NCBI GenBank assembly: GCA_030278955.1
Contig: JAOANR010000001.1
Location: 38,838,890 to 38,902,889 of the forward strand
DNA length: 64,000 bases
Source of the DNA: Hygrophila difformis
Taxonomy: Eukaryota; Streptophyta; Magnoliopsida; Lamiales; Acanthaceae
Direction: 5' to 3'
Position numbers and translations under genes: made by a program. Below, in pieces: positions 1 to 64,000 of the stretch. Position 1 is the stretch's first letter, and every line of letters starts with the position of its first letter. The notes beneath the pieces are model-generated. The model did not search any database. It had not been told where the DNA came from and saw nothing but the letters and a program-made list of their open reading frames with translations.

Positions 1-446
1 TTGTTTGTTTCAACTAGGTTATATTTATTATGTCCTAGTTGACTTGCATTCTCAATAAATGTATGCTAGTGGGTTTTTGGCTTGATCTTACACCTTAGAG
101 ATTCAAATAAGTGTTCTTAGGTCTTAGACAATCTTAGGCTTGTTAGAATTTATTTCCGTGCTTTTCAGTTGCTGTTTTAGTCTCTTTTGTTAGCTTATTG
201 TTGCCTTAGATAATGTAGGTGTTCTTATTTTTAAGTATGTGTTCTTATTTGTTCAGTAGATGTTTAAGTTTTTGATCTCTGATTGCTTGTTTGTAGTTTT
301 AAGGTTTGTTTCATGCCAATACCTGCTAGCCACGTAACCTACTTTACCTATTTTCCTTAAAAACACTCATTAATGTGGCTGTGAGGTGACATTTATGTGA
401 AATGAAGGATTTGGTAAATCTTATCCATCATGAACCACACAATGTA

Positions 447-3252
447 AACCGAACCCACACCTATGAGTTCAAAATATCTCTTATGAGAGATAAAACATGC
501 AATTCGATTTGAGGCAATTCGGTCTAGACCGAATTGCCCATGAGAATGGAATTGCATGGCAAAATATTTGTTGAATGCTTTATCTAAAAATTCATATGCA
601 ATTCGATCTAGGCAATTCGGTATACGGTCTATACCGAATTGCCCATGAGACCGAATTGCATAGCAAAAAGTGTTTTCATGTGGTTTCCTTGCAATTCGGT
701 CTGTGCAATTCGGTTTAGACCGAATTGCACACATAAACCGAATTGACTTTGGAAACCACATTGTGTGCATGCCATCCCCTCATGCCTTAGTTTATTTTAT
801 TTGTTCTACCAATTCGAATTGCCAATTCGGTCTAGACCGAATTGACTTGGCAGTTCGAATTACCCTCATTTTGGGGTAAATGCCTTAGCCAAATTTGAGT
901 GAAGGAATGACTTCATCAATTCGAATTGTCCAATTCGGTTTAGACCAAATTGCTTGACAATTCAAATTAGAGGATGCTTCATGACTTTACAAGGATTAAT
1001 TGGGTATGGTGTTACTTCATACCTCATGCATCCTCAATTCGGTCTCTCTTGCATTCTGCCAATAGACCGAATTGCTTTCTTCCTTCTATTTTAAAACTCC
1101 AAAAATATTTTATTACAAGAGTTGTGTAAGTTGCATGGGTGTATTGGGCTTAGGCCCACTACATCCAATTTTATCTATTACACATCTCAACCCATCAGTG
1201 TCTAATTATTGTGTGATTAACACTCACACAATACCAAAAACATTTTCTTAATCTTGTTTATTTCTCCTTTCATTGTGTGTATGAATGGGTAATAAGAAAT
1301 ATTATAGATCAATGCTGGCGAAAAGGTCCCTTCACCGGGATAACGATTAGCTCGTCTTCTGTGTATTAATTATTACTCGTTATTTTGCATGGTCTGATTA
1401 GTGGTTGGTGGAAGCTACGGCGAAAAGGTCCCTTCACGGGGATAACGATTAGTCACTCAGCCAACTCCTAATCAGATACAGTTTTCTTTTCTTTACCTTA
1501 ATTTCAAACCTGAATCTAGAGTTGTATTAATTATAGATGATATATGCCAATGTCATCTATTAATTACTACAGTAATAGAACATGTGGGTTTTCATCCAAA
1601 TTCACAGATAGTGAAGTCTAAGATGACGGCGGCAACTGTCACTTAAGGCATTCCACAGTCTAAAAATCATTCCATCTGGAATACTTGGGACCTGGATAAC
1701 AGATGTTTGCCGTCCGGATAACCCCAATTATTTATGGCAATCTCTTTAGCCATTTTCTTCGTATCTCTGGCTAATTCATCTTTGTGTATCAAATTCTGTC
1801 TAACCCCATCATATATTTTGGGGTAATTTATTTTACTTCTCATATACATGTATGCATGATATTATTATGTAGATATTGTGGTCTATAATATTTTGGAGAT
1901 CCTTCTCCTTGGACATAGAAGTCTTGATTTAAATCAGATGCTGCACAATAAATTTCCACAAAAATCACTTTATAAAATCCGGATCTGAGTAAGGGATAAA
2001 TTCGACAGTTATGACTAACTCATATTCTACTGGGGGTTGATTTTGAGAACTTAGAAGCAGAGTCAGCGATTAGGTCTCACCTAGACTGAAAGGATCTGTG
2101 TTTAAATTGAGAGTTTAGTACCTGTTTAGGGAATGATTTTCAAATATCTTTTTGTTTCTCAAAATTACTGTGTGTTGGAAATCTTGTATTAAGTGTTGCA
2201 TCGAATTAGTGTCCACTTGGATTCGGATGAGATGTGATAAATAATATTGGAGGAACAACATATAGGCCTTGGTTAATTTCTAAGGTAAGGTTGAGTATTC
2301 TTTCAACTACTATCTTCTCCCGCCAAAGCCTAAAATTGAGTTTCGAGTGAGTACATTCGGAATAGATCTTCATAGGTCTGTTCCACTCATGTCTGTATCT
2401 CATAACTAACCGGATATTATAAGCCCTGTGGCTTACTGATATTTGGGAAGTTCTAAATCTGCATCTGGTCACCAAGACCAGGGGCTCTTTTATACTAACG
2501 GAATGTGATGATCTTTTAAGATTTCCGAGTGATAGGTTTTTAAATGCTTTTTTTTACCGCTTTCTTTACCTTTTTCTTTAAAATGCTTTCATAGAGGTCA
2601 CTCGGAAGAATTAGAGGTTGGCCGCCGGTTGAAAGGTTTAAGAGTGATGGATTAGTTCGGGGTTAGATTTGGACTTTGGGTGTGACAAGGGGGACGATAG
2701 GAGTACTTGGCATATCAACTAATGATATGTTAGGTGTTGCTTGTCCACCACATATGACTAACATACTCTTGCAAGGCATTGCAAGGGGAGTTATTAATCT
2801 GTGGTATCTTAGAAATTGAGGTCTTAAGAGCATGTAAATTCTCACTGTAAGTACCTGTCTGTTAAAGGGAACATAGTGCAGAAAGCATGAGAGTTAGCTA
2901 ACTGACGAACTACCCCAAACAAAGATCTGTGTATTAAAACGGAAGTTTAATTGTGTTTCATCTGAATCTTGTCCAATCTATATTATTTTCTCCCTGTCCC
3001 TTCTGTCACATTTTAATTCGCTTTCGTAGAATAATTTTACCTGCTTTCCTAGCATAATTCTTATCGTTTTCTTAGAATAGATTTAATCGCTTTCTAGACT
3101 AAATTTACCATGCTTCGTAGAATAATATTTTACTGCTTTCATAGTCTAGTTTAAATTATTGTCAAGTAGTTGTTAGAAATCATTGCAAAGCTTGAATCGA
3201 GTAACCGAGTGGAAAATCTTAGTAAATGACGTGGGCCCTGCTTCTATCGCAC
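447..3252 (+). repeat. LTR tandem duplication, first unit
   Basis: It starts at AACCGAAC, runs through a palindrome cluster and AT-rich sequence, and ends at ...CCTCCAGTGAAC. The second unit (3253-5934) repeats the whole series in order, with offsets of about 2700-2800 bases. This unit is the more diverged of the two from the 3' LTR. Confidence 0.8.
480..1075. promoter_or_regulatory. GGTCTAGACC palindrome cluster, LTR unit 1
   Basis: Full palindromes with core AATTCGGTCTAGACCGAATT lie at 515-536 and 823-844. Variants are near 613-641, 708-731 and 928-949, and half sites (AGACCGAATTG or CAATTCGGTCT) fill the gaps. Spacing is irregular and the DNA between sites is not repeated, which suggests binding sites rather than a satellite. 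The function is unknown. Confidence 0.75.
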
Positions 3253-5934
3253 ATCCTCCAGTGAACCGAATCTGTACTTGTGAGTTCAAAATATCACTTA
3301 TGTGGAAAAGGACATGCAATTCGGTTTGAGGCAATTCGGTCTAGACCGAATTGCCCAAGAGACCGAATTACATAGCAAAAATCACTCTCATATGATGTAC
3401 AAAGCAATTCAGTTTGTGCGAATTCGGTCTAGACCGAATTCCTCCCATAGATCGAATTGACCTAGTACACCATATTGTATGCATTCCATCCCTTCATGCC
3501 TTAGTTTATTTTTTCTTTGTCTTACCAATTCGAATTGTCCAATTCGGTTTAAACCGAATTGACATGGCAATTCGAATCACTCTCATTTTTTGAAGCAAAT
3601 GCCTTAGTCAAATTTGAGTAAGGAAAGGACTTCATCAATTCGAATTGCCCAATTCGGTCTAGACCGAATTGCATGACAATTCGAATTAGATGATGTTTCA
3701 TGTCTCTACAAGGATTAATTGGGTAAGGTGATGCTTCATTCTTCATGCATTTTCAGTTCGGTCTATATTACACCTTAGACCGAATTGATCTCTTCCTTTT
3801 ATTTCAAACTCCAAAAATATTTTATTTCTTGAGTTGTGTAAGTTGCATGGGTGTATTGGGCCTAGGCCCACTACATCTAATTTTATTCATTACACATCTC
3901 AACCCATTGGTGTCTTAATTATTGTGTGATTAACACTCACCCAATACCAAAAACATTTTCTTAATTTTATTTCTTTTCTCTTTCATTGTGTGTATGAACA
4001 GCTAGTAAGAAATATATCAGACTAATGTTAGCGGGTATTCCCACACGGATAAACTAGCTCGTATTCTGAATATTAATTATTAGTTGATATTTTGCATGGT
4101 CCGGATAGTGGTCGGTGGAAGCCTTGGCGGTTCGTCCATCCGGGATTATAATAGCTGCTCAGCTGACTCCTATCCGGATACAGTTTTCTTTTCTTTATCT
4201 TAATTTCAAACATGAATTTCGAGCTACAGTACTGTTAGATATTGTCGATCAACACTGTTACAGCATTACTGTAGTAAGAAAACGTGTAGGTTTTTCCTCA
4301 CTCATAGACAGTAGAACTCTCGATGACAGCGATCACTGTCATTAAGGGATCCCTACTGTCTAAAAATCATTTCATCTGGAATATTTGGGAACCGGATGGC
4401 AGATGTTTGCAGTCCGAATAACTCCAATTATTTCTGGCACTCTTTTTAGCCAAATTTTTCTTATCTACGGCTAACTCATCTTTGTGTATCAAGTTCTGTC
4501 TAACCCCACCATATATTTTGGGGTATTTTATTTTACTTCTCATATACATGTATGCATGATAGTATTATGTAGATATTGTGGTCTATAATATTTCGGAGAT
4601 CCTTCTCCTTGGACATAGAAGTCTTGATTTAAATCAGATGTTGCATAATAAATTTCCACAAAAAATCACTTTATAAAATCCGGATCTGAGTAAAGGATAA
4701 ATTCGACAGTTATGACTAACTCATATTCTACTGGGGGTTGATTTTGAGAACTTAGAAGCAGAGTCAGCGATTAGGTCTCATCTAGACTGAAAGGATCTGT
4801 CTTTTTATTGAGAGTTTAGTACCTGTTTAGGGAATGATTTTCAAATACCAATTGGTTTCTCAAAATTACTGTGTTGGAAATCTTCTATTAAATATTGCAT
4901 CGAATCAGTATCCACTTGGATTCGGATAAGATGTGATAAATAATAGTAGAGGAACAACATACAGGCCTTGGTTAATTTCTAAGGTAGGGTTGAGTATTCT
5001 TTCAACTACTATTTTCTCCCACCAAAACCTAAAATTGAGTCTTGAGTGAGTACATTCGGAATAGATCTTCATAGACCTGTTCCACTCATGTTTGTATCTC
5101 ATAACTACCCGGATGTTATAAGCCCTGTGGCTTACTGACATTTGGGAAGTTCTAAATCTGCATCTGGTCACCAAGACCAGGGGCTTTTTTATACTAACGG
5201 AATGTGATGATATTTTAAGACTTCCGAGTGATAGGTTTTTAAATGCTTTCTTTACCGTTTTCTTTAAAATGCTTTCATAGAGGTCACTCGGAAGAATTAG
5301 AGGTTGGTCGCCGGTTGTAAGGTTTAAGAGTTATGGATTAGTTCGGGGTTAGATTTGGACTTTGGGTGTGACAAGGGGGATGATAGGAGTACTTGGCATA
5401 TCAACTAATGATATGTTAGGTGTTGCTTGTCCAACACAGATAATTAATGTAACTTCACAAGGCCTGTGAAGGGAGTTATAACTCTGTGGGATCTTAGATT
5501 TTGAGGTCTTAAGAGCATGTAAATTCTCACTGTAAGTACCTGTCTGTTAAAGGGAACACGGTGTAGAAAGCATGAGAGTTTGCTAACTGACGAACTACCC
5601 CAATCACAGATCTGTGTAATTAAAACGGAAGTTTAATTGTGTTTCATCTGAATCTTGTCCAATCTTTATTATTTTCTCCATGTCCCTTCTGTCGCATTTT
5701 AAATCTGCTTTCGTAGAATAATTTTATTCGCTTTCTTAGCATAATTCTTATTGCTTTTTTAGAATAGATTTAATGTGCTTTTTAGAATAATTTTACTGCT
5801 TTCATAATGTAGTTTAAATTATTGTCAAGTAGTTGTTAGAAACCATTGCAAAGCTTGAATCGAGTAACCGAGTGGAAAATCTTAGTAAATGACGTGGGCC
5901 CTGCTTCTATCGCACATCCTCCAGTGAACGATCC
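3253..5934 (+). repeat. LTR tandem duplication, second unit
   Basis: Same content as 447-3252. Its start (CTGTACTTGTGAG) and body match the single unit in the 3' LTR (30875 onward) much better than the first unit does. The units join at a short shared GTGAAC/GAACCGA, which suggests unequal or microhomology-driven recombination. Confidence 0.8.
3318..3790. promoter_or_regulatory. GGTCTAGACC palindrome cluster, LTR unit 2
   Basis: Perfect palindromes are at 3332-3353 and 3650-3671. A GAATTC-ended version is at 3420-3441 and a GGTTTAAACC version at 3540-3561. In the last case both arms changed together, so symmetry was kept although the centre differs. Confidence 0.75.
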
Positions 5935-6354
5935 GGTCTTACTATAAATTACTGCAATTTTTGACACCGTGCGCTTTCGGGGGCACAGTTTCTTAACACG
6001 AGTAATAAAAACGTGACAACCTATAATATATCCCTAATCCCAACTCCATCTTCATGAATTGGTTTCATCAAATAAAATTGAAAACCAGGACTATTATGTT
6101 TCCGAAAATACTCATGAAATGGGAACTTGTCAAAAGTTTCATGGCAAGGATCTTCATGGCAAGAAATTGTCAAAAGTTTCATGCTGGGGAGTTCCACAGC
6201 GCCGTTTGAAATCAAAGTTTCCCACATGAGTAATAAAAAGTGAAATATATCCTTAAACCCCTTTCCCACGAATCATAACTCTTTTCATTTAATAAATTCA
6301 AACTTGGGATATTTTAGAAAAAGCTCGTGTTAATGAAACTTGTCAAAAGTTTCA

Positions 6355-6371
6355 TGGCGCCGTTGCCGGGG
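6355..6371 (+). other. Primer binding site, tRNA-Asp, element A
   Basis: TGGCGCCGTTGCCGGGG directly follows the LTR end. It is complementary to the 3' end of plant tRNA-Asp (CCCCGGCAACGGCGCCA), the usual primer of Athila elements. Confidence 0.88.
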
Positions 6372-6500
6372 AGGATGCAGCGCCGTTTATTAAGAGAACT
6401 ACACTCCTGATTTACTCATAGATAGTTTTTGTATATATTCTTGAGCCATTACTAACCTGGGGGTTGTGCAGGTACTGTAAAATCATGATACAAACTGCTT
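6372..6500 (+). other. Leader between primer site and gag, element A
   Basis: Short untranslated leader. It contains GTGCAGGTACTG near 6467-6478, a possible 3' splice site like the one before the extra gene of element B (CCAGGTACTG at 42071). Confidence 0.4.
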
Positions 6501-6908
6501 ATGCAAAGGAGAAAGGCCACATTGCCTGAGCTACCGTTCGATCTAGAAATAGAAAGGACCGCTCGTCAACTGAGGGCACAAGCCAGACGAAGGAAAGAGC
6601 AGGAAGCCCAGACTCGTACCTCGCCCGAAACCACAAGCAGTGAAATATCTGATATGGCAGAAAACCAGGACATTCCCCCGATCTTACCAATAGACCAACC
6701 ACCCAATAACCCTGGTAATGGAGCTGATGGGGGTATGGTAGAACACCCAAATCGTGCCAACGAGGAGGAAAATCTACCTAATCCAAATCAGCAACAGTAT
6801 CAGCAATTCCACCAACAACCACCACCCCCTAACCAATATAACCAACAAAACCCAAATATACCAGAATCAAGCCTTCAATCAGGACCAGTTGCAAAACAAC
6901 CCTCATGA
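6501..6908 (+). pseudogene. gag: gag N-terminal part, element A
   Basis: About 135 codons that open with a basic stretch (RTARQLRAQARRRKEQE) and end in a Q/N/P-rich stretch. This is the usual start of an Athila gag. The reading frame breaks around 6890-6908: the stop at 6906 is in this frame, and the main gag frame has another stop near 6929. Structural capsid precursor in an intact element; here it is only a remnant. Confidence 0.7.
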
Positions 6909-7005
6909 TCGCGATAATATTTTCCAATAGAATCCCAACTACCATCAGCAGTATCAAAACCAAGCAGAGCAAGGAAATCAACAGCAGCTAGCAGCAGCTG
7001 ATTTT

Positions 7006-8667
7006 ATGCAGCCCATCGTGGAGCCCTATCTGGATAGGCCTGGGAGAGCACAATTTCCTGCACGCAATTTTGAGCTCAAACCGGCACTCATCAACTTGGT
7101 GCAAAACAACCAATTTTGCGGTGCAAATCATGAGGATCCCCATGATCATCTCCAAACCTTCCTGGAGCTCTGCGATACAATAAAAAATCAGGGAGTCTCG
7201 CCTGATGCTATAAGACTAATGTTGTTTCCCTTTTCTTTGTTTAGTGGTGCCAGGGATTGGTATAAATCATTGCCCATAAATCAGAGGAGCACTTGGGCAG
7301 ATTTGGTGAGGAGTTTTCTGTTGAAGTATTTTCCTGAATCTAAGATAGACGAAGGACGCGAGAAAATTGGAGAGTTCAAGATGAAGCTGGACGAGTCATT
7401 GTATGACGCAAAGGAGAGGTTCTCTAGCCTCTTGAGGCGATGCCCCCAACACGGATATCAACCATGGGAGCAACTGAGGAAATTCTATGGAGGGCTCACC
7501 CATCCATGGAGAATGATGTTGGACGCTGCAGGCGGAAGACATTTACTCCATTTGCCCATGGATCAAGCCTGGGAAATGATTGAGACAATGTCTGTCAATA
7601 GATCTGTATTGAATAGCAGTGAAAAGAAGGTGGACCCTCCTAGAAAAGTTTTTGCTGTGAGTGAAGGAAAAACAGATTTCGAAAAATTGCAGGAACAGGT
7701 GGCTGCGATACAGCTAGGACAAGAGAAAGGAAAGGGAGCAGGTACTTCTCAGGCAGGAACCTCATCTAGCCAAGTGCAAGCACAACAATCGGGAGCAATT
7801 TGTGGGCTATGTCAGGGACCACATCCAACTGACACTTGCCAACAACTAGCTACCGAAAGCTGCAATTACGCAGAGAACTACCAAAACCGCCACCCCAACC
7901 TCTCCTATTCCAACAACAATGCACTCAATGCGCATTTGTTGACACAGCCAAATCAGCCTAACCAGTTTGCAAACCAAAACCCTCAGCAGAACTTTAGACC
8001 TCAGAACCAAGGATTCGTTAAGCAGAGAGTGCAGAACTTCCAGAATCAGAATCTAAACTTTCAACCCCATATCCAACAGAGGCCCAACCAAAACCAAGGC
8101 CAGAATTTCCAGAACTTCCAAGCCCAACCTGATCAGAATCAGCAATACAACCAAAAGCCACCATCTCGCCTGGAGAATTTGATGACTGAGTTTATTTCTA
8201 ATCAAAGAGAGATAAACCAGCAGTTGCAGTCATCAATCAAAAATGTGGAAACACAGGTCACTCAGTTGGCTAAAGAATTACAGAACAGAGGAAATGGAAC
8301 ACTGCCAAGCAGCACTGAAGCCAATCCGCAATACAAAGCAATCACATTGCGGGGAGGCAAAACTTTGAAAGGAAACGTCGGATCTGCGAAGAAAAAAGCT
8401 ATGAAGGTAAAGGTTTCATTGGAGGTGGAAAAGGAAAAGGAAAAGGTTGAAGGAGATGAAGGTGTTGAGCTGGTAACGGATAAATCAGATACAGCAACCA
8501 CGCAGGCTGAAGCTGCAAATGCAGCTGAAAAGGGTATGGGTGAAGGTACAACTTCCTTCTCTTTACCACCAAAAATTGATAATAATAAGTACATGCCAAG
8601 GGTTCCATACCCTGCACGTCTTAAAAATAAGGAACATGACCTTAAATTCAAGAAATTTTTGGAATGA
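7006..8667 (+). pseudogene. gag: gag capsid/nucleocapsid part, element A
   Basis: 553-codon open stretch. The capsid-type retrotransposon gag core spans about residues 20-190 (RDWYKSLP, FLLKYFPESK, FYGGLTHPWRMMLDAAGG). A zinc-knuckle-like CGLCQGPHPTDTC is near residue 265, followed by a long Q/N-rich linker. The C-terminal part includes AITLRGGK, a common Athila motif, and a lysine/glutamate-rich stretch. It stops at an in-frame TGA (8665-8667). The same frame continues into the protease ORF, so gag and pol were one frame and this is a single nonsense change. Confidence 0.85.
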
Positions 8668-8697
8668 TTAAAGTCTGTAGAGATAACCATTCCTCTC

Positions 8698-10161
8698 GTG
8701 GAAATGATTTCAGAAATGCCCACTTATGCTAAGTTCTTGAAAGAATTGATTTCAGGGAAAAGGCAGGTAGAGCAGGAGGAAGTGATTATTCTCAACAGCA
8801 CATGCAGTGCCATAGTTCAGAGGAAACTGCCCAAAAAGAAAGAGGACCCTGGATGTTGCACGCTACCAGTACAGATTGGAAAGGCCAAAGTGAGCATGGG
8901 GTTATGTGATCTGGGATCCAGCATCAACGTGATGCCTCTAGCCATGGCAATTCGCCTAAGGCTCGGAGAGATTGAACCGGTCAAGATGAAACTGCAACTG
9001 GCAGACAGATCAATCACTAAGCCCGTAGGGATCCTCAAGGATGTGGTAGTCAAAACTGGCCAAGTTCTTTTCCCGGTTGACTTCATCATCCTTGACATTG
9101 AAGAGGACTCTGAAATGCCGCTTATCCTGGGATGCCCATTTTTGGCCACTGGCGGTGCACTGATTGATGCCACATCTGGAAGAGTCACATTGAGGGTAGA
9201 TAATCGAGAAATCTCTTTTGACATGGAGGAGCTGCAGAAGTTCCCGAATGAGGGATCTTGTTCCATGTTTGATGTAATAGAAAGTAGGTGTGAGGACGAG
9301 AGCATAGACTCTATGACTGTGATGACGGACAAAGTTTCAAAACAGGTACTGACGCCTGGAGGTGCTGAGCAACAAAGAAGGTGCAACGCTGTTCACTTCG
9401 AAGACCCTATCACTGGGGATCTTGAAGAGTTTGACGGTGTTGAATTCACTCCGGAGGAGGAAGAGAGCACCACGGAAGAGGAAGTGGACCCTGTACTGAC
9501 ACAGGGTCCTGAAGGTAAATCTGATCTTTCACCCCCAACCATTTCTCGCAAATTACTGCCTTCCGTTGAATGTCCGCCAGAGCTTGAACTTAAAATACTT
9601 CCGGATCATCTTAAGTACGTTTTTCTCGCTGAACATAAAAGATTACCGGTAATTGTGTCAGCCAAGCTGACACAAGAACAAGAAAAAGCTCTGGTAGACA
9701 TTCTAAAGAAATATGTACATGCAATTGGATGGACCATTTTTGATATAAAAGGAATAAGCCCCTCTGTTTGCATGCACAGAATTTTAATGGAAGAGGAGTA
9801 CAAGCCCTCTAGGCAACCACAAAGGCGTCTAAACCCCCACATGCAAGAAGTGGTAAGGAAAGAAGTTATCAAGCCCTTAGATGCTGGTATCATCTATCCT
9901 ATATCTGACAGCAAATGGGTTAGCCCAGTGCAGGTAGTACCTAAGCGTGGGGGGATGTGCATAACGACTAATGAGCAAGGAGAAGAAGTGGCGACCCGTC
10001 CAGTAACCGGTTGGAGAGCCTGTATCGACTACCGGAAGCTTAACACCACTACGCGGAAGGATCATTTTCCCTTGCCATTCATTGATCAGATGCTGGAGAT
10101 GTTGGCCGGGAGGGAGTACTACTGCTTTTGGATGGGTACTCTGGTTACAATCAGATTGTAA
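8698..10161 (+). pseudogene. pol: protease and RT front part, element A
   Basis: 487 codons in the same frame as gag. The retroviral-type aspartic protease has active site CDLGSSIN near residues 68-75 and a flap/ILGCPFLATGG near 140-155. A linker and the RT fingers follow (VSPVQVVPKRGGM, CIDYRKLN, FPLPFIDQMLE). At about 10125 one T is missing from the T run in the YYCF segment, so the frame shifts and the ORF ends in 11 foreign residues. The RT palm continues in another frame at 10128. Confidence 0.85.
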
Positions 10162-10565
10162 TAGCTAGTGAAGATCATGATAAGACCACTTTCACGTGCC
10201 CATATGGAACTTTTGCGTACAGGCGCATGCCTTTTGGACTTTGCAATGCGCCTGCCACTTTTCAGCAATGCATGATGTCTATCTTCTCAGAATTTATCGA
10301 AAAATGCATTGAAGTTTTCACGGATGACTTCTCTGTGTATGGAGATACTTTTGACGAATGTTTGACAAATCTTGCAAAAATTTTAAAGAGATGCGAGGAC
10401 ACTAGCCTAGTTTTAAACTGGGAGAAGTGCCATTTCATGGTCACCGAAGGAATAGTGTTGGGTCACCGCATCTCGCGCGCAGGCATCAAAGTCGATAGGG
10501 CCAAAGTCTCAGTCATATCCAACCTTCCATTACCAAACTCAATAAAAGCAGTTAGAGTTTCTTAG
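10128..10565 (+). pseudogene. pol: RT palm and thumb part, element A
   Basis: Continues RT after the 10125 frameshift. It has DGYSGYNQI, PFGLCNAPATF and the catalytic motif as FTDDFSVYG, where relatives including element B have FMDD. LGHRISRAGIKVDRAKV follows. The frame breaks again at about 10555 by loss of one base, just before the [20 protein letters not shown] segment, which can be seen in another frame. Confidence 0.85.
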
Positions 10566-10699
10566 GGCATGCCGGTTTTTACCGGAGATTCATTAAAGAC
10601 TTTTCTAAAATTGCCAAGCCGCTCACTAATTTTCTTTGTAAAGAAAATTCTTTCGTAATAAATGAAGCGTGTGTTCAAGCCTTTGACACACTCAAGAAG

Positions 10700-11107
10700 A
10701 TGTTGATTTCTGCTCCAATAGTGCAACCACCCGATTGGTCAATGCCTTTCGAGGTCATGTGCGATGCAAGTGATCTCGCCGTGGGTGCAGTTCTTGGGCA
10801 ACATAAGGAAGGAAGGCACTGCGTGATTCATTACGCCAGCCATGCTCTGACTGAAGCCCAAGTCAATTACACCACCACGGAGAAAGAGATGTATGCTGTG
10901 GTTTTCGCGTTTGATAAATTCAGACAATACCTCATTGGTACGAAAACCATAGTATACACCGATCACTCTGCACTAAGATACTTGTTTAGGAAACAAGATG
11001 CCAAACCTCGATTAATCAGGTGGGTACTTTTGTTGCAGGAATTTGACATCATAATAAAAGATAGAAAGGCAGAGACAATGGTGCTGCTGACCACTTGTCT
11101 CGAATAG
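10700..11107 (+). pseudogene. pol: RNase H part, element A
   Basis: About 135 codons of Ty3/gypsy RNase [15 protein letters not shown] (first catalytic Asp), [18 protein letters not shown] (Glu), [11 protein letters not shown] (Asp). The end is garbled ([11 protein letters not shown]) by a small frameshift near 11080, where relatives have an ADHLSR segment. Integrase continues in the next frame with a 13-base overlap. Confidence 0.82.
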
Positions 11108-12480
11108 AAAATGATAAAAATGAGATAGCCGTCAATGAAAATTTTCCGGATGAGCAACTGTTTGCCTTACACCTTCATGATCAAGCTTGTCCATGGTTTT
11201 CCAACATTGCTAACTTTTTAGCATGTGGAATAACCCCGCCATTCCAGAACAAGAAACAGAAAGCAAGGTTCAACCAAGATGTAGTTGACTACTTCTGGGA
11301 AGATCTTTATCTCTTTAAGCATTGTGCAGATTCGATTATTAGACGATGTGTAACTGAGCACGAGGCTTATCAAATCGCTAAGAAATGTCATGAATCGGAA
11401 TATGGGGGTCACCATGGCCCCACTCGAACAGCTCACAAGGTGCTCGAGTGTGGTTTTTATTGGCCTACCATTTACGAGGATTGCAAGGCGTTTGTTAAGG
11501 CTTGCGACAGATGCCAAAGATTAGGGAATATCTCCAAGAGGGATGAAATGCCTCAAAAAGGAATTCTCATCCTTGAGATTTTCGATGTATGGGGTATTGA
11601 CTTCATGGGACCATTCCCGACATCTGATGGGAATCACTACATCTTGGTAGCTGTCGATTACGTGTCCAAGTGGGTCGAGGCGGTTGCGCTTCCAACCAAC
11701 GATGGTCACCAAGTCATCAAATTTTTGAAAAATAACATTTTCAATAGATTCGGTGTACCTAGGGTAATCATATCTGATGGAGGAACCCACTTTGTCAACA
11801 AAGCTTTTGCAAATCTCATGAGCAGAAGTGGGATTCTCCACAAGATCGGCACGCCTTATCATCCCCAAACCAGTGGCCAAGTCGATGTATCTAACCGCGA
11901 AATCAAACACATGCTCGAGGCCACTGTGGGGATAACCCGCAAAGAGTGGTCACGTAAACTCAATGATGCTCTATGGGCATACCGCACTGCATTCAAGACT
12001 CCCATTGGGATGTCCCCATACAGACTTGTCTTTGGAAAAGTCTGTCATTTGCCCGTAGAACTAGAGCACAAGGCTTACTGGGCCGTAAAAATGCTTAATT
12101 TTGACCCACGAGTTGCTCAGAGTAAGCGCAAGTTGGACCTCAATGAAATTGAGGAAATACGTGCGCAAGCTTATGAAAGCTCGAGGATCTACAAAGAGCG
12201 GACCCAGAAGTTACACGATTGCCGTATAAAGTCTAAACACTTCTATGTTGGCCAAAATGTCTTGTTATTCAATTCTAGGTTGAAGCTGTTCCCCGGAAAG
12301 CTTAGATCTAGATGGGAGGGGCCATACGAAGTGGTGCACGTGTTTGAAAGTGGAGCTGTCAGGATTCGAACTGACAAGGGAGAGCTGGTGGTGAATGGAC
12401 ACAGATTGAAGGAGTATCTAGGACAGTTCGACCCCGAAAAAGAAGTCCAAATGACATCAGAGCCGGCCTATGCTCAATAA
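11095..12480 (+). pseudogene. pol: integrase, element A (open reading frame intact)
   Basis: 461 codons, the longest unbroken pol part. The N-terminal zinc finger has H-x-H then CDRC ([11 protein letters not shown] ... CDRC, about residues 100-142). The catalytic core has Asp in [10 protein letters not shown], Asp in IISDGG and Glu in NREIKH, so all three DDE residues are present. A C-terminal DNA-binding part ([22 protein letters not shown] style) follows. Athila wording is clear throughout ([21 protein letters not shown]). It ends at TAA 12478-12480. The integrase domain may be whole, but it lies behind several frameshifts in the shared pol. Confidence 0.85.
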
Positions 12481-12560
12481 ATCTATAATATATATATATA
12501 TATATGTGAAATGGAATCCAGCTACAGTTGTGGAATCTAGCTACAGTTGTAGCTTATAAA
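12481..12560 (+). promoter_or_regulatory. (AT)n tract, repeated motif and TATA-like box
   Basis: A TA dinucleotide run is at about 12487-12506. Two copies of AGCTACAGTTGT follow; the second extends to the inverted repeat AGCTACA-GT-TGTAGCT. TTATAAA is at 12554-12560. The layout (motif, TATA, pyrimidine-rich leader) resembles the other internal promoters in this window, but the motif count is low. Confidence 0.35.
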
Positions 12561-15500
12561 CAGTAGCCGGGGTCTGGAGTGTTGCCCGACCCGCGTTGCA
12601 TTCCCCGGCAAATGCCCTTCTTTCTTTTTCCTGTTCTTTCGCATTTCCTTCTCTTTTTCCATTCCTCCGCCTGTTCTCCCTTCCGGTTGTCTCTTCTCCT
12701 TGTCAACTCTCGCCTTTGCTTTGCCGGCCTCCTCTTCCCTTGGCCCCTACTATCGTCTCGCCGCTACCGTCCTTCGATTCATCCCCCTTTCTGCGAACGC
12801 TTCACCGCACTTCAGTAAAACACGAAATTGGGTGCCCTAATTTGCTGATCGGGCCTGTGGTGCCATTTTTCAGCCCCACCATCCCCATTGCCCGTTGAAG
12901 CCTGTGGTGCCATTTTCCAGTCCCGGATCCTTGCCCTCAATTCTCGACCTGAATTCTTCTTTCAGGTCGCCTTGTCGTGCATGCCCACTCCACCACCCCG
13001 TTGGGAAATCACCGAATCGGCGCCGTTCAGCAGTGGGTTCACTCCCAGGCGAACGTCATCGCGATCGTCCTCTGGCTGCCGCATGCCGTTCGCCGCGCCT
13101 CGCGGTCGGCCTCCAGTCTCCATCGCACATGGTCCGCGGCCTCCAGCCTCTCCACTGCGACCGGCAGAGGGTTTCCATTGTGGGCAATTTCTTCGCCATG
13201 GCTTTGATTCTTGGCACTCGCTGCTCGAATTTCCCATGAGGTACTTCTTTTATCTCTTCCCTTTTTCAATTCTTGGTTTCTCATTGCATTTTGTTTCCCG
13301 ATCTTGAGTTTGTGGGGTGAATGATTTCGAAATTTGTTTAAGAAATTAGTGGAAATTATATAGCTCAATTTGACAATTTCAGCTGTTCACAATTTTTATT
13401 TTTCAGGATGTTACAGTTCTTGTTCTGAGTTGATCTTGTTCTTTGGTGTAAATGTTAACATGCGCCTGGATGGATTTGTTGTCCCTTTAAGTAACCTCCG
13501 TGGTATTTATTCCGCAGGCTCTTATTGTTGGTAGGTTTGATATAGGGGACTTTCGGTATAATAAGTGGATTGTAATAAATTTTAGGTTTGGTTACTTTGT
13601 ATTCATTGTCTGAAACATAGTTTTGACAAATGCTTTTACAATTCAGTATCTGCCACTACTCTGCAAAAAAGGAAAAAAAAAACTCATTGCAGTTTGTTGG
13701 TTTCTCATGTTCCCTGATGGCAGTATTAATCCAGGGGCATCTATTGTATTAGATAAAAAAGGCAATATGCTTCTTAATTGTTCCATTATGTCCGTAGGTT
13801 GAAAAAAAACTCATTGGAGTCATTCAAAATCAATGAAAGTCCGTCCTGAGACTAAGTTTGGTCCGGAGGTAATGATTGTTCCAACTAGCTTTATTTGTTT
13901 GTTTGTGTTTTTTGTTCCTTTTCTATTTCTTTTTCTGCACGTTCCAATCGCCGCCACAAAATTTCTATCTCACCTGAAAATAAGGGAAGAATAGGAAGAG
14001 ATCGAGCTTGGGAACTGTCGAACCCCCCCACCACTGACATCAGCCTCCTGCTCCTCGCTCAGCTGCCGTCTAGTGTTTAGGCTTTAGGGTCCCATTGTGC
14101 GCGTTTAGTTAGATGAGTTGATGCAGTACAACCCTAAGAATCCATGACTGATAAAATACTCTAGCTTTCTTCATCATGTCACGTGAATGATTTTTTTTAA
14201 AAAAAATTATTTATGATATGTTTGGTAATTGTTGATTCGAATAACTTGAGTGTTGTATTCCTTAATATTAGAATGTTCTATAGCAATCCAGACTTTGTTG
14301 AACATTCTTTTGGAGTTTTTTGATGTTCCAGCTTATGTTGGGAGGTTGAAACCATAGTGCTAACATCTTCTTGTTTTACATTGTATGATTATGAGTAGTG
14401 TATGGATCCACTGGAATGCCATTGTTTGAATTCCATATGTTGTGTCATTTTAGTTTATATACTATTTGAAACTACGCTCTATGTATAATCTAATTAATTT
14501 CTTTTTTGGTAGAAGCTAATTAAAAGCAGCTGATTCAGATCCCTAATCCTATCTCTTGGATTGAGGTGCCTTTTTCTATTTCCTTTCCAAATAAAGAGCT
14601 TATTCTAGCAAAAACCACTACCGTAATGTATAGTAAATATGCGGGCCGTTAAAGCGAGAGATCTCATTGCTCAATATGAAAAGGCTCGTAGAGACCTCTA
14701 GCGGGATCATTTTAGAAATAGTGATGTAGGCTGCCTGTGCCCTGTTGGTATAATAATATTTGAAAAGAAGGTTCTTAGGTGCCATGTAATTGCATAATAT
14801 TGAGAGGCTAAAAGCTTCTCTGCCATACTTGGGCATTTGTTATGCAATAATTAATTGTTTTGTCCCTTTTACTCTGGATTCTCTTACTGGTTGGAGTGGT
14901 GGTCCAGTATAGGTTCCAAATGTTAAAAACCTGGTCAGAATAGAAACCGATTTAGGTAATTCTTTTCTTGGTTGTTTACTCTTGAACTCAGGTTTACCGT
15001 TGTTTCCATGCCGAAGTCCAAATGGTGCTCACACTCATTCATCTGTTAGTAATGATCTATGCAATAAATCTTCATTGATTATTGTGCAATTTCTATAGCA
15101 ATCTCAATTTTGGGATATTTTGTCTCCTGATTTCGAGATTGAAAAGGCTTCAGCTCTTGTGTTGTTCTCTTTCTTTTTTGTTTTACAATATTGAGTTTTT
15201 TTTTTCTTTTTCTTTTTTATCTGTCTTTCAGGTATATCCATTGTGATTGCAGAGTAGGTGTGGACTGTTGTAGGAGAGGTCGGTGTTGAAGACCCTATGT
15301 ATGTTGCTTGGCCTTCCCTATTCGTTAAAGTCATACCCATAGTGGCATATGAGTAATTTTATTGTGCTCAACTGTAATTAGGCAGTATTCCTACGCGTTC
15401 TATACACTGCTCTCATTTGAAAGATTGATATTAATTTTAGAACAAAGTGGTTCTAATAATCTGATTCTTTGTGTTTCAGGTGGGATGATACGATTATTGA

Positions 15501-16368
15501 TGTCTTGTAGGATCAAACTAATATGTTTTTTGGTCACTCAAGAGGGAAAGCAGGGTCGGATAATTTGAGAAAGAGTAGAACTGTAGAAGGCCACTGGCGG
15601 CTTGAAATTGAGTAGTGGAGAAAGAAATCACCATGCACTTGCATAGCAATAAAATTCTACTCTTGACATGTTTTCGCTCTACAGGTTTGTGCGGATTGAT
15701 AGATTGCATCATTAGGATTTATATGATATCACTAGCTGACTAGCTAGCAAAAGTCTTGCTTCTGCTCCATCTTCTTTCTGTATTGGCATCATGTAAAAAA
15801 TGAGTCTGTTTATGTTCTTACTCATATTCAACTGTTGTCTGCATTTTTTACAGGGGGATGAAGTGATGAACTTCCAGTTAAAAGAAAAGACTTGGATCCT
15901 AACCCTATTTTCCAACAGTTTGTCCACTGTTTCTAATTTTTTGGGTGAAATTTGTGTTCTTTTGATTGCACTTGATAGCTCATTTATTGACAGAGTACTA
16001 TGATAATTTCCTGATAGTTGGTAATCTTTCGATTCGTGGGGTTGCTGAATGTATACTTTATCTATTTATGGAATTCAGAGATCGCCTTAATACAAGAAGT
16101 GACGTCGAAATTTTACTGCTTTTACTCCGGAGATGTTTACCACATGAATTTTCCACTTACATCCTGTGGCAAGCTACACTTTTAGCAATTTGCCTCTTTT
16201 GTTGTGGTGCCTAAATCGTTGTAAATTTTAAGAGACCTACGGTAATGACTCTCAAAATATTATATTCATCCTGGCATGCGCGGCGTCGCGCGCAACCCAA
16301 GAGTACTAGTATATATATATATATCTATATAATTATTTATTACATATTTATTCATCTCGAACGATAAG
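12561..16368 (+). other. Noncoding part of element A after pol; possible leader, introns and decayed extra gene
   Basis: No domain could be recognised. 12590-12800 is strongly C/T-rich, like a plant 5' leader, and 12900-13240 is GC-rich with short overlapping ORFs in several frames. A possible splice donor follows CCCATGAG at about 13240. From 13250 to 16300 the DNA is AT-rich with oligo-T runs and no ORF above about 80 codons. By position it corresponds to the leader and long intron of an extra gene whose 3' splice site may be at about 23750, after nested element C. It could also be a captured noncoding host segment. Confidence 0.4.
16364..16368. repeat. Target site duplication, left, element C (ataag)
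   Basis: ATAAG directly before the 5' LTR TG, repeated at 23644-23648 directly after the 3' LTR CA. Confidence 0.9.
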
Positions 16369-16600
16369 TGTAATACCCGAGAAATCAACATCGATTATTT
16401 AAATCCAAAAATTAAAGAATTGGATTTAACTATCGCAACCGAAATAATTCCTAGAGAGCGGAATTAAATATTTTCGGACGATAGCAACTCGAAGAGAGTT
16501 ATCGGATTATCCAACGACTCGGATAATTCCATATTATGATTTTTAGAATTTAAAATCATAATATTATAAAAAAAAAAAGAGAAGAAGAAATGCGACAAGG

Positions 16601-16650
16601 TGGCCGCGCGGCGGCGACGCGCCGGCGCGCCACCAGCGCGGCGGCGGCGG
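16601..16650. promoter_or_regulatory. CCGCGCGG-type inverted-repeat cluster, element C 5' LTR
   Basis: Dense run of GGCCGCGCGGC, GACGCGCCGGCGCGCC and GCGCGGCGGCGG, about 230 bases inside the LTR. It stands out from the AT-rich surroundings and resembles the GC clusters of element D (55691-55740 and 59005-59092). Confidence 0.55.
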
Positions 16651-18292
16651 CAGGATGGCGTCTTCATGCGTTGCACGCGGTTTCAACTCCATTTTTCGAG
16701 ATTTTCCATTCCCAATCGATCCCATTCTGATCCTCAGTCATTATAGGATGTTGTGAGATGCATTGGATAAATTTTAAGTGCAATAAACTCCCTACAAGTT
16801 GGAAATTTGGAGGATACATGAACTTGTGTGGATAAGTTGAACCTTGATAATTGTAGGGGGTTTGAATGGAGGTTTGGTGGCCTTAATTTGATTTTTGACT
16901 GACTAATTACACTCCCACCTTCCCTATACTCATTAAGGCACCCTTGGGAATATCCATCACCCCATAAATCCCCCCATAACAGCCCCAAAATTTACCCTAA
17001 ACCACCATTCCGAAAATCATTTCTCCTTGTTGAGAGTTGGTGAGTTTTGTGTGTTCCAGTCAAGGTGGTGGCATTTTGGACGAGTTCAAGTGTCTTAATC
17101 CCTTCTCCTACGTCTAGGTAAGTGTTCTAATCCTATCCCTTGTCCCTACTTCGAATTTCAAGCCCCAAATCTTAGGAACTCTTTCAATCTCTTCAAAATA
17201 GAATTCGTTCGGTAGATCTTGGAAGAAGGAACTGTGTTGGTCGACTTTGGAGCAAACAAGAAGGGGGATTTCGATCCAAATCTCACCAAGGGTAAGTTAG
17301 TGTTGTGCATCTCGAATTTTAGAGCTTTTGGTTGAGTATTCTTTGAGTTGTAGTTCGATTTTCATCTTATGCCAAAACTGTCTTTTAGGGTTTCTTCCGA
17401 GTAGATTTTATTGTTGTGCTTTTCTCGCATAGATCCTTTCGTTTTTGGAAGAACTTGTCTAAATGAAAAATGTTCCTAACACTTTAAAGATGATCTCTGT
17501 AAATTTTCATAATTTTTGGACTTGATTGGTCGTCGAAAACAGATCTGGTATTTTCTGAAGTGCATGATGACAGATTTCATTCCCTAGCATGTTCAGTTTT
17601 GTAGTCCGTATTACTCCTAGCTATGGTCGTTTTTGATGGTTAGTTTCTTCATGAACATTGTTCGTCTATGTGTCTAGTTTATCCCTGTGAAAGTTCAGAA
17701 TTTTTGGATCAACCTTCGAATTGTTATGGATTTTTAAGTAAACTGTGGTCGGATGAACAGTGATCTCTGCACCCTTTGAAAATGAGTTTCTGAAATGATT
17801 TTTTTTGGACAACTTAGAGTCCGAATTTGCTAAGGCCTATTTCTGAGAAAAACGTTTATTTTGATGTCTCCTAGCACCTGTAAAATTTTCAGAATTTTCT
17901 ACAAAGTTTTACTACATTTCCTAGTGCGAATTTGAAAACTGCTACAGTGTGTTCTTTACCGGTAAACTTGGTTTCGTACGTTTGGATGATTAATGAGTCG
18001 ATTGCTACTCTTTTGTGAATCTTATGAATTCTGGAAATGTAGACATGGGTTGTAATGATTAAAATGTGGATTTTAAAACTTTGTGAGTTTTGATCGAGTT
18101 AGATGCCCAATTTTGGAGGGTAAGTGCACTTGGCGTGAGCTCGTTGGGCCGCCCCCTCTTTTTGGTGGCCAAAACGGCGCCAAGGAAATTATGTTGCGTG
18201 ATTGTATGAGTCTATACTCCTAGATGTATCCGTATGGGTTATCTAGGGCTCCGGAGTGTGTCTGTATAGGGTCCGCTACTTTCACTTGCCTT

Positions 18293-18548
18293 GCGGGTTC
18301 GATTCCCCAAGGTGTATGTTATTCCTGCGGGTTCGATTCCCCAGGATATTGTTGACTCCTATGGGTTCGATTCCCTAGGATGTATATTGGGTTCTTGCGG
18401 GTTCGATTCCCCAAGGACGAGGTGTCCTCGATCATAATGAACAATGGTAAACGAAGGTATTTGAGTTCTGGAAACAATGATATCCTCGATCATATGGAAA
18501 CAATGGTAAAAGAATGTGTTTGAGCTCTTGCGGGTTTGATTCCCCAAG
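18293..18548 (+). repeat. Five copies of a tRNA T-arm-like motif in the 5' LTR of C
   Basis: GCGGGTTCGATTCCCC or close variants are at 18293-18310, 18327-18342, 18361-18376, 18397-18412 and 18529-18545, with unlike DNA between. Each contains GGTTCGATTCC (GGTTTGATTCC in the last), which fits the RNA polymerase III B-box consensus, and GGG...CCC arms that can pair as in a tRNA T arm. No matching A box or cloverleaf was found. Confidence 0.6.
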
Positions 18549-19096
18549 AATGGTTGTTCTCGATAAAAAAATGAATATTGATATATTATTCGTATGGTAA
18601 AGTGTAAGAATCTTCCGGAATTATTTTTACTCGACCTTCCTTTTTAAATTACAAATTCTATTTTTAAATCTCTCTTCTAAAAACTTTTAAATTCGTTATG
18701 CTATACATTAACTTACTCAGTACCGTTGTATTGATAGATACGTTGTCTCATTTTTTTTTCAGATGTTGAAGATTAGCGCATCGCATTTACACTTGGGATG
18801 GGAATTTCCGAAGACTTGTCGCGCTTGTTTTTAAATTCTTTTACGAATTCCAAACTCATGTTTGGCCGTGTTTGGCCCTTAGCTTCCGCACTGTTTTAAA
18901 TTATATATATTTGACTTAACTCTGATTTAAACCTTCGGGCACTTATTGAATGGTTTTTTTTTAAAATTATTTTTAAGTATTGGTACAACTTAGCCTTAGC
19001 ATCTTCTCAAGTGAGCTCGAAATGGTTCGCGTCTTGCTTGGGAAGGTGTGGCGGTAATGCCCTGGCCTGGGTGATCAAATCCGGGGTGTTACAAAG

Positions 19097-19108
19097 TGGT
19101 ATCAGAGC
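19097..19108 (+). other. Primer binding site, tRNA-iMet, element C
   Basis: TGGTATCAGAGC, three bases after the LTR end, is complementary to the 3' end of initiator tRNA-Met, the common chromovirus primer. Confidence 0.9.
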
Positions 19109-19564
19109 CCGGAAATTTTTTTTTAGCTATTATTTTTCGGCCCACTATAGAGGCCCAAAATATTCAATATTACTTTTAAGCATTTCAAATATTATTTCCA
19201 TGGAAATGAATTTTATTTTAAAACCCATGGGAATTATATAACAATTATTCCGACAAGTCTTGAAAAATGCATAAATATTTTTTTGGGGGGGAAATGCATT
19301 TGCATACATCCATCATTTTTTTTAAAATGCTCAAAGTATATGCATGTCACGTGTATTTGATAATGTTCTTAGTTGGTATGTCGATTGACCTTGCCTTAGA
19401 GCCACTAACTTGAATCTAACCTTGCTTTAGCCTTAGAACTTGGTCAAGAGTGCTTAGTTTGCACATATCTATTCTCTCCTCTTGCCCTTCCTATCATTTA
19501 GATCTTCCTAACTGTTAGCGTGCCTTAGACTAGAAACTCATCTTCGCGTGCTTGAATAACAGAA
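19109..19564 (+). other. Untranslated leader of element C
   Basis: 456 bases between primer site and gag. No ORF of note. It includes a G run near 19283 and AT-rich sequence. Confidence 0.6.
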
Positions 19565-20731
19565 ATGGCACCTAGGGGAAGGCCAAGGTGGGTAGTCGAA
19601 AACAGTGGTGATGCTAACGCACCTAACAACAATGACATTCCTCAAATCATAGGAGGGCGAGTGCCAACTGTTCCCAACAATATGGATGAGCGTCTAAGGA
19701 ATATTGAGGAAGTTCTCGTAGCATTAGGAAATGCCGAGGTGCAACGTGCACAAGCGGGTGTACCACCGCCGGTAGCCCGAGGCAACTACCTAGCATTGGT
19801 GAACCCTTACAAACCACCTCATTATGACGGTCAAGAGGACCCTACCAAGTTGGAGAATTGGATCCGAACTTTTGACAAGCTTCTTACTGCCGTCAAATGC
19901 CCCGAGAATGAGAAAGTTTGGTTGGCGACCTATTATCTGGATGGAGAGGCGGACGAGTGGTGGCAACATCTCCAAGGAGATTCGGCCGAAGTTGAGAAGG
20001 TTTATACATGGGAAGAATTTGAGGAAGCATTGAGAGAGAGGTTTTATCCACTGAGCACTAAGGCTGCAAAGTATGAAGAATTTATTAACTTAAGACAAGG
20101 AGGACAAGGAGGAAAAACGGTGCAGGAGTACTACGCAAAGTTCAAGGAACTAGTTCGCTTTGCTCCGAGACTTGTGCTCACTGATTCTGACAAGGCTCAG
20201 AAATTTGAAATGGGGTTGAACCTCAGTATCAGGGAGATACTGGTGGGAGGACAATGCACTACTTTACAAGCCGTGTATGACCGATCTGTAGCAATTGCTC
20301 GTGTCCAGCAGCTGAAACGCAAGGACAATGGTGAGTCGAGCAAGGGATCGCAAGGATTTGCGAAAAAGAATCGAAATAACAATAATAACAAATTGAGAAA
20401 GGACAATGGTCAAGCTAGGTTCGATGGACCGAAGGAGAATGTGGACAGAGGTTTGAACGACAGAAGAAATGACACCCGTGGTACATCCATACCACGATGT
20501 CCTCAGTGCCACAAAGCTCATCTGGTACGCAAGTGCCCTAAGCGTGGAACTTGTTATAGATGTGGTGGGGAAGACCACATGATTAGAGAATGCAATGTTC
20601 GCGAGGAGATGATCGAGAAGAGGTTGGATCTGGTGAACCCTCCACACGAGAATCGGCCGACTGGGCCAAATCATCCCAATAATCAAGGACAGAGATCACA
20701 ACAGAATCGCAACCAGCAAGAAAATTCATAG
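19565..20731 (+). CDS. gag: gag polyprotein of element C (intact)
   Basis: 388 codons from ATG 19565, with a good start context (AGAAATGGC). A basic N-terminus is followed by the Ty3/gypsy gag capsid core at about residues 75-240 (YDGQEDPTKLENWIRTFDKLL, WLATYYLDGEADEWWQ, ALRERFYPLSTK). A lysine/asparagine-rich linker follows, then two zinc knuckles near residues 311-342: CPQCHKAHLVRKC (one residue shorter than standard) and CYRCGGEDHMIREC (CX2CX4HX4C). It packages element RNA into cytoplasmic particles. No protease or pol follows, so it must work with pol made by another element. The ORF is undamaged, in contrast to the gag of A and B. Confidence 0.9.
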   Translation: MAPRGRPRWVVENSGDANAPNNNDIPQIIGGRVPTVPNNMDERLRNIEEVLVALGNAEVQRAQAGVPPPVARGNYLALVNPYKPPHYDGQEDPTKLENWIRTFDKLLTAVKCPENEKVWLATYYLDGEADEWWQHLQGDSAEVEKVYTWEEFEEALRERFYPLSTKAAKYEEFINLRQGGQGGKTVQEYYAKFKELVRFAPRLVLTDSDKAQKFEMGLNLSIREILVGGQCTTLQAVYDRSVAIARVQQLKRKDNGESSKGSQGFAKKNRNNNNNKLRKDNGQARFDGPKENVDRGLNDRRNDTRGTSIPRCPQCHKAHLVRKCPKRGTCYRCGGEDHMIRECNVREEMIEKRLDLVNPPHENRPTGPNHPNNQGQRSQQNRNQQENS

Positions 20732-20922
20732 GCAGTTATGGGGACATAACTGCGGTCCTAAGGGGGAGAGGATGTGATACCCCACAGAGATGTCACGCGA
20801 TGAGGTAAGAATTTAATTTTCGAGCCTCAATAATTCTATGCGTGTAAAACTACTTATGTTGGTGTTGCTTTCCGAGTGCGACCCAACTTCGAGGACGAAG
20901 TTGATTTCTAAGGGGGGTAGAC
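20732..20922 (+). other. Post-gag remnant and polypurine tract of element C
   Basis: Contains GTGATACCCCACAGAG and the Tekay-like GAGGACGAAGTTG. The polypurine tract AAGGGGGGTAGAC lies at 20910-20922, directly before the 3' LTR. No pol sequence is left. Confidence 0.75.
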
Positions 20923-21150
20923 TGTAATACCCGAGAAATCAACATCGATTATTTAAATCCAAAAATTAAAGAATTGGATTTAACTATCGCAACCGAAATA
21001 ATTCCTAGAGAGCGGAATTAAATATTTTCGGACGATAGCAACTCGAAGAGAGTTATCGGATTATCCAACGACTCGGATAATTCCATATTATGATTTTTAG
21101 AATTTAAAATCATAATATTATAAAAAAAAAAGAGAAGAAGAAATGCGACC

Positions 21151-21203
21151 AGGTGGCCGCGCGGCGGCGACGCGCCGGCGCGCCACCAGCGCGGCGGCGG
21201 CGG
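21151..21203. promoter_or_regulatory. CCGCGCGG-type inverted-repeat cluster, element C 3' LTR
   Basis: Same cluster as at 16601-16650, preserved in the second LTR. Confidence 0.55.
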
Positions 21204-22845
21204 CAGGATGGCGTCTTCATGCGTTGCACGCGGTTTCAACTCCATTTTTCGAGATTTTCCATTCCCAATCGATCCCATTCTGATCCTCAGTCATTATAGG
21301 ATGTTGTGAGATGCATTGGATAAATTTTAAGTGCAATAAACTCCCTACAAGTTGGAAATTTGGAGGATATATGAACTTGTGTGGATAAGTTGAACCTTGA
21401 TAATTGTAGGGGGTTTGAATGGAGGTTTGGTGGCCTTAATTTGATTTTTGACTGACTAATTACACTCCCACCTTCCCTATACTCATTAAGGCACCCTTGG
21501 GAATATCCATCACCCCATAAATCCCCCCATAACAGCCCCAAAATTTACCCTAAACCACCATTCCGAAAATCATTTCTCCTTGTTGAGAGTTGGTGAGTTT
21601 TGTGTGTTCCAGTCAAGGTGGTGGCATTTTGGACGAGTTCAAGTGTCTTAATCCCTTCTCCTACGTCTAGGTAAGTGTTCTAATCCTATCCCTTGTCCCT
21701 ACTTCGAATTTCAAGCCCCAAATCTTAGGAACTCTTTCAATCTCTTCAAAATAGAATTCGTTCGGTAGATCTTGGAAGAAGGAACTGTGTTGGTCGACTT
21801 TGGAGCAAACAAGAAGGGGGATTTCGATCCAAATCTCACCAAGGGTAAGTTAGTGTTGTGCATCTCGAATTTTAGAGCTTTTGGTTGAGTATTCTTTGAG
21901 TTGTAGTTCGATTTTCATCTTATGCCAAAACTGTCTTTTAGGGTTTCTTCCGAGTAGATTTTATTGTTGTGCTTTTCTCGCATAGATCCTTTCGTTTTTG
22001 GAAGAACTTGTCTAAATAAAAAATGTTCCTAACACTTTAAAGATGATCTCTGTAAATTTTCATAATTTTTGGACTTGATTGGTCGTCGAAAACAGATCTG
22101 GTATTTTCTGAAGTGCATGATGACAGATTTCATTCCCTAGCATGTTCAGTTTTGTAGTCCGTATTACTCCTAGCTATGGTCGTTTTTGATGGTTAGTTTC
22201 TTCATGAACATTGTTCGTCTATGTGTCTAGTTTATCCCTGTGAAAGTTCAGAATTTTTGGATCAACCTTCGAATTGTTATGGATTTTTAAGTAAACTGTG
22301 GTCGGATGAACAGTGATCTCTGCACCCTTTGAAAATGAGTTTCTGAAATGATTTTTTTTGGACAACTTAGAGTCCGAATTTGCTAAGGCCTATTTCTGAG
22401 AAAAACGTTTATTTTGATGTCTCCTAGCACCTGTAAAATTTTCAGAATTTTCTACAAAGTTTTACTACATTTCCTAGTGCGAATTTGAAAACTGCTACAG
22501 TGTGTTCTTTACCGGTAAACTTGGTTTCGTACGTTTGGATGATTAATGAGTCGATTGCTACTCTTTTGTGAATCTTATGAATTCTGGAAATGTAGACATG
22601 GGTTGTAATGATTAAAATGTGGATTTTAAAACTTTGTGAGTTTTGATCGAGTTAGATGCCCAATTTTGGAGGGTAAGTGCACTTGGCGTGAGCTCGTTGG
22701 GCCGCCCCCTCTTTTTGATGGCCAAAACGGCGCCAAGGAAATTATGTTGCGTGATTGTATGAGTCTATACTCCTAGATGTATCCGTATGGGTTATCTAGG
22801 GCTCCGGAGTGTGTCTGTATAGGGTCCGCTACTTTCACTTGCATT

Positions 22846-23100
22846 GCGGGTTCGATTCCCCAAGGTGTATGTTATTCCTGCGGGTTCGATTCCCCAGGAT
22901 ATTGTTGACTCCTATGGGTTCGATTCCCTAGGATGTATATTGGGTTCTTGCGGGTTCGATTCCCCAAGGACGAGGTGTCCTCGATCATAATGAACAATGG
23001 TAAACGAAGGTATTTGAGTTCTGGAAACAATGATATCCTCGATCATATGGAAACAATGGTAAAAGAATGTGTTTGAGCTCTTGCGGGTTTGATTCCCCAA
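22846..23100 (+). repeat. Five copies of the tRNA T-arm-like motif in the 3' LTR of C
   Basis: Same GCGGGTTCGATTCCCC series as at 18293-18548, all five copies retained. Confidence 0.6.
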
Positions 23101-23643
23101 GAATGGTTTCTCGATAAAAAAATGAATATTGATATATTATTCGTATGGTAAAGTGTAAGAATCTTCCGGAATTATTTTTACTCGACCTTCCTTTTTAAAT
23201 TACAAATTCTATTTTTAAATCTCTCTTCTAAAAACTTTTAAATTCGTTATGCTATACATTAACTTACTCAGTACCGTTGTACTGATAGATACGTTGTCTC
23301 ATTTTTTTTCAGATGTTGAAGATTAGCGCATCGCATTTACACTTGGGATGGGAATTTCCGAAGACTTGTCGCGCTTGTTTTTAAATTCTTTTACGAATTC
23401 CAAACTCATGTTTGGCCGTGTTTGGCCCTTAGCTTCCGCACTGTTTTAAATTATATATATTTGACTTAACTCTGATTTAAACCTTCGGGCACTTATTGAA
23501 TGGTTTTTTTTTAAAATTATTTTTAAGTATTGGTACAACTTAGCCTTAGCATCTTCTCAAGTAAGCTCGAAATGGTTCGCGTCTTGCTTGGGAAGGTGTG
23601 GCGGTAATGCCCTGGCCTGGGTGATCAAATCCGGGGTGTTACA

Positions 23644-24021
23644 ATAAGTATCCAAAAATCAACTAAACATTTAGAGTACTAAGACTCTAAATGTGAGGAT
23701 GTTGATATTTGGAGAAAATTTAATAATTTTATTATGTCTGTCTTGCAGGAATTCATGGAACCAATGAAAAGAAAGATAAAGCTCCAAAAAACCTGGTTCC
23801 CGGTTGGATTAATACTACATTTGATGGAAAGTAATTTCGGAATTTAGAAAAATTTAAAATCCGGAATAAATCCATAAAATGAGGGTGTTAATCCAACCTA
23901 ATTTACGCAAGCAATTTATAATAGAGTAATATTTCTGTTTAAATGTGTGTTTTCAGTATGCTAATTTTTAAGAAAATCCATAATTTCAGAAAATGGTGAT
24001 CTTCTTTGTATCTCAAACCAA
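23644..24021 (+). other. Element A resumes: TSD, hairpin, polypurine-like motif, possible 3' splice site
   Basis: TSD ataag at 23644-23648. ACATTTAGAGT (23667-23677) pairs perfectly with ACTCTAAATGT (23684-23694). GAGGATGTTGAT follows, almost the same as the polypurine tract at 29231. TTGCAG at about 23745-23750 could be a 3' splice site in front of a short frame (EFMEPMKRKIKLQ...) that ends about 100 bases later. That frame is unrecognised and may be the tail of a lost extra gene. Confidence 0.45.
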
Positions 24022-24632
24022 TTCGGTCTACATCGAATTGTTTGAAACAGATCGCATTGGAGGTGTGCCTTGGGAATTTTAACCAATTCGATCTCCAAGC
24101 CAATTCGGTCTAGACCGAATTGGCCTAAGAGACCGAATTGACTTCCCAAGACACATGCTCCATCCTTGTGTAAGTTTGGCCAAGTAAGTAATTCAGTCTA
24201 TATCAATTCGGTTTACACCGAACTGACCTTGAATAGACCGAATTGACTTACAAAAGGCATTTTGATTCCTTAGTTTTATTCTTGCAAGTGAGCAATTCGA
24301 TCTATATGGCAATTCGGTTTAGACCGAACTGCCCATATAGACCGAATTGCCTCACAAAAGAGCATCTCCCATTATTTTTCCTAAGTACCCAAATTCGGTC
24401 TTCTTGCTGTAATTCGGTCTCTAGACAAATTCGGTCTAGACCGAATTGACTTCAAAAGCCCACATTACAGTAAGTGTTTGTTTGTTTGTTTTTCCTCTCA
24501 ATTCGGTCTCCATGCCAATTCGGTCTAGACCGAATTGGCCTAAGAGACCGAATCTCTCACAGACACTTGGAGACCACATCAATTCGGTCGAGACCGAATT
24601 GATGAATTCGGTCTCCCATAGACCGAATTGCT
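24022..24632. promoter_or_regulatory. GGTCTAGACC palindrome cluster upstream of the F-box-like gene
   Basis: Perfect palindromes are at 24101-24122 and 24516-24537. A GGTCGAGACC variant is at 24580-24601 and near-perfect ones at 24198, 24310 and 24427, with many half sites. It is the same motif family as in the LTRs of A, in otherwise unlike DNA, and it ends 17 bases before a TATA box. Confidence 0.78.
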
Positions 24633-24648
24633 TCCCTTCCCCAAACCC

Positions 24649-24656
24649 TATATATT
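24649..24656 (+). promoter_or_regulatory. TATA box of the F-box-like gene
   Basis: TATATATT in CCAAACCCTATATATTCC, followed by a C/T-rich leader of about 120 bases (24660-24800) that is typical of plant 5' UTRs, then ATG at 24803. Confidence 0.6.
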
Positions 24657-24802
24657 CCATTTTTCCCCCTCTTTTCCCTCACTTTCACCCTCCCACACTT
24701 CGATACTCTCCCAAACCCTCCTTTCGCGAACTTCATCTTCCTCGCGAAACCAGAGCTCGAGCCAGTGCTTCACCTCGTTCGACTCCGTCCAAAGCTTTCA
24801 AA

Positions 24803-24840
24803 ATGGCATCTTCTTTGTCTAATCCTACTGAGAGTGTCGG
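24803..24840 (+). CDS. F-box-like gene, exon 1
   Basis: ATG in good context (AAAATGGC) with 38 coding bases (MASSLSNPTESV plus two bases), followed by the donor GG/GTAAGTG at 24841. The phase (two bases left over) matches exon 2 if the acceptor is at 26844: the first base completes a Gly codon and the F-box frame follows. This agreement of phase is the main evidence for the exon. Confidence 0.5.
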
Positions 24841-25858
24841 GTAAGTGTCCTGTTTTCGATTTCGCACTCTCACTTTCGCGATTTCAGTTTTGGTTTTTCC
24901 TTATTTTTGCGAAATCGGTAATGGGAAGGGGAATGAGGCCTGTTTTCGTGTCGAGCGTGGTTGGGAAGTGGTCGGAATGAGTTGAGTGTGGTCGGAATAG
25001 GGTTTAACAGAGTAGTCCGAACTAGGGCTTTTTCTTGCTTGAAGTTCGAACCACCATTGTTGATGTTTTAAGCTTTCTGTGGTGTAGGGGATACTTCTAT
25101 TCTGAAAACTTTGGGCTTCAAAACCCATAAAAATCTGTTTTGTCTCATTTTTGTGATTTTGTGTTGCTATTGTTAGTGCTTGTTTATATGCTGTGTTGCT
25201 TGTTTAATCTTTGAGGATGTTAAAATGAAAAAAACACAGTGGTTTATTTTCCCCTGCAACCACTGTGTTATTTTGTTTACTGGATAATTGATAATGTTGT
25301 TGGATATGCATGTTGATGATGTTGCCGAATCTGTGTTTTTTAAGCATGATTTATTGGCAAAGTTTTGCATGATACTGGTGTGAATGGACTATTCTCGTAT
25401 GTTGTTTTGTTGTTTGCATGAACTGTATTATGCATACCTCTTAATAAATGCTCCTGTGGGGGTACCTGTTACCACCACTTGCAAACTCAACTGAAAAGTT
25501 GATGTTTGCATACACTGGAAACATGCCTTACAAAGGAAACCATGCCAAAATTTTTCCCGACAAATATTTTCCAAACACTATTGGCATGGCACTTTTGTCT
25601 AAAAAGACAATAGTTGGCAGAATTTTATTTTTATTCAAGTGGTTGACATGTTTATTATTGGGATATATGGGGAATAAACAAGGGTAGCAACTTTGCTCAC
25701 CCATTAATACCCATTTCCCAAAACAAAAACTCAAATGGGGAACCACTCACACCCTCAACTTCATTAAATAAACAAGTCAACACTTCCCATAAAATCCAAA
25801 AATAACCTTTTTGCATGTGTATGCTTGCTTCTATTTTTATTTCTTTACTTACTTTCCC

Positions 25859-25873
25859 CTAGTCCATCACTTT
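25859..25873. repeat. TSD left of the L1-like fragment
   Basis: CTAGTCCATCACTTT, repeated at 26374-26388. A 15-base duplication fits target-primed reverse transcription. Confidence 0.8.
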
Positions 25874-26373
25874 TTTTTTTTTTTGAGGAAAGTTATATTA
25901 CCGAACAAAAGGAGTGAACATCCAGCTACAAAGTCGAGGACGACCACAACAGTCCCGCAAACAACAACTGAACACCAAAGAAGTGCAGCGATATAGGAAT
26001 TAAAAGAGAAGGGAAACGAACACGGTGTCGACCAAATAAAGATAACCAAAGCAAAACTCCAATAGTTGTATCGAGACCAGGATAGCTTCAGCCCAAAAAA
26101 AAGGAATTCTGCATCAGCAGGATCAGCATAGGAGCAGCAGCACACCTCCCTCTCATGGCATTCTTGGGCAGCGTGAAGCAGGTCGTCAGGGCAGCCCATA
26201 GCAACGCTTCCTCAGCGCAGATCCAAGCCAAATAACCGTCCTTACTTCACCTCTTCATTCCGAAGCACAAAGGTCCCACGTAGCATGTGAACGACACTAC
26301 TCAGACATCAATCCAGTTATATAGCAAATTCGTTCCATCATCGAAAATATCAAACCGAACCAAGAGTGAACCT
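25874..26373 (-). mobile_element. 5'-truncated L1-like LINE tail
   Basis: On the - strand it ends in poly(A) (poly(T) at 25871-25884 on +) and is flanked by a 15-base TSD. The minus strand carries a 110-codon frame that ends directly in the poly(A) (GNITFLKKKKK), without clear RT motifs, as expected for the last 500 bases of a plant L1. A SINE is possible, but no pol III boxes were seen at its start. Confidence 0.65.
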
Positions 26374-26725
26374 CTAGTCCATCACTTTGTACTAGTAATT
26401 GCATAAGTCTTCTTATGTATTGAATTCTTCATTATTAAATATCCATCTTCCCTTTTTATATGCTTTTGATTACTCTCATAGTGATAAAAAATATACACTT
26501 TGCTTTTGTAGGCTCAATAGCCTATAAAAACTCTTTCTTTTGGTCCTTTGACCATTCAAAAATCTTTAGACTATTTTTAGTCTGAGAAAAATTGGTAAGG
26601 GTCCAAGACCCTTACTTCTCTTATTTCCTTTACTTTTTATTTGTAATAACAGTTAGATTCTATAATCTAACTCCCTGACTTTTAATATGTGGTATAACTC
26701 AATAAATTCAAGTAAAACCAATTAA

Positions 26726-26764
26726 CTCACATTTAGAGCATAGCTCAAAATGTGAGGATGTTGA
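26726..26764 (+). other. Hairpin plus polypurine-like GTGAGGATG before exon 2
   Basis: CTCACATTTAGAGC (26726-26739) and GCTCAAAATGTGAG (26743-26756) pair with one mismatch over 14 bases and a 3-base loop. The right arm runs into GAGGATGTTGAT, the same word as at the 3' LTR boundary of A. Confidence 0.6.
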
Positions 26765-26844
26765 TTTTGCAACTTGAATACCTTTATCAAAAATTTGTTA
26801 AAAATAGTTTCAATCTTTCTTCGCCAGGGACATTATCCTGCCAG

Positions 26845-27427
26845 GACCAGCTCTAGAACAGGACAGGCTCGAACTACTGGACTTGCCAATAGAATTTTAG
26901 GAGAAATCCTCTCCCGCATAGGAGAGGATGACCTCAAAAAGGTTTTCGCTGCCAGAAGGGTGTGCAAGAAGTTCAAAGCAGCTGGGGATCTCCCTATTGT
27001 GTACAAGAGGTGCGAACTGGAAACCACAATCGTTAAGATGTGGGAGATAGGAGTCGAGACAGAGAAGGAGGAACTCATGCAGAAGTGTGTCGACGCGGGC
27101 AACTACTACCTCCAGTTCGTGCCAGCCCTACAAGCATTCGGAGCAGGCAATGAGGAAAGGGCCTGTGAACTGCTGAAGCCAGGGATTGATGACAATCACA
27201 AGGCATCAATCTTTGTCAGGGGATTCATGCTGCTTAGCAAGCTGGACAAGGAACAGGTCGATCAGGGAATAGCAATGATCAACAGGATGGTGACGGACGA
27301 ATCAGTCATGGCATACGTGGGCAACAACGTCTCTGCATGGCTGATGGAAAGCCTGGAGACTCCTGATCTATTCATTTTCCAAGGACCCAGGATGACGAGG
27401 GTGATTACTGCTTGCCCTGCAGCCTGA
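26845..27427 (+). CDS. F-box-like protein, exon 2 (main coding exon)
   Basis: 194 codons without a stop, from the acceptor CCTGCCAG/G to TGA at 27425. With exon 1 the product is about 206 residues. An F-box-like motif lies at about residues 24-70 (NRILGEILSRIGEDDLKKVF, then RRVCKKFKAAGDL and YKRCEL). A region like the Sel1/TPR-like tail of plant F-box proteins of the At2g35280 type follows (CVDAGNYYLQFVPALQAFGAG, FVRGFMLLSKL, QGIAMINRM). Such proteins usually bind SKP1 and select substrates for ubiquitination. It sits between pol and the 3' LTR of A, under a promoter that shares the LTR motif, so it looks like an element-borne captured gene. It is undamaged while the pol of A is broken. Confidence 0.6.
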
Positions 27428-29220
27428 CAAACTTTGTCCACTGGAGCAGGATTTTCTTCCAAGGATAAGGGAAGAAGGATGTGGAAGACAGACTCAGCTG
27501 TATAGAATCATTTTTGAGTAATTTAAACTGAAACCTCAATTAGGAGATCTTTTGAAATGCTCCTTGTGAAAACTTTACCCAAGTGTATAGCATCTCCTGT
27601 AACTACTGTATTAATGGGTTTCTGTAAGTAGGGTCGTAGCTTTAAGACGAACCTTGAAACCACTCGATGTGGTTGTTAGAAGCTGTATTTTGGTATTAAT
27701 CCTTTATCGCTTTTTACAAAGAGAATTTCGTCTTGAATTCTCAAAAATATTTTTGAAAAAAGATGTGACAGTCCAAGATGAATAAGTGACTGTCACGCCA
27801 AAAACAAAGCTGTTACATGCTTGCATGTTCACAGTATCTTTTTACTGCTTTCAATTAAATAACCAGCATAAAACGAGCATAAATCTGTCACCTAAATTCA
27901 CATGTTGAATTTAGGCTAAGGATGAAATTTTCAAACTATTAGATTGGGATAAAACAATTAAAAATATGCATGATATAAATTCTTGAGGTTTTGAGCTATA
28001 AAAATCCAATGATATGATCACTTGGAAGAAAAAACAAAATTTTCATGTTGAGAATTTGATTGAATAAAATGCAAGAATCTTTCAAAGGCTAAATTTAAGA
28101 ATAAAGGTATGACACGATCAAACCATACCATGTGAGATCTAAGCCGAGTCACTTTTACTCATTAATTCTTTGGTTGTGTGAAAATCAATTCGATTAAAGG
28201 ACACTAGAACTTGCAATTGAGACCGATTCAAGACCATGCCATATTCCCAAAATCGAGCATATGATCGAGGCACTTAAAAAAAAACCCAAAATTTCTTTGG
28301 CCTTCTCTTGAATTCCAAACCCAAAAATATTTTCCCTTTAGGATTAACCAATCTGAGCCTTTAAGCCTAATTTTTCTTTGAAACCACTATATTTTCCGAG
28401 CCTTATAAAAAAGACCAAGAAAATCAAACCCAAGTGTGCACAAACCAATTCCACCAAGGCATTATGGTTTATGATCATCAAAAAATATCAATCGGTATCC
28501 CTAAATCGATCAAAAAAAAAAAAAGAGAGAGAGAGAGAGAGAAGTTGAAATTCATTCAACAAAGATAAATTGCAATTGACAAAGCAAATTAGACAAAGTC
28601 TAATGTCATGCAACGGAAAAGAAAAACAAAAGAAAGGAAGAATTGTTGATGATCATAGTCCTTAAATAAAAACATGCCAAGTTAAGGTGGAATAGATTCG
28701 TGCCACTTTTTCAGCCCAATAATACCCCTCCTTACCTAATGTTACAACCGTATGCCCCGTTATAACCTTAAATAAGACATCGGGATCTCGATTTGAAGAA
28801 ATGAGTAGGTGGCGAGTTGGTCTAATTGCAAGCTTATGGGATAATTTATTTGAATTTGATTATGAGCGTATTGTCTAAAAAACCAACTTTGAGAGTGAGT
28901 GAATTTTCCGATTCTACTATATGTGAGGCTCTGCTTTGATTGATTAATGCTAATGTCATGCTTGAATTCAAGAATTAAACCAATGACATTTTCTATACAT
29001 ATATTCAAGAAGAATTAACAATAATGATTGATTTGTATACCTATCCACGTGAGAAGTATCATTTTATTAAACACTGCAATCAAGAGAGTTTAATACTTGT
29101 AACTTGATTGTATTATCCGAATATAACAAGAATGAACTTTTTGAAGCCACACAAATGGATTGAATGTGCAGAGTCCATGCTCTTAGGAGCACTGACCCTG
29201 ACTGCTCGGGGACGATCAGT
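27428..29220 (+). other. 3' noncoding region of element A
   Basis: No ORF of note. Inverted repeats GAGAATT/AATTCTC (27721-27742) and GTGACAGTC/GACTGTCAC (27765-27796) could mark transcript ends of the F-box-like gene. An A run followed by (GA)n is at 28511-28542. Similar A/GA and neighbouring wording occurs in element B (47398-47420), so this is the normal 3' UTR of the Athila type. Confidence 0.55.
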
Positions 29221-29237
29221 ATTAAATGTGAGGATGT
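29221..29237 (+). other. Polypurine tract, element A
   Basis: ATTAAATGTGAGGATGT directly before the 3' LTR (TGATAATGG). The preceding CTCGGGGACGATCAG is the usual Athila/Tat wording at this place. Confidence 0.75.
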
Positions 29238-29530
29238 TGATAATGGCCAAAATTGTCCATTATTTCCAATCCATTTCCGTGTCTGAGACGGACATTTTGA
29301 TCGTATTCCCACCTTATTTCAATAAGAAAGCAGTTGAATTCGACAAATTAATGCAAGTTTGTAAGAAAAATAAGCTGGTAATGAAAGACACAAAAATATG
29401 CAATTTTAATTGCATTTGTGTTAGAAAAATCCAAAAACATGAAAAAAGGGAAAAGAAAAGAAAAAGGAATGAAAAGATGGGAAAAAGAATGAAAATCCCA
29501 CAAATTGAAATTTTGGTTAAGTGTTGAAGA

Positions 29531-29945
29531 TCAATTCGGTCTATACGCAATTCGACCTAAACCGAATTGCTTATTAGACCGAATTGCTGAAGAGAAGAAG
29601 AAAAAGAGAAGTGTTGAAGAAGAAAAGAGCAACCAATTCGGTCTATGGCAATTCGGTCTAAACCGAATTGACCCCTAGACCGAATTGCACTTTGGAAAGA
29701 AGAAGACCCTGAGCAGAAAAGAAAAGAAGGAGTTCGATATTATGCAATTCGGTCTAGACCGAATTGATTGCATAGATCGAATTGCCTCAAAACAAGGAAG
29801 CCAAGCAGGAGCCATCATCAGTTCGTTAAGGCCGATTCGGTCTACCCATAGACCGAATCACCACATTCCATGCTCAAGATCAAGAAGAAAGACCTCATTT
29901 CACCAATTCGGTCTAAACGGAACTGCTTGAGGAGACCGAATCACA
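29531..29945. promoter_or_regulatory. GGTCTAGACC palindrome cluster in U3 of the A LTR
   Basis: A perfect palindrome is at 29745-29766, and near-perfect ones are at about 29549-29571 and 29650-29671, with several half sites. It lies 80-500 bases upstream of the TATA box at 30027. The matching part of the 5' LTR is outside the window. Confidence 0.75.
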
Positions 29946-30026
29946 TTCAAAATTGCAGCTCTGAGCACGTGAGAAATGCATGGCACTGTGGATGTGCCCT
30001 GATGGACCTAGGGTTCTGAGAAGAAG

Positions 30027-30033
30027 TATAAAA
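30027..30033 (+). promoter_or_regulatory. TATA box of the A LTR promoter
   Basis: TATAAAA in AGAAGTATAAAAGCTGAG, followed by an A-rich leader. Transcription would start near 30060, which makes 29238-30060 the U3 region. Confidence 0.65.
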
Positions 30034-30917
30034 GCTGAGCTTCCTCAACACAAGAAGAAATCCGAACACTAACACTTGGACATTTGCTGGGAGACAAAAA
30101 GAAGGAGCAGAAGGTTCTCAACCCCTTAAGGGTTAGGTAGGTAGTTTAGTTAGTTAGTTTATTCTTCATGCTTATAGTATAGTTTTAATGGTTTTAATCT
30201 CAGTTTGTTTTCATAAAAGCTTGTTACTACCTTTAGTGTAGCCATTACCATAAACTTTAAATGCTTTGTAGTTAGAATGAACCCTACCTTCAAGCTAATG
30301 ATGGTTTTAGGGTTATTTAATTGCTTTTAAGTGTCAATACAAGAAGAAATCCAGAAATGGGTTTTTGTTTCAAGTGTTTGGCACTTATTTAATGCTTTCC
30401 TTAGCAATAAATGTTAGAATGTTTGTTTGTTTCAACTAGGTTACATTTATTATGTCTTAGTTGACCTGCATTCTCAATAAATGCATATTTAGAGGGTTTT
30501 TGGCTTGTTCTTATACCTTAGTGATTCAAATGAGTGTTCTTAGGTTTTAGATGATTTTAGGGTTGTTAGAATCTATTTTTAAGTTTATTCTGTTGCTGTT
30601 TTGTTCTCTTTATTTTAGCTTATTGTTGCCTTAGATAATGAAGGTGTTCTTATTTTCATGCATGCTGTTCTTATTATTCTTAGATGTTTAGGTCTTTGAT
30701 ATTTGATCGCTTGTTTGTAAAATTAAGGTTTATTTCATGCCAATACCTGCTAGACACGTAACCTATTATGCCTATTTTCCTTAAAAACACTCATTAGTGT
30801 GGCTGTGAGGTGACACTGATGTGAAATGAAGGATTTGGTAAATCTTATCCATCATGAACCACACAGTGTAAACCGAACCTGTACTTGTGAGTTCAAAATA
30901 TCGCTTATGTGGAAAAG

Positions 30918-31395
30918 GACATGCAATTCGGTTTGAGGCAATTCGGTCGGTCTAAACCGAATTGCCCATGAGACCGAATTACATAGCAAAAATCACTCTC
31001 ATATGATGTACAAAGCAATTCGGTTTGTGCGAATTCGGTCTAGACCGAATTCCTCCCATAGATCGAATTGACCTAGTACACCATATTGTATGCATTCCAT
31101 CCCTTCATGCCTTAGTTTATTTTTTCTTTGTCTTACCAATTCGAATTGTCCAATTCGGTTTAAACCGAATTGACATGGCAATTCGAATCACTCTCATTTT
31201 TTGAAGCAAATGCCTTATTCAAATTTGAGTAAGGAAAGGACTTCATCAATTCGAATTGCCCAATTCGGTCTAGACCGAATTGCTTGACAATTCGAATTAG
31301 ATGATGTTTCATGTCTCTACAAGGATTAATTGGGTAAGGTGATGCTTCATTCTTCATGCATTTTCAGTTCGGTCTATATTACACCTTAGACCGAA
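30918..31395. promoter_or_regulatory. GGTCTAGACC palindrome cluster, downstream part of the A 3' LTR
   Basis: Perfect palindrome at 31261-31282, GAATTC-ended form at 31030-31051, GGTTTAAACC form near 31151-31172. A version near 30940-30963 has a GGTC duplication between the arms. Same series as 3318-3790. Confidence 0.75.
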
Positions 31396-32369
31396 TTGAT
31401 CTCTTCCTTTTATTTCAAACTCCAAAAATATTTTAGTTCTTGAGTTGTGTAAGTTGCATGGGTGTATTGGGCCTAGGCCCACTACATCTAATTTTATCCA
31501 TTACACATCTCAACCCATTAGTGTCTTAATTATTGTGTGATTAACACTCACACAATACCAAAAACATTTTCTTAATTTTATTTCTTTTCTCTTTCATTGT
31601 GTGTATGAACAGCTAGTAAGAAATATATCAGACTAATGTTGGCGGGTATTCCCACACGGATAAACTAGCTCGTATTCTGAATATTAATTATTAGTTGTTA
31701 TTTTGCATGGTCCGGATAGTGGTCGGTGGAAGCCTTGGCGGTTCGTCCATCCGGGATTATAATAGCTGCTCAGCTGACTCCTATCCGGATACAGTTTTCT
31801 TTTCTTTATCTTAATTTCAAACCTGAATTTCGAGCTACAGTACTGTTAGATAGTGTCGATCAACACTGTTATAGCATTACTGTAGTAAGAAAACGTGTAG
31901 GTTTTTCCTAACTCATAGACAGTAGAACTCTCGATGACAGCGATCACTGTCATTAAGGGATCCCTACTGTCTAAAAATCATTTCATCTGGAATATTTGGG
32001 AACCGGATGGCAGATGTTTGCAGTCCGGATAACCCCAATTATTTCTGGCACTCTTTTTAGCCAAATTTTTCTTATCTCCGGCTAACTCATCTTTGTGTAT
32101 CAAGTTCTGTCTAACCCCACCATATATTTTGGGGTATTTTATTTTACTTCTCATATACATGTATGCATGATAGTATTATGTAGATATTGTGGTCTATAAT
32201 ATTTCGGAGATCCTTCTCCTTGGATATAGAAGTCTTGATTTAAATCTGATGTTGCATAATAAATTTCCACAAAAAATCACTTTATAAAATCCGGATCTGA
32301 GTAAAGGATAAATTCGACAGTTATGACTAACTCATATTCTACTGGGGGTTGATTTTGAGAACTTAGAAG

Positions 32370-32374
32370 CAGAG
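32370..32374. repeat. TSD left of element B (cagag)
   Basis: CAGAG here and at 49898-49902. The empty site is preserved in the 5' LTR of A (AGAAGCAGAGTCAGCG near 2053 and 4754), which proves the insertion. Confidence 0.95.
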
Positions 32375-34493
32375 TGATGCACCCTGTGAAACCACATTTA
32401 AATAAGCTTAAATTATGTTAAAACGAACCTAAATTGCATGCATGAGACTCTATTTTACTGCTTTTTAGTGTATATTTCATGTGATGTGTGAATATTAATA
32501 AGACCGGTTAAATTGAGCTTATCTGAGCCCGATTTATCTTGTTTTATGCTTTTTAATAAGACTTTGGCAATTCTAATACATTGCAATGATGTTTCAGGCA
32601 TTAAAATGAAGAAAGAAGATGTTCGGAGGTCAAAGGATGTCAAATTCGGAATTTTCAACACTGGAAAAGCTCCAGAATGCGCCACATAGGCATGGCGGCG
32701 CATAAAATCATGCTCGAGCGCCACATTATGCGCCACGTTGACACTTAGGAAAATTTCGGATGGAAAAAAGCTTCAGGATGCGCCGCATAAGCTTGGTGGC
32801 GCCGAAATCTGCTCCGGAGCGCCACAAAATGCGCCGCTGTTAAATTAAAACTTGGGAAATCGTCAGAATGCGCCGCACCTCCTTGGTGGCGCCTAAAACC
32901 ACCTTGGAGCGCCACTTTTTGCGCCGCAGAGGAAAATTCGGAAAATCATCGCATGCGCCAGCTCTCCTTGGTGGCGCCTAAACCCTCTTCCGAGCGCCAT
33001 TTTATGCGCCACCGTCGCAGTTGGGCAGTTTTCTAACCTCCCGAACTCGGTTTTAAATGCCGTTTTTCATCATTTTCTTCAGGGAGACTCATATCCAGAC
33101 TTCATTATTCGCCAAAAAAAAAAACTCTCTGTAAACACATTCCAATGGGAGAAGAAGGCCAGAAACACAAATCCATGCCGGAGGAATGCATCAGGAACGA
33201 TTTTCTGGGCGTGTTCTTCCTATCATAGGTGTTGCCTTTCTTTTTCTTGCTTTGTAATGAATTGAAATTGCCTCTAAATGTAATCTGCTATTATGTTTCA
33301 AATTTGTAGACGGATTTCTATATTGTTCGTGTTAGAAGTGTTCTAGAACGGGAGTTCAGAATCACTTTGAAGTATGAATTTATCTTTTTATGGAAGTAAT
33401 ATAATATGTCGTTGTTTATGTTGTAATCTGGGTTAATCTGCTATCATGTTAGAATCTGTCTAATCTGCTTTGGGCGCCATTTTTGATTAGGAATAATCAA
33501 TTTGATGTTTGTGGCATGATTCTTAAACAATTGATTAGATTAGATTTATCTGTAATAATTGTTAGAATTTGAATTGATATTTGGTATTGCTTGCCTGAAT
33601 TGATCGATGATTAAGATTAGTAGAAATCTGGAATCTGTAATTTTGTTGTCTGCTAAGTCTGACTTGATCGTTCAATCTGTCTCAATCTGCATTAATTTAG
33701 TCTGGCAAAATATCAATCTGTTCACATTCTAAATTTAGTATTAAAATCCAGTTTACCATGTTTTATTATTATTTTACCATAATTGTTAAATTATTTACAC
33801 TGTTCTGCATAATTAAATGTTAGAATCCAAATTCTGTGATTTCTGCTTTGTTAAATCGGGAGATAAAAAGTAGAATTAATATTTTAGTACCGGAATTGGG
33901 AATAAATTACATTATAAATGGATTCTGGCATGCGCACAATGATTTGGGAAATGAAAAGTGTCTTTTAATTGCTATAGGAAAATTTGTATGCTTGGGAAAG
34001 ACTCAAATTTAGGCCTAGAATAATGATTGCAGAATGTTAGATAATTTAATCAGCTTCCATAAAATCCGTTTGAGCATAATTTAAGCTGTAGAAGGTTACA
34101 ATATTTTTAATCTTTATAAAATAATTAATTTTAAGAAATTGATCTTTTTAGACATTGGAAAATGCTAAATCAATATGCAATTTCTATTTTATATAAAGAT
34201 GGTAATATTTAAAATATTACAAGCATCTCCCATTTATATCTTTATTAATTATAATTTTAATTTGCTTTATTTTAAATTTAATGTCACTATTTTTAATTTA
34301 ATCATCATTAGAATTAATCAAACGCTTTCAAAATATATAATATGATTAATGAACTTAAAACAATTAACATTTTCTCCGGAATGAAATAATATTCTGAAAT
34401 TCCCTGTGGTTCGACCCGGTATTCACCGGTTTTTATTACTTGATGACAACCATCCGCTTGTGGTAAAATATGAGTAGTGAAAATCACTCATCA
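32375..34493 (+). repeat. 5' LTR of element B
   Basis: 2119 bases, TGATGCACCC...CACTCATCA. It contains four 60-base GCGCC units (32678-33012), a TTTTAAA box near 33051 and a C/T-rich start of transcript. The rest is AT-rich without ORFs. It differs from the 3' LTR by scattered substitutions and a segment of about 78 bases (33718-33795) that the 3' LTR lacks. Confidence 0.92.
32678..33012. promoter_or_regulatory. Four-unit GCGCC/GGCGC inverted-repeat array, B 5' LTR
   Basis: Units begin near 32678, 32779, 32871 and 32953. Each is about 60 bases and has the order ATGCGCC, GGCGC(C), GAGCGCCA, TGCGCC, with 25-40 bases of unlike AT-rich DNA between units. Within a unit the first two sites face each other and can form a hairpin. 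Confidence 0.75.
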
Positions 34494-34499
34494 AGTTTT

Positions 34500-34516
34500 T
34501 GGCGCCGTTGCCGGGG
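34500..34516 (+). other. Primer binding site, tRNA-Asp, element B
   Basis: TGGCGCCGTTGCCGGGG, six bases after the LTR end; identical to the primer site of A. Confidence 0.9.
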
Positions 34517-34631
34517 AATTTGTTGTGAACTTTTAATTGTTTTTAGTTTATTAATTTAAATTTATTAAGTTAAATATTAATTTAACCGTTACTTATTTTA
34601 TTTTATTTTTATTTTTATTTAATATTTGTAG
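34517..34631 (+). other. Leader of element B
   Basis: AT-rich untranslated sequence between the primer site and the first gag-like codons. Nothing else seen. Confidence 0.5.
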
Positions 34632-35383
34632 TGCGAAGCAAACAAGCAGAAATAGCTTATGATCCTGAAATTGAGCGTACTCTTAGAGCTATTAGATTAG
34701 GGAAACGTAGGAGACCAGCTCAGTTGGAAATTTTAATTAATTAATCTTCTGATGAAGAAAACTATTCTCCAACGACTGAAGTTTCAATAATTCAAACTAA
34801 TCAATTAGTTGCTCAGTTCAATAGGTTAAACATGGCAGCGAATAACAATGATAATCAGGGTAATAATGGAGGTAACGGTGGTGATTTGGAGCACGATGAT
34901 CAAGCTGAATTGACCATTGAAGAACTCTTACAAGGAACTAGTGGAAATCTGCTTAATAGAACTCCAAGGCCAGATGTAGATGCTTTAAGCTTTACCCTTC
35001 AGCCTGCACTAATCACAATGGTTCAAGCTAATCAATATAATGGAGCACCTACTAATGATGCTTTAGAACACATAAGAAACTTTCTGGACTATTGTGACAC
35101 AGTGAAAATAAATGGTGTTACCAGTGATGAAATTAAGTTGAGATTGTTCTCATTTTCACTCAGAGATAAAGCTAAAACTTGGTACAACTCACTTCAATTA
35201 AGAGATGTTACTACTTGGGATAAAATGTTAGAAGCTTTCTTAGAACAATTCTTCCCACCATCCAAAGTCATTGAATTACAAGAAAAAATCAAAGAATTCG
35301 TGCAAGATGAGGGTGAAACTTTACTTGAAGCATGGGATAGATACAGCACTTTATTGGCGAGATGTCCAAATCATGGCTTTTAA
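34632..35383 (+). pseudogene. gag: gag N-terminal and capsid part, element B
   Basis: The gag frame can be followed from about 34632 (RSKQAEIAYDPEIERTLR) through a TAA near 34742. From 34832 it is open for 183 codons up to TAA 35381-35383. It has the Athila capsid core (RDKAKTWYNSLQ, FLEQFFPPSK, LEAWDRYSTLLARCPNHGF). Both stops are single nonsense changes because the frame continues after each. Confidence 0.82.
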
Positions 35384-35395
35384 GACTGGCAGCAG

Positions 35396-36652
35396 ATGCA
35401 CTTCTTCTACAACGGGCTGATTGATCATTGGAGGAATTTGTTGGATGCAGCAGCTGGAGATTCTTTTCTATCTATAGGACCTTCTAGAGCTAAGGAAATC
35501 ATAGAGAAAAAGATTTCTAACATGAAAAAATTTCCTGGTAAGAAAAATGCTAGAAATAAAACAAAAGGAGGAATCTATGAGGTAGAAAAGGCAGTTGCTA
35601 TAGATTCTAAGTTAGATGCTTTGATGAGGGAGGTTTCTACGCTTAAGAAAGGTCAAGCTAAAGTTGTGACATGCGGTATTTGTCATGGACCTCACGAGTC
35701 ATCAGCCTGTCACCTGCTTGATCAAGGACTTCAAGAGACTATGCAGTGTGAGGGGACTGAGGAACAAGTGGAAGATGTGAACTACATGGGAAATAGGCAG
35801 CAGAATTACAATCAAAACCGTCCTCAAAATCAAAACTTCTATCCAAATCAAAATACTCAATTTCAACAAAACACCTACCCACAAAACAACCGTCAACCTT
35901 ATCCACAAAACCAAAATCAAAATTACCCAAATCAAAATCAAAATCAAAATCAAAATTTTCAAAACCAAAATCAGAACCAAAACTATAATCAGAACAGAAA
36001 TCAGAATCAACCTTTTTACCCTAACCAACAGCCTAGGAACTTTCAACCTCAACAACAGCTGCAACAAAACCAAGGAAGTGACGAGGTCAATTTAAAAGAG
36101 TTAATGAGCACAATCGTGTCTCAACAACAAACAATTCAGCAAATGCAAGCCTCAATGAGAAATTTAGAAGTTCAAGTTGGTCAAATTGCTAGGGATACCT
36201 CAAGTAGACAGCAAGGAACATTACCAAGCATGCCGGATCCTAATCCAAAAGAGCAATGTAAAGCAATCACTTTAAGGAATAAAAAGGAATTACCTAATCC
36301 TTACCCTACCTTAGATGATCCAGAGGTTTTAGCTGATGCTGTAGATGATCAAAGCGAGGATACAGAGAAAGAAAGTCAGCATAAAAACACTGATGAGCCT
36401 AAGAAGAGTGAGAAACTTAGAGTTGAACAGGATAAGGGTAAAGGAAAGTCTACTGTCCCGGTCAAGCCATATCAGCCACCTATTCCATATCCACAGCGTC
36501 TTAAAAAGGCTAAGGAAGATAAAGATTATGCCAAATTCTTAGAAGTCTTTAAGAATTTAAGAATTGATATCCCTTTTTATGATGCCATTGCACAAATGCC
36601 TGTGTATGCTAAGTTCTTAAAAGAAATTCTATCAAAAAAAGAGGAGTGTTGA
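35396..36652 (+). pseudogene. gag: gag C-terminal part, element B
   Basis: 418 codons in the same frame as 34832-35383. It starts with the capsid end (FFYNGLIDHWRNLLDAAAGD), then a zinc-knuckle-like CGICHGPHESSAC near residue 98, and a very Q/N-rich stretch (residues about 130-225). AITLRNKK and the PYPQRLKKAKEDKDYAKFL motif before the protease follow. A frameshift at about 36645-36655 separates it from the protease. Confidence 0.85.
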
Positions 36653-36665
36653 TGATGAAGAGAAA

Positions 36666-37124
36666 GTGACACTGACAGGGGAATGCCGTGCAATCTTACA
36701 AAGAAGGCAACCTATTAAACAAAAAGATCCTGGGAGTTATACTATTCCGTGCATTATTGGCACTAATGAATTCAACAAAGCTCTGTGTGATCTCGGGTCT
36801 AGTATTAATCTGATGCCTTTACATGTCTTTAGAGAACTAGGAGTAGGAGTTGTGAAGCCTACTAGGATGCAGCTACAGCTTGCTGATAGATCTATTAGGA
36901 CTCCTTTAGGCATTGTAGAAGATGTTCCTGTTCAAGTAGAGAGCTTCATCTTCCCTGTCGACTTTGTTGTTCTTGATATGGAGAAAGACATTGATATTCC
37001 TCTGATTTTAGGTAGACCATTTCTGCAAACTGGTAGGGCTATGGTTGATATGGATGATTGTAAAATTACACTTAAAGTATGTAATGAACAAGTGTCGTTT
37101 GACATTTCTAAGACAACTAAATAA
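36666..37124 (+). pseudogene. pol: aspartic protease, element B
   Basis: 152 codons with active site CDLGSSINLMP near residues 39-49 and LILGRPFLQTGRAMVD near 114-130. It ends at a single TAA (37122-37124); the same frame goes on into RT. It would cleave the gag-pol polyprotein inside particles in an intact copy. Confidence 0.85.
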
Positions 37125-37187
37125 CAACACGCTAGTTCTGACACCTACCCGTGTAATAGAGTTACAATTATCTATCAGGAGGATGAG

Positions 37188-38138
37188 GTGATTGAGAGAG
37201 AGTTCTTTGCTAGACATGATCCCTATAGGAAATTTGAGCAGTTAGTGGAGAGTTTTGAGGACTTAGATGAAAGTAAGTGTGAGGGAGGATTACCTGTGCA
37301 AGTAACATGTGCGATAGAAGAATCCAAGTTAGTCCCGTCTGTTGAAAAGCCACCTACATTGACATTGAAGGAGCTGCCATCACATTTGAGGTATGTTTTT
37401 CTTGGTGAGAATGATACTTTACCTGTTATTGCAAGTAATAAATTAAATAATGATCAATTAAATGCATTAACCCAAGTGTTGAGTAAGCATGTTAGAGCAA
37501 TAGGTTGGACGATAGCCGACATCAAGGGACTGAGTCCAGCATTGTGTACACACCGGATTTATATGGAGGAGGATGACAAGCCAGTGAGACAACCCCAAAG
37601 GAGACTGAATCCACATCTACAAGAAGCTATAAGATCAGAGGTGATTAAACTACTTGATGCAGGTATTATCTATCCTATCTCTGATAGTCAGTGGGTGAGT
37701 CCAGTTCAAGTAGTGCCTAAAAAGGGAGGTATGACTGTGATTAGAAATGAAAATGGTGAATTAGTACCTACTAGACCTACTACTGGATGGCGTGTATGCA
37801 TTGATTATAGGAGATTGAATGATAGGACTAGGAAAGATCATTTTCCATTGCCTTTTATTGATCAAATGCTAGAGCGTTTAGCTGGTCATGAGTTTTATTG
37901 CTTTTTAGATGGATATTCTGGTTATAATCAAGTTCCAATTGCACCTGAGGATCAAGATAAAACTACATTTACATGTCCTTACGGTACATTTGCATATAGG
38001 AGAATGCCATTTGGTTTGTGTAATGCTCCGGCTACATTTCATAGATGCATGATGTCTATATTTTCTGATTTAATTGAGACATGCATTGAGGTATTTATGG
38101 ATGACTTTTCTGTATTAGGGTCTGATTTTGAGAAATGA
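37188..38138 (+). pseudogene. pol: RT fingers and palm, element B
   Basis: 316 codons with VSPVQVVPKKGGM, CIDYRRLN, FPLPFIDQMLERLAG, the LDGYSGYNQ segment, PFGLCNAPATF and the catalytic FMDDFSV. This is the normal form of the motif that is altered to FTDD in A. It stops at TGA 38136-38138, one nonsense codon; the frame continues at 38148. Confidence 0.87.
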
Positions 38139-38147
38139 TTAATTAAC

Positions 38148-39722
38148 TTGGAAAAAGTTCTGATTAGATGTGAAGAGTCAAATTTAGTTCTTAATTGGGA
38201 AAAATGTCATTTTATGGTTAATGAAGGTATTGTCTTAGGACATAGGATTTCAAAAAATAGCATTGAAGTTGATAGGGCTAAAGTGGAAGTGATTGCAAAA
38301 ATTCCACCTCCTAATAATTTAAAAACTTTGAGAAGTTTCATGGGACATGCTGGATTCTATCGAAGATTTATAAAAGATTTTTCAAAAATTGCATTACCTC
38401 TGTTTAAGTTGCTATGTAAGGATGTCGAGTTTGATTTTACTGACGAGTGTATTGAGGCGTTCAATAGGATCAAGGAAGCATTGGTGACAGCACCAATTAT
38501 TCAGCCACCTGACTGGAGTTTGCCATTTGAGATCATGAGCGATGCTAGTGACTTTGCTGTTGGAGCAGTACTGGGTCAACGAAAGGATAAGAAACTTCAT
38601 GTTATTTATTATGCTAGTCAGGCTTTAAATTCTTCACAAAGAAATTATGCCACCACTGAAAAAGAACTTTTATCTGTTGTTTATGCATGTGAAAAGTTTG
38701 GACCATATCTGATAGGCTCTAAGACTGTAGTTTACACTGATCATGCTGCTATTAAATATCTATTTGCAAAGAAAGATGCTAAACCACAGTTAATTAGATG
38801 GGTATTATTGTTACAGGAATTTGATTTAGAAATTAAAGATAGAAAAAGAGATGAGAATCCTGTAGCTGATCATCTATCTAGACTGGAGCATGAGAAAGGG
38901 GAAGAAAGATTAATTAATGATGCATTTCCTGATGAAAATTTGTATTTAATAAATAACACTTCCTCTGATCCGTGGTTTGCTGATTTTGTGAACTATTTAG
39001 CATGTGGTGTAATTCCTGATCATTTAAAATGGCATAGCCAAAAGCAAAAAATTAAAACTGATGCTAAATATTTTATTTGGGATAAACCTTATTTGTTTAG
39101 ACTCTGTTCAGATCAAATCATAAGGAGATGCATCCCTGATGAGGATTTTGAAAAAGTTTTAAGGGCTTGCCACGAAGGACTTGGAGGAGGACATGTTGGA
39201 CCGAACAGGACAGCTCATAAGGTACTCGAAGGTGGTTTATATTGGCCTAATATTTATCGTGATGCTAGATCATTTGTGCAAAAATGTGATGTATGTCAAA
39301 GGGCTGGTAATATCACTAAAAGAGATGAAATGCCACTAAAAGGAATTATGCCTGTTAAGTTGTTTGATTTGTGGGGAATTGATTTTATGGGTCCATTTCC
39401 ACCATCTAATGGGAAATTGTATATTCTTGTTGCTGTAGAGTATGTATCAAAATGGGTAGAAGTTGAATCATGTGCTTTAAATGATGCTAAACAAGTGATT
39501 AAATTTTTGAAAAAGCAAATCTTTACTCGTTTTGGTGTGCCTAAAGCAATCATTAGTGATGGTGGATCTCATTTTGTCAATAGGGCTGTTAATCAATTGT
39601 TATCTAGATTTCATGTTCATCATAGGATAACAACACCCTATCATCTTCAAGCCAATGGTCAGGTAGAAGTCACTAATCGTGAGATTAAAAAGATTTTGGA
39701 AGCCACTGTAGGAAAATCTTGA
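38148..39722 (+). pseudogene. pol: RT thumb, RNase H and integrase, element B
   Basis: 524 codons, same frame as RT. RT connection ([20 protein letters not shown]), RNase H ([46 protein letters not shown]), integrase zinc finger (H-x-H, CDVC), and core with Asp in [10 protein letters not shown], Asp in IISDGG, Glu in NREIKK. The first RNase H Asp is kept but preceded by Ser instead of Cys. It ends at TGA 39720-39722, a single nonsense change before the KDW segment. Confidence 0.87.
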
Positions 39723-40231
39723 AAAGATTGGGCTTTTAAGTTAGATGAAACATTGTGGGCTTATAGGACAGCCTTTAAAATGCCTATAGGTATGACTCCT
39801 TTTTACCTTTTGAACTTGAGTTTAAATCACTTTGGGCTATGAAGAAGTTGAATTTTGAATTTAAAGAGGCTCAAGAAAAAAGGAAGGTAGATCTTACTGA
39901 ATTAGAAGAAATTAGACGTCAAGCGTATGATAATGCTCTAATTTATAAGGAAAGAACAAAGATTTATCATGATAAAATGCTTAGTCCTAAGGTGTTTGAA
40001 GCTGGACAATTAGTGCTTTTATATAATTCTAGATTTAAACTGTTTCCTGGTAAATTAAAGACAAAGTGGTCAGGGCCTTTTAGGATTGTTAAAGTGTTGG
40101 ATAATGGTGCAGTAGTTTTAAAAGCTGAAGGTGAAAGGGAATTTACTGTAAATGGTCAAAGACTTAAACATTATTTTGGAGATAAAGTTAAATTCATCGA
40201 ACAAATTAATGTTAAGCCTTTGGTTATTTAA
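39723..40231 (+). pseudogene. pol: integrase C-terminal part, element B
   Basis: The frame continues ([19 protein letters not shown]) to about 39800. There a small deletion removes the segment that in A reads [17 protein letters not shown] shifted frame (39839-40231, 130 codons) then gives the C-terminal DNA-binding part (LLYNSRFKLFPGKLKTKW, FTVNGQRLKHYFG). Loss of this segment would harm integrase even without the stops. Confidence 0.83.
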
Positions 40232-40747
40232 ATCTGCTTATTGAAGTAATTGCATTGCATTTTAATTATGTTGAGTTTTTATTTACTAAACATATAAAAA
40301 CCAATAAAAATTATAAATGGAAGAAAAAGACAAAAATATTTTCCATTTTATAGTTTATGTGCTTTTATTTGCTTTATTATTCTTGTCTAATTTAATTTAA
40401 ATGTGTTTTTAGTTTAATTATGTTGTTTGAATTTTATGCTATGTTAATTGCATGTGATGAATAAATTGAGTAGGACATTGCCTATGAATTGGAATAAGTA
40501 GCAAAATGTTGAGAAATGATGGATTTGTGTGTGCTTGGAGATTGATCTTGATATGTGCAAGTTGACTCGGTTGAGAATTGAGGAGGAGGATCTATATGGA
40601 CTAGTTGGTTTAATTGAGGAGAATTATGACCCGGGAGAATTTAAGGAGTCTATATATGCTAAATCTGACTTGCTAACCTTAAGGATTGAATAAACTACCA
40701 TTTTGGTTGAGTTTGAGCTGAAATTCGAGTGTCACAGACTCAGTTTA
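40232..40747 (+). other. Noncoding spacer after pol, element B
   Basis: AT-rich, no ORF of note. It leads up to the GCGCC array of the first extra gene. Confidence 0.5.
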
Positions 40748-40926
40748 GGCGCCACACCTTCTTGGTGGCGCCTAAAATCAAGCTCAGGCGCCACATTATG
40801 CGTCATTTTCAAACCTGGGAAAATTTTAAGTCAGTTTTTGCGCCACACACACTGTGTGGCGCATAAAACTGCTCCGCACGGCCTGTGCGGCGCCTAAAAT
40901 GCCTTTGATGCGCCACATTCGGCGCC
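40748..40926. promoter_or_regulatory. GCGCC inverted-repeat array upstream of extra gene 1, element B
   Basis: Two units like those of the LTR, in otherwise unlike DNA. The second contains the perfect hairpin TGCGCCACACA/TGTGTGGCGCA with a 3-base loop at about 40839-40863. A TTTTAAA box is near 40965, followed by a C/T-rich leader. Confidence 0.75.
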
Positions 40927-42085
40927 GACCCACGGGTCAAAAAGCTTAGACCCGGTTTAATCGGGATTTTAAACACAAAATCTCCATTCTTTTCCTCACT
41001 TGATCGACAGTCCCTTCCCTCTCCTTCTCCACACGACCGAGCGCCATTTTTCTTCCTCCAAGCGACACACTTGCGCCAATCCGGTAAAAATTCTTTCAAT
41101 TCTTGTTTTTTCCTATTAATTATCATCCACATTGTCAATTCTCATTCCAAAAATTCCAAATTTTGTTTGTTTAATCAAATTAGGGCTCAAGAACCCTAGT
41201 TCTTCCAACTTTGGGGAATCTTCTTCAAAGTGCTCCAATCCTTCAATTTAGGTAAGAATGGCTATCCTAATTCAAATTTTAGCATATTCTAGTGCTTTGA
41301 AGTACATTAATTGTGGTATTTGTGTTGTTGCTCAAATTTTGGGTATTGTTAGAATGTGGGATAAAATTTATTTTTAATTGTCTAAATTTTAGTTTAAACA
41401 TGAACAAGTGTTGTAGAACATGGATTGAATGCATAATGTGAAAATTTTTGGATTAACATTAAAATTTGGGATTTTTGAAAATTTTAAAATCTGAAAATTA
41501 TTTTAAATTAATTGAAATGGCATTTTTGATTAATTAAATGGATGAAACATCACTAGAACATGTCATTTTAGTTATATTAAAAATATAAAGTTGTTCTCAT
41601 GTCAAAAATTCCATATTTTTCATAATGTGAGTTAATTGAACCATGTTTTGATAAAAACTCTTTTATTTATATTTTAGTTAATTAAAATAGGTTAATTTAT
41701 CATATGAATAAATTGGAATGGATTTAAATATTAATTTAAACCATTTGTAATGCACTAGTTTAATAATTTAGGTTGTATCTATTTATTAAATCTGAAAATT
41801 TAATAGAATAAGGAGTTTTTATTAAAAAGGCATGCTTAAACATGAATTTTAAACTTTAGAATAAAATGGATGATATATTTAAACAAAGTTTAGGATTCAC
41901 AATTTTTAAAATACAACATTTTGATCATTAAGTTATTTAAATCCCACATTCTAGGTTGATGTATATGTTTGCTTTATACTTAACACTTAAGTTAAACCTT
42001 TGGTATAAACTTAAGTGTGAGGATGGGAGGCAATGCATATATATGATACTAACCCAGAGTTTTTGTACAACCAGGTACTGAAATA
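40927..42085 (+). other. Leader and intron of extra gene 1, element B
   Basis: C/T-rich leader at 40975-41250, possible donor TTTAG/GTAAG at 41252 and acceptor CAACCAG at 42074, then ATG at 42086. The intron is AT-rich and ORF-free. A perfect 11-base hairpin (ACACTTAAGTT at 41983-41993 with AACTTAAGTGT at 42008-42018) and GAGGATGGGAGG lie about 50 bases before the acceptor. Confidence 0.5.
41983..42030 (+). other. Hairpin plus polypurine-like GTGAGGATGGGAGG, element B
   Basis: The right hairpin arm runs into TTAAGTGTGAGGATGGGAGG. TTAAGTGTGAGG is also the polypurine tract at the 3' LTR of B (47843-47854). Confidence 0.6.
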
Positions 42086-42979
42086 ATGTATAATCCTCCG
42101 AACCTCCCTAAGAAATCGGGTTATAGGTATATACCCATGCCCGAGGGGAGAATGGGGATATATGATCCACAGTCACCGGATAGCATTCCTACTCCTATTC
42201 CTGATGAGCATATTTTTGAACATCGCAGACTCCGCACGAAAAATTTGATACAGATGGATCACCCAAAGGGCTCAGGAGGTGCTTCCAAGTCCAAGGGACT
42301 TCTCTCCTATTTCAGGAAGAGCAAGTCCAAGAGTGGTGCATCTTCGAGAAATACTACAGTGCCCGCTGATGACCATCAGGAGGTCAATCAGCCTGACCAG
42401 CCAGATCAGCCTGATCAGTCCATTCAGCCTGAGACATCCGATCATTCACAGGCCCCCTCTAGAGCGTCTCGGGGGAAGGCACCTGTCACGAGTTCCACTT
42501 CTTCTCGACCTAGGAGAGGAAGATCTGCTGCATTAGCCATACAGGAGCCTGTCCCTGAGGCTGTGGGTGGGGAGGAAGATGATGATGAGGTTGATCAGGA
42601 GGAGCAGGAGGAGCAACCGGCAAGGGGAGGACCTAAAAGGCAAGATCCCAGAGCCTATGTCCCCGATTTGTTGTACGTCAGGGAGGGCATATTCGATGCC
42701 ACTGTATTCAGGAGTGCCAGAGCCTACGAGCTGTACAAAAGATTTCACAAGAAGAGGATCATCGCTGATAGGGGATTTTCAGATAGAGATTTACAGCACC
42801 CTCTACTCCGAGATGCTATTAGATCCAGGGGTTGGGAGAGATTTGTGAGACACCCAGCTGGATCATATTCGGCTGTTTCTAGCAATGCTGAGGAGGAGGA
42901 TTCTTGGATTTTTGGGGTTAGAGTACCTATCACTCCTCAGCACATCAACCAATTATTTGGAGTAGTGGATGTGCCCTAG
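42086..42979 (+). pseudogene. Extra gene 1 of element B, N-terminal part (PF20167-like)
   Basis: 297 codons from ATG 42086. A low-complexity N-terminal half has Q/P/D repeats (residues 95-125), a basic RPRRGRSAA patch and an acidic stretch. It then has a region like the putative plant transposon protein domain PF20167 (FHKKRIIADRGF, RSRGWERFVRHP, WIFGVRVPITPQHINQLFGV). In such elements this gene sits downstream of pol and is often called env-like or an extra ORF, but no signal peptide or membrane segment is visible. It ends at TAG 42977-42979, and the frame continues at once. Family recognition is from memory of motif wording. Confidence 0.7.
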
Positions 42980-43000
42980 GGCAGAGATTTCTGGGAGCCG

Positions 43001-43990
43001 GTGATGAGAGCCGATGATAGGGAGGATTTCAAGAAGCTTGTACTGATGTCTATGTTTGAGGGTCAGGAGGATGTCCTCACGTATGATGATGATGACATGA
43101 GTAGGCTACATGGGCCTGATATGGATGCACCCATGTACCAGCTTCTCATGTTCTACAGATCTAGATTGAGTCCTTCGACTCACACCTCTGGACCTACTGC
43201 CCTGGATATGTATGTCCCATATTGCATCAAGGTGGGGAGCCCGATCAACATGAGAGAGCTTATATCACTTGAGTTGAGACAGACACCGGGGGTGTCTAAG
43301 AGGTCAGCTCTTATGTTCCCCAGCTTGATATGGCAGCTTTGTGCTCAGGCAGGAGTGAATATGGGGCAGTTTGATAGAGATTGGAGAATGAGGCCCCCTA
43401 TTCCATTTGGGAAGAAGAACTTCAAGTTGCCTGGCATAAGATGCCAACCTATGATACTTCCCAGGGAGTTGCCCAGGCAGTCACCACCACCTGCACCTTC
43501 ACAGGCTAGCCAGGAGCATTCTGAGGCTCCTTCGCAGTCCACCCGAGGTACACGAGGTGGTAGGGGTAGAGGTAGAGGACGAGGGAGAGCTCAGCCACAG
43601 CAGCCACAACACTCACAGCAGTCATATCAGCATCAGGGAGAGCCTGAGTGGGCTAGGACTTTATTGATAAACCAGCAGAACCTGCAGAACACAGTGAATG
43701 AGCATGCCTTACTTGCAGCTCAAAGGCACCATTTCTTGGCTGACCAGATAGCCAAGAATGCTCGAGCCCAGGCTTACCACGCAGCCCGACTGGAGTACTT
43801 CATGTCCCAGAGCTTAGGACAGCGATATGTCGCTCCTCAGACACCTTTTGAGGACGATGAGGATGAGGACTATGTAGGCTCTGGAGATGGTAGCGAGGAT
43901 GGAGATGATGATGCTGATGATGCTGATGCTGGGGATGGATCTGAGGAAGTTGGAGATAATGATGATGACGATTCTGAGGACTCTGACTGA
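43001..43990 (+). pseudogene. Extra gene 1 of element B, C-terminal part
   Basis: 329 codons, same frame, so a single nonsense codon splits the gene. It holds the rest of the PF20167-like region (DMDAPMYQLLMFYRSRLSPS, LMFPSLIWQLCAQAGV), an RGG/GRG box (residues about 179-197, GTRGGRGRGRGRGRAQPQ), a Q/H stretch, and EYFMSQSLGQRY. A long D/E/S-rich acidic tail follows. RGG boxes bind nucleic acid in many proteins, so a nuclear nucleic-acid-binding role is possible. No function is proven. Confidence 0.68.
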
Positions 43991-44429
43991 GTGCGAGAGA
44001 TGAGCGATAGATAGGCTTGTGATCATTAGATATGACATGTATTGATAAGCCTATGTATTTGACTCTATTTTTATTTTGCTACATTTTAGTTATTTTCATT
44101 TGGGGTGTATTGTCCTAACTCTATTTCCTATTATTTTACTATCTTAGATATATTATTTCTGTTATTCACGTTCTTTTCATTATATGAAGCATTAGATAGT
44201 GTTTATCTAGTTTATAAGGTTTTTAGTTGCTTTTAAGTTCAATAAAGTAGCCCTTACCAATAGCATGCTAGATTGAGTTGTTTTGAACTGTTAAAAAGAT
44301 CAAGGAAGTTTATTTGGACTAGATTGAGGTATGGATGAAGTGAAATTGGTATTGTTGAGTGATTTGGAGATTTTGGACATCATGGGGAAGAACTTAGGAA
44401 AAACACATTCTGCCCGAATTGGCACAGAA
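43991..44429 (+). other. Spacer between extra genes 1 and 2
   Basis: AT-rich 3' flank of extra gene 1. No ORF, nothing else recognised. Confidence 0.5.
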
Positions 44430-44764
44430 TGCGCCACATATGCATTGTGGCGCCTAAAAATGCCTTCCGGCGCCACTTTATGAGCCGCAAAACTTAGAAA
44501 TTTTTCTAAGTTTTTCCAAAATGTGCCGCACGTGCTTGGTGGCGCCTAAATCTGCCTTGAAGCGCCACTTTTGGCGCCGCAAAATGAGAATTTTTCCAAG
44601 TTTGCTTCAGGATGCGCCGCATCAACTGTGCGGCGCATAAAACCCCCTTTCAGCGCCACAAATTGCGCCACGGCTTATTTTTAAATTTTATTTTATTTTT
44701 AAAATGCGCCACACTCACTGTGTGGCGCCTAAATTGGCCTCGGAGCGCCACTTTTTGCCCCACC
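44430..44764. promoter_or_regulatory. Four-unit GCGCC inverted-repeat array upstream of extra gene 2, element B
   Basis: Four 60-base units with about 30-base spacers, the same count and order of sites as in the LTR. Hairpins are better kept than in the LTR: GCGCCACA/TGTGGCGC in unit 1 and GCGCCACAC/GTGTGGCGC in unit 4. A TTTAAAA box follows near 44935, and a C/T-rich leader runs to the ATG. Confidence 0.78.
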
Positions 44765-45048
44765 GACGCGAATTTTTCAAAACTTCGCGAATCCAAAAGA
44801 TTCAAATCATATCTAATTGATTTTTGGGATCCTAAACAGCATTATACTGACTCCAAATCGTATGATTAGTGTATATTTGGATTTAGAATAAATCAATCCC
44901 TCCATATCTCAACAAAATCAATATTTCACCACCTTTAAAAGAGAGAATACCGATCGGTCACTCTCCCATTACCAAATCTGTCAATTCTTCTCTCTTCCAG
45001 TTTAATTAGCTTTCCAATCTCAATCCCTTCTTCCTAAATTCTGCCACC
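44765..45048 (+). other. Leader of extra gene 2, element B
   Basis: TTTAAAAGAGAG near 44934, then C/T-rich sequence and GCCACCATG at the start codon. No intron needed. Confidence 0.5.
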
Positions 45049-45576
45049 ATGAGAACAAAGAGAAAGAATAACCCGAGAAACAATGGTGGAAAGAAACAGA
45101 AAGCCACAGAGCCTGCCCCATCACAGACAACAGTTATTAGAGAACCTGTTCCGGAGCCGGCTGCTGTGGGTGCTGAAGACATGTTTGTGAATAACCTGGT
45201 GGCTCCTGATTCATATAATGGATACAACACTTCTTTCAATTCTGCTCAACCAACGGAGGATGATCCACAGCAAGAAGAGGATGTCGCTGAATCTCCGGAG
45301 GAAATTTCACTGGAGATTCCACGTGATTCTAAAATCAAGAGAAAGAGTCACAATAGAAAGGATGATACCCCTCCTCTGGAAGAATTAACAGGGGACACTT
45401 TCAATCCAGTTATTTTCATCAATCAAACGGCATATTCTTATTATCAGAAGATGGTGGAAAGGTGGATTATCCAGGACAAAGGATTCACTGAAGCTGACAT
45501 GGAGCGATTTTCGGTTCATGATGCTCTCATGAGTCGAGGATGGATGAAATTTGCTGCGCATCCGAAAGGATTTTAA
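45049..45576 (+). pseudogene. Extra gene 2 of element B, N-terminal part (PF20167-like)
   Basis: 175 codons from ATG 45049 in a strong context (GCCACCATGA). The N-terminus is basic and NLS-like (MRTKRKNNPRNNGGKKQK), followed by an acidic stretch and a second basic patch (KIKRKSHNRK). The PF20167-like region starts at about residue 120 (YYQKMVERWIIQDKGF, LMSRGWMKFAAHPKGF). A single TAA (45574-45576) interrupts it. It is a diverged paralogue of extra gene 1 in the same element. Confidence 0.7.
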
Positions 45577-46506
45577 TCTTGGGAGCTTACTAGGCAATTC
45601 CTATGTAATGCTCGGTATGATCACTATACTTCATGGATTAGGGGAGTGCCTGTGCCATATGGTCCTGCAGTAATTAATGAACTTTATGGTACTGTGGATG
45701 TCTCTTGCCCGGCTACAAAGAAGAAGCACTTTCATGACCCTATTCATGAAGAGGAAGGAGGACCAGAGTTGGAGAAAAGAATCTTGAGAGAGATGTTTGA
45801 AAAGCAAAAGGAAGTTGCCTACATAGGGGAGAAGAAGGAAAATGTTGTTGCCACTTCAATGGATGCACCACTATACCAGATCTACTTGCTCTACAAGCAT
45901 AAGGTGTTTCCTACTTCACACACTGCACAACCGAATGCAGAGGAGCTGTATTTTGTGTACTGTGTGAAGAATGGATTCCCTATTGACATTGGGGATATGG
46001 TGGCATATGAGTTGGATAAATTGGCATCTGATGTAAAAAGGAGGATTCTTGGATTCCCTGCACTGATTTGGGCACTTTGCAAGAAAGCTGGAGTGGATCT
46101 AAGTGCATATGCTCAAGATGTGAAGCCAAAGCCCCCTATTTGCTTCAAGACTAATTATACCAAGCCTGTAGTAAGATGTGCAGAGCTAGCTTACCCGAAT
46201 TCACCTCATAGGGCATCCACACATCACACTGATATGCCTAGTACATCTGGTACTAAGGCTGAGCCCGCAGAGAATGCAATCAATAGGATGACTTATGAAA
46301 TTCATCAGCTTAGAGCCGAGATGAAGAAGAATGAGGATAGTACACAGACACAGATTGCACGACTTTCCAACAGATTTGAGTACTTCATGTCTGCAAGTCT
46401 AGGTGATCGATATATTCCTCCTACTACTAGTTCGAGCTCTACAGGGAGTGATGATGTTCCTAGGGAAGATGGAGTAGGTGATTCGGATGGATCTTTAGAA
46501 ATCTAG
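45577..46506 (+). pseudogene. Extra gene 2 of element B, C-terminal part
   Basis: Same frame after the TAA, open to TAG 46504-46506 (the first usual start is 45646, 286 codons). It has WIRGVPVPYGPAVINELYG, SMDAPLYQIYLLYKHKVFP, ILGFPALIWALCKKAGVDL and a short heptad-like stretch, then EYFMSASLGDRY and an acidic end. These blocks line up with extra gene 1 (EYFMSQSLGQRY). It lacks the RGG box and the long acidic tail. Confidence 0.7.
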
Positions 46507-47840
46507 ATTTTTTATTAGATATGATTGCTCCCTTTTTGGTTTAATTTGTAATAGTTAGAATAATTTTGGTACTATTTTGCTTATTCAATTAGCATCTTTA
46601 TGTAATAGTTGCTTGAACTTGTGGTATTTTGCTTTTGGTAAGTTTATGAAATTTAATATTTTATTTAAATCTGTCCATGTTTATTTAATTAATAAAAAGA
46701 GTTAATAAAAATTAAAAATCTGAAATTTAAAAATTAAAATAATAAAAATCTGAATTAAATAAATTATGGATAGAATTTAATTATTTTAATCTATAAACTA
46801 CCATGTGTTCTAATAATTATCTTTTGTATGAGCAAATACCATATAAATATATAAAGAAGCAGGATATGCCATGAAGAAGCAAGCAAAAGGGCACATCCAA
46901 TACGGTGAAAGAATTTCTAGGATCTAAACATACTCCAGGTGTGATCTTTTCATGTTATATGTTATCAATTTGCATGAAGTATGTGGTAAGAGCTTGATTT
47001 AATTTTATTTTACTGTTTATTATGCTTGGAATAATATGGTACATGCATGACTAGTTATTTTAAATTTAAATTGTGTTTTGCCAGTAGTGCTACTATTTGG
47101 AGATTACCACATCATTGCCAATCTGGAGAAAATCCAAATAAGTCTAAATGTTCTGCTCTAATCCGATTTTACAATTTAATGAGTGTTAGGTTTCTTAGTT
47201 TAAAGTCCTAGACTTTGTCAAATTTTTATGCAAGTTGTTTGAGCTATTGGTGACAATTCTATTTGCCTTGCAGAAAACTATTTGATTAATTAGACTAGTT
47301 ATTTAAAATGTGGAGAGTTATCATTATTTATAAATAAATATGCTCGTTCTAAGTCTTTTTAAATGCTTAATTAAAATAAAGTCAGAGTGAAACCCTTAAA
47401 AAAAAAAAAAGAGAGAGGGTGATTAAATAAAAATTCATAAACTCTTGACTGGATGACTGGCACATATTCGGTGACACGAGTAGCTTTTGGAATTCAACTG
47501 TCCACAACTCAGCCAAAGTGTCTAGAATATAGTGAAACCTAACCATAGATTGAGCATATTTAAAGACTGGAATAGAAAAGCATATTTACGTTACTCACTT
47601 TCCCATATTAAGTGCTATGTATAATTAATTTGTTTTCTGTATTATAAGTGTATTGGGTATCTGGTTCTGATAGCTGATGCATATAAATTTGCCTAGTTCT
47701 AGTACATTAAACTTTGAACCCTCTTATCTCATTTTGTTGTTGAAATCTATGATTTGGCAGAACTATAGAGACTTTATCTTTATTATCTTGATTGGCAAAT
47801 TGATGTGTTAATTGATCTCATTGCTCAAGGGACGAGCAAT
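46507..47840 (+). other. 3' noncoding region of element B
   Basis: AT-rich, with an A run and GAGAGAG at 47398-47417. It ends in the hairpin ATTGCTC/GAGCAAT (47820-47840) before the polypurine tract. No ORF of note. Confidence 0.55.
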
Positions 47841-47858
47841 ATTTAAGTGTGAGGTTGT
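47841..47858 (+). other. Polypurine tract, element B
   Basis: ATTTAAGTGTGAGGTTGT directly before TGATGCACCC of the 3' LTR. Confidence 0.78.
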
Positions 47859-49897
47859 TGATGCACCCTGTGAAACCACATTTAAATAAGCTTAAATTAT
47901 GTTAAAACGAACCTAAATTGCATGCATGAGACTCTGTTTTACTGCTTTTTAGTGTATATTTCATGTGATGTGTGAATATTAATAAGACCGGTTAAATTGA
48001 GCTTATCTGAGCCCGATTTATCTTGTTTTATGCTTTTTAATAAGACTTTGGCAATTCTAATACATTGCAATGATGTTTCAGGCATTAAAATGAAGAAAGA
48101 AGATGTTCGAAGGTCAAATGATGTCAAATTCAGAATTTTCAACACTGGAAAAGCTCCAGAATGCGCCACATAGGCATGGCGGCGCATAAAATCATGCTCG
48201 AGCGCCACATTATGCGCCACATTGACACTTACGAAAATTTCGGATGGAAAAAAGCTTCAGGATGCGTCGCATAAGCTTGGTGGCACCGAAATCTGCTCCG
48301 GAGCGCCACAAAATGCGCCGCTCTTAAATTAAAAATTGCGAAATTATCAGAATGCGCCGCACCTCCTTGGTGGCGCCTAAAACCACCTTGGAGCGCCACT
48401 TTTTGCGCCGCAGAGGAAAATTCGGAAAATCATCGCATGCGCCAGCTCTCCTTGGTGGCGCCTAAACCCTCTTCCGAGCGCCATTTTATGCGCCACCGTC
48501 GCAGTTGGGCAGTTTTCTAACCTCCCGAACTCGGTTTTAAATGCCGTTTTTCGTTATTTTCTTCAGGGAGACTCATATCCAGACTTCATTATTCGCCAAA
48601 AAAAAAATCTCGGTAAACACATTCCAATGGGAGAAGAAGGCCAGAAACACAAATCCATGCTGGAGGAATGCATCAGGAACGATTTTCTGGGCATGTTCTT
48701 CCTATCATAGGTGTTGCCTTTCTTTTTCTTGCTTTGTAATGAATTGAAATTGCCTCTAAATGTAATCTGCTATTATGTTTCAAATTTGTAGACGGATTTC
48801 TATATTGTTCGTGTTAGAAGTGTTCTAGAACGGGAGTTCAGAATCGCTTTGAAGTATGAACTTATCTTTTTATGGAAGTAATATAATATGTCGATGTTTA
48901 TGTTGTAATCTGGGTTAATCTGCTATCATGTTAGAATCTGTCTAATCTGCTTTGGGCGCCATTTTTGATTAGGAATAATCAATTTGATGTTTGTGGCATG
49001 ATTCTTAAACAATTGATTAGATTAGATTTATCTGTAATAATTGTTAGAATTTGAATTGAGATTTGGTATTGCTTGCCTGAATTGATCGATGATTAAGATT
49101 AGTAGAAATCTGGAATCTGTAATTTTGTTTTCTGCTAAGTCTGACTTGATCGTTCAATCTGTCTCAATCTGCATTTATTTAATCTGGCAAAATATCAATT
49201 ACACTGTTCTGCATAATTAAATGTTAGAATCCAAACTCTGTGATTTCTGCTTTGCTAAATCGGGAGATAAAAAGTAGAATTAATATTTTAGTACCGGAAT
49301 TGGGAATAAATTACATTATAAATGGATTCTGGCATGCGCACAATGATTTGGGAAATAAAAAGTGCCTTTTAATTGCTATATGAAAATTTGTATGCTTGGG
49401 AAAGACTCAAATTTAGGCCTAGAATAATGATTGCAGAATGTTAGATAATTTAATCAGCTTCCATGAAATCCGTTTGAGTATAATTTAAACTGTAGAAGGT
49501 TACAATATTTTTAATCTTTATAATATAATTAATTTTAAGAAATTGATCTTTTTAGACATTGGAAAATGCTAAATAAATATGCAATTTCTATTTTATATAA
49601 AGATGGCAATATTTAAGATATTACAAGCATCTCCCATTTATATCTTTATTAATTATAATTTTAATTTGCTTTATTTTAAATTTAATGTCACTATTTTTAA
49701 TTTAATCATCATTAGAATTAATCAAACGCTTTCAAAATATATAATATGATTAATGAACTTAAAACAATTAACATTTTCTCCGGAATGTAATAATATTCTG
49801 AAATTCCCTGTGGTTCGACCCGGTATTCACCAGTTTTTATTACTTGATGACCACCATCCGCTTGTGGTAAAATATGAGTAGTGAAAATCACCTATCA
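47859..49897 (+). repeat. 3' LTR of element B
   Basis: 2039 bases, TGATGCACCC...CACCTATCA. Same layout as the 5' LTR. It lacks about 78 bases after AATATCAAT (49199), probably a small deletion at a T/TA microhomology. Confidence 0.92.
48161..48497. promoter_or_regulatory. Four-unit GCGCC array, B 3' LTR
   Basis: Same four units as 32678-33012, with a few changed sites (for example GCGTCGC in unit 2). Confidence 0.75.
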
Positions 49898-51506
49898 CAG
49901 AGTCAGCGATTAGGTCTCATCTAGACTGAAAGGATCTGTGTTTTAATTGAGAGTTTAGTACCTGTTTAGGGAATGATTTTAAATACCAATAGGTTTCTCA
50001 AAATTACTGTATGTTGGAAATCTTCTATTAAATATTGCATCGAATCAGTATCCACTTGGATTCGGATAAGATGTGATAAATAATAGTAGAGGAACAACAT
50101 ACAGGCTTTGGTTAATTTCTAAGGTAGGGTTGAGTATTCTTTCAACTACTATTTTCTCCCACCAAAGCCTAAAATTGAGTCTTGAGTGAGTACATTCGGA
50201 ATAGATCTTCATAGACCTGTTCCACTCATGTTTGTATCTCATAACTACCCGAATGTTATAAGCCCTGTGGCTTACTGACATTTGGGAAGTTCTAAATCTG
50301 CATCTGGTCACCAAGACCAGGGGCTCTTTTATACTAACGGAATGTGATGATCTTTTAAGACTTCCGAGTGATAGGTTTTTAAATGCTTTCTTTACCGTTT
50401 TCTTTACCGCTTTCTATAAAATGCTTTCATAGAGGTCACTCGGAAGAATTAGAGGTTGGCCGCCGGTTGTAAGGTTTAAGAGTTATGGATTAGTTCGGGG
50501 TTAGATTTGGACTTTGGGTGTGACAAGGGGGATGATAGGAGTACTTGGCATATCAACTAATGATATGTTAGGTGTTGCTTGTCCAACACAGATAATTAAT
50601 GTAACTTCACAAGGCCTGTGAAGGGAGTTATAAGTCTGTGGGATCTTAGATTTTGAGGTCTTAAGAGCATGTAAATTCTCACTGTAAGTACCTGTCTGTT
50701 AAAGGGAAGACGGTGTAGAAAGCATGAGAGTTAGCTAACTGACGAACTACCCCAAACACAGATCTGTGTAATTAAAACGGAAGTTTAATTGTGTTTCATC
50801 TGAATCTTGTCCAATCTTTATTATTTTCTCCCTGTCCCTTCTGTCGCATTTTAAATCTGCTTTCGTAGAATAATTTTATTCGCTTTCTTAGCATAATTCT
50901 TATTGCTTTCTTAGAATAGATTTAATGTACTTTTTAGAATAATTTTACTGCTTTCATAATCTAGTTTAAATTATTGTCAAGTAGTTGTTAGAAACCATTG
51001 CAAAGCTTGAATCGAGTAACCGAGTGGAAAATTTTAGTAAACGACGTGGGCCCTGCTTCTATCGCACATCCTCCAGTGAACGATCCGGTCTTACTATAAA
51101 TTACTGCAATTTTTGACACCGTGCGCTTTCGGGGGCACAGTTTCTTAACACGAGTAATAAAAACGTGACAACCTATAACATATCCCCAATCCCAACTCCA
51201 TCTTCATGAATTGGTTTCATTAAATAAAATTGAATACCAGGACTATTATGTTTCAGAAAATACTCATGAAATGGGAACTTGTCAAAAGTTTCATGGCAAG
51301 GATCTTCATGGCAAGAAATTGTCAAAAGTTTCATGCCGGGGAGTTCCACAGCGCCGTTTGAAATCAAAGTTTCCCACATGAGTAATAAAAAGTGAAATAT
51401 ATCCTTAAACCCCTTTCCCACGAATCATAACTCTTTTCATTTAATAAATTCAAACTTGGGATATTTTAGAAAAAGCTCGTGTTAATGAAACTTGTCAAAA
51501 GTTTCA
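49898..51506 (+). repeat. 3' LTR of element A, right part
   Basis: Starts with the second TSD copy (cagag 49898-49902) and resumes the LTR of A at ...TCAGCGATTAGG. It runs to TTTCA at 51506, the same end as the 5' LTR at 6354. The following five bases, CTCCG, should be the TSD of A, with its partner left of the window. No sense ORF. Confidence 0.88.
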
Positions 51507-51551
51507 CTCCGGCCTACCATAACGTTGAGGCGTGTATATCTTTCTACAGAA

Positions 51552-52340
51552 TTAGTAATCAGTTTTCTTAAGTTGTTTTTGTGAAATTATATTTGTACAC
51601 TTGTCTTTTGATAGTTTCACCACATGAACAGCTCTCATACTAATAGTCCATTGTTGATGATTCTTTTCAACCATTTTATTCCATGTATCTTGAATTTCTT
51701 GACCAATTGGTCTTGGAATTTTCATAAATAATTTTTCACCTAATTCTTGGTTAAAAGCACCTCCTGCTAAGCCTGTATAATAGATATATTCATTTAAAAA
51801 GTCTATTGTTCCATACAAGTCATCTAAAATGCATTTGGTCTAGATGGATTAGGGCATCCATTTGTGTTGTTATATGTCCTGAATTACAATCTTCACCTGT
51901 TATTAGGCTTGATATTTTATTTACAAAGTTATAAGGATTTGGTCATCTTTCTATTATGTCTTGATAATCCATCGGATAATCTGTTTTAAATACTTCCCAC
52001 AATAACTGTGCGAATTCTCCTAAATAAGTTTCAAGATATCAATACATTGATTCAGCAGTATCATTATAATCATTTTTGTTTTTGATATAATCAGCCACAA
52101 CTATATTTTTCTATTTTGCAATTACTGAGCCCAATTCTTGAGGGCTTATATTTGTCACTTCTAATATTGCTGGATTATGATAATATCCTCTTTCTAAAGG
52201 TTGCCTAATTCCTCTAGGTTTTGTTATCATTCCAGGTTGTGCCTTTCCATAGGACATTTTGGATGAACATGTGTTATTGAGTGCCTAGAATTATTTCCAG
52301 TATAATTAGTTCCAGGTCTCCACTCAGTTCCTCTTTGGTA
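51552..52340 (-). pseudogene. capsid-protein-like remnant, fragment E
   Basis: The clearest open part is 51552-51818 (88 codons). It has a segment with FLNEYIYYTGLAGG and IPRPIGQEIQDTW, wording that resembles the conserved capsid core of Caulimoviridae. Upstream on the minus strand the same protein can be followed in pieces to about 52340, with several stops and at least one frame change near 51830. The usual zinc knuckle would lie downstream and is not present before the boundary at 51507. Confidence 0.55.
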
Positions 52341-52499
52341 TGAGGCAAATGGAGTTCCAGGGACTCTTGTTATACTGTCTCCTGTGTTTTTCATGACAAT
52401 ATCTTGGTTCATGAATTCCTTAGGTGTTTTATTTGTTTTTTAAAAATGTAAGGATATATGGTCTCTCATATATTGTTCCATTAATATATTTTCAGAACT

Positions 52500-52886
52500 T
52501 TATCCTTCTTCTGGTGAGTTTTCTTTTGAGAACAAGTGAGCTTCTATATCTGCTTGTTGTTCTTCTTTTATTTGTATTTTTTGTAATCTTTTCTGTACTT
52601 CTTTCTCAATAATTTCTTCTAAATTATTTTTCCATTCTTTATTTTTTCTTTTCATTTTATCCTTTAATTCCTGTTTTTGTTCATTCAGTTTTGATATTTC
52701 TCTTATCATTTCTTCATAATTTTCTATCCAATTCTCAAAATATCCACTATGTTTTGGACATTCTACTAAATGGATCATATGTTTTAATTTATTAGAGTGT
52801 CTTCTATCAAGATCAATTTTACAATCTTGACAATTGTGAGGTAATATTCCTTTATTTTTAAATTTTTTAGTCAAGGCAGAATGCAC
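52500..52886 (-). pseudogene. coiled-coil protein part, fragment E
   Basis: 128 open codons. A Cys/His-rich start (NCQDCKIDLDRRHS, then LVECPKH) suggests a metal-binding fold. About 80 residues of strongly charged coiled coil follow (EMIREISKLNEQKQELKDK and on). It lies between the movement-like and capsid-like parts. Role unknown; a virion-associated or linker part is possible. Confidence 0.5.
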
Positions 52887-53149
52887 ATGTTGTGAGAAAA
52901 CTCTTTCATACCTGTCATGGTATTCTCTTTTATTTAGAATTTTTCATTTCTTAAAGTTTTCAAATTTTCTTGGTTTTAAACAAATACTATGTTGTATGTC
53001 TTTAGCAATTCTTTCCACTTCATCATCACTAAGGTGGAATATATGTTTTCCCTCATATTCTACATAATTATTTGTTACTGGTTTTTCTATAATAAACTTT
53101 TTCATTTGTTTATTCATTTTCCTGACATTCTTCTTCTGTAAAATCTATT

Positions 53150-53628
53150 AGTCGTTTTGCAGTTTCATAATCATTAAATCATACTGACGTTTCTCCTCTG
53201 GAGTTAATGAAGTAATTTACATTTTTTGGGGTTAAGTTTTTAACATTTGGTTTCAAAGAATTTTTAATATTTCCCAGCATTTTCTTCTGATGATATTTCA
53301 GTTGATCCTATAATTTTTACTCCTTCACTTCCTATGATACTTACTACAGTTTCAATTTTTGTTTTATGCCTGGTTTGGCCATTGTTTGTGATTCTTCCTA
53401 AGCAGCCTACACATATCATTAGGTTGTGACCAGTTTCCATTTCTTTATATCCTACAGTTTGAATTCATATTTGGATATGTCTCATGAAATCGGTAATTTG
53501 TATCATATAATCTGGTGCCAAATAACATACTCCTACATTAGGGTTCATGTCAATTTCCATTAGTCCTATGATGGCTTGGGTTGGATTAGTCTATCTTGTA
53601 TCTAGGACAGTCATTAGGACTTTAGTTC
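53150..53628 (-). pseudogene. movement-protein-like remnant, fragment E
   Basis: The minus strand gives a continuous frame with two or more stops. It has TQAIIGLMEIDMNPNVG, YMIQITDFMRHIQI and HNLMICVGCLGRITN, which resemble the 30K-type movement protein core of Caulimoviridae. It is cut by the LTR of element D at 53629. The start is missing. Confidence 0.5.
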
Positions 53629-55370
53629 TGTAACACCCCGGTTTTTGATCACCCAGGTCGGGATGTCACCGCCACACCTCCCTAGTAAGACACGGTTTCT
53701 CCGGCTTACTAAAGAGATGCAAGGCTAGGTATTTCAGTATTTAGAAGCTTTGAAAACATTTGCAAACAGCCCATACAATATAATCTCGAAAATAATAATA
53801 TCATAGCGCAACGGAAAAAGTATTTAAGTATAATATTGCAGCGGAAATATAAATACGACCAACACGGTCAAAACACGGGTTAAACAGGCTCGTTTATTCT
53901 AATGTCTAATGCAAGAATTTAAATAATAAATAAGTTTGCAAAAATATGGTTCCCCCATGCATGAACGTGCTCATGATCATTCTACATACTCTGTAAGGAA
54001 GAAGGAAAATAGGATGGTTTGCTCAGCACAACTTGCTGAGTAAGTTAACACATGCATGATCGTAGGGTTTAAAAGCCATTAATTTAATATTTACATAAAA
54101 ACATGATAATATTCATAAATAATTTAAATGAAGCCATAATTAATTTAAATAAAACATTTAATAATTTAAAGGACAACAATTAAAAATATTTAACTATCCC
54201 CGTTACTCCCAAGATAATATAGCAAGTATTTCACGATTGCATTGCAATCTCGTCAATTTAGCCGGAAACCGGCGGCCGCAGCCGTATCTGCCATACCCAG
54301 TACCACTCCGGAGCCTCGAGAAACCCATAAGGATATTCACGAGAGTGTAGGCCATATATCTCATGCCGTTTTGGCAACATATCTCAAATATTTCGCGTGG
54401 GGTCACCATCGTCCATATAGGCACGAAGTGAATTGTTAGGAGGGCACCCTGCAGAGCACTCACCCCCTAATTTTAACGATCAAGTTCGTAAAGGGGATTT
54501 CCTAAGTTTCCAGATTTCATATAATTATTTCAAAGAGTCTTCTACTCGTTTAAAACTTAAATGCTAGTTTCATTGTTTCAACAATATTTCAAGATTTGAC
54601 TCGGTCAACCACAGTTTACACCAAAATTCATTAAAAATCGAGTTTACTTCCAGAAATTCTGAAATTTCACCACTTACTCAGAAACATCGAGATGAACAAC
54701 TTTCGTGTTTTAACTTTTTCAATCCGAGTTACCGAAATAGGTCAAAATCATCAATTTTCGTCACGACCTAAATCTGCCCGAAATTCGTATACAGTAGTTC
54801 AAGATTATCAAGATCTACCATAGCAAATCAACTCCAAAATTAATGAAATTTTACAGAGACCTTCTTAAGAATTTATCTACTATTTTTATGTTCGGCCAAA
54901 GATCTAAATCGGTCTAGAACCTATGTCAAAAACGTGATCAAGATCGGACCTAAGTTCTGTCAAGAATTTCAAGAGCAAATTTCAAGCAGTTCGGTTTTGG
55001 TTGGTTTTCACATAACAAATCATCTTTTAAAATTCTGAAAATTTCACAGTAGATAGAGCTAAGCCTTAGGAACGTTTTTTGTGTTTTAAGTTTTTCCGTT
55101 TGAAGTAGTTTTAAGGTTCGAAAAAATTCGTCAAAACTATTGCGCCGGTAGAAAACATTCAATGACAGATTTACGAAAGATTCGATTAAGCTTTTAGGTT
55201 TCGTGTTTTAATTACTCCCAAAACCATGTAAGTATTAACTTACAGATTTGTAGATATCCGGGATCGTCTATTTCGAACGCGTGGCTTCCAGTCCTCCGTC
55301 TATCCTCTCCGTTCGTCGGGTTCTACGTTCTAGATCCGATTCGAGGCGTAGAAAGAAAAATAAGAAGATT

Positions 55371-55466
55371 AGGATTCGTTTTCGAATCAAACGTAAGAGG
55401 CGAATGGATCGGAACTTACGACGACATCTAGGATTCGTTTTCGAATCAAACGTAAGAGGCGAATGG
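55371..55466. repeat. Tandem duplication in the LTR of D
   Basis: AGGATTCGTTTTCGAATC...AGGCGAATGG occurs at 55371-55407 and again at 55430-55466, so a unit of about 59 bases is partly doubled. TTCGAA inside each copy is palindromic. Confidence 0.8.
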
Positions 55467-55690
55467 TCTCGTGCCTCCGACGACTCCGGAATTAGGGTTT
55501 TCGGACGTATAGAGAGTTGTAGGGTTTTGGAAAAGTATTCGGAGCTTTTAAGAGGGCTTATTTATAGTTGAACAAGCCCTAGGGACACCCAAGGGCTGCC
55601 CCTAGGAGTCTTGAGCCGAAAGGTGTTCAACCGAAGTCGGAAAATCCGGATTCGGGCGAGAAAATCTCGCACGGGCGAATCTGTCACATG

Positions 55691-55740
55691 GCGCGGTCGT
55701 GGCGCGCTCTTCCTTCTTCGACCGCGCAGCCACCGCGCGA
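55691..55740. promoter_or_regulatory. CGCGCGG-type inverted-repeat cluster, LTR of D
   Basis: GCGCGGTCGTGGCGCGC, then ACCGCGCAGCCACCGCGCG: facing GCGCGGT and ACCGCGC sites. It lies about 400 bases into the LTR in the element sense. Similar to 59005-59092 upstream of the extra gene of D. Confidence 0.55.
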
Positions 55741-56144
55741 CACTCGCCTGGACTTCGGTCCGGGTGGGTCGTGCGATCCGTCGTGCTTTTCCTCCTCTCT
55801 TTCGGATTTCTATCCCTCTATGCTCCCGTTTTCCGATTTCCGGGGTATCTTCGGGTTTCTACTTTCTCTCTAAGTTTTTACTCGGGTCTAATTGGATGTT
55901 TGGACTCAAATTCTCGAGTTCATTGGTGTCGGGTTTCGGTGTATAATTTATTTACCTTTAATAATTCTTTTTATTTAATTAAATTCCTTTAATTCTTTTT
56001 TAAGCTAAATCTCATTTCTCATTTCCTTATCCTTATTTATTTATTTATTTGCTGGATTTATTTATTTATTGTATTTATTTTATTTATTGTTTATTTATTT
56101 AATTATTTTTTTATTTTATTGTTGGAAAATTCCCGGGTATTACA

Positions 56145-56161
56145 GTCTACCCTCCTTAAAA
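56145..56161 (-). other. Polypurine tract, element D
   Basis: On the minus strand TTTTAAGGAGGGTAGAC stands directly before the 3' LTR, preceded by GAGGACGAAGTTGATT, as in element C. Confidence 0.85.
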
Positions 56162-56367
56162 ATCAACTTCGTCCTCGAAGTTGTGTTTCGACTTTTCTCG
56201 TGTTAAGGTCTTTTGTTTGTTTTATTATTTTGTGAATGAACTTAGAATTAAAACTTCTAAGCTGCCTACGTACCCTGTGAAGGGATCAAGCCATAACGTA
56301 GTTCAAAAGTTTACAAAAATGCACGAAAAATAGGTCGTATGACATCCTCTCCCCCTTAAGATTGCAG
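56162..56367 (-). other. 3' untranslated part of element D
   Basis: Between the pol stop and the polypurine tract. It includes AGGGGGAGAGGATGT on the minus strand (about 56341-56356), nearly the same as the sequence after gag in element C (20762-20776). Confidence 0.6.
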
Positions 56368-57624
56368 TTAGGTCCCCATAACTGTGTCGGTATCGGTTTG
56401 GAACAATGTTGGGTAGCGTTCTCTCATGTCGGATTCTACTTCCCAAGTTGTCGTCTCACTTTCGTGGTTCGACCAAAGAACCTTGATCATTTTGACGGTT
56501 TTGTTCCTCGTTACTCGTTCCTTAGTGTCGAGAATACGCACTGGGACTTCTTCATAAGTCAAATCTTCATCGAGCTCAATTATCTCCGGTTGAAGTACAT
56601 GTGTCGGGTCCGGCACATACTTCTTTAGTTGTGAGACATGGAAGACATTATGAACTCGATCTAATTGTGGCGGTAAAGCCAGTCGGTAGGCTAAATTTCC
56701 GACTCGTTCTAGAATCTCGTAAGGTCCTATGTATCGAGGACTCAACTTTCCTCGCTTGCCAAAGCGCATCACCCCCTTCATGGGTGGTATCTTTAGCATG
56801 ACCCTATCTCCCACTTGAAATTCTAGGTCTCGTCGTCTCACGTCAGCGTAACTCTTCTGACGGTCTTGAGCGGCTTTCATTTTTCCTTGAATCACTTTGA
56901 TTTGTTGAGCCATGTCTTCGATAAGTTGTGGTCCCACTACCACCGACTTATCGTTTTCTTCCCAGCTCAACGGGCTTCGGCACTTTCGTCCATGCAACGC
57001 CTCGAAAGGTGCAATGCCAATGCTAGCATGGTAGCTATTATTATAAGAGAATTCGATTAAGGGTAAATGGGATTCCCAATTTCCCTTAAATTCCAACACG
57101 CATGCTCTCAGCATGTCTTCTAGTGTTTGGATTGTTCTCTCGGTTTGACCATCCATCATTGGGTGGAATGCGGTGCTCATTTTGATTTGAGTACCGAGAG
57201 CCTTTTGTAACTCCGTCCAAAAGTGAGAGACAAATCTACTGTCTCTATCGGAAATGATGTCATGTGGTACTCCATGTCGTCGTACCACATTATCAACGTA
57301 GGCTCGGGCCAATTGGTCCATAGTCCACGTGTCCTTCATCGGGATAAATATGGCTGTCTTCGTTAGCCTATCCACAATCACCCAAATCTTGTTCATGCCT
57401 TTAGGTGATCGAGGTAATCCCGAGACAAAATCCATTGAGATGCTATCCCAATTCCAACTTGGAATCTCTAGTGGTTGCATCAGTCCTAAGGGTTTATGTC
57501 GCACTGCCTTGACCTTTTGGCAGGTGAGATATTTCGCCACGAAGTCTGCCACTTCCTTCTTCATTCCCGGCCACCAATAGATCTTCTTCAGATCCTTGTA
57601 AAGTTTGTCGCCTCCGGGATGCAC
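56368..57624 (-). pseudogene. pol: integrase with chromodomain-like end, element D
   Basis: 418 codons. Zinc finger end (CQKVK), catalytic core with Asp in SISMDFVSGLP, Asp in IISDRDSRF and Glu in GQTERTIQTLEDML. The GP-Y part (LSPRYIGPYEILERVG) and a C-terminal chromodomain-like segment of the Tekay type follow (PVRILDTKE, IKVLWSNHESETTTWE). Chromodomains guide chromovirus insertion to heterochromatin. A single stop (57625-57627) separates it from RNase H in the same frame, just before MHPGGDKLYKDL. The integrase itself is otherwise undamaged. Confidence 0.87.
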
Positions 57625-58965
57625 TTAATATGGCGTGTTGTGCCCTTCCTCCATCAACCTTCGCTTCAATTCGGCACATTTAAGGGGCACACACCATCTC
57701 CCTTTGAAGCGAATGCTTCCATCCTCATGGACAGCAAATCCTATTGCCCTTCCTTCGGCAATATACCCCCTTATCTTCTCGAGTTTCGCATCGCCCGGTT
57801 GGGCGAGCTTAATCTCGTCCAATATTGGAGTTTCTACGACCATGGCGTTGATCGTTTCACTCACTGTGCCAGGATGCACAAGTTCTAACTCCAATCTTGC
57901 TAACTCCATGTACAATGCCGGCGGAATTACCAACGAGTTTGTCACGTGTTGGGTTTTCCGACTGAGGGCATCGGCTACCACATTCGCCTTCCCCTCGTGG
58001 TATGCTATCTCTAAATCATAGTCTTTAATAAGTTCCAACCACCTTCGCTGTCTCAAATTCAACTCCTTCTGAGTGAATATATATTTCAAGCTCTTGTGGT
58101 CGGTGAACATTCGACACTTCCGCCCATAAAGATAATGTCTCCATATCTTTAGAGCGAAAACGATCGCTGCCAACTCCAGGTCATGTGTCGGATAATTCTC
58201 CTCGTGAGGTTTCAGTTGGCGTGATGCATATGCTACGACTCTCGAGTCTTGCATCAAGACACAACCTAAACCTTCCTTCAAAGCATCGCTGTAAACTTCG
58301 AAGTCACCATTCTCTGATGGTAGTGTTAATACGGGTGTGGTTGTGAGTCGTTTCTTTAACTCTTGAAACGCTGTCTCACAAGCCTCTGTCCACACGTATT
58401 TTACTCCCTTCTTAATTAGCTGGGTCAAAGGTCGTGCGATTTTAGAAAAATCCTTCACGAACCGTCTATAGTACCCGGCTAAGCCGAGGAAACTCCTTAT
58501 CTCAGTTTGACTCTTTGGAGTTGCCCACTCAGTTACGGCATAGACTTTTGTCGGATCCACTGAAACTCCATCAGCGGATACTATATGTCCAAAAAATGCT
58601 ACCTCCTTCAACCAAAAGTCGCATTTGGACAGTTTGCCGTATAACTGATTCTCCCGCAAGGTCCCTAACACTTGGTGCAAGTGTTGGGCATGCTCCTCCT
58701 CGTTTTTCGAGTAGATCAGGATGTCATCAATGAACACCACTACGCACTGATCTAACAGCTCTCGAAATACATTGTTCATGAGGTTCATGAACATTGCCGG
58801 AGCATTTGTTAACCCAAAGGATAACACTGTGAACTCGTAGTGACCATATCGAGTTCGAAACGCCGTCTTCGGAATGTCTTTCTCGGCAATTCTCAGCTGG
58901 TGATACCCAGATCGTAAGTCGATCTTCGAGAATACTGAAGCTCCCTTCAGTTGATCACGTAACAA
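57625..58965 (-). pseudogene. pol: RT (front missing) and RNase H, element D
   Basis: 446 codons. RT begins abruptly at about [20 protein letters not shown]. The fingers and the CIDYRELN-type region are absent, replaced by unlike DNA from about 58966. The catalytic motif is present ([11 protein letters not shown]), then [18 protein letters not shown]. RNase H follows: [13 protein letters not shown], where relatives have DAS, then [41 protein letters not shown] start codon is lacking (the first codons are TTG). Without the RT front it cannot be active. Confidence 0.87.
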
Positions 58966-59004
58966 GTAGAAAGTCGGGAAAATAAATTAAAAAAACATTT
59001 TCGT
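58966..59004. other. Junction between truncated RT and the antisense gene region
   Basis: RT wording is lost here. The next bases are AT-rich and lead directly into the GC cluster of the antisense gene. Confidence 0.6.
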
Positions 59005-59092
59005 GGGCCCGCGCGGTGCTCGCGCGGTGGCGCGCGGTGACCGCGCGGCCACAGCAGTTCGAAAAAAAAGGGCTCGCGCGGAGCGCGCGCCA
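59005..59092. promoter_or_regulatory. CCGCGCGG inverted-repeat cluster upstream of the antisense extra gene
   Basis: CCGCGCGG, CGCGCGGTGGCGCGCGG, ACCGCGCGGCC and CTCGCGCGGAGCGCGCGCC in 90 bases. It precedes a C/T-rich leader (59097-59194). The same kind of cluster is in the LTRs of D and C. Confidence 0.6.
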
Positions 59093-59837
59093 TTCCGCCC
59101 CATTTCCACTTCCGAGGCTTCTTCCAGTTTGCTCTCAAATTCGTTCTCTCATTCCCCAATTCTCCCATTCCCGGCTTTGATTTTCCATTGCAAGGTATGT
59201 GTCTACTACTTCTACTTGTCAATTTCAGATTTTATGTCTTGTTTAGCCTTAATCTTTGGGTGAATTTCAAAATTAGGGTTTAGGGACAAGAATTGGGGAT
59301 TTGTTGTTTTTAGAATTAATTTGCGCAATTAGCGAGTTTATGTGATACTTGGTGTTATTTTTGTTGATTAGGAAGTATTTGTGCAACAATGTGTACCTAG
59401 TTTGGGGAAGTTTTTTTTTTTTTTTTTAGATTCCATGCTTTAGGACGAGTATGAATTTTCTTGCGATGTATTAGTAGTACGGGTATGAGCATGAGTTCGT
59501 TATTGTCGTTTTGTGCCCTATTATGATGATGAGTTATTGCCTACGCAATTGTTTCGATTTGGGGATGTTTCCCATGTGCCCACAAGTAAACTTTGAATTT
59601 AATTTATTGCGCACACAACGTGTTCGACTAAATGTCCCAAAGAGTTTTGGGACTTGTTTAGACATAGTCTTGGTTTGGTTATCTTCTTGATCGTTCGTGT
59701 TAGAGCCTACACTTCATGTTCTTGTGCTTTCTAGCCTATACTTGATGTAATCGCTGTGTAGGATTCATCCTTACATTTGGTATTGGTTGGGTATCTGCAG
59801 GATGCTGCTCTTTTTATGGGTTGTTTTGGCGTCACTC
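59093..59837 (+). other. Leader and intron of the antisense extra gene, element D
   Basis: C/T-rich leader, donor CAAG/GTATGT at 59195, T-rich intron with a poly(T) near 59410-59426, acceptor GTATCTGCAG at 59800. The coding frame opens just after it. Confidence 0.5.
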
Positions 59838-61126
59838 ATGTGTCCCCCGAGGACCAGGAGACGGGTTGCCCAGCGCGATGAGGCTGGCCCTAGCACTGCC
59901 GCTCCGGCGATGCTGATTTCGATGGGAGCGAGTCAGAGGAGGACGAGAAGCAGCGGGGCCCTAAGCTCAAGGGTCTTCCCGACGAGGTGCGTCCCCATCG
60001 ACACGATAGGTATCGGTTTGATACTATGGCCTCTCAGGAGTTCTATTTCGACGAGCTTCGTCGGAACGGGTCTTATGTTCCGGAGAGAGGCATGGATCCT
60101 CGCCATATGGACGACGACAGGGTTAGTCCAGTTTTGGGCATTCTTCAGTGGACTGGACTTGCGCGCCATCCCGAGGGCATCGCTTCTGGTTATTTAGCTA
60201 TGGAGGTCATCGACAACATTGGCGGTCTCGGGGAGAACAGCGACTTGTCTCGAGTCTGGGTTCGGGGTTGTCATCTAGATTTCAGTGCTCGGGCGATCAA
60301 CGTCTACTTCGGCCTTCCTGACGACGGTGTATTCCGGCCACAGCCTGAGGGTCGTATACCCCCGCCTGCGTGGGACGTTTTATGCACCTTGTTGGCTCCT
60401 CAGCTCGAGCATGATCATGAGCTGCGGTTGACGACGATGGACTCTCCGTGGCGCGAGCTTGCTCAGATATGGTTAGGCCGTGTCCGGCCGATTACCCGGA
60501 GCCATATTGTTATAGACCACGTCTATGAGACCATCTGCTTTCTCGCCCGAGGTGGTAGGGTGAATGTTGGGGCTTGTATCGCAGACAACCTGAGGGGTAT
60601 GCGCCGAGGACGAGGGAGTAGGGTGATTACCCACGTCCATCTTATTTGTGGTATGTGTGCGGCTCAGGGGATCCGTACGTCACCAGAGACGGATCCTTAC
60701 GAGCTAGCTGCTGGCGGCTACTACCGTATCCCTACCTATGCCGCTCGACGCAGTGCTCTTCGACGTGGGGCTCCTCCGGCTGTCCTTCGCCCGGAGCCCA
60801 ACGGTGATGGTTTGATTCTAGTTGTCCCCCCTGAGCAGCCACCTCCCGTGGTTCCCCAGCAGGGTGCGGAGATGCCGCAGATAGTTCAGATGATGCAGGG
60901 TATGCAGCTTAGTATGGATGCGGGGTTTGCTCGTATGGACGCTGGGTTTGCAGCCGGGCAGGCTCGTTACGACGCTCTGGATGCCAGGATGGATCTATAC
61001 CAGGCTCGCATGGATACGATCACTACGAGGCAGCTGGAGCAGCAGGCCACCATGACCGACATGTATGCCTACATGCGTCAGATGGACGAGTATATGTGTC
61101 GTCAGTTTCCGCCTCCCGACCAGTGA
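59838..61126 (+). pseudogene. Antisense extra gene of element D (PF20167-like protein)
   Basis: The 5' frame (from ATG 59838, or 59802 just after the acceptor) starts MCPPRTRRRVAQRDEAGPST. A frameshift near 59900 moves the gene into the frame open from 59894 to 61126 (379 codons from 59987). The PF20167-like region has FDTMASQEFYFDELRRNG, LGILQWTGLARHP, VWVRGCHLDFSARAINVYFG and ITHVHLICGMCAAQGI. The C-terminal third is heptad-like (repeats of RMDAGF and ARMD). It is encoded opposite to pol, with its own promoter-like upstream region. It is the same protein class as the extra genes of B but very diverged. Function unknown. Confidence 0.68.
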
Positions 61127-61421
61127 TCCTTCGTTTCTGCGTTTCCCACCTAAGCTTGCAGTAGTAGTGTTTTATTTAGTTGTTTTCTTATGGACTGTAC
61201 AAGGATGATCTTGTTGTTTATGTTTCGTAGTTTATGTTCCCGTTGTATCCTTGCTCAGTTGTCTGATTTGACTGTTATCGTTTAGAGAAAATGCGGTGGA
61301 ACTGTTCCGGTTCGTCTCTCTCTCTACTTCTTTTTTTTTTTTTGCGGACAGGTTTGTCCGAATATATTTGATAGTTTTGGGCTGAAGGATTTCAAAAAAA
61401 ATCAACTTGCATTTTATTCCT
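61127..61421. other. Convergent spacer, element D
   Basis: About 300 bases between the stops of the antisense gene (+) and the coiled-coil ORF (-). It has a poly(T) at about 61330-61345 and no further gene. Confidence 0.6.
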
Positions 61422-62084
61422 TTAAAAGAAATTTAATACAAGTAATAGGATGCGCAAAATAAATGTACTATCTAAGACAAAGTATCTAAAAGATCTCTGC
61501 GTCCTCTGGCAGAGTAGCGGGGTCTTCCATAGGATCATCCTCATCAGAGACTTGGCCGGTGCCCAAGGGTCCATGAAACACTGGGGATGGTGGATCAACG
61601 GCTTTCGGAACTGGTTCCGGTGACTCCTCCAGATGGTTCTCCACGGGGCCCGGGATTGGCGACGGGCGGACCATGTGGGGCCAGAGTCCAAGGGTTCCGT
61701 AGCGTCACGGATAAGGCCGGATGGGCTCTCTACTGGGGGTGTCGGGCTTCGTGGTCCCATCAAATGGTCTTCCACAGGGCTATATGGTACTACTATGTCA
61801 GTGAGGTCAAGCAGGTCCGTCCCTAGATCCTCGATTCTATCTATCACAGCATCGCTCCGTTCGGTGAGTTTTTGCACTTGAGTTTCTAAGTCTTTTATGC
61901 GATCTTGATCAGCGGCTCTCAAGTTCAGGAAGTGCTGGAGGTCAGCTTCCCTTAAGTCTCCCATTTGGTGCAGATTTGCCTCCAAGTGAGCTATACGATT
62001 TTTCATTTGTTGTATGGTTTGTTGGGAATCAAGGTGAACGTTCATCATTTTGATCATCAACTGCATCATATCTTGACTAGCCAT
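61422..62084 (-). pseudogene. Coiled-coil ORF in the gag position of element D
   Basis: 220 codons from ATG 62084, 320 bases after the primer site. Residues 1-95 form a strongly helical, heptad-like region (MMQLMIKMMNVHLDSQQTIQ, HLEANLHQMGDL, RIKDLETQVQKLTERSDAVI). A Pro/Ser-rich part follows (PRSPTPPVESPSG). From about residue 130 the composition turns odd (W/R/H-rich), while the neighbouring frame (61674-61486) is acidic and Pro-rich (ESPEPVPKAVDPPSP, then DEDDPMEDPATLPEDAEIF). A frameshift near 61690 is therefore likely. No gag capsid core or zinc knuckle. Not recognised. Confidence 0.55.
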
Positions 62085-62403
62085 CTAGCGCAAGCAAGAG
62101 ATCTAAGTTAATATTCGCCAAGATTCTAAGTTGAGATTCGCCAAGATTCTAAATTGAAATTCGCCAAGATTATAAGTTCGAATTCGCCAAGATTCTAAGT
62201 ACAAAAAAGAGATGCAATATGCAAATGCAAATGATGATTTCCCCCCAAAAATAATTTAATGCACTATATATATATTTTTTTTTTCCATGGGTTTTAAAAT
62301 AAAAATTTTCCATGGAAATAATACTTTAAAATCTAAAACAATAGTCAAAATATTAATAATAGTTTAAAAATAATAATGGTTTAAAAATAATAGTTTAAAA
62401 ATA
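62085..62403 (-). other. Leader of element D
   Basis: Between primer site and coiled-coil ORF. It has four short direct repeats of TTCGCCAAGATTCTAAGTT type (62114-62200) and AT-rich DNA like the leader of element C (CCATGGAAA, C run near 62240). Confidence 0.6.
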
Positions 62404-62420
62404 GCCGGGCTCTGATACCA
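62404..62420 (-). other. Primer binding site, tRNA-iMet, element D
   Basis: The minus strand reads TGGTATCAGAGCCCGGC, three bases after the LTR end, as in element C. Confidence 0.9.
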
Positions 62421-62423
62421 ACT

Positions 62424-64000
62424 TGTAACACCCCGGTTTTTTGTCACCCAGGTCGGGATGTCACCGCCACACCTCCCTAGTAAGACAGGGTTTCTCCGGC
62501 TTACTAAAGAGATGCAAGGCTAGGTATTTCAGTATTTAGAAGCTTTGAAAACATTTGCAAACAACCCATACAATATAATCTCGAAAATAATAATATCATA
62601 GCGCAGCGGAAAAAGTATTTAAGTATAAATTGCAGCGGAAATATAAATACGACCAACACGGTCAAAACACGGGTTAAACAGACCCGTTTATTCTAATGTC
62701 TAATGCAAGAATTTAAATAATAAATAAGTTTGCAAAAATATGGTTCCCCCATGCATGAACGTGCTCATGATCATTCCACATACTCTGTAAGGAAGAAGGA
62801 AAATAGGATGGTTTGGTCAGCACAACTTGCTGAGTAAGTTAACACATGCATGATCGTAGGGTTTAAAAGCTATTAATTTAATATTTACATAAAAACATGA
62901 TAATATTCATAAATAATTTAAATGAAGCCATAATTAATTTAAATAAAGCATTTAATAATTTAAAGGACAACAATTAAAAATATTTAACTATCCCCGTTAC
63001 TCTCAAGATAATATAACAAGTATTTCACGATTGCATCACAATCTCGTCAATTTAGCCGGAAACCGGCGGCCGCAGCCGTATCTGCCATACCCACTACCAC
63101 TCCGGAGCATCGAGAAACCCATAAGGATATTCACGAGAGTGTAGGCCATATATCTCATGCCGTTTTGGCAACATATCTCAAATATTTCGCGCGGGGTCAC
63201 CATCGTCCATATAGGCACGAAGTGAATTGTTAGGAGGGCACCCTGCAGGGCACTCACCCCCTAATTTTAACGATCAAGTTCGTAAAGGGGATTTCCTAAG
63301 TTTCCAGATTTCATATAATTATTTCAAAGAGTCTTCTACTCGTTTAAACCTTAACGGCTAGTTTCATCGTTTCAACAATATTTCAAGATTTGACTCGGTC
63401 AACCACAATTTACACCAAAATTCATTAAAAATCGAGTTTAATTCCAAAAATTCTGAAATTACACCACTGACTCAGAAACATCGAGATGAACAACTTTCGT
63501 GTTTTAACTTTTTCAATCCGAGTTACCAAAATAGGTCAAAATCATCAATTTTCGTCACAACCTAAATCTGCCCGAAATTCGTATACAGCAGTTCAAGTTT
63601 ATCAAGATCTACCATAGCAAATCAACTCCAAAATTAATGAAATTTTACAGAGACCATCTTAAGACATTTATTTACAACTTTCATGTTCGGCCAAAGATCT
63701 AAATCGGTCTAGAACCTATGTCAAAAATGTGATCAAGATCGGACCTAAATTCTGTCAAGAATTTCAAGATCAAATTTCAAGCAGTTCGGTTTCGGTTGGT
63801 TTTCACATATCAAATCATCTCTAAAAATTCTGAAAATTTTACAGTAGATAGATCTAAGCCTTAGGAATGTTTTTTTTGTTTTAAGTTTTTCCGTTTGAAG
63901 TCGTTTTAAGGTTCGGAAAAATTCATCAAAACTGTTGCGCCGGTAGAAAACATTCAATGACAGATTTACGAAAGATTCGATTAAGCTTTTAGGTTTCGTG
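62424..64000 (-). repeat. 5' LTR of element D (partial, cut by window end)
   Basis: 1577 bases, homologous to 53629-55205 with scattered substitutions, such as GATCACCC/TGTCACCC at the end. The rest is outside the window. The small minus-strand ORFs here recur in the other LTR and look like chance. Confidence 0.9.

Follow-up and report, generated by a model that had tools for sequence, protein, structure and literature searches.

Retroelements in the genome of Hygrophila difformis carry clusters of dyad half-sites with fixed spacing, both in the presumed promoter region of the LTR and before their accessory genes. Judging from sequence, we put at roughly 70% the probability that these arrays are selected cis-regulatory modules through which one factor co-regulates the genome transcript and the accessory gene. 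The basis of this reading is the placement of the arrays, their spacing and conservation, the match of motifs within each element, and a prediction that was borne out in a new family. A single trans-acting factor would influence both genome transcription and the expression of the accessory genes; a protein, putatively the same at both places, would bind the sites and either activate transcription or protect it from silencing, and candidates include an element-encoded (VANC-like) or a host factor.

Paired arrays in the elements of the window

The window, i.e., the whole stretch of 64,000 nt analyzed here (assembly GCA_030278955.1, contig JAOANR010000001.1, positions 38,838,890–38,902,889, forward strand), holds elements A, B, and D, whose pol order (RT–RNase H–integrase) is that of Ty3/gypsy, and C, a gag-only element nested in A. 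The initial annotation had placed a distinct motif at the LTR and before the accessory genes of A, B, and D, and the motifs do lie there, in clusters far above chance when window counts were compared with 50 first-order Markov resamples. The A half-site TTCGGTCT occurred 54 times (resample mean 1.4), with clusters including 24022–24620 (18 sites) and 29535–29933 (11). For B, GCGCC occurred 104 times (mean 30), and the top four clusters, at 32679–33006 (19), 40748–41073 (15), 44431–44745 (18), and 48163–48490 (16), compare with a largest cluster of 5 in any resample. The D motif GCGCGG occurred 19 times (mean 4), clustering at 55691–55733 (3) and 59009–59076 (7).

The A array before the accessory gene (24022–24632, with 18 half-sites; kept in L003, L043, and L044) is followed by a TATA box at 24649, a C/T-rich leader, and a presumed first exon from 24804. 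The accessory ORF (26765–27427, plus strand) matches PF23310 (TPR_27); its F-box likeness is by eye only, with no F-box match in Pfam, and the gene piece has no match to the PF20167 profile, whereas the B and D genes do. The A LTR is longer than self-comparison suggests, since alignment with L046, where the homologous boundary starts exactly at 29238, sets the left part of the plus-strand 3′ LTR at 29238–32375. Insertion of B at its right end split off a remainder at 49898–51506, and the 5′ LTR starts 1.2 kb beyond the window. Because the LTR starts at 29238, the array of CAATTCGGTCTAGACCGAATTG half-sites and palindromes at 29532–29950 (kept in L043, L044, and L046), with TATAAAA 77 bp further on at 30027, is assigned to the A LTR promoter; a second LTR array lies downstream of the TATA at 30921–31400 (5′ LTR equivalent 3315–3790). 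The A module is laid out as half-site, palindrome, half-site, and the palindrome, CGGTCTAGACCG, is loop-free with a CGG–CCG core. The G+C content of the A arrays is only 0.38–0.43.

Self-comparison places the B LTRs at 32375–34493 (5′, plus strand) and 47859–49897 (3′). The 5′ LTR is followed by TGGCGCCGTTGCCGGGGA, which we take to be a tRNA-Asp primer site. Two accessory genes, B1 (42053–43990) and B2 (45010–46506), lie in sense on the plus strand between pol and the 3′ LTR; both match PF20167, each has one in-frame stop, and B2 is a paralogue of B1 (37–42% identity over aligned pieces). The available text of PMC11728184 reports PF20167 in the accessory ORF of a sunflower Athila element, and this domain, with the presumed primer site, suggests that B is of Athila type. 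The B array in the 5′ LTR (32678–33013) consists of four 57-bp units with GCGCC-13-GGCGC dyads and has its 3′ LTR equivalent at 48162–48500, and further arrays precede B1 (40748–40926; kept in L039 and L040) and B2 (44430–44770; kept in L008, L031, L037, L038, and L039).

Element D is on the minus strand. Its 3′ LTR spans 53629–56146 (right boundary by eye; in L045, the match to a D-like LTR extends to 56145), and its 5′ LTR begins at 62424 and continues beyond the window. Its LTR cluster (55685–55745) lies upstream, on the minus strand, of TATAAATA at 55566, and the window counts place a second array at 59005–59092, before a gene antisense to pol (59894–61126, plus strand) whose PF20167 score of 37.3 bits is under the Pfam cut-off of 45. 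The two D arrays align over 28 columns with a score of 35, which none of 300 shuffles reached (shuffled mean 17), and the D-like LTR of L054 retains three GCGCGG sites. The C LTR also carries a GCGCGG cluster (16600–16650, three sites at 16604–16636). The proposed succession of array and TATA-like box held in part: a search for correctly oriented TATAWA boxes up to 500 bp away found one for the internal and LTR arrays of A and for the D LTR, and none for the B arrays or the internal D array; one B relative, L031, has CTATAAGAG at the position of TTTAAAAGAG in B2.

Conservation, spacing, and spread of the arrays

Arrays at both LTR and gene persist in other copies of A and B, as had been expected, and for D the pairing is borne out within the window. 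Loci L008, L028, and L031 were picked by PF20167 search without use of the motif, and the array was kept in all three; L037–L042 (B-type), L003, L043, and L044 (A), and L001 were selected by motif hits, which biases array presence in L003 and L037–L044 upward. The genome search for PF20167 gave at least 30 loci from the 150 of 9595 candidates that were scored.

Sequence identity between copies was scored in a triplet test, in which the motif is defined in one copy and identity is measured between two others. Array cores were 92–98% identical between A or B copies and spacers 71–91%. Values for core, spacer, and flank were 98.1, 79.8, and 90.6% in the B LTR, 91.6, 74.7, and 86.2% in the first internal B array, and 93.5, 70.8, and 74.4% in the second, so that B spacers diverge more than flanks while cores are nearly fixed. 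For A they were 96.9, 88.7, and 86.4% (internal), 95.6, 91.1, and 92.3% (first LTR array), and 92.7, 87.5, and 88.6% (second LTR array). The cores of the A LTR arrays stand only 3–4 points above flank. CpG is expected to decay fast, and the array cores contain CpG; observed/expected CpG was 0.89–1.30 in A and B arrays vs. 0.39–0.80 in their flanks, and in the D LTR array was about that of its flanks (1.52 and 1.44).

Spacing is similarly constrained. Among GCGCC..GGCGC pairs with gaps of 4–29 in the window and seven B loci, 48 of 74 had a gap of 13, and among the 107 GGCGC..GCGCC pairs at the eight gaps listed, 49 had a gap of 16 and 43 a gap of 28. Genome-wide, GCGCCRCN9GYGGCGC occurred 7553 times per strand vs. 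23 for the reversed pattern. The module of B and of two families outside the window, E and F, comprises four related half-sites within ∼60 bp, recurring about every 80–100 bp in B and E; the half-sites are TGGCGC (GCGCC/GGCGC) in B, TRGCGT/ACGCYA in E, and mostly TGGCAC on the left arms in F.

Families E and F were seen in a survey made without motif selection, in which the DNA upstream of eight of the 30 PF20167 loci (stretches L047–L054) was scanned for repeated 6-mers, excluding words with fewer than three different letters (e.g., GCGCGG), and for the four-half-site module; arrays more than ∼4.5 kb upstream of the PF20167 domain, or weaker motifs, would escape. E, a PF20167 family whose half-site before the gene differs from that of B, was represented by an array in L053, and its module also occurs in L035, a ninth stretch, upstream of L006. 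An E array predicted for the LTR from the gene promoter was then found in L055, where matches to the start and end of the B LTR support the LTR assignment. Nine E half-sites lie within 5.1 kb of L055 (200 resamples: mean 2.1, highest 9), a total that carries less weight than the way in which they cluster and are spaced. F, the fourth family, has a single module whose 13/12/6 spacing is identical at LTR and gene (gene side L047), its half-sites at the two places agreeing only in part and its LTR position (L056) being taken from distance to the gene, as no LTR boundary was seen. Five of the eight surveyed genes (L014, L017, L023, L027, and L032; stretches L048–L052) showed neither array nor module in the upstream DNA scanned. 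At the remaining locus (L054, gene L012) the gene is closely preceded by a short D-like element; this promoter was left out of the verdict, and its one module match, with three mismatches, out of the counts.

When motifs are counted by family, A, B, and E fall on the diagonal, and LTR and gene motifs match within each element, so the claim that every family has its own motif stands for these three; it does not for the C LTR and D, which have GCGCGG in common. The stronger proposal of a family-specific code is not supported in that form, as motif types also turn up in other lineages. In a chromovirus-like element, L001, the presumed LTR (recognized from an array, a TATA, and a leader that follow the integrase ORF, with no boundary mapped) contains an array of A type that includes one exact 22-bp palindrome, and the integrase of this element is 24% identical to that of A and 35% to that of D. 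Likewise, in a D-like lineage (L041 and L042) the LTR, read by eye, has B-type grammar and spacing.

Candidate factors and other explanations

One or more host transcription factors, with families using sites already recognized in the cell, are a credible source of binding, if somewhat short of an even chance. Unrelated lineages would then arrive at the same arrays by convergence or exchange, as the A-type array of L001, whose integrase is distant from that of A, and the B-type spacing of L041 and L042 suggest. Sireviruses are consistent with this as well, Osr10 and Vitis elements having CGGTCTGACCG and CGGTCGACCG, respectively, in the LTR and again before ENV (PMC2829016). A host factor does not, however, predict that the half-sites of B and E should differ in parallel at the LTR and at the gene promoter.

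Such shifts at both places together, seen in B, E, and F, are what co-evolution with a diverging factor would produce, and would fit the more doubtful possibility that the PF20167 protein of the Athila-like families B, E, and F binds its own half-site at LTR and gene and activates or anti-silences in the manner of VANC, other lineages with the same motif being hijackers. The available parts of two sources are in keeping with this, reporting a predicted nuclear localization signal in the PF20167 aORF of sunflower Athila (PMC11728184) and an effect of VANC6 on the unrelated, motif-bearing AT9TSD1 (PMC5735166), a situation like that of the unrelated elements T and G here. Against it stand the A accessory ORF, which lacks a PF20167 match, the five surveyed PF20167 genes without an array, and the partial agreement of half-sites in F. 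Nor does structure help: the AlphaFold2 model of the D protein, from an alignment of five window pieces, was unusable (mean pLDDT 45.5), and the PF20167 protein had no match to PDB sequences at E up to 1. In its fullest and still more tentative form, by analogy with VANC, each Athila-type family would encode a PF20167 DNA-binding protein co-evolving with matched arrays at the LTR and its own promoter, in a self-activating or anti-silencing loop, and the unrelated T and G, and perhaps the gag-only C, would borrow the factor via an acquired array.

The internal arrays might alternatively be LTR copies spread by recombination or template switching, with no regulatory role. The B LTR and internal arrays are 67–78% identical, with common ∼57-bp units and some common spacer words, and copying of the B array is likely because these arrays are related copies; this weakens the earlier argument that simple copying does not explain the arrangement, although the flanks do differ. 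L001 also matches the internal A array at 85% over 67 bp. As an explanation without function, exchange is nonetheless improbable: recent recopying would leave whole arrays alike, whereas B spacers are more divergent than flanks around nearly fixed cores, and the studied arrays occupy promoter positions.

That the palindromes act as RNA or single-strand hairpins, e.g., by giving rise to small RNAs or being targeted by them, is very improbable. Dyads with 13-bp loops could fold, positions just inside the dyad covaried in 15 of 20 units (8.8 on average after shuffling; units from window B, L008, L028, and L031, with 2 of 20 off-register at a 14-bp gap), and one paper reportedly linked Sirevirus LTR palindromes to small RNAs. 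Against this, covariation was gone in 50 genome sites (27 distinct; matched fraction 0.593 vs. an expected 0.599), no loop is present in the A palindrome, and the first A and the D LTR arrays lie upstream of the TATA and would therefore not be in RNA started there. With the covariation lost in the genome sample, an RNA hairpin was rejected as a general feature.

Comparison with known systems

The initial annotation had likened the arrays to VANDAL elements. The parallel is fair, in that VANDALs have short motifs repeated in non-coding parts that diverge between related families, and an unrelated element with the motif also responds (Hosaka et al., 2017, PMC5735166, available part). VANDALs, however, are Mutator-like DNA transposons (as stated in the accessible text of PMC12844716), whereas the elements here have LTRs, gag, RT, and integrase, and no VANC-like protein was recognized in them. 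Among plant retrotransposons with accessory genes, Grande is cited as having an own promoter and a nuclear protein for its gene, and about half of recently active Retand elements have tandem repeats in the accessory-ORF region (both in the available part of PMC11963269). In the accessible portions of the literature on Grande, RIRE2, Retand, and Athila we found no report of LTR-matched arrays upstream of accessory ORFs.

The nearest known case is the repeated motif of Sireviruses (Bousios et al., 2010, PMC2829016), in which family-specific palindromes (RM boxes) lie in the LTR upstream of the TATA, recur upstream of the ENV gene (77 of 79 linker copies), and form CpG islands; Osr8, which has no ENV, has its motif CGGTCAGACCG in the LTR only. 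The layout itself was thus already known from these Ty1/copia elements. Here, too, a palindromic motif lies near the LTR promoter (A, B, and D; TATAWA only in A and D) and again before the extra gene (A, B, D, E, and F; absent at five other PF20167 genes), and the Osr10 and Osr8 motifs are close to that of A, which shares the Sirevirus CGG–CCG core, whereas the B and E half-sites do not. The differences are that Sireviruses are Ty1/copia with ENV and the present elements Ty3/gypsy with PF20167 or PF23310 genes, that one gene (D) is antisense, and that B, E, and F have compound four-half-site modules with fixed spacing. New here are the Ty3/gypsy superfamily, a motif differing between related families, and types common to unrelated families within one genome; near-identical motifs in distant elements are also reported in the Sirevirus paper (PMC2829016).

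Few accessory genes of plant retrotransposons have an established role, and LTR-matched, core-conserved arrays that change in step point to a common regulator, whose identity becomes directly testable by binding assays. If modules pass between unrelated lineages, retroelements would be passing on regulatory parts as well as genes. Since Ty1/copia and Ty3/gypsy elements have this layout in common, it may follow a more general rule among plant elements that carry an additional gene.

Nested elements and their accessory genes

The window contains nested LTR retrotransposons (A, B, C, and D) from a genome assembly of 915 Mb in 246 contigs, on which all genome-wide counts were made; its size, the spliced-looking genes, and the protein families point to a plant. 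A is a Ty3/gypsy element with gag, protease, RT, RNase H, and integrase all present, and a primer site at 6355, resembling TGGCGCCGTTGCCGGGGA, which we take to be that of tRNA-Asp. Self-comparison alone placed the start of its LTR at 3261/30868. Because the DNA immediately left of the window (L046) matches 29238–30422 at 89%, beginning exactly at 29238, and the sequence upstream of that position resembles, by eye, that preceding the 3′ LTR of B, we set the start at 29238. The redefined LTR contains, in order, an array of short half-sites and palindromes (29532–29950), TATAAAA at 30027, and a second array (30921–31400); the 5′ LTR starts ∼1.2 kb outside the window. The 5′ LTR (window 1–6354 plus L046) also holds a tandem repeat, now diverged, of ∼2.7 kb. 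It is probably recombinant, since its flank (gagtc) is unlike that of the 3′ LTR (ctccg), with no target-duplication match; the mismatch suggests recombination between A elements.

B (LTRs at 32375–34493 and 47859–49897) was inserted within the 3′ LTR of A. C (LTRs at 16369–19094 and 20923–23644), nested inside A, is gag-only (ORF 19556–20731, with a zinc knuckle) and, its LTRs being 99.6% identical, young and presumably non-autonomous. D lies on the minus strand, with an LTR at 53629–56146, a 5′ LTR running from 62424 off the window, and pol truncated at 58986. This pol ends inside RT, and an antisense PF20167 gene and array occupy the place of the missing gag-pol (58986–61420), a possible gene capture. 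Beside the D primer site, a minus-strand ORF (61422–62084) with only a weak, below-cut-off Pfam match of coiled-coil type may be left over from gag or encode a second accessory protein.

Both extra genes of B (B1 and B2) and that of D (59894–61126, plus strand) matched PF20167; B2 (69.8 bits) exceeded the curated Pfam cut-off of 45 bits, and the D gene (37.3) and the part of B1 that matched (42.3) fell short of it. The gene of A, which both the initial annotation and we read by eye as F-box-like, matched PF23310 (29.6 bits, cut-off 27) and no F-box Pfam family.

Arrays in the window and in other copies

The arrays in the window are real. TTCGGTCT occurred 54 times (resample mean 1.4), GCGCC 104 times (mean 30), and GCGCGG 19 times (mean 4.0), and the main clusters lay where the initial annotation had placed them, in the LTRs and upstream of the extra genes, with a few further places. 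Across the genome, counting all sites in or outside retroelements, there were 4597 matches per strand to GGTCTAGACC vs. 386 to the reversed pattern, 7553 vs. 23 for GCGCCRCN9GYGGCGC, and 3254 vs. 2 for GCGCCACN9GTGGCGC.

Spacing within the arrays was regular. The B unit spans 57 bp (GCGCC, 13 bp, GGCGC, then two more GCGCC/GGCGCC sites) and recurs with a period of 85–101 bp in the window LTR and 91–92 bp upstream of B2. When the window was pooled with seven B loci, a gap of 13 separated 48 of the 74 GCGCC..GGCGC pairs whose gaps ranged over 4–29; among the 107 GGCGC..GCGCC pairs listed, 49 had a gap of 16 and 43 a gap of 28. The A module runs half-site, palindrome, half-site, and in the window plus four A loci CGGTCT-0-AGACCG occurred 31 times, as did gaps 17 and 18 together.

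Other copies of A and B kept their arrays at both kinds of place. For B, the array was present at all 12 expected places covered by the fetched stretches: two each in L037, L038, and L040 and three in L039 (copies picked via motif hits; 80–92% DNA identity over longer matches), and one each in L008, L028, and L031, the three relatives that came from a PF20167 search, all of them array-bearing (identity mostly 73–75%, up to 85%). For A, L043 and L044 had the array at all three places (73–91% identity over longer matches), L003 at the gene promoter, and L046 at the LTR promoter; L003, L043, and L044 were picked by motif. A D-like LTR (L054) retained three GCGCGG/CCGCGC sites. In an A copy at L003/L036 (G000:C1:1213000-1220477), the post-pol region is reshuffled into blocks that lie in either orientation, and the joints fall close to the array-bearing places of the window copy. 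At L054/L012 (G000:C8:15275800-15282063), a PF20167 gene is immediately preceded by a very short D-like element whose LTRs are ∼0.9 kb apart.

Motif positions were set in one copy and identity scored between two others, giving non-independent counts from loci mostly chosen by motif. Core, spacer, and flank identities were 93.5, 70.8, and 74.4% upstream of B2 (six sequences), 91.6, 74.7, and 86.2% upstream of B1 (three), and 98.1, 79.8, and 90.6% in the B LTR (five, omitting the near-identical second window LTR). They were 96.9, 88.7, and 86.4% at the A gene promoter (four), 95.6, 91.1, and 92.3% in the A LTR (four), and 92.7, 87.5, and 88.6% in its second array (five). The excess of core identity is marked in B and at the A gene promoter and slight in the A LTR. 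Core stability is notable because the cores hold CpG, a dinucleotide prone to rapid loss from methylated plant DNA.

Further families and motif sharing

Upstream of a PF20167 gene of family E (L005, upstream DNA L053), the array is built from a different half-site, TRGCGT/ACGCYA, and a C/T-rich leader and splice-donor-like site come after it; L035, upstream of L006, carries the module too. The prediction that the E LTR shares this half-site, recorded alongside the fetch of L055 and before its sequence was analyzed, held: eight half-sites lie within 146 bp, in a stretch bounded by matches to the start and end of the B LTR. Because the L055 total of nine was also attained among the 200 resamples, at least once (mean 2.1, highest 9), the case rests on how the sites cluster and are spaced; the four-half-site module occurred twice, and in none of five shuffles. 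For family F (L011) the prediction held in part, with one module upstream of the gene (TGGCAC-13-GTGCTA-12-TGGCAC-6-GTGCTA) and one at the expected LTR place (TGGCAC-13-GCGCCA-12-TGGCAC-6-GCGCCA) that agree in spacing and partly in half-sites. Downstream of a PF20167 gene of the E group, an LTR-like stretch (L006, reverse complement 2903–3020) resembles the C and D LTRs in having GCGCGG/CCGCGC sites, eight in number. At L010 a PF20167 match lies inside a 1131-aa open frame, and the locus also matches window positions 35489–36639 in B (gag and the stretch after), suggesting a fusion.

That the motif differs between families was upheld, counts of three half-sites being fully diagonal across A, B, and E. 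A code private to one family was contradicted. L001, whose integrase region is 24% identical to that of A (222 aa) and 35% to that of D (228 aa), has five A-type palindromes in its presumed LTR, upstream of TATAAA, at ≤3 mismatches (one exact; none in 50 shuffles), and 67 bp at 85% identity to the internal array of A; we infer it to be chromovirus-like from its likeness to D, whose own chromodomain match is weak. L041, of a D-like lineage (integrase 53% identical to that of D over 111 aa), and its relative L042 (68–78% DNA identity) carry B-type dyads with an identical 13-bp gap and an 80-bp period. GC-rich motifs are likewise common to the C LTR and D (p 0.007 against the D LTR; 0 of 300 shuffles against its internal array). 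A detectable array was absent from five of eight surveyed PF20167 genes.

A candidate shared factor

We consider it likely (roughly 70%) that these are selected, putative binding-site arrays through which a single factor would act on both genome transcription and accessory expression. Within this reading, that the factor comes from the host is a possibility at somewhat below even odds; motif sharing among unrelated lineages and with Sireviruses points to a host factor or to hijacking. An element-encoded factor seems somewhat less likely; that B and E each have a half-site of their own, matching at both places within the element, argues for a factor linked to the element.

Searches for this layout in Ty3/gypsy elements, judged by titles and abstracts and covering few subscription papers, gave only PMC2829016 as directly on point, and we claim no absence from the literature. 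One paper reports PF20167, in sunflower, where it belongs to an Athila accessory ORF that carries a predicted nuclear localization signal (PMC11728184). VANC6 acts on AT9TSD1, an unrelated element with its motif, showing that cross-action of this kind between lineages can occur (PMC5735166). The array layout itself has been known in Sireviruses since 2010 (PMC2829016).
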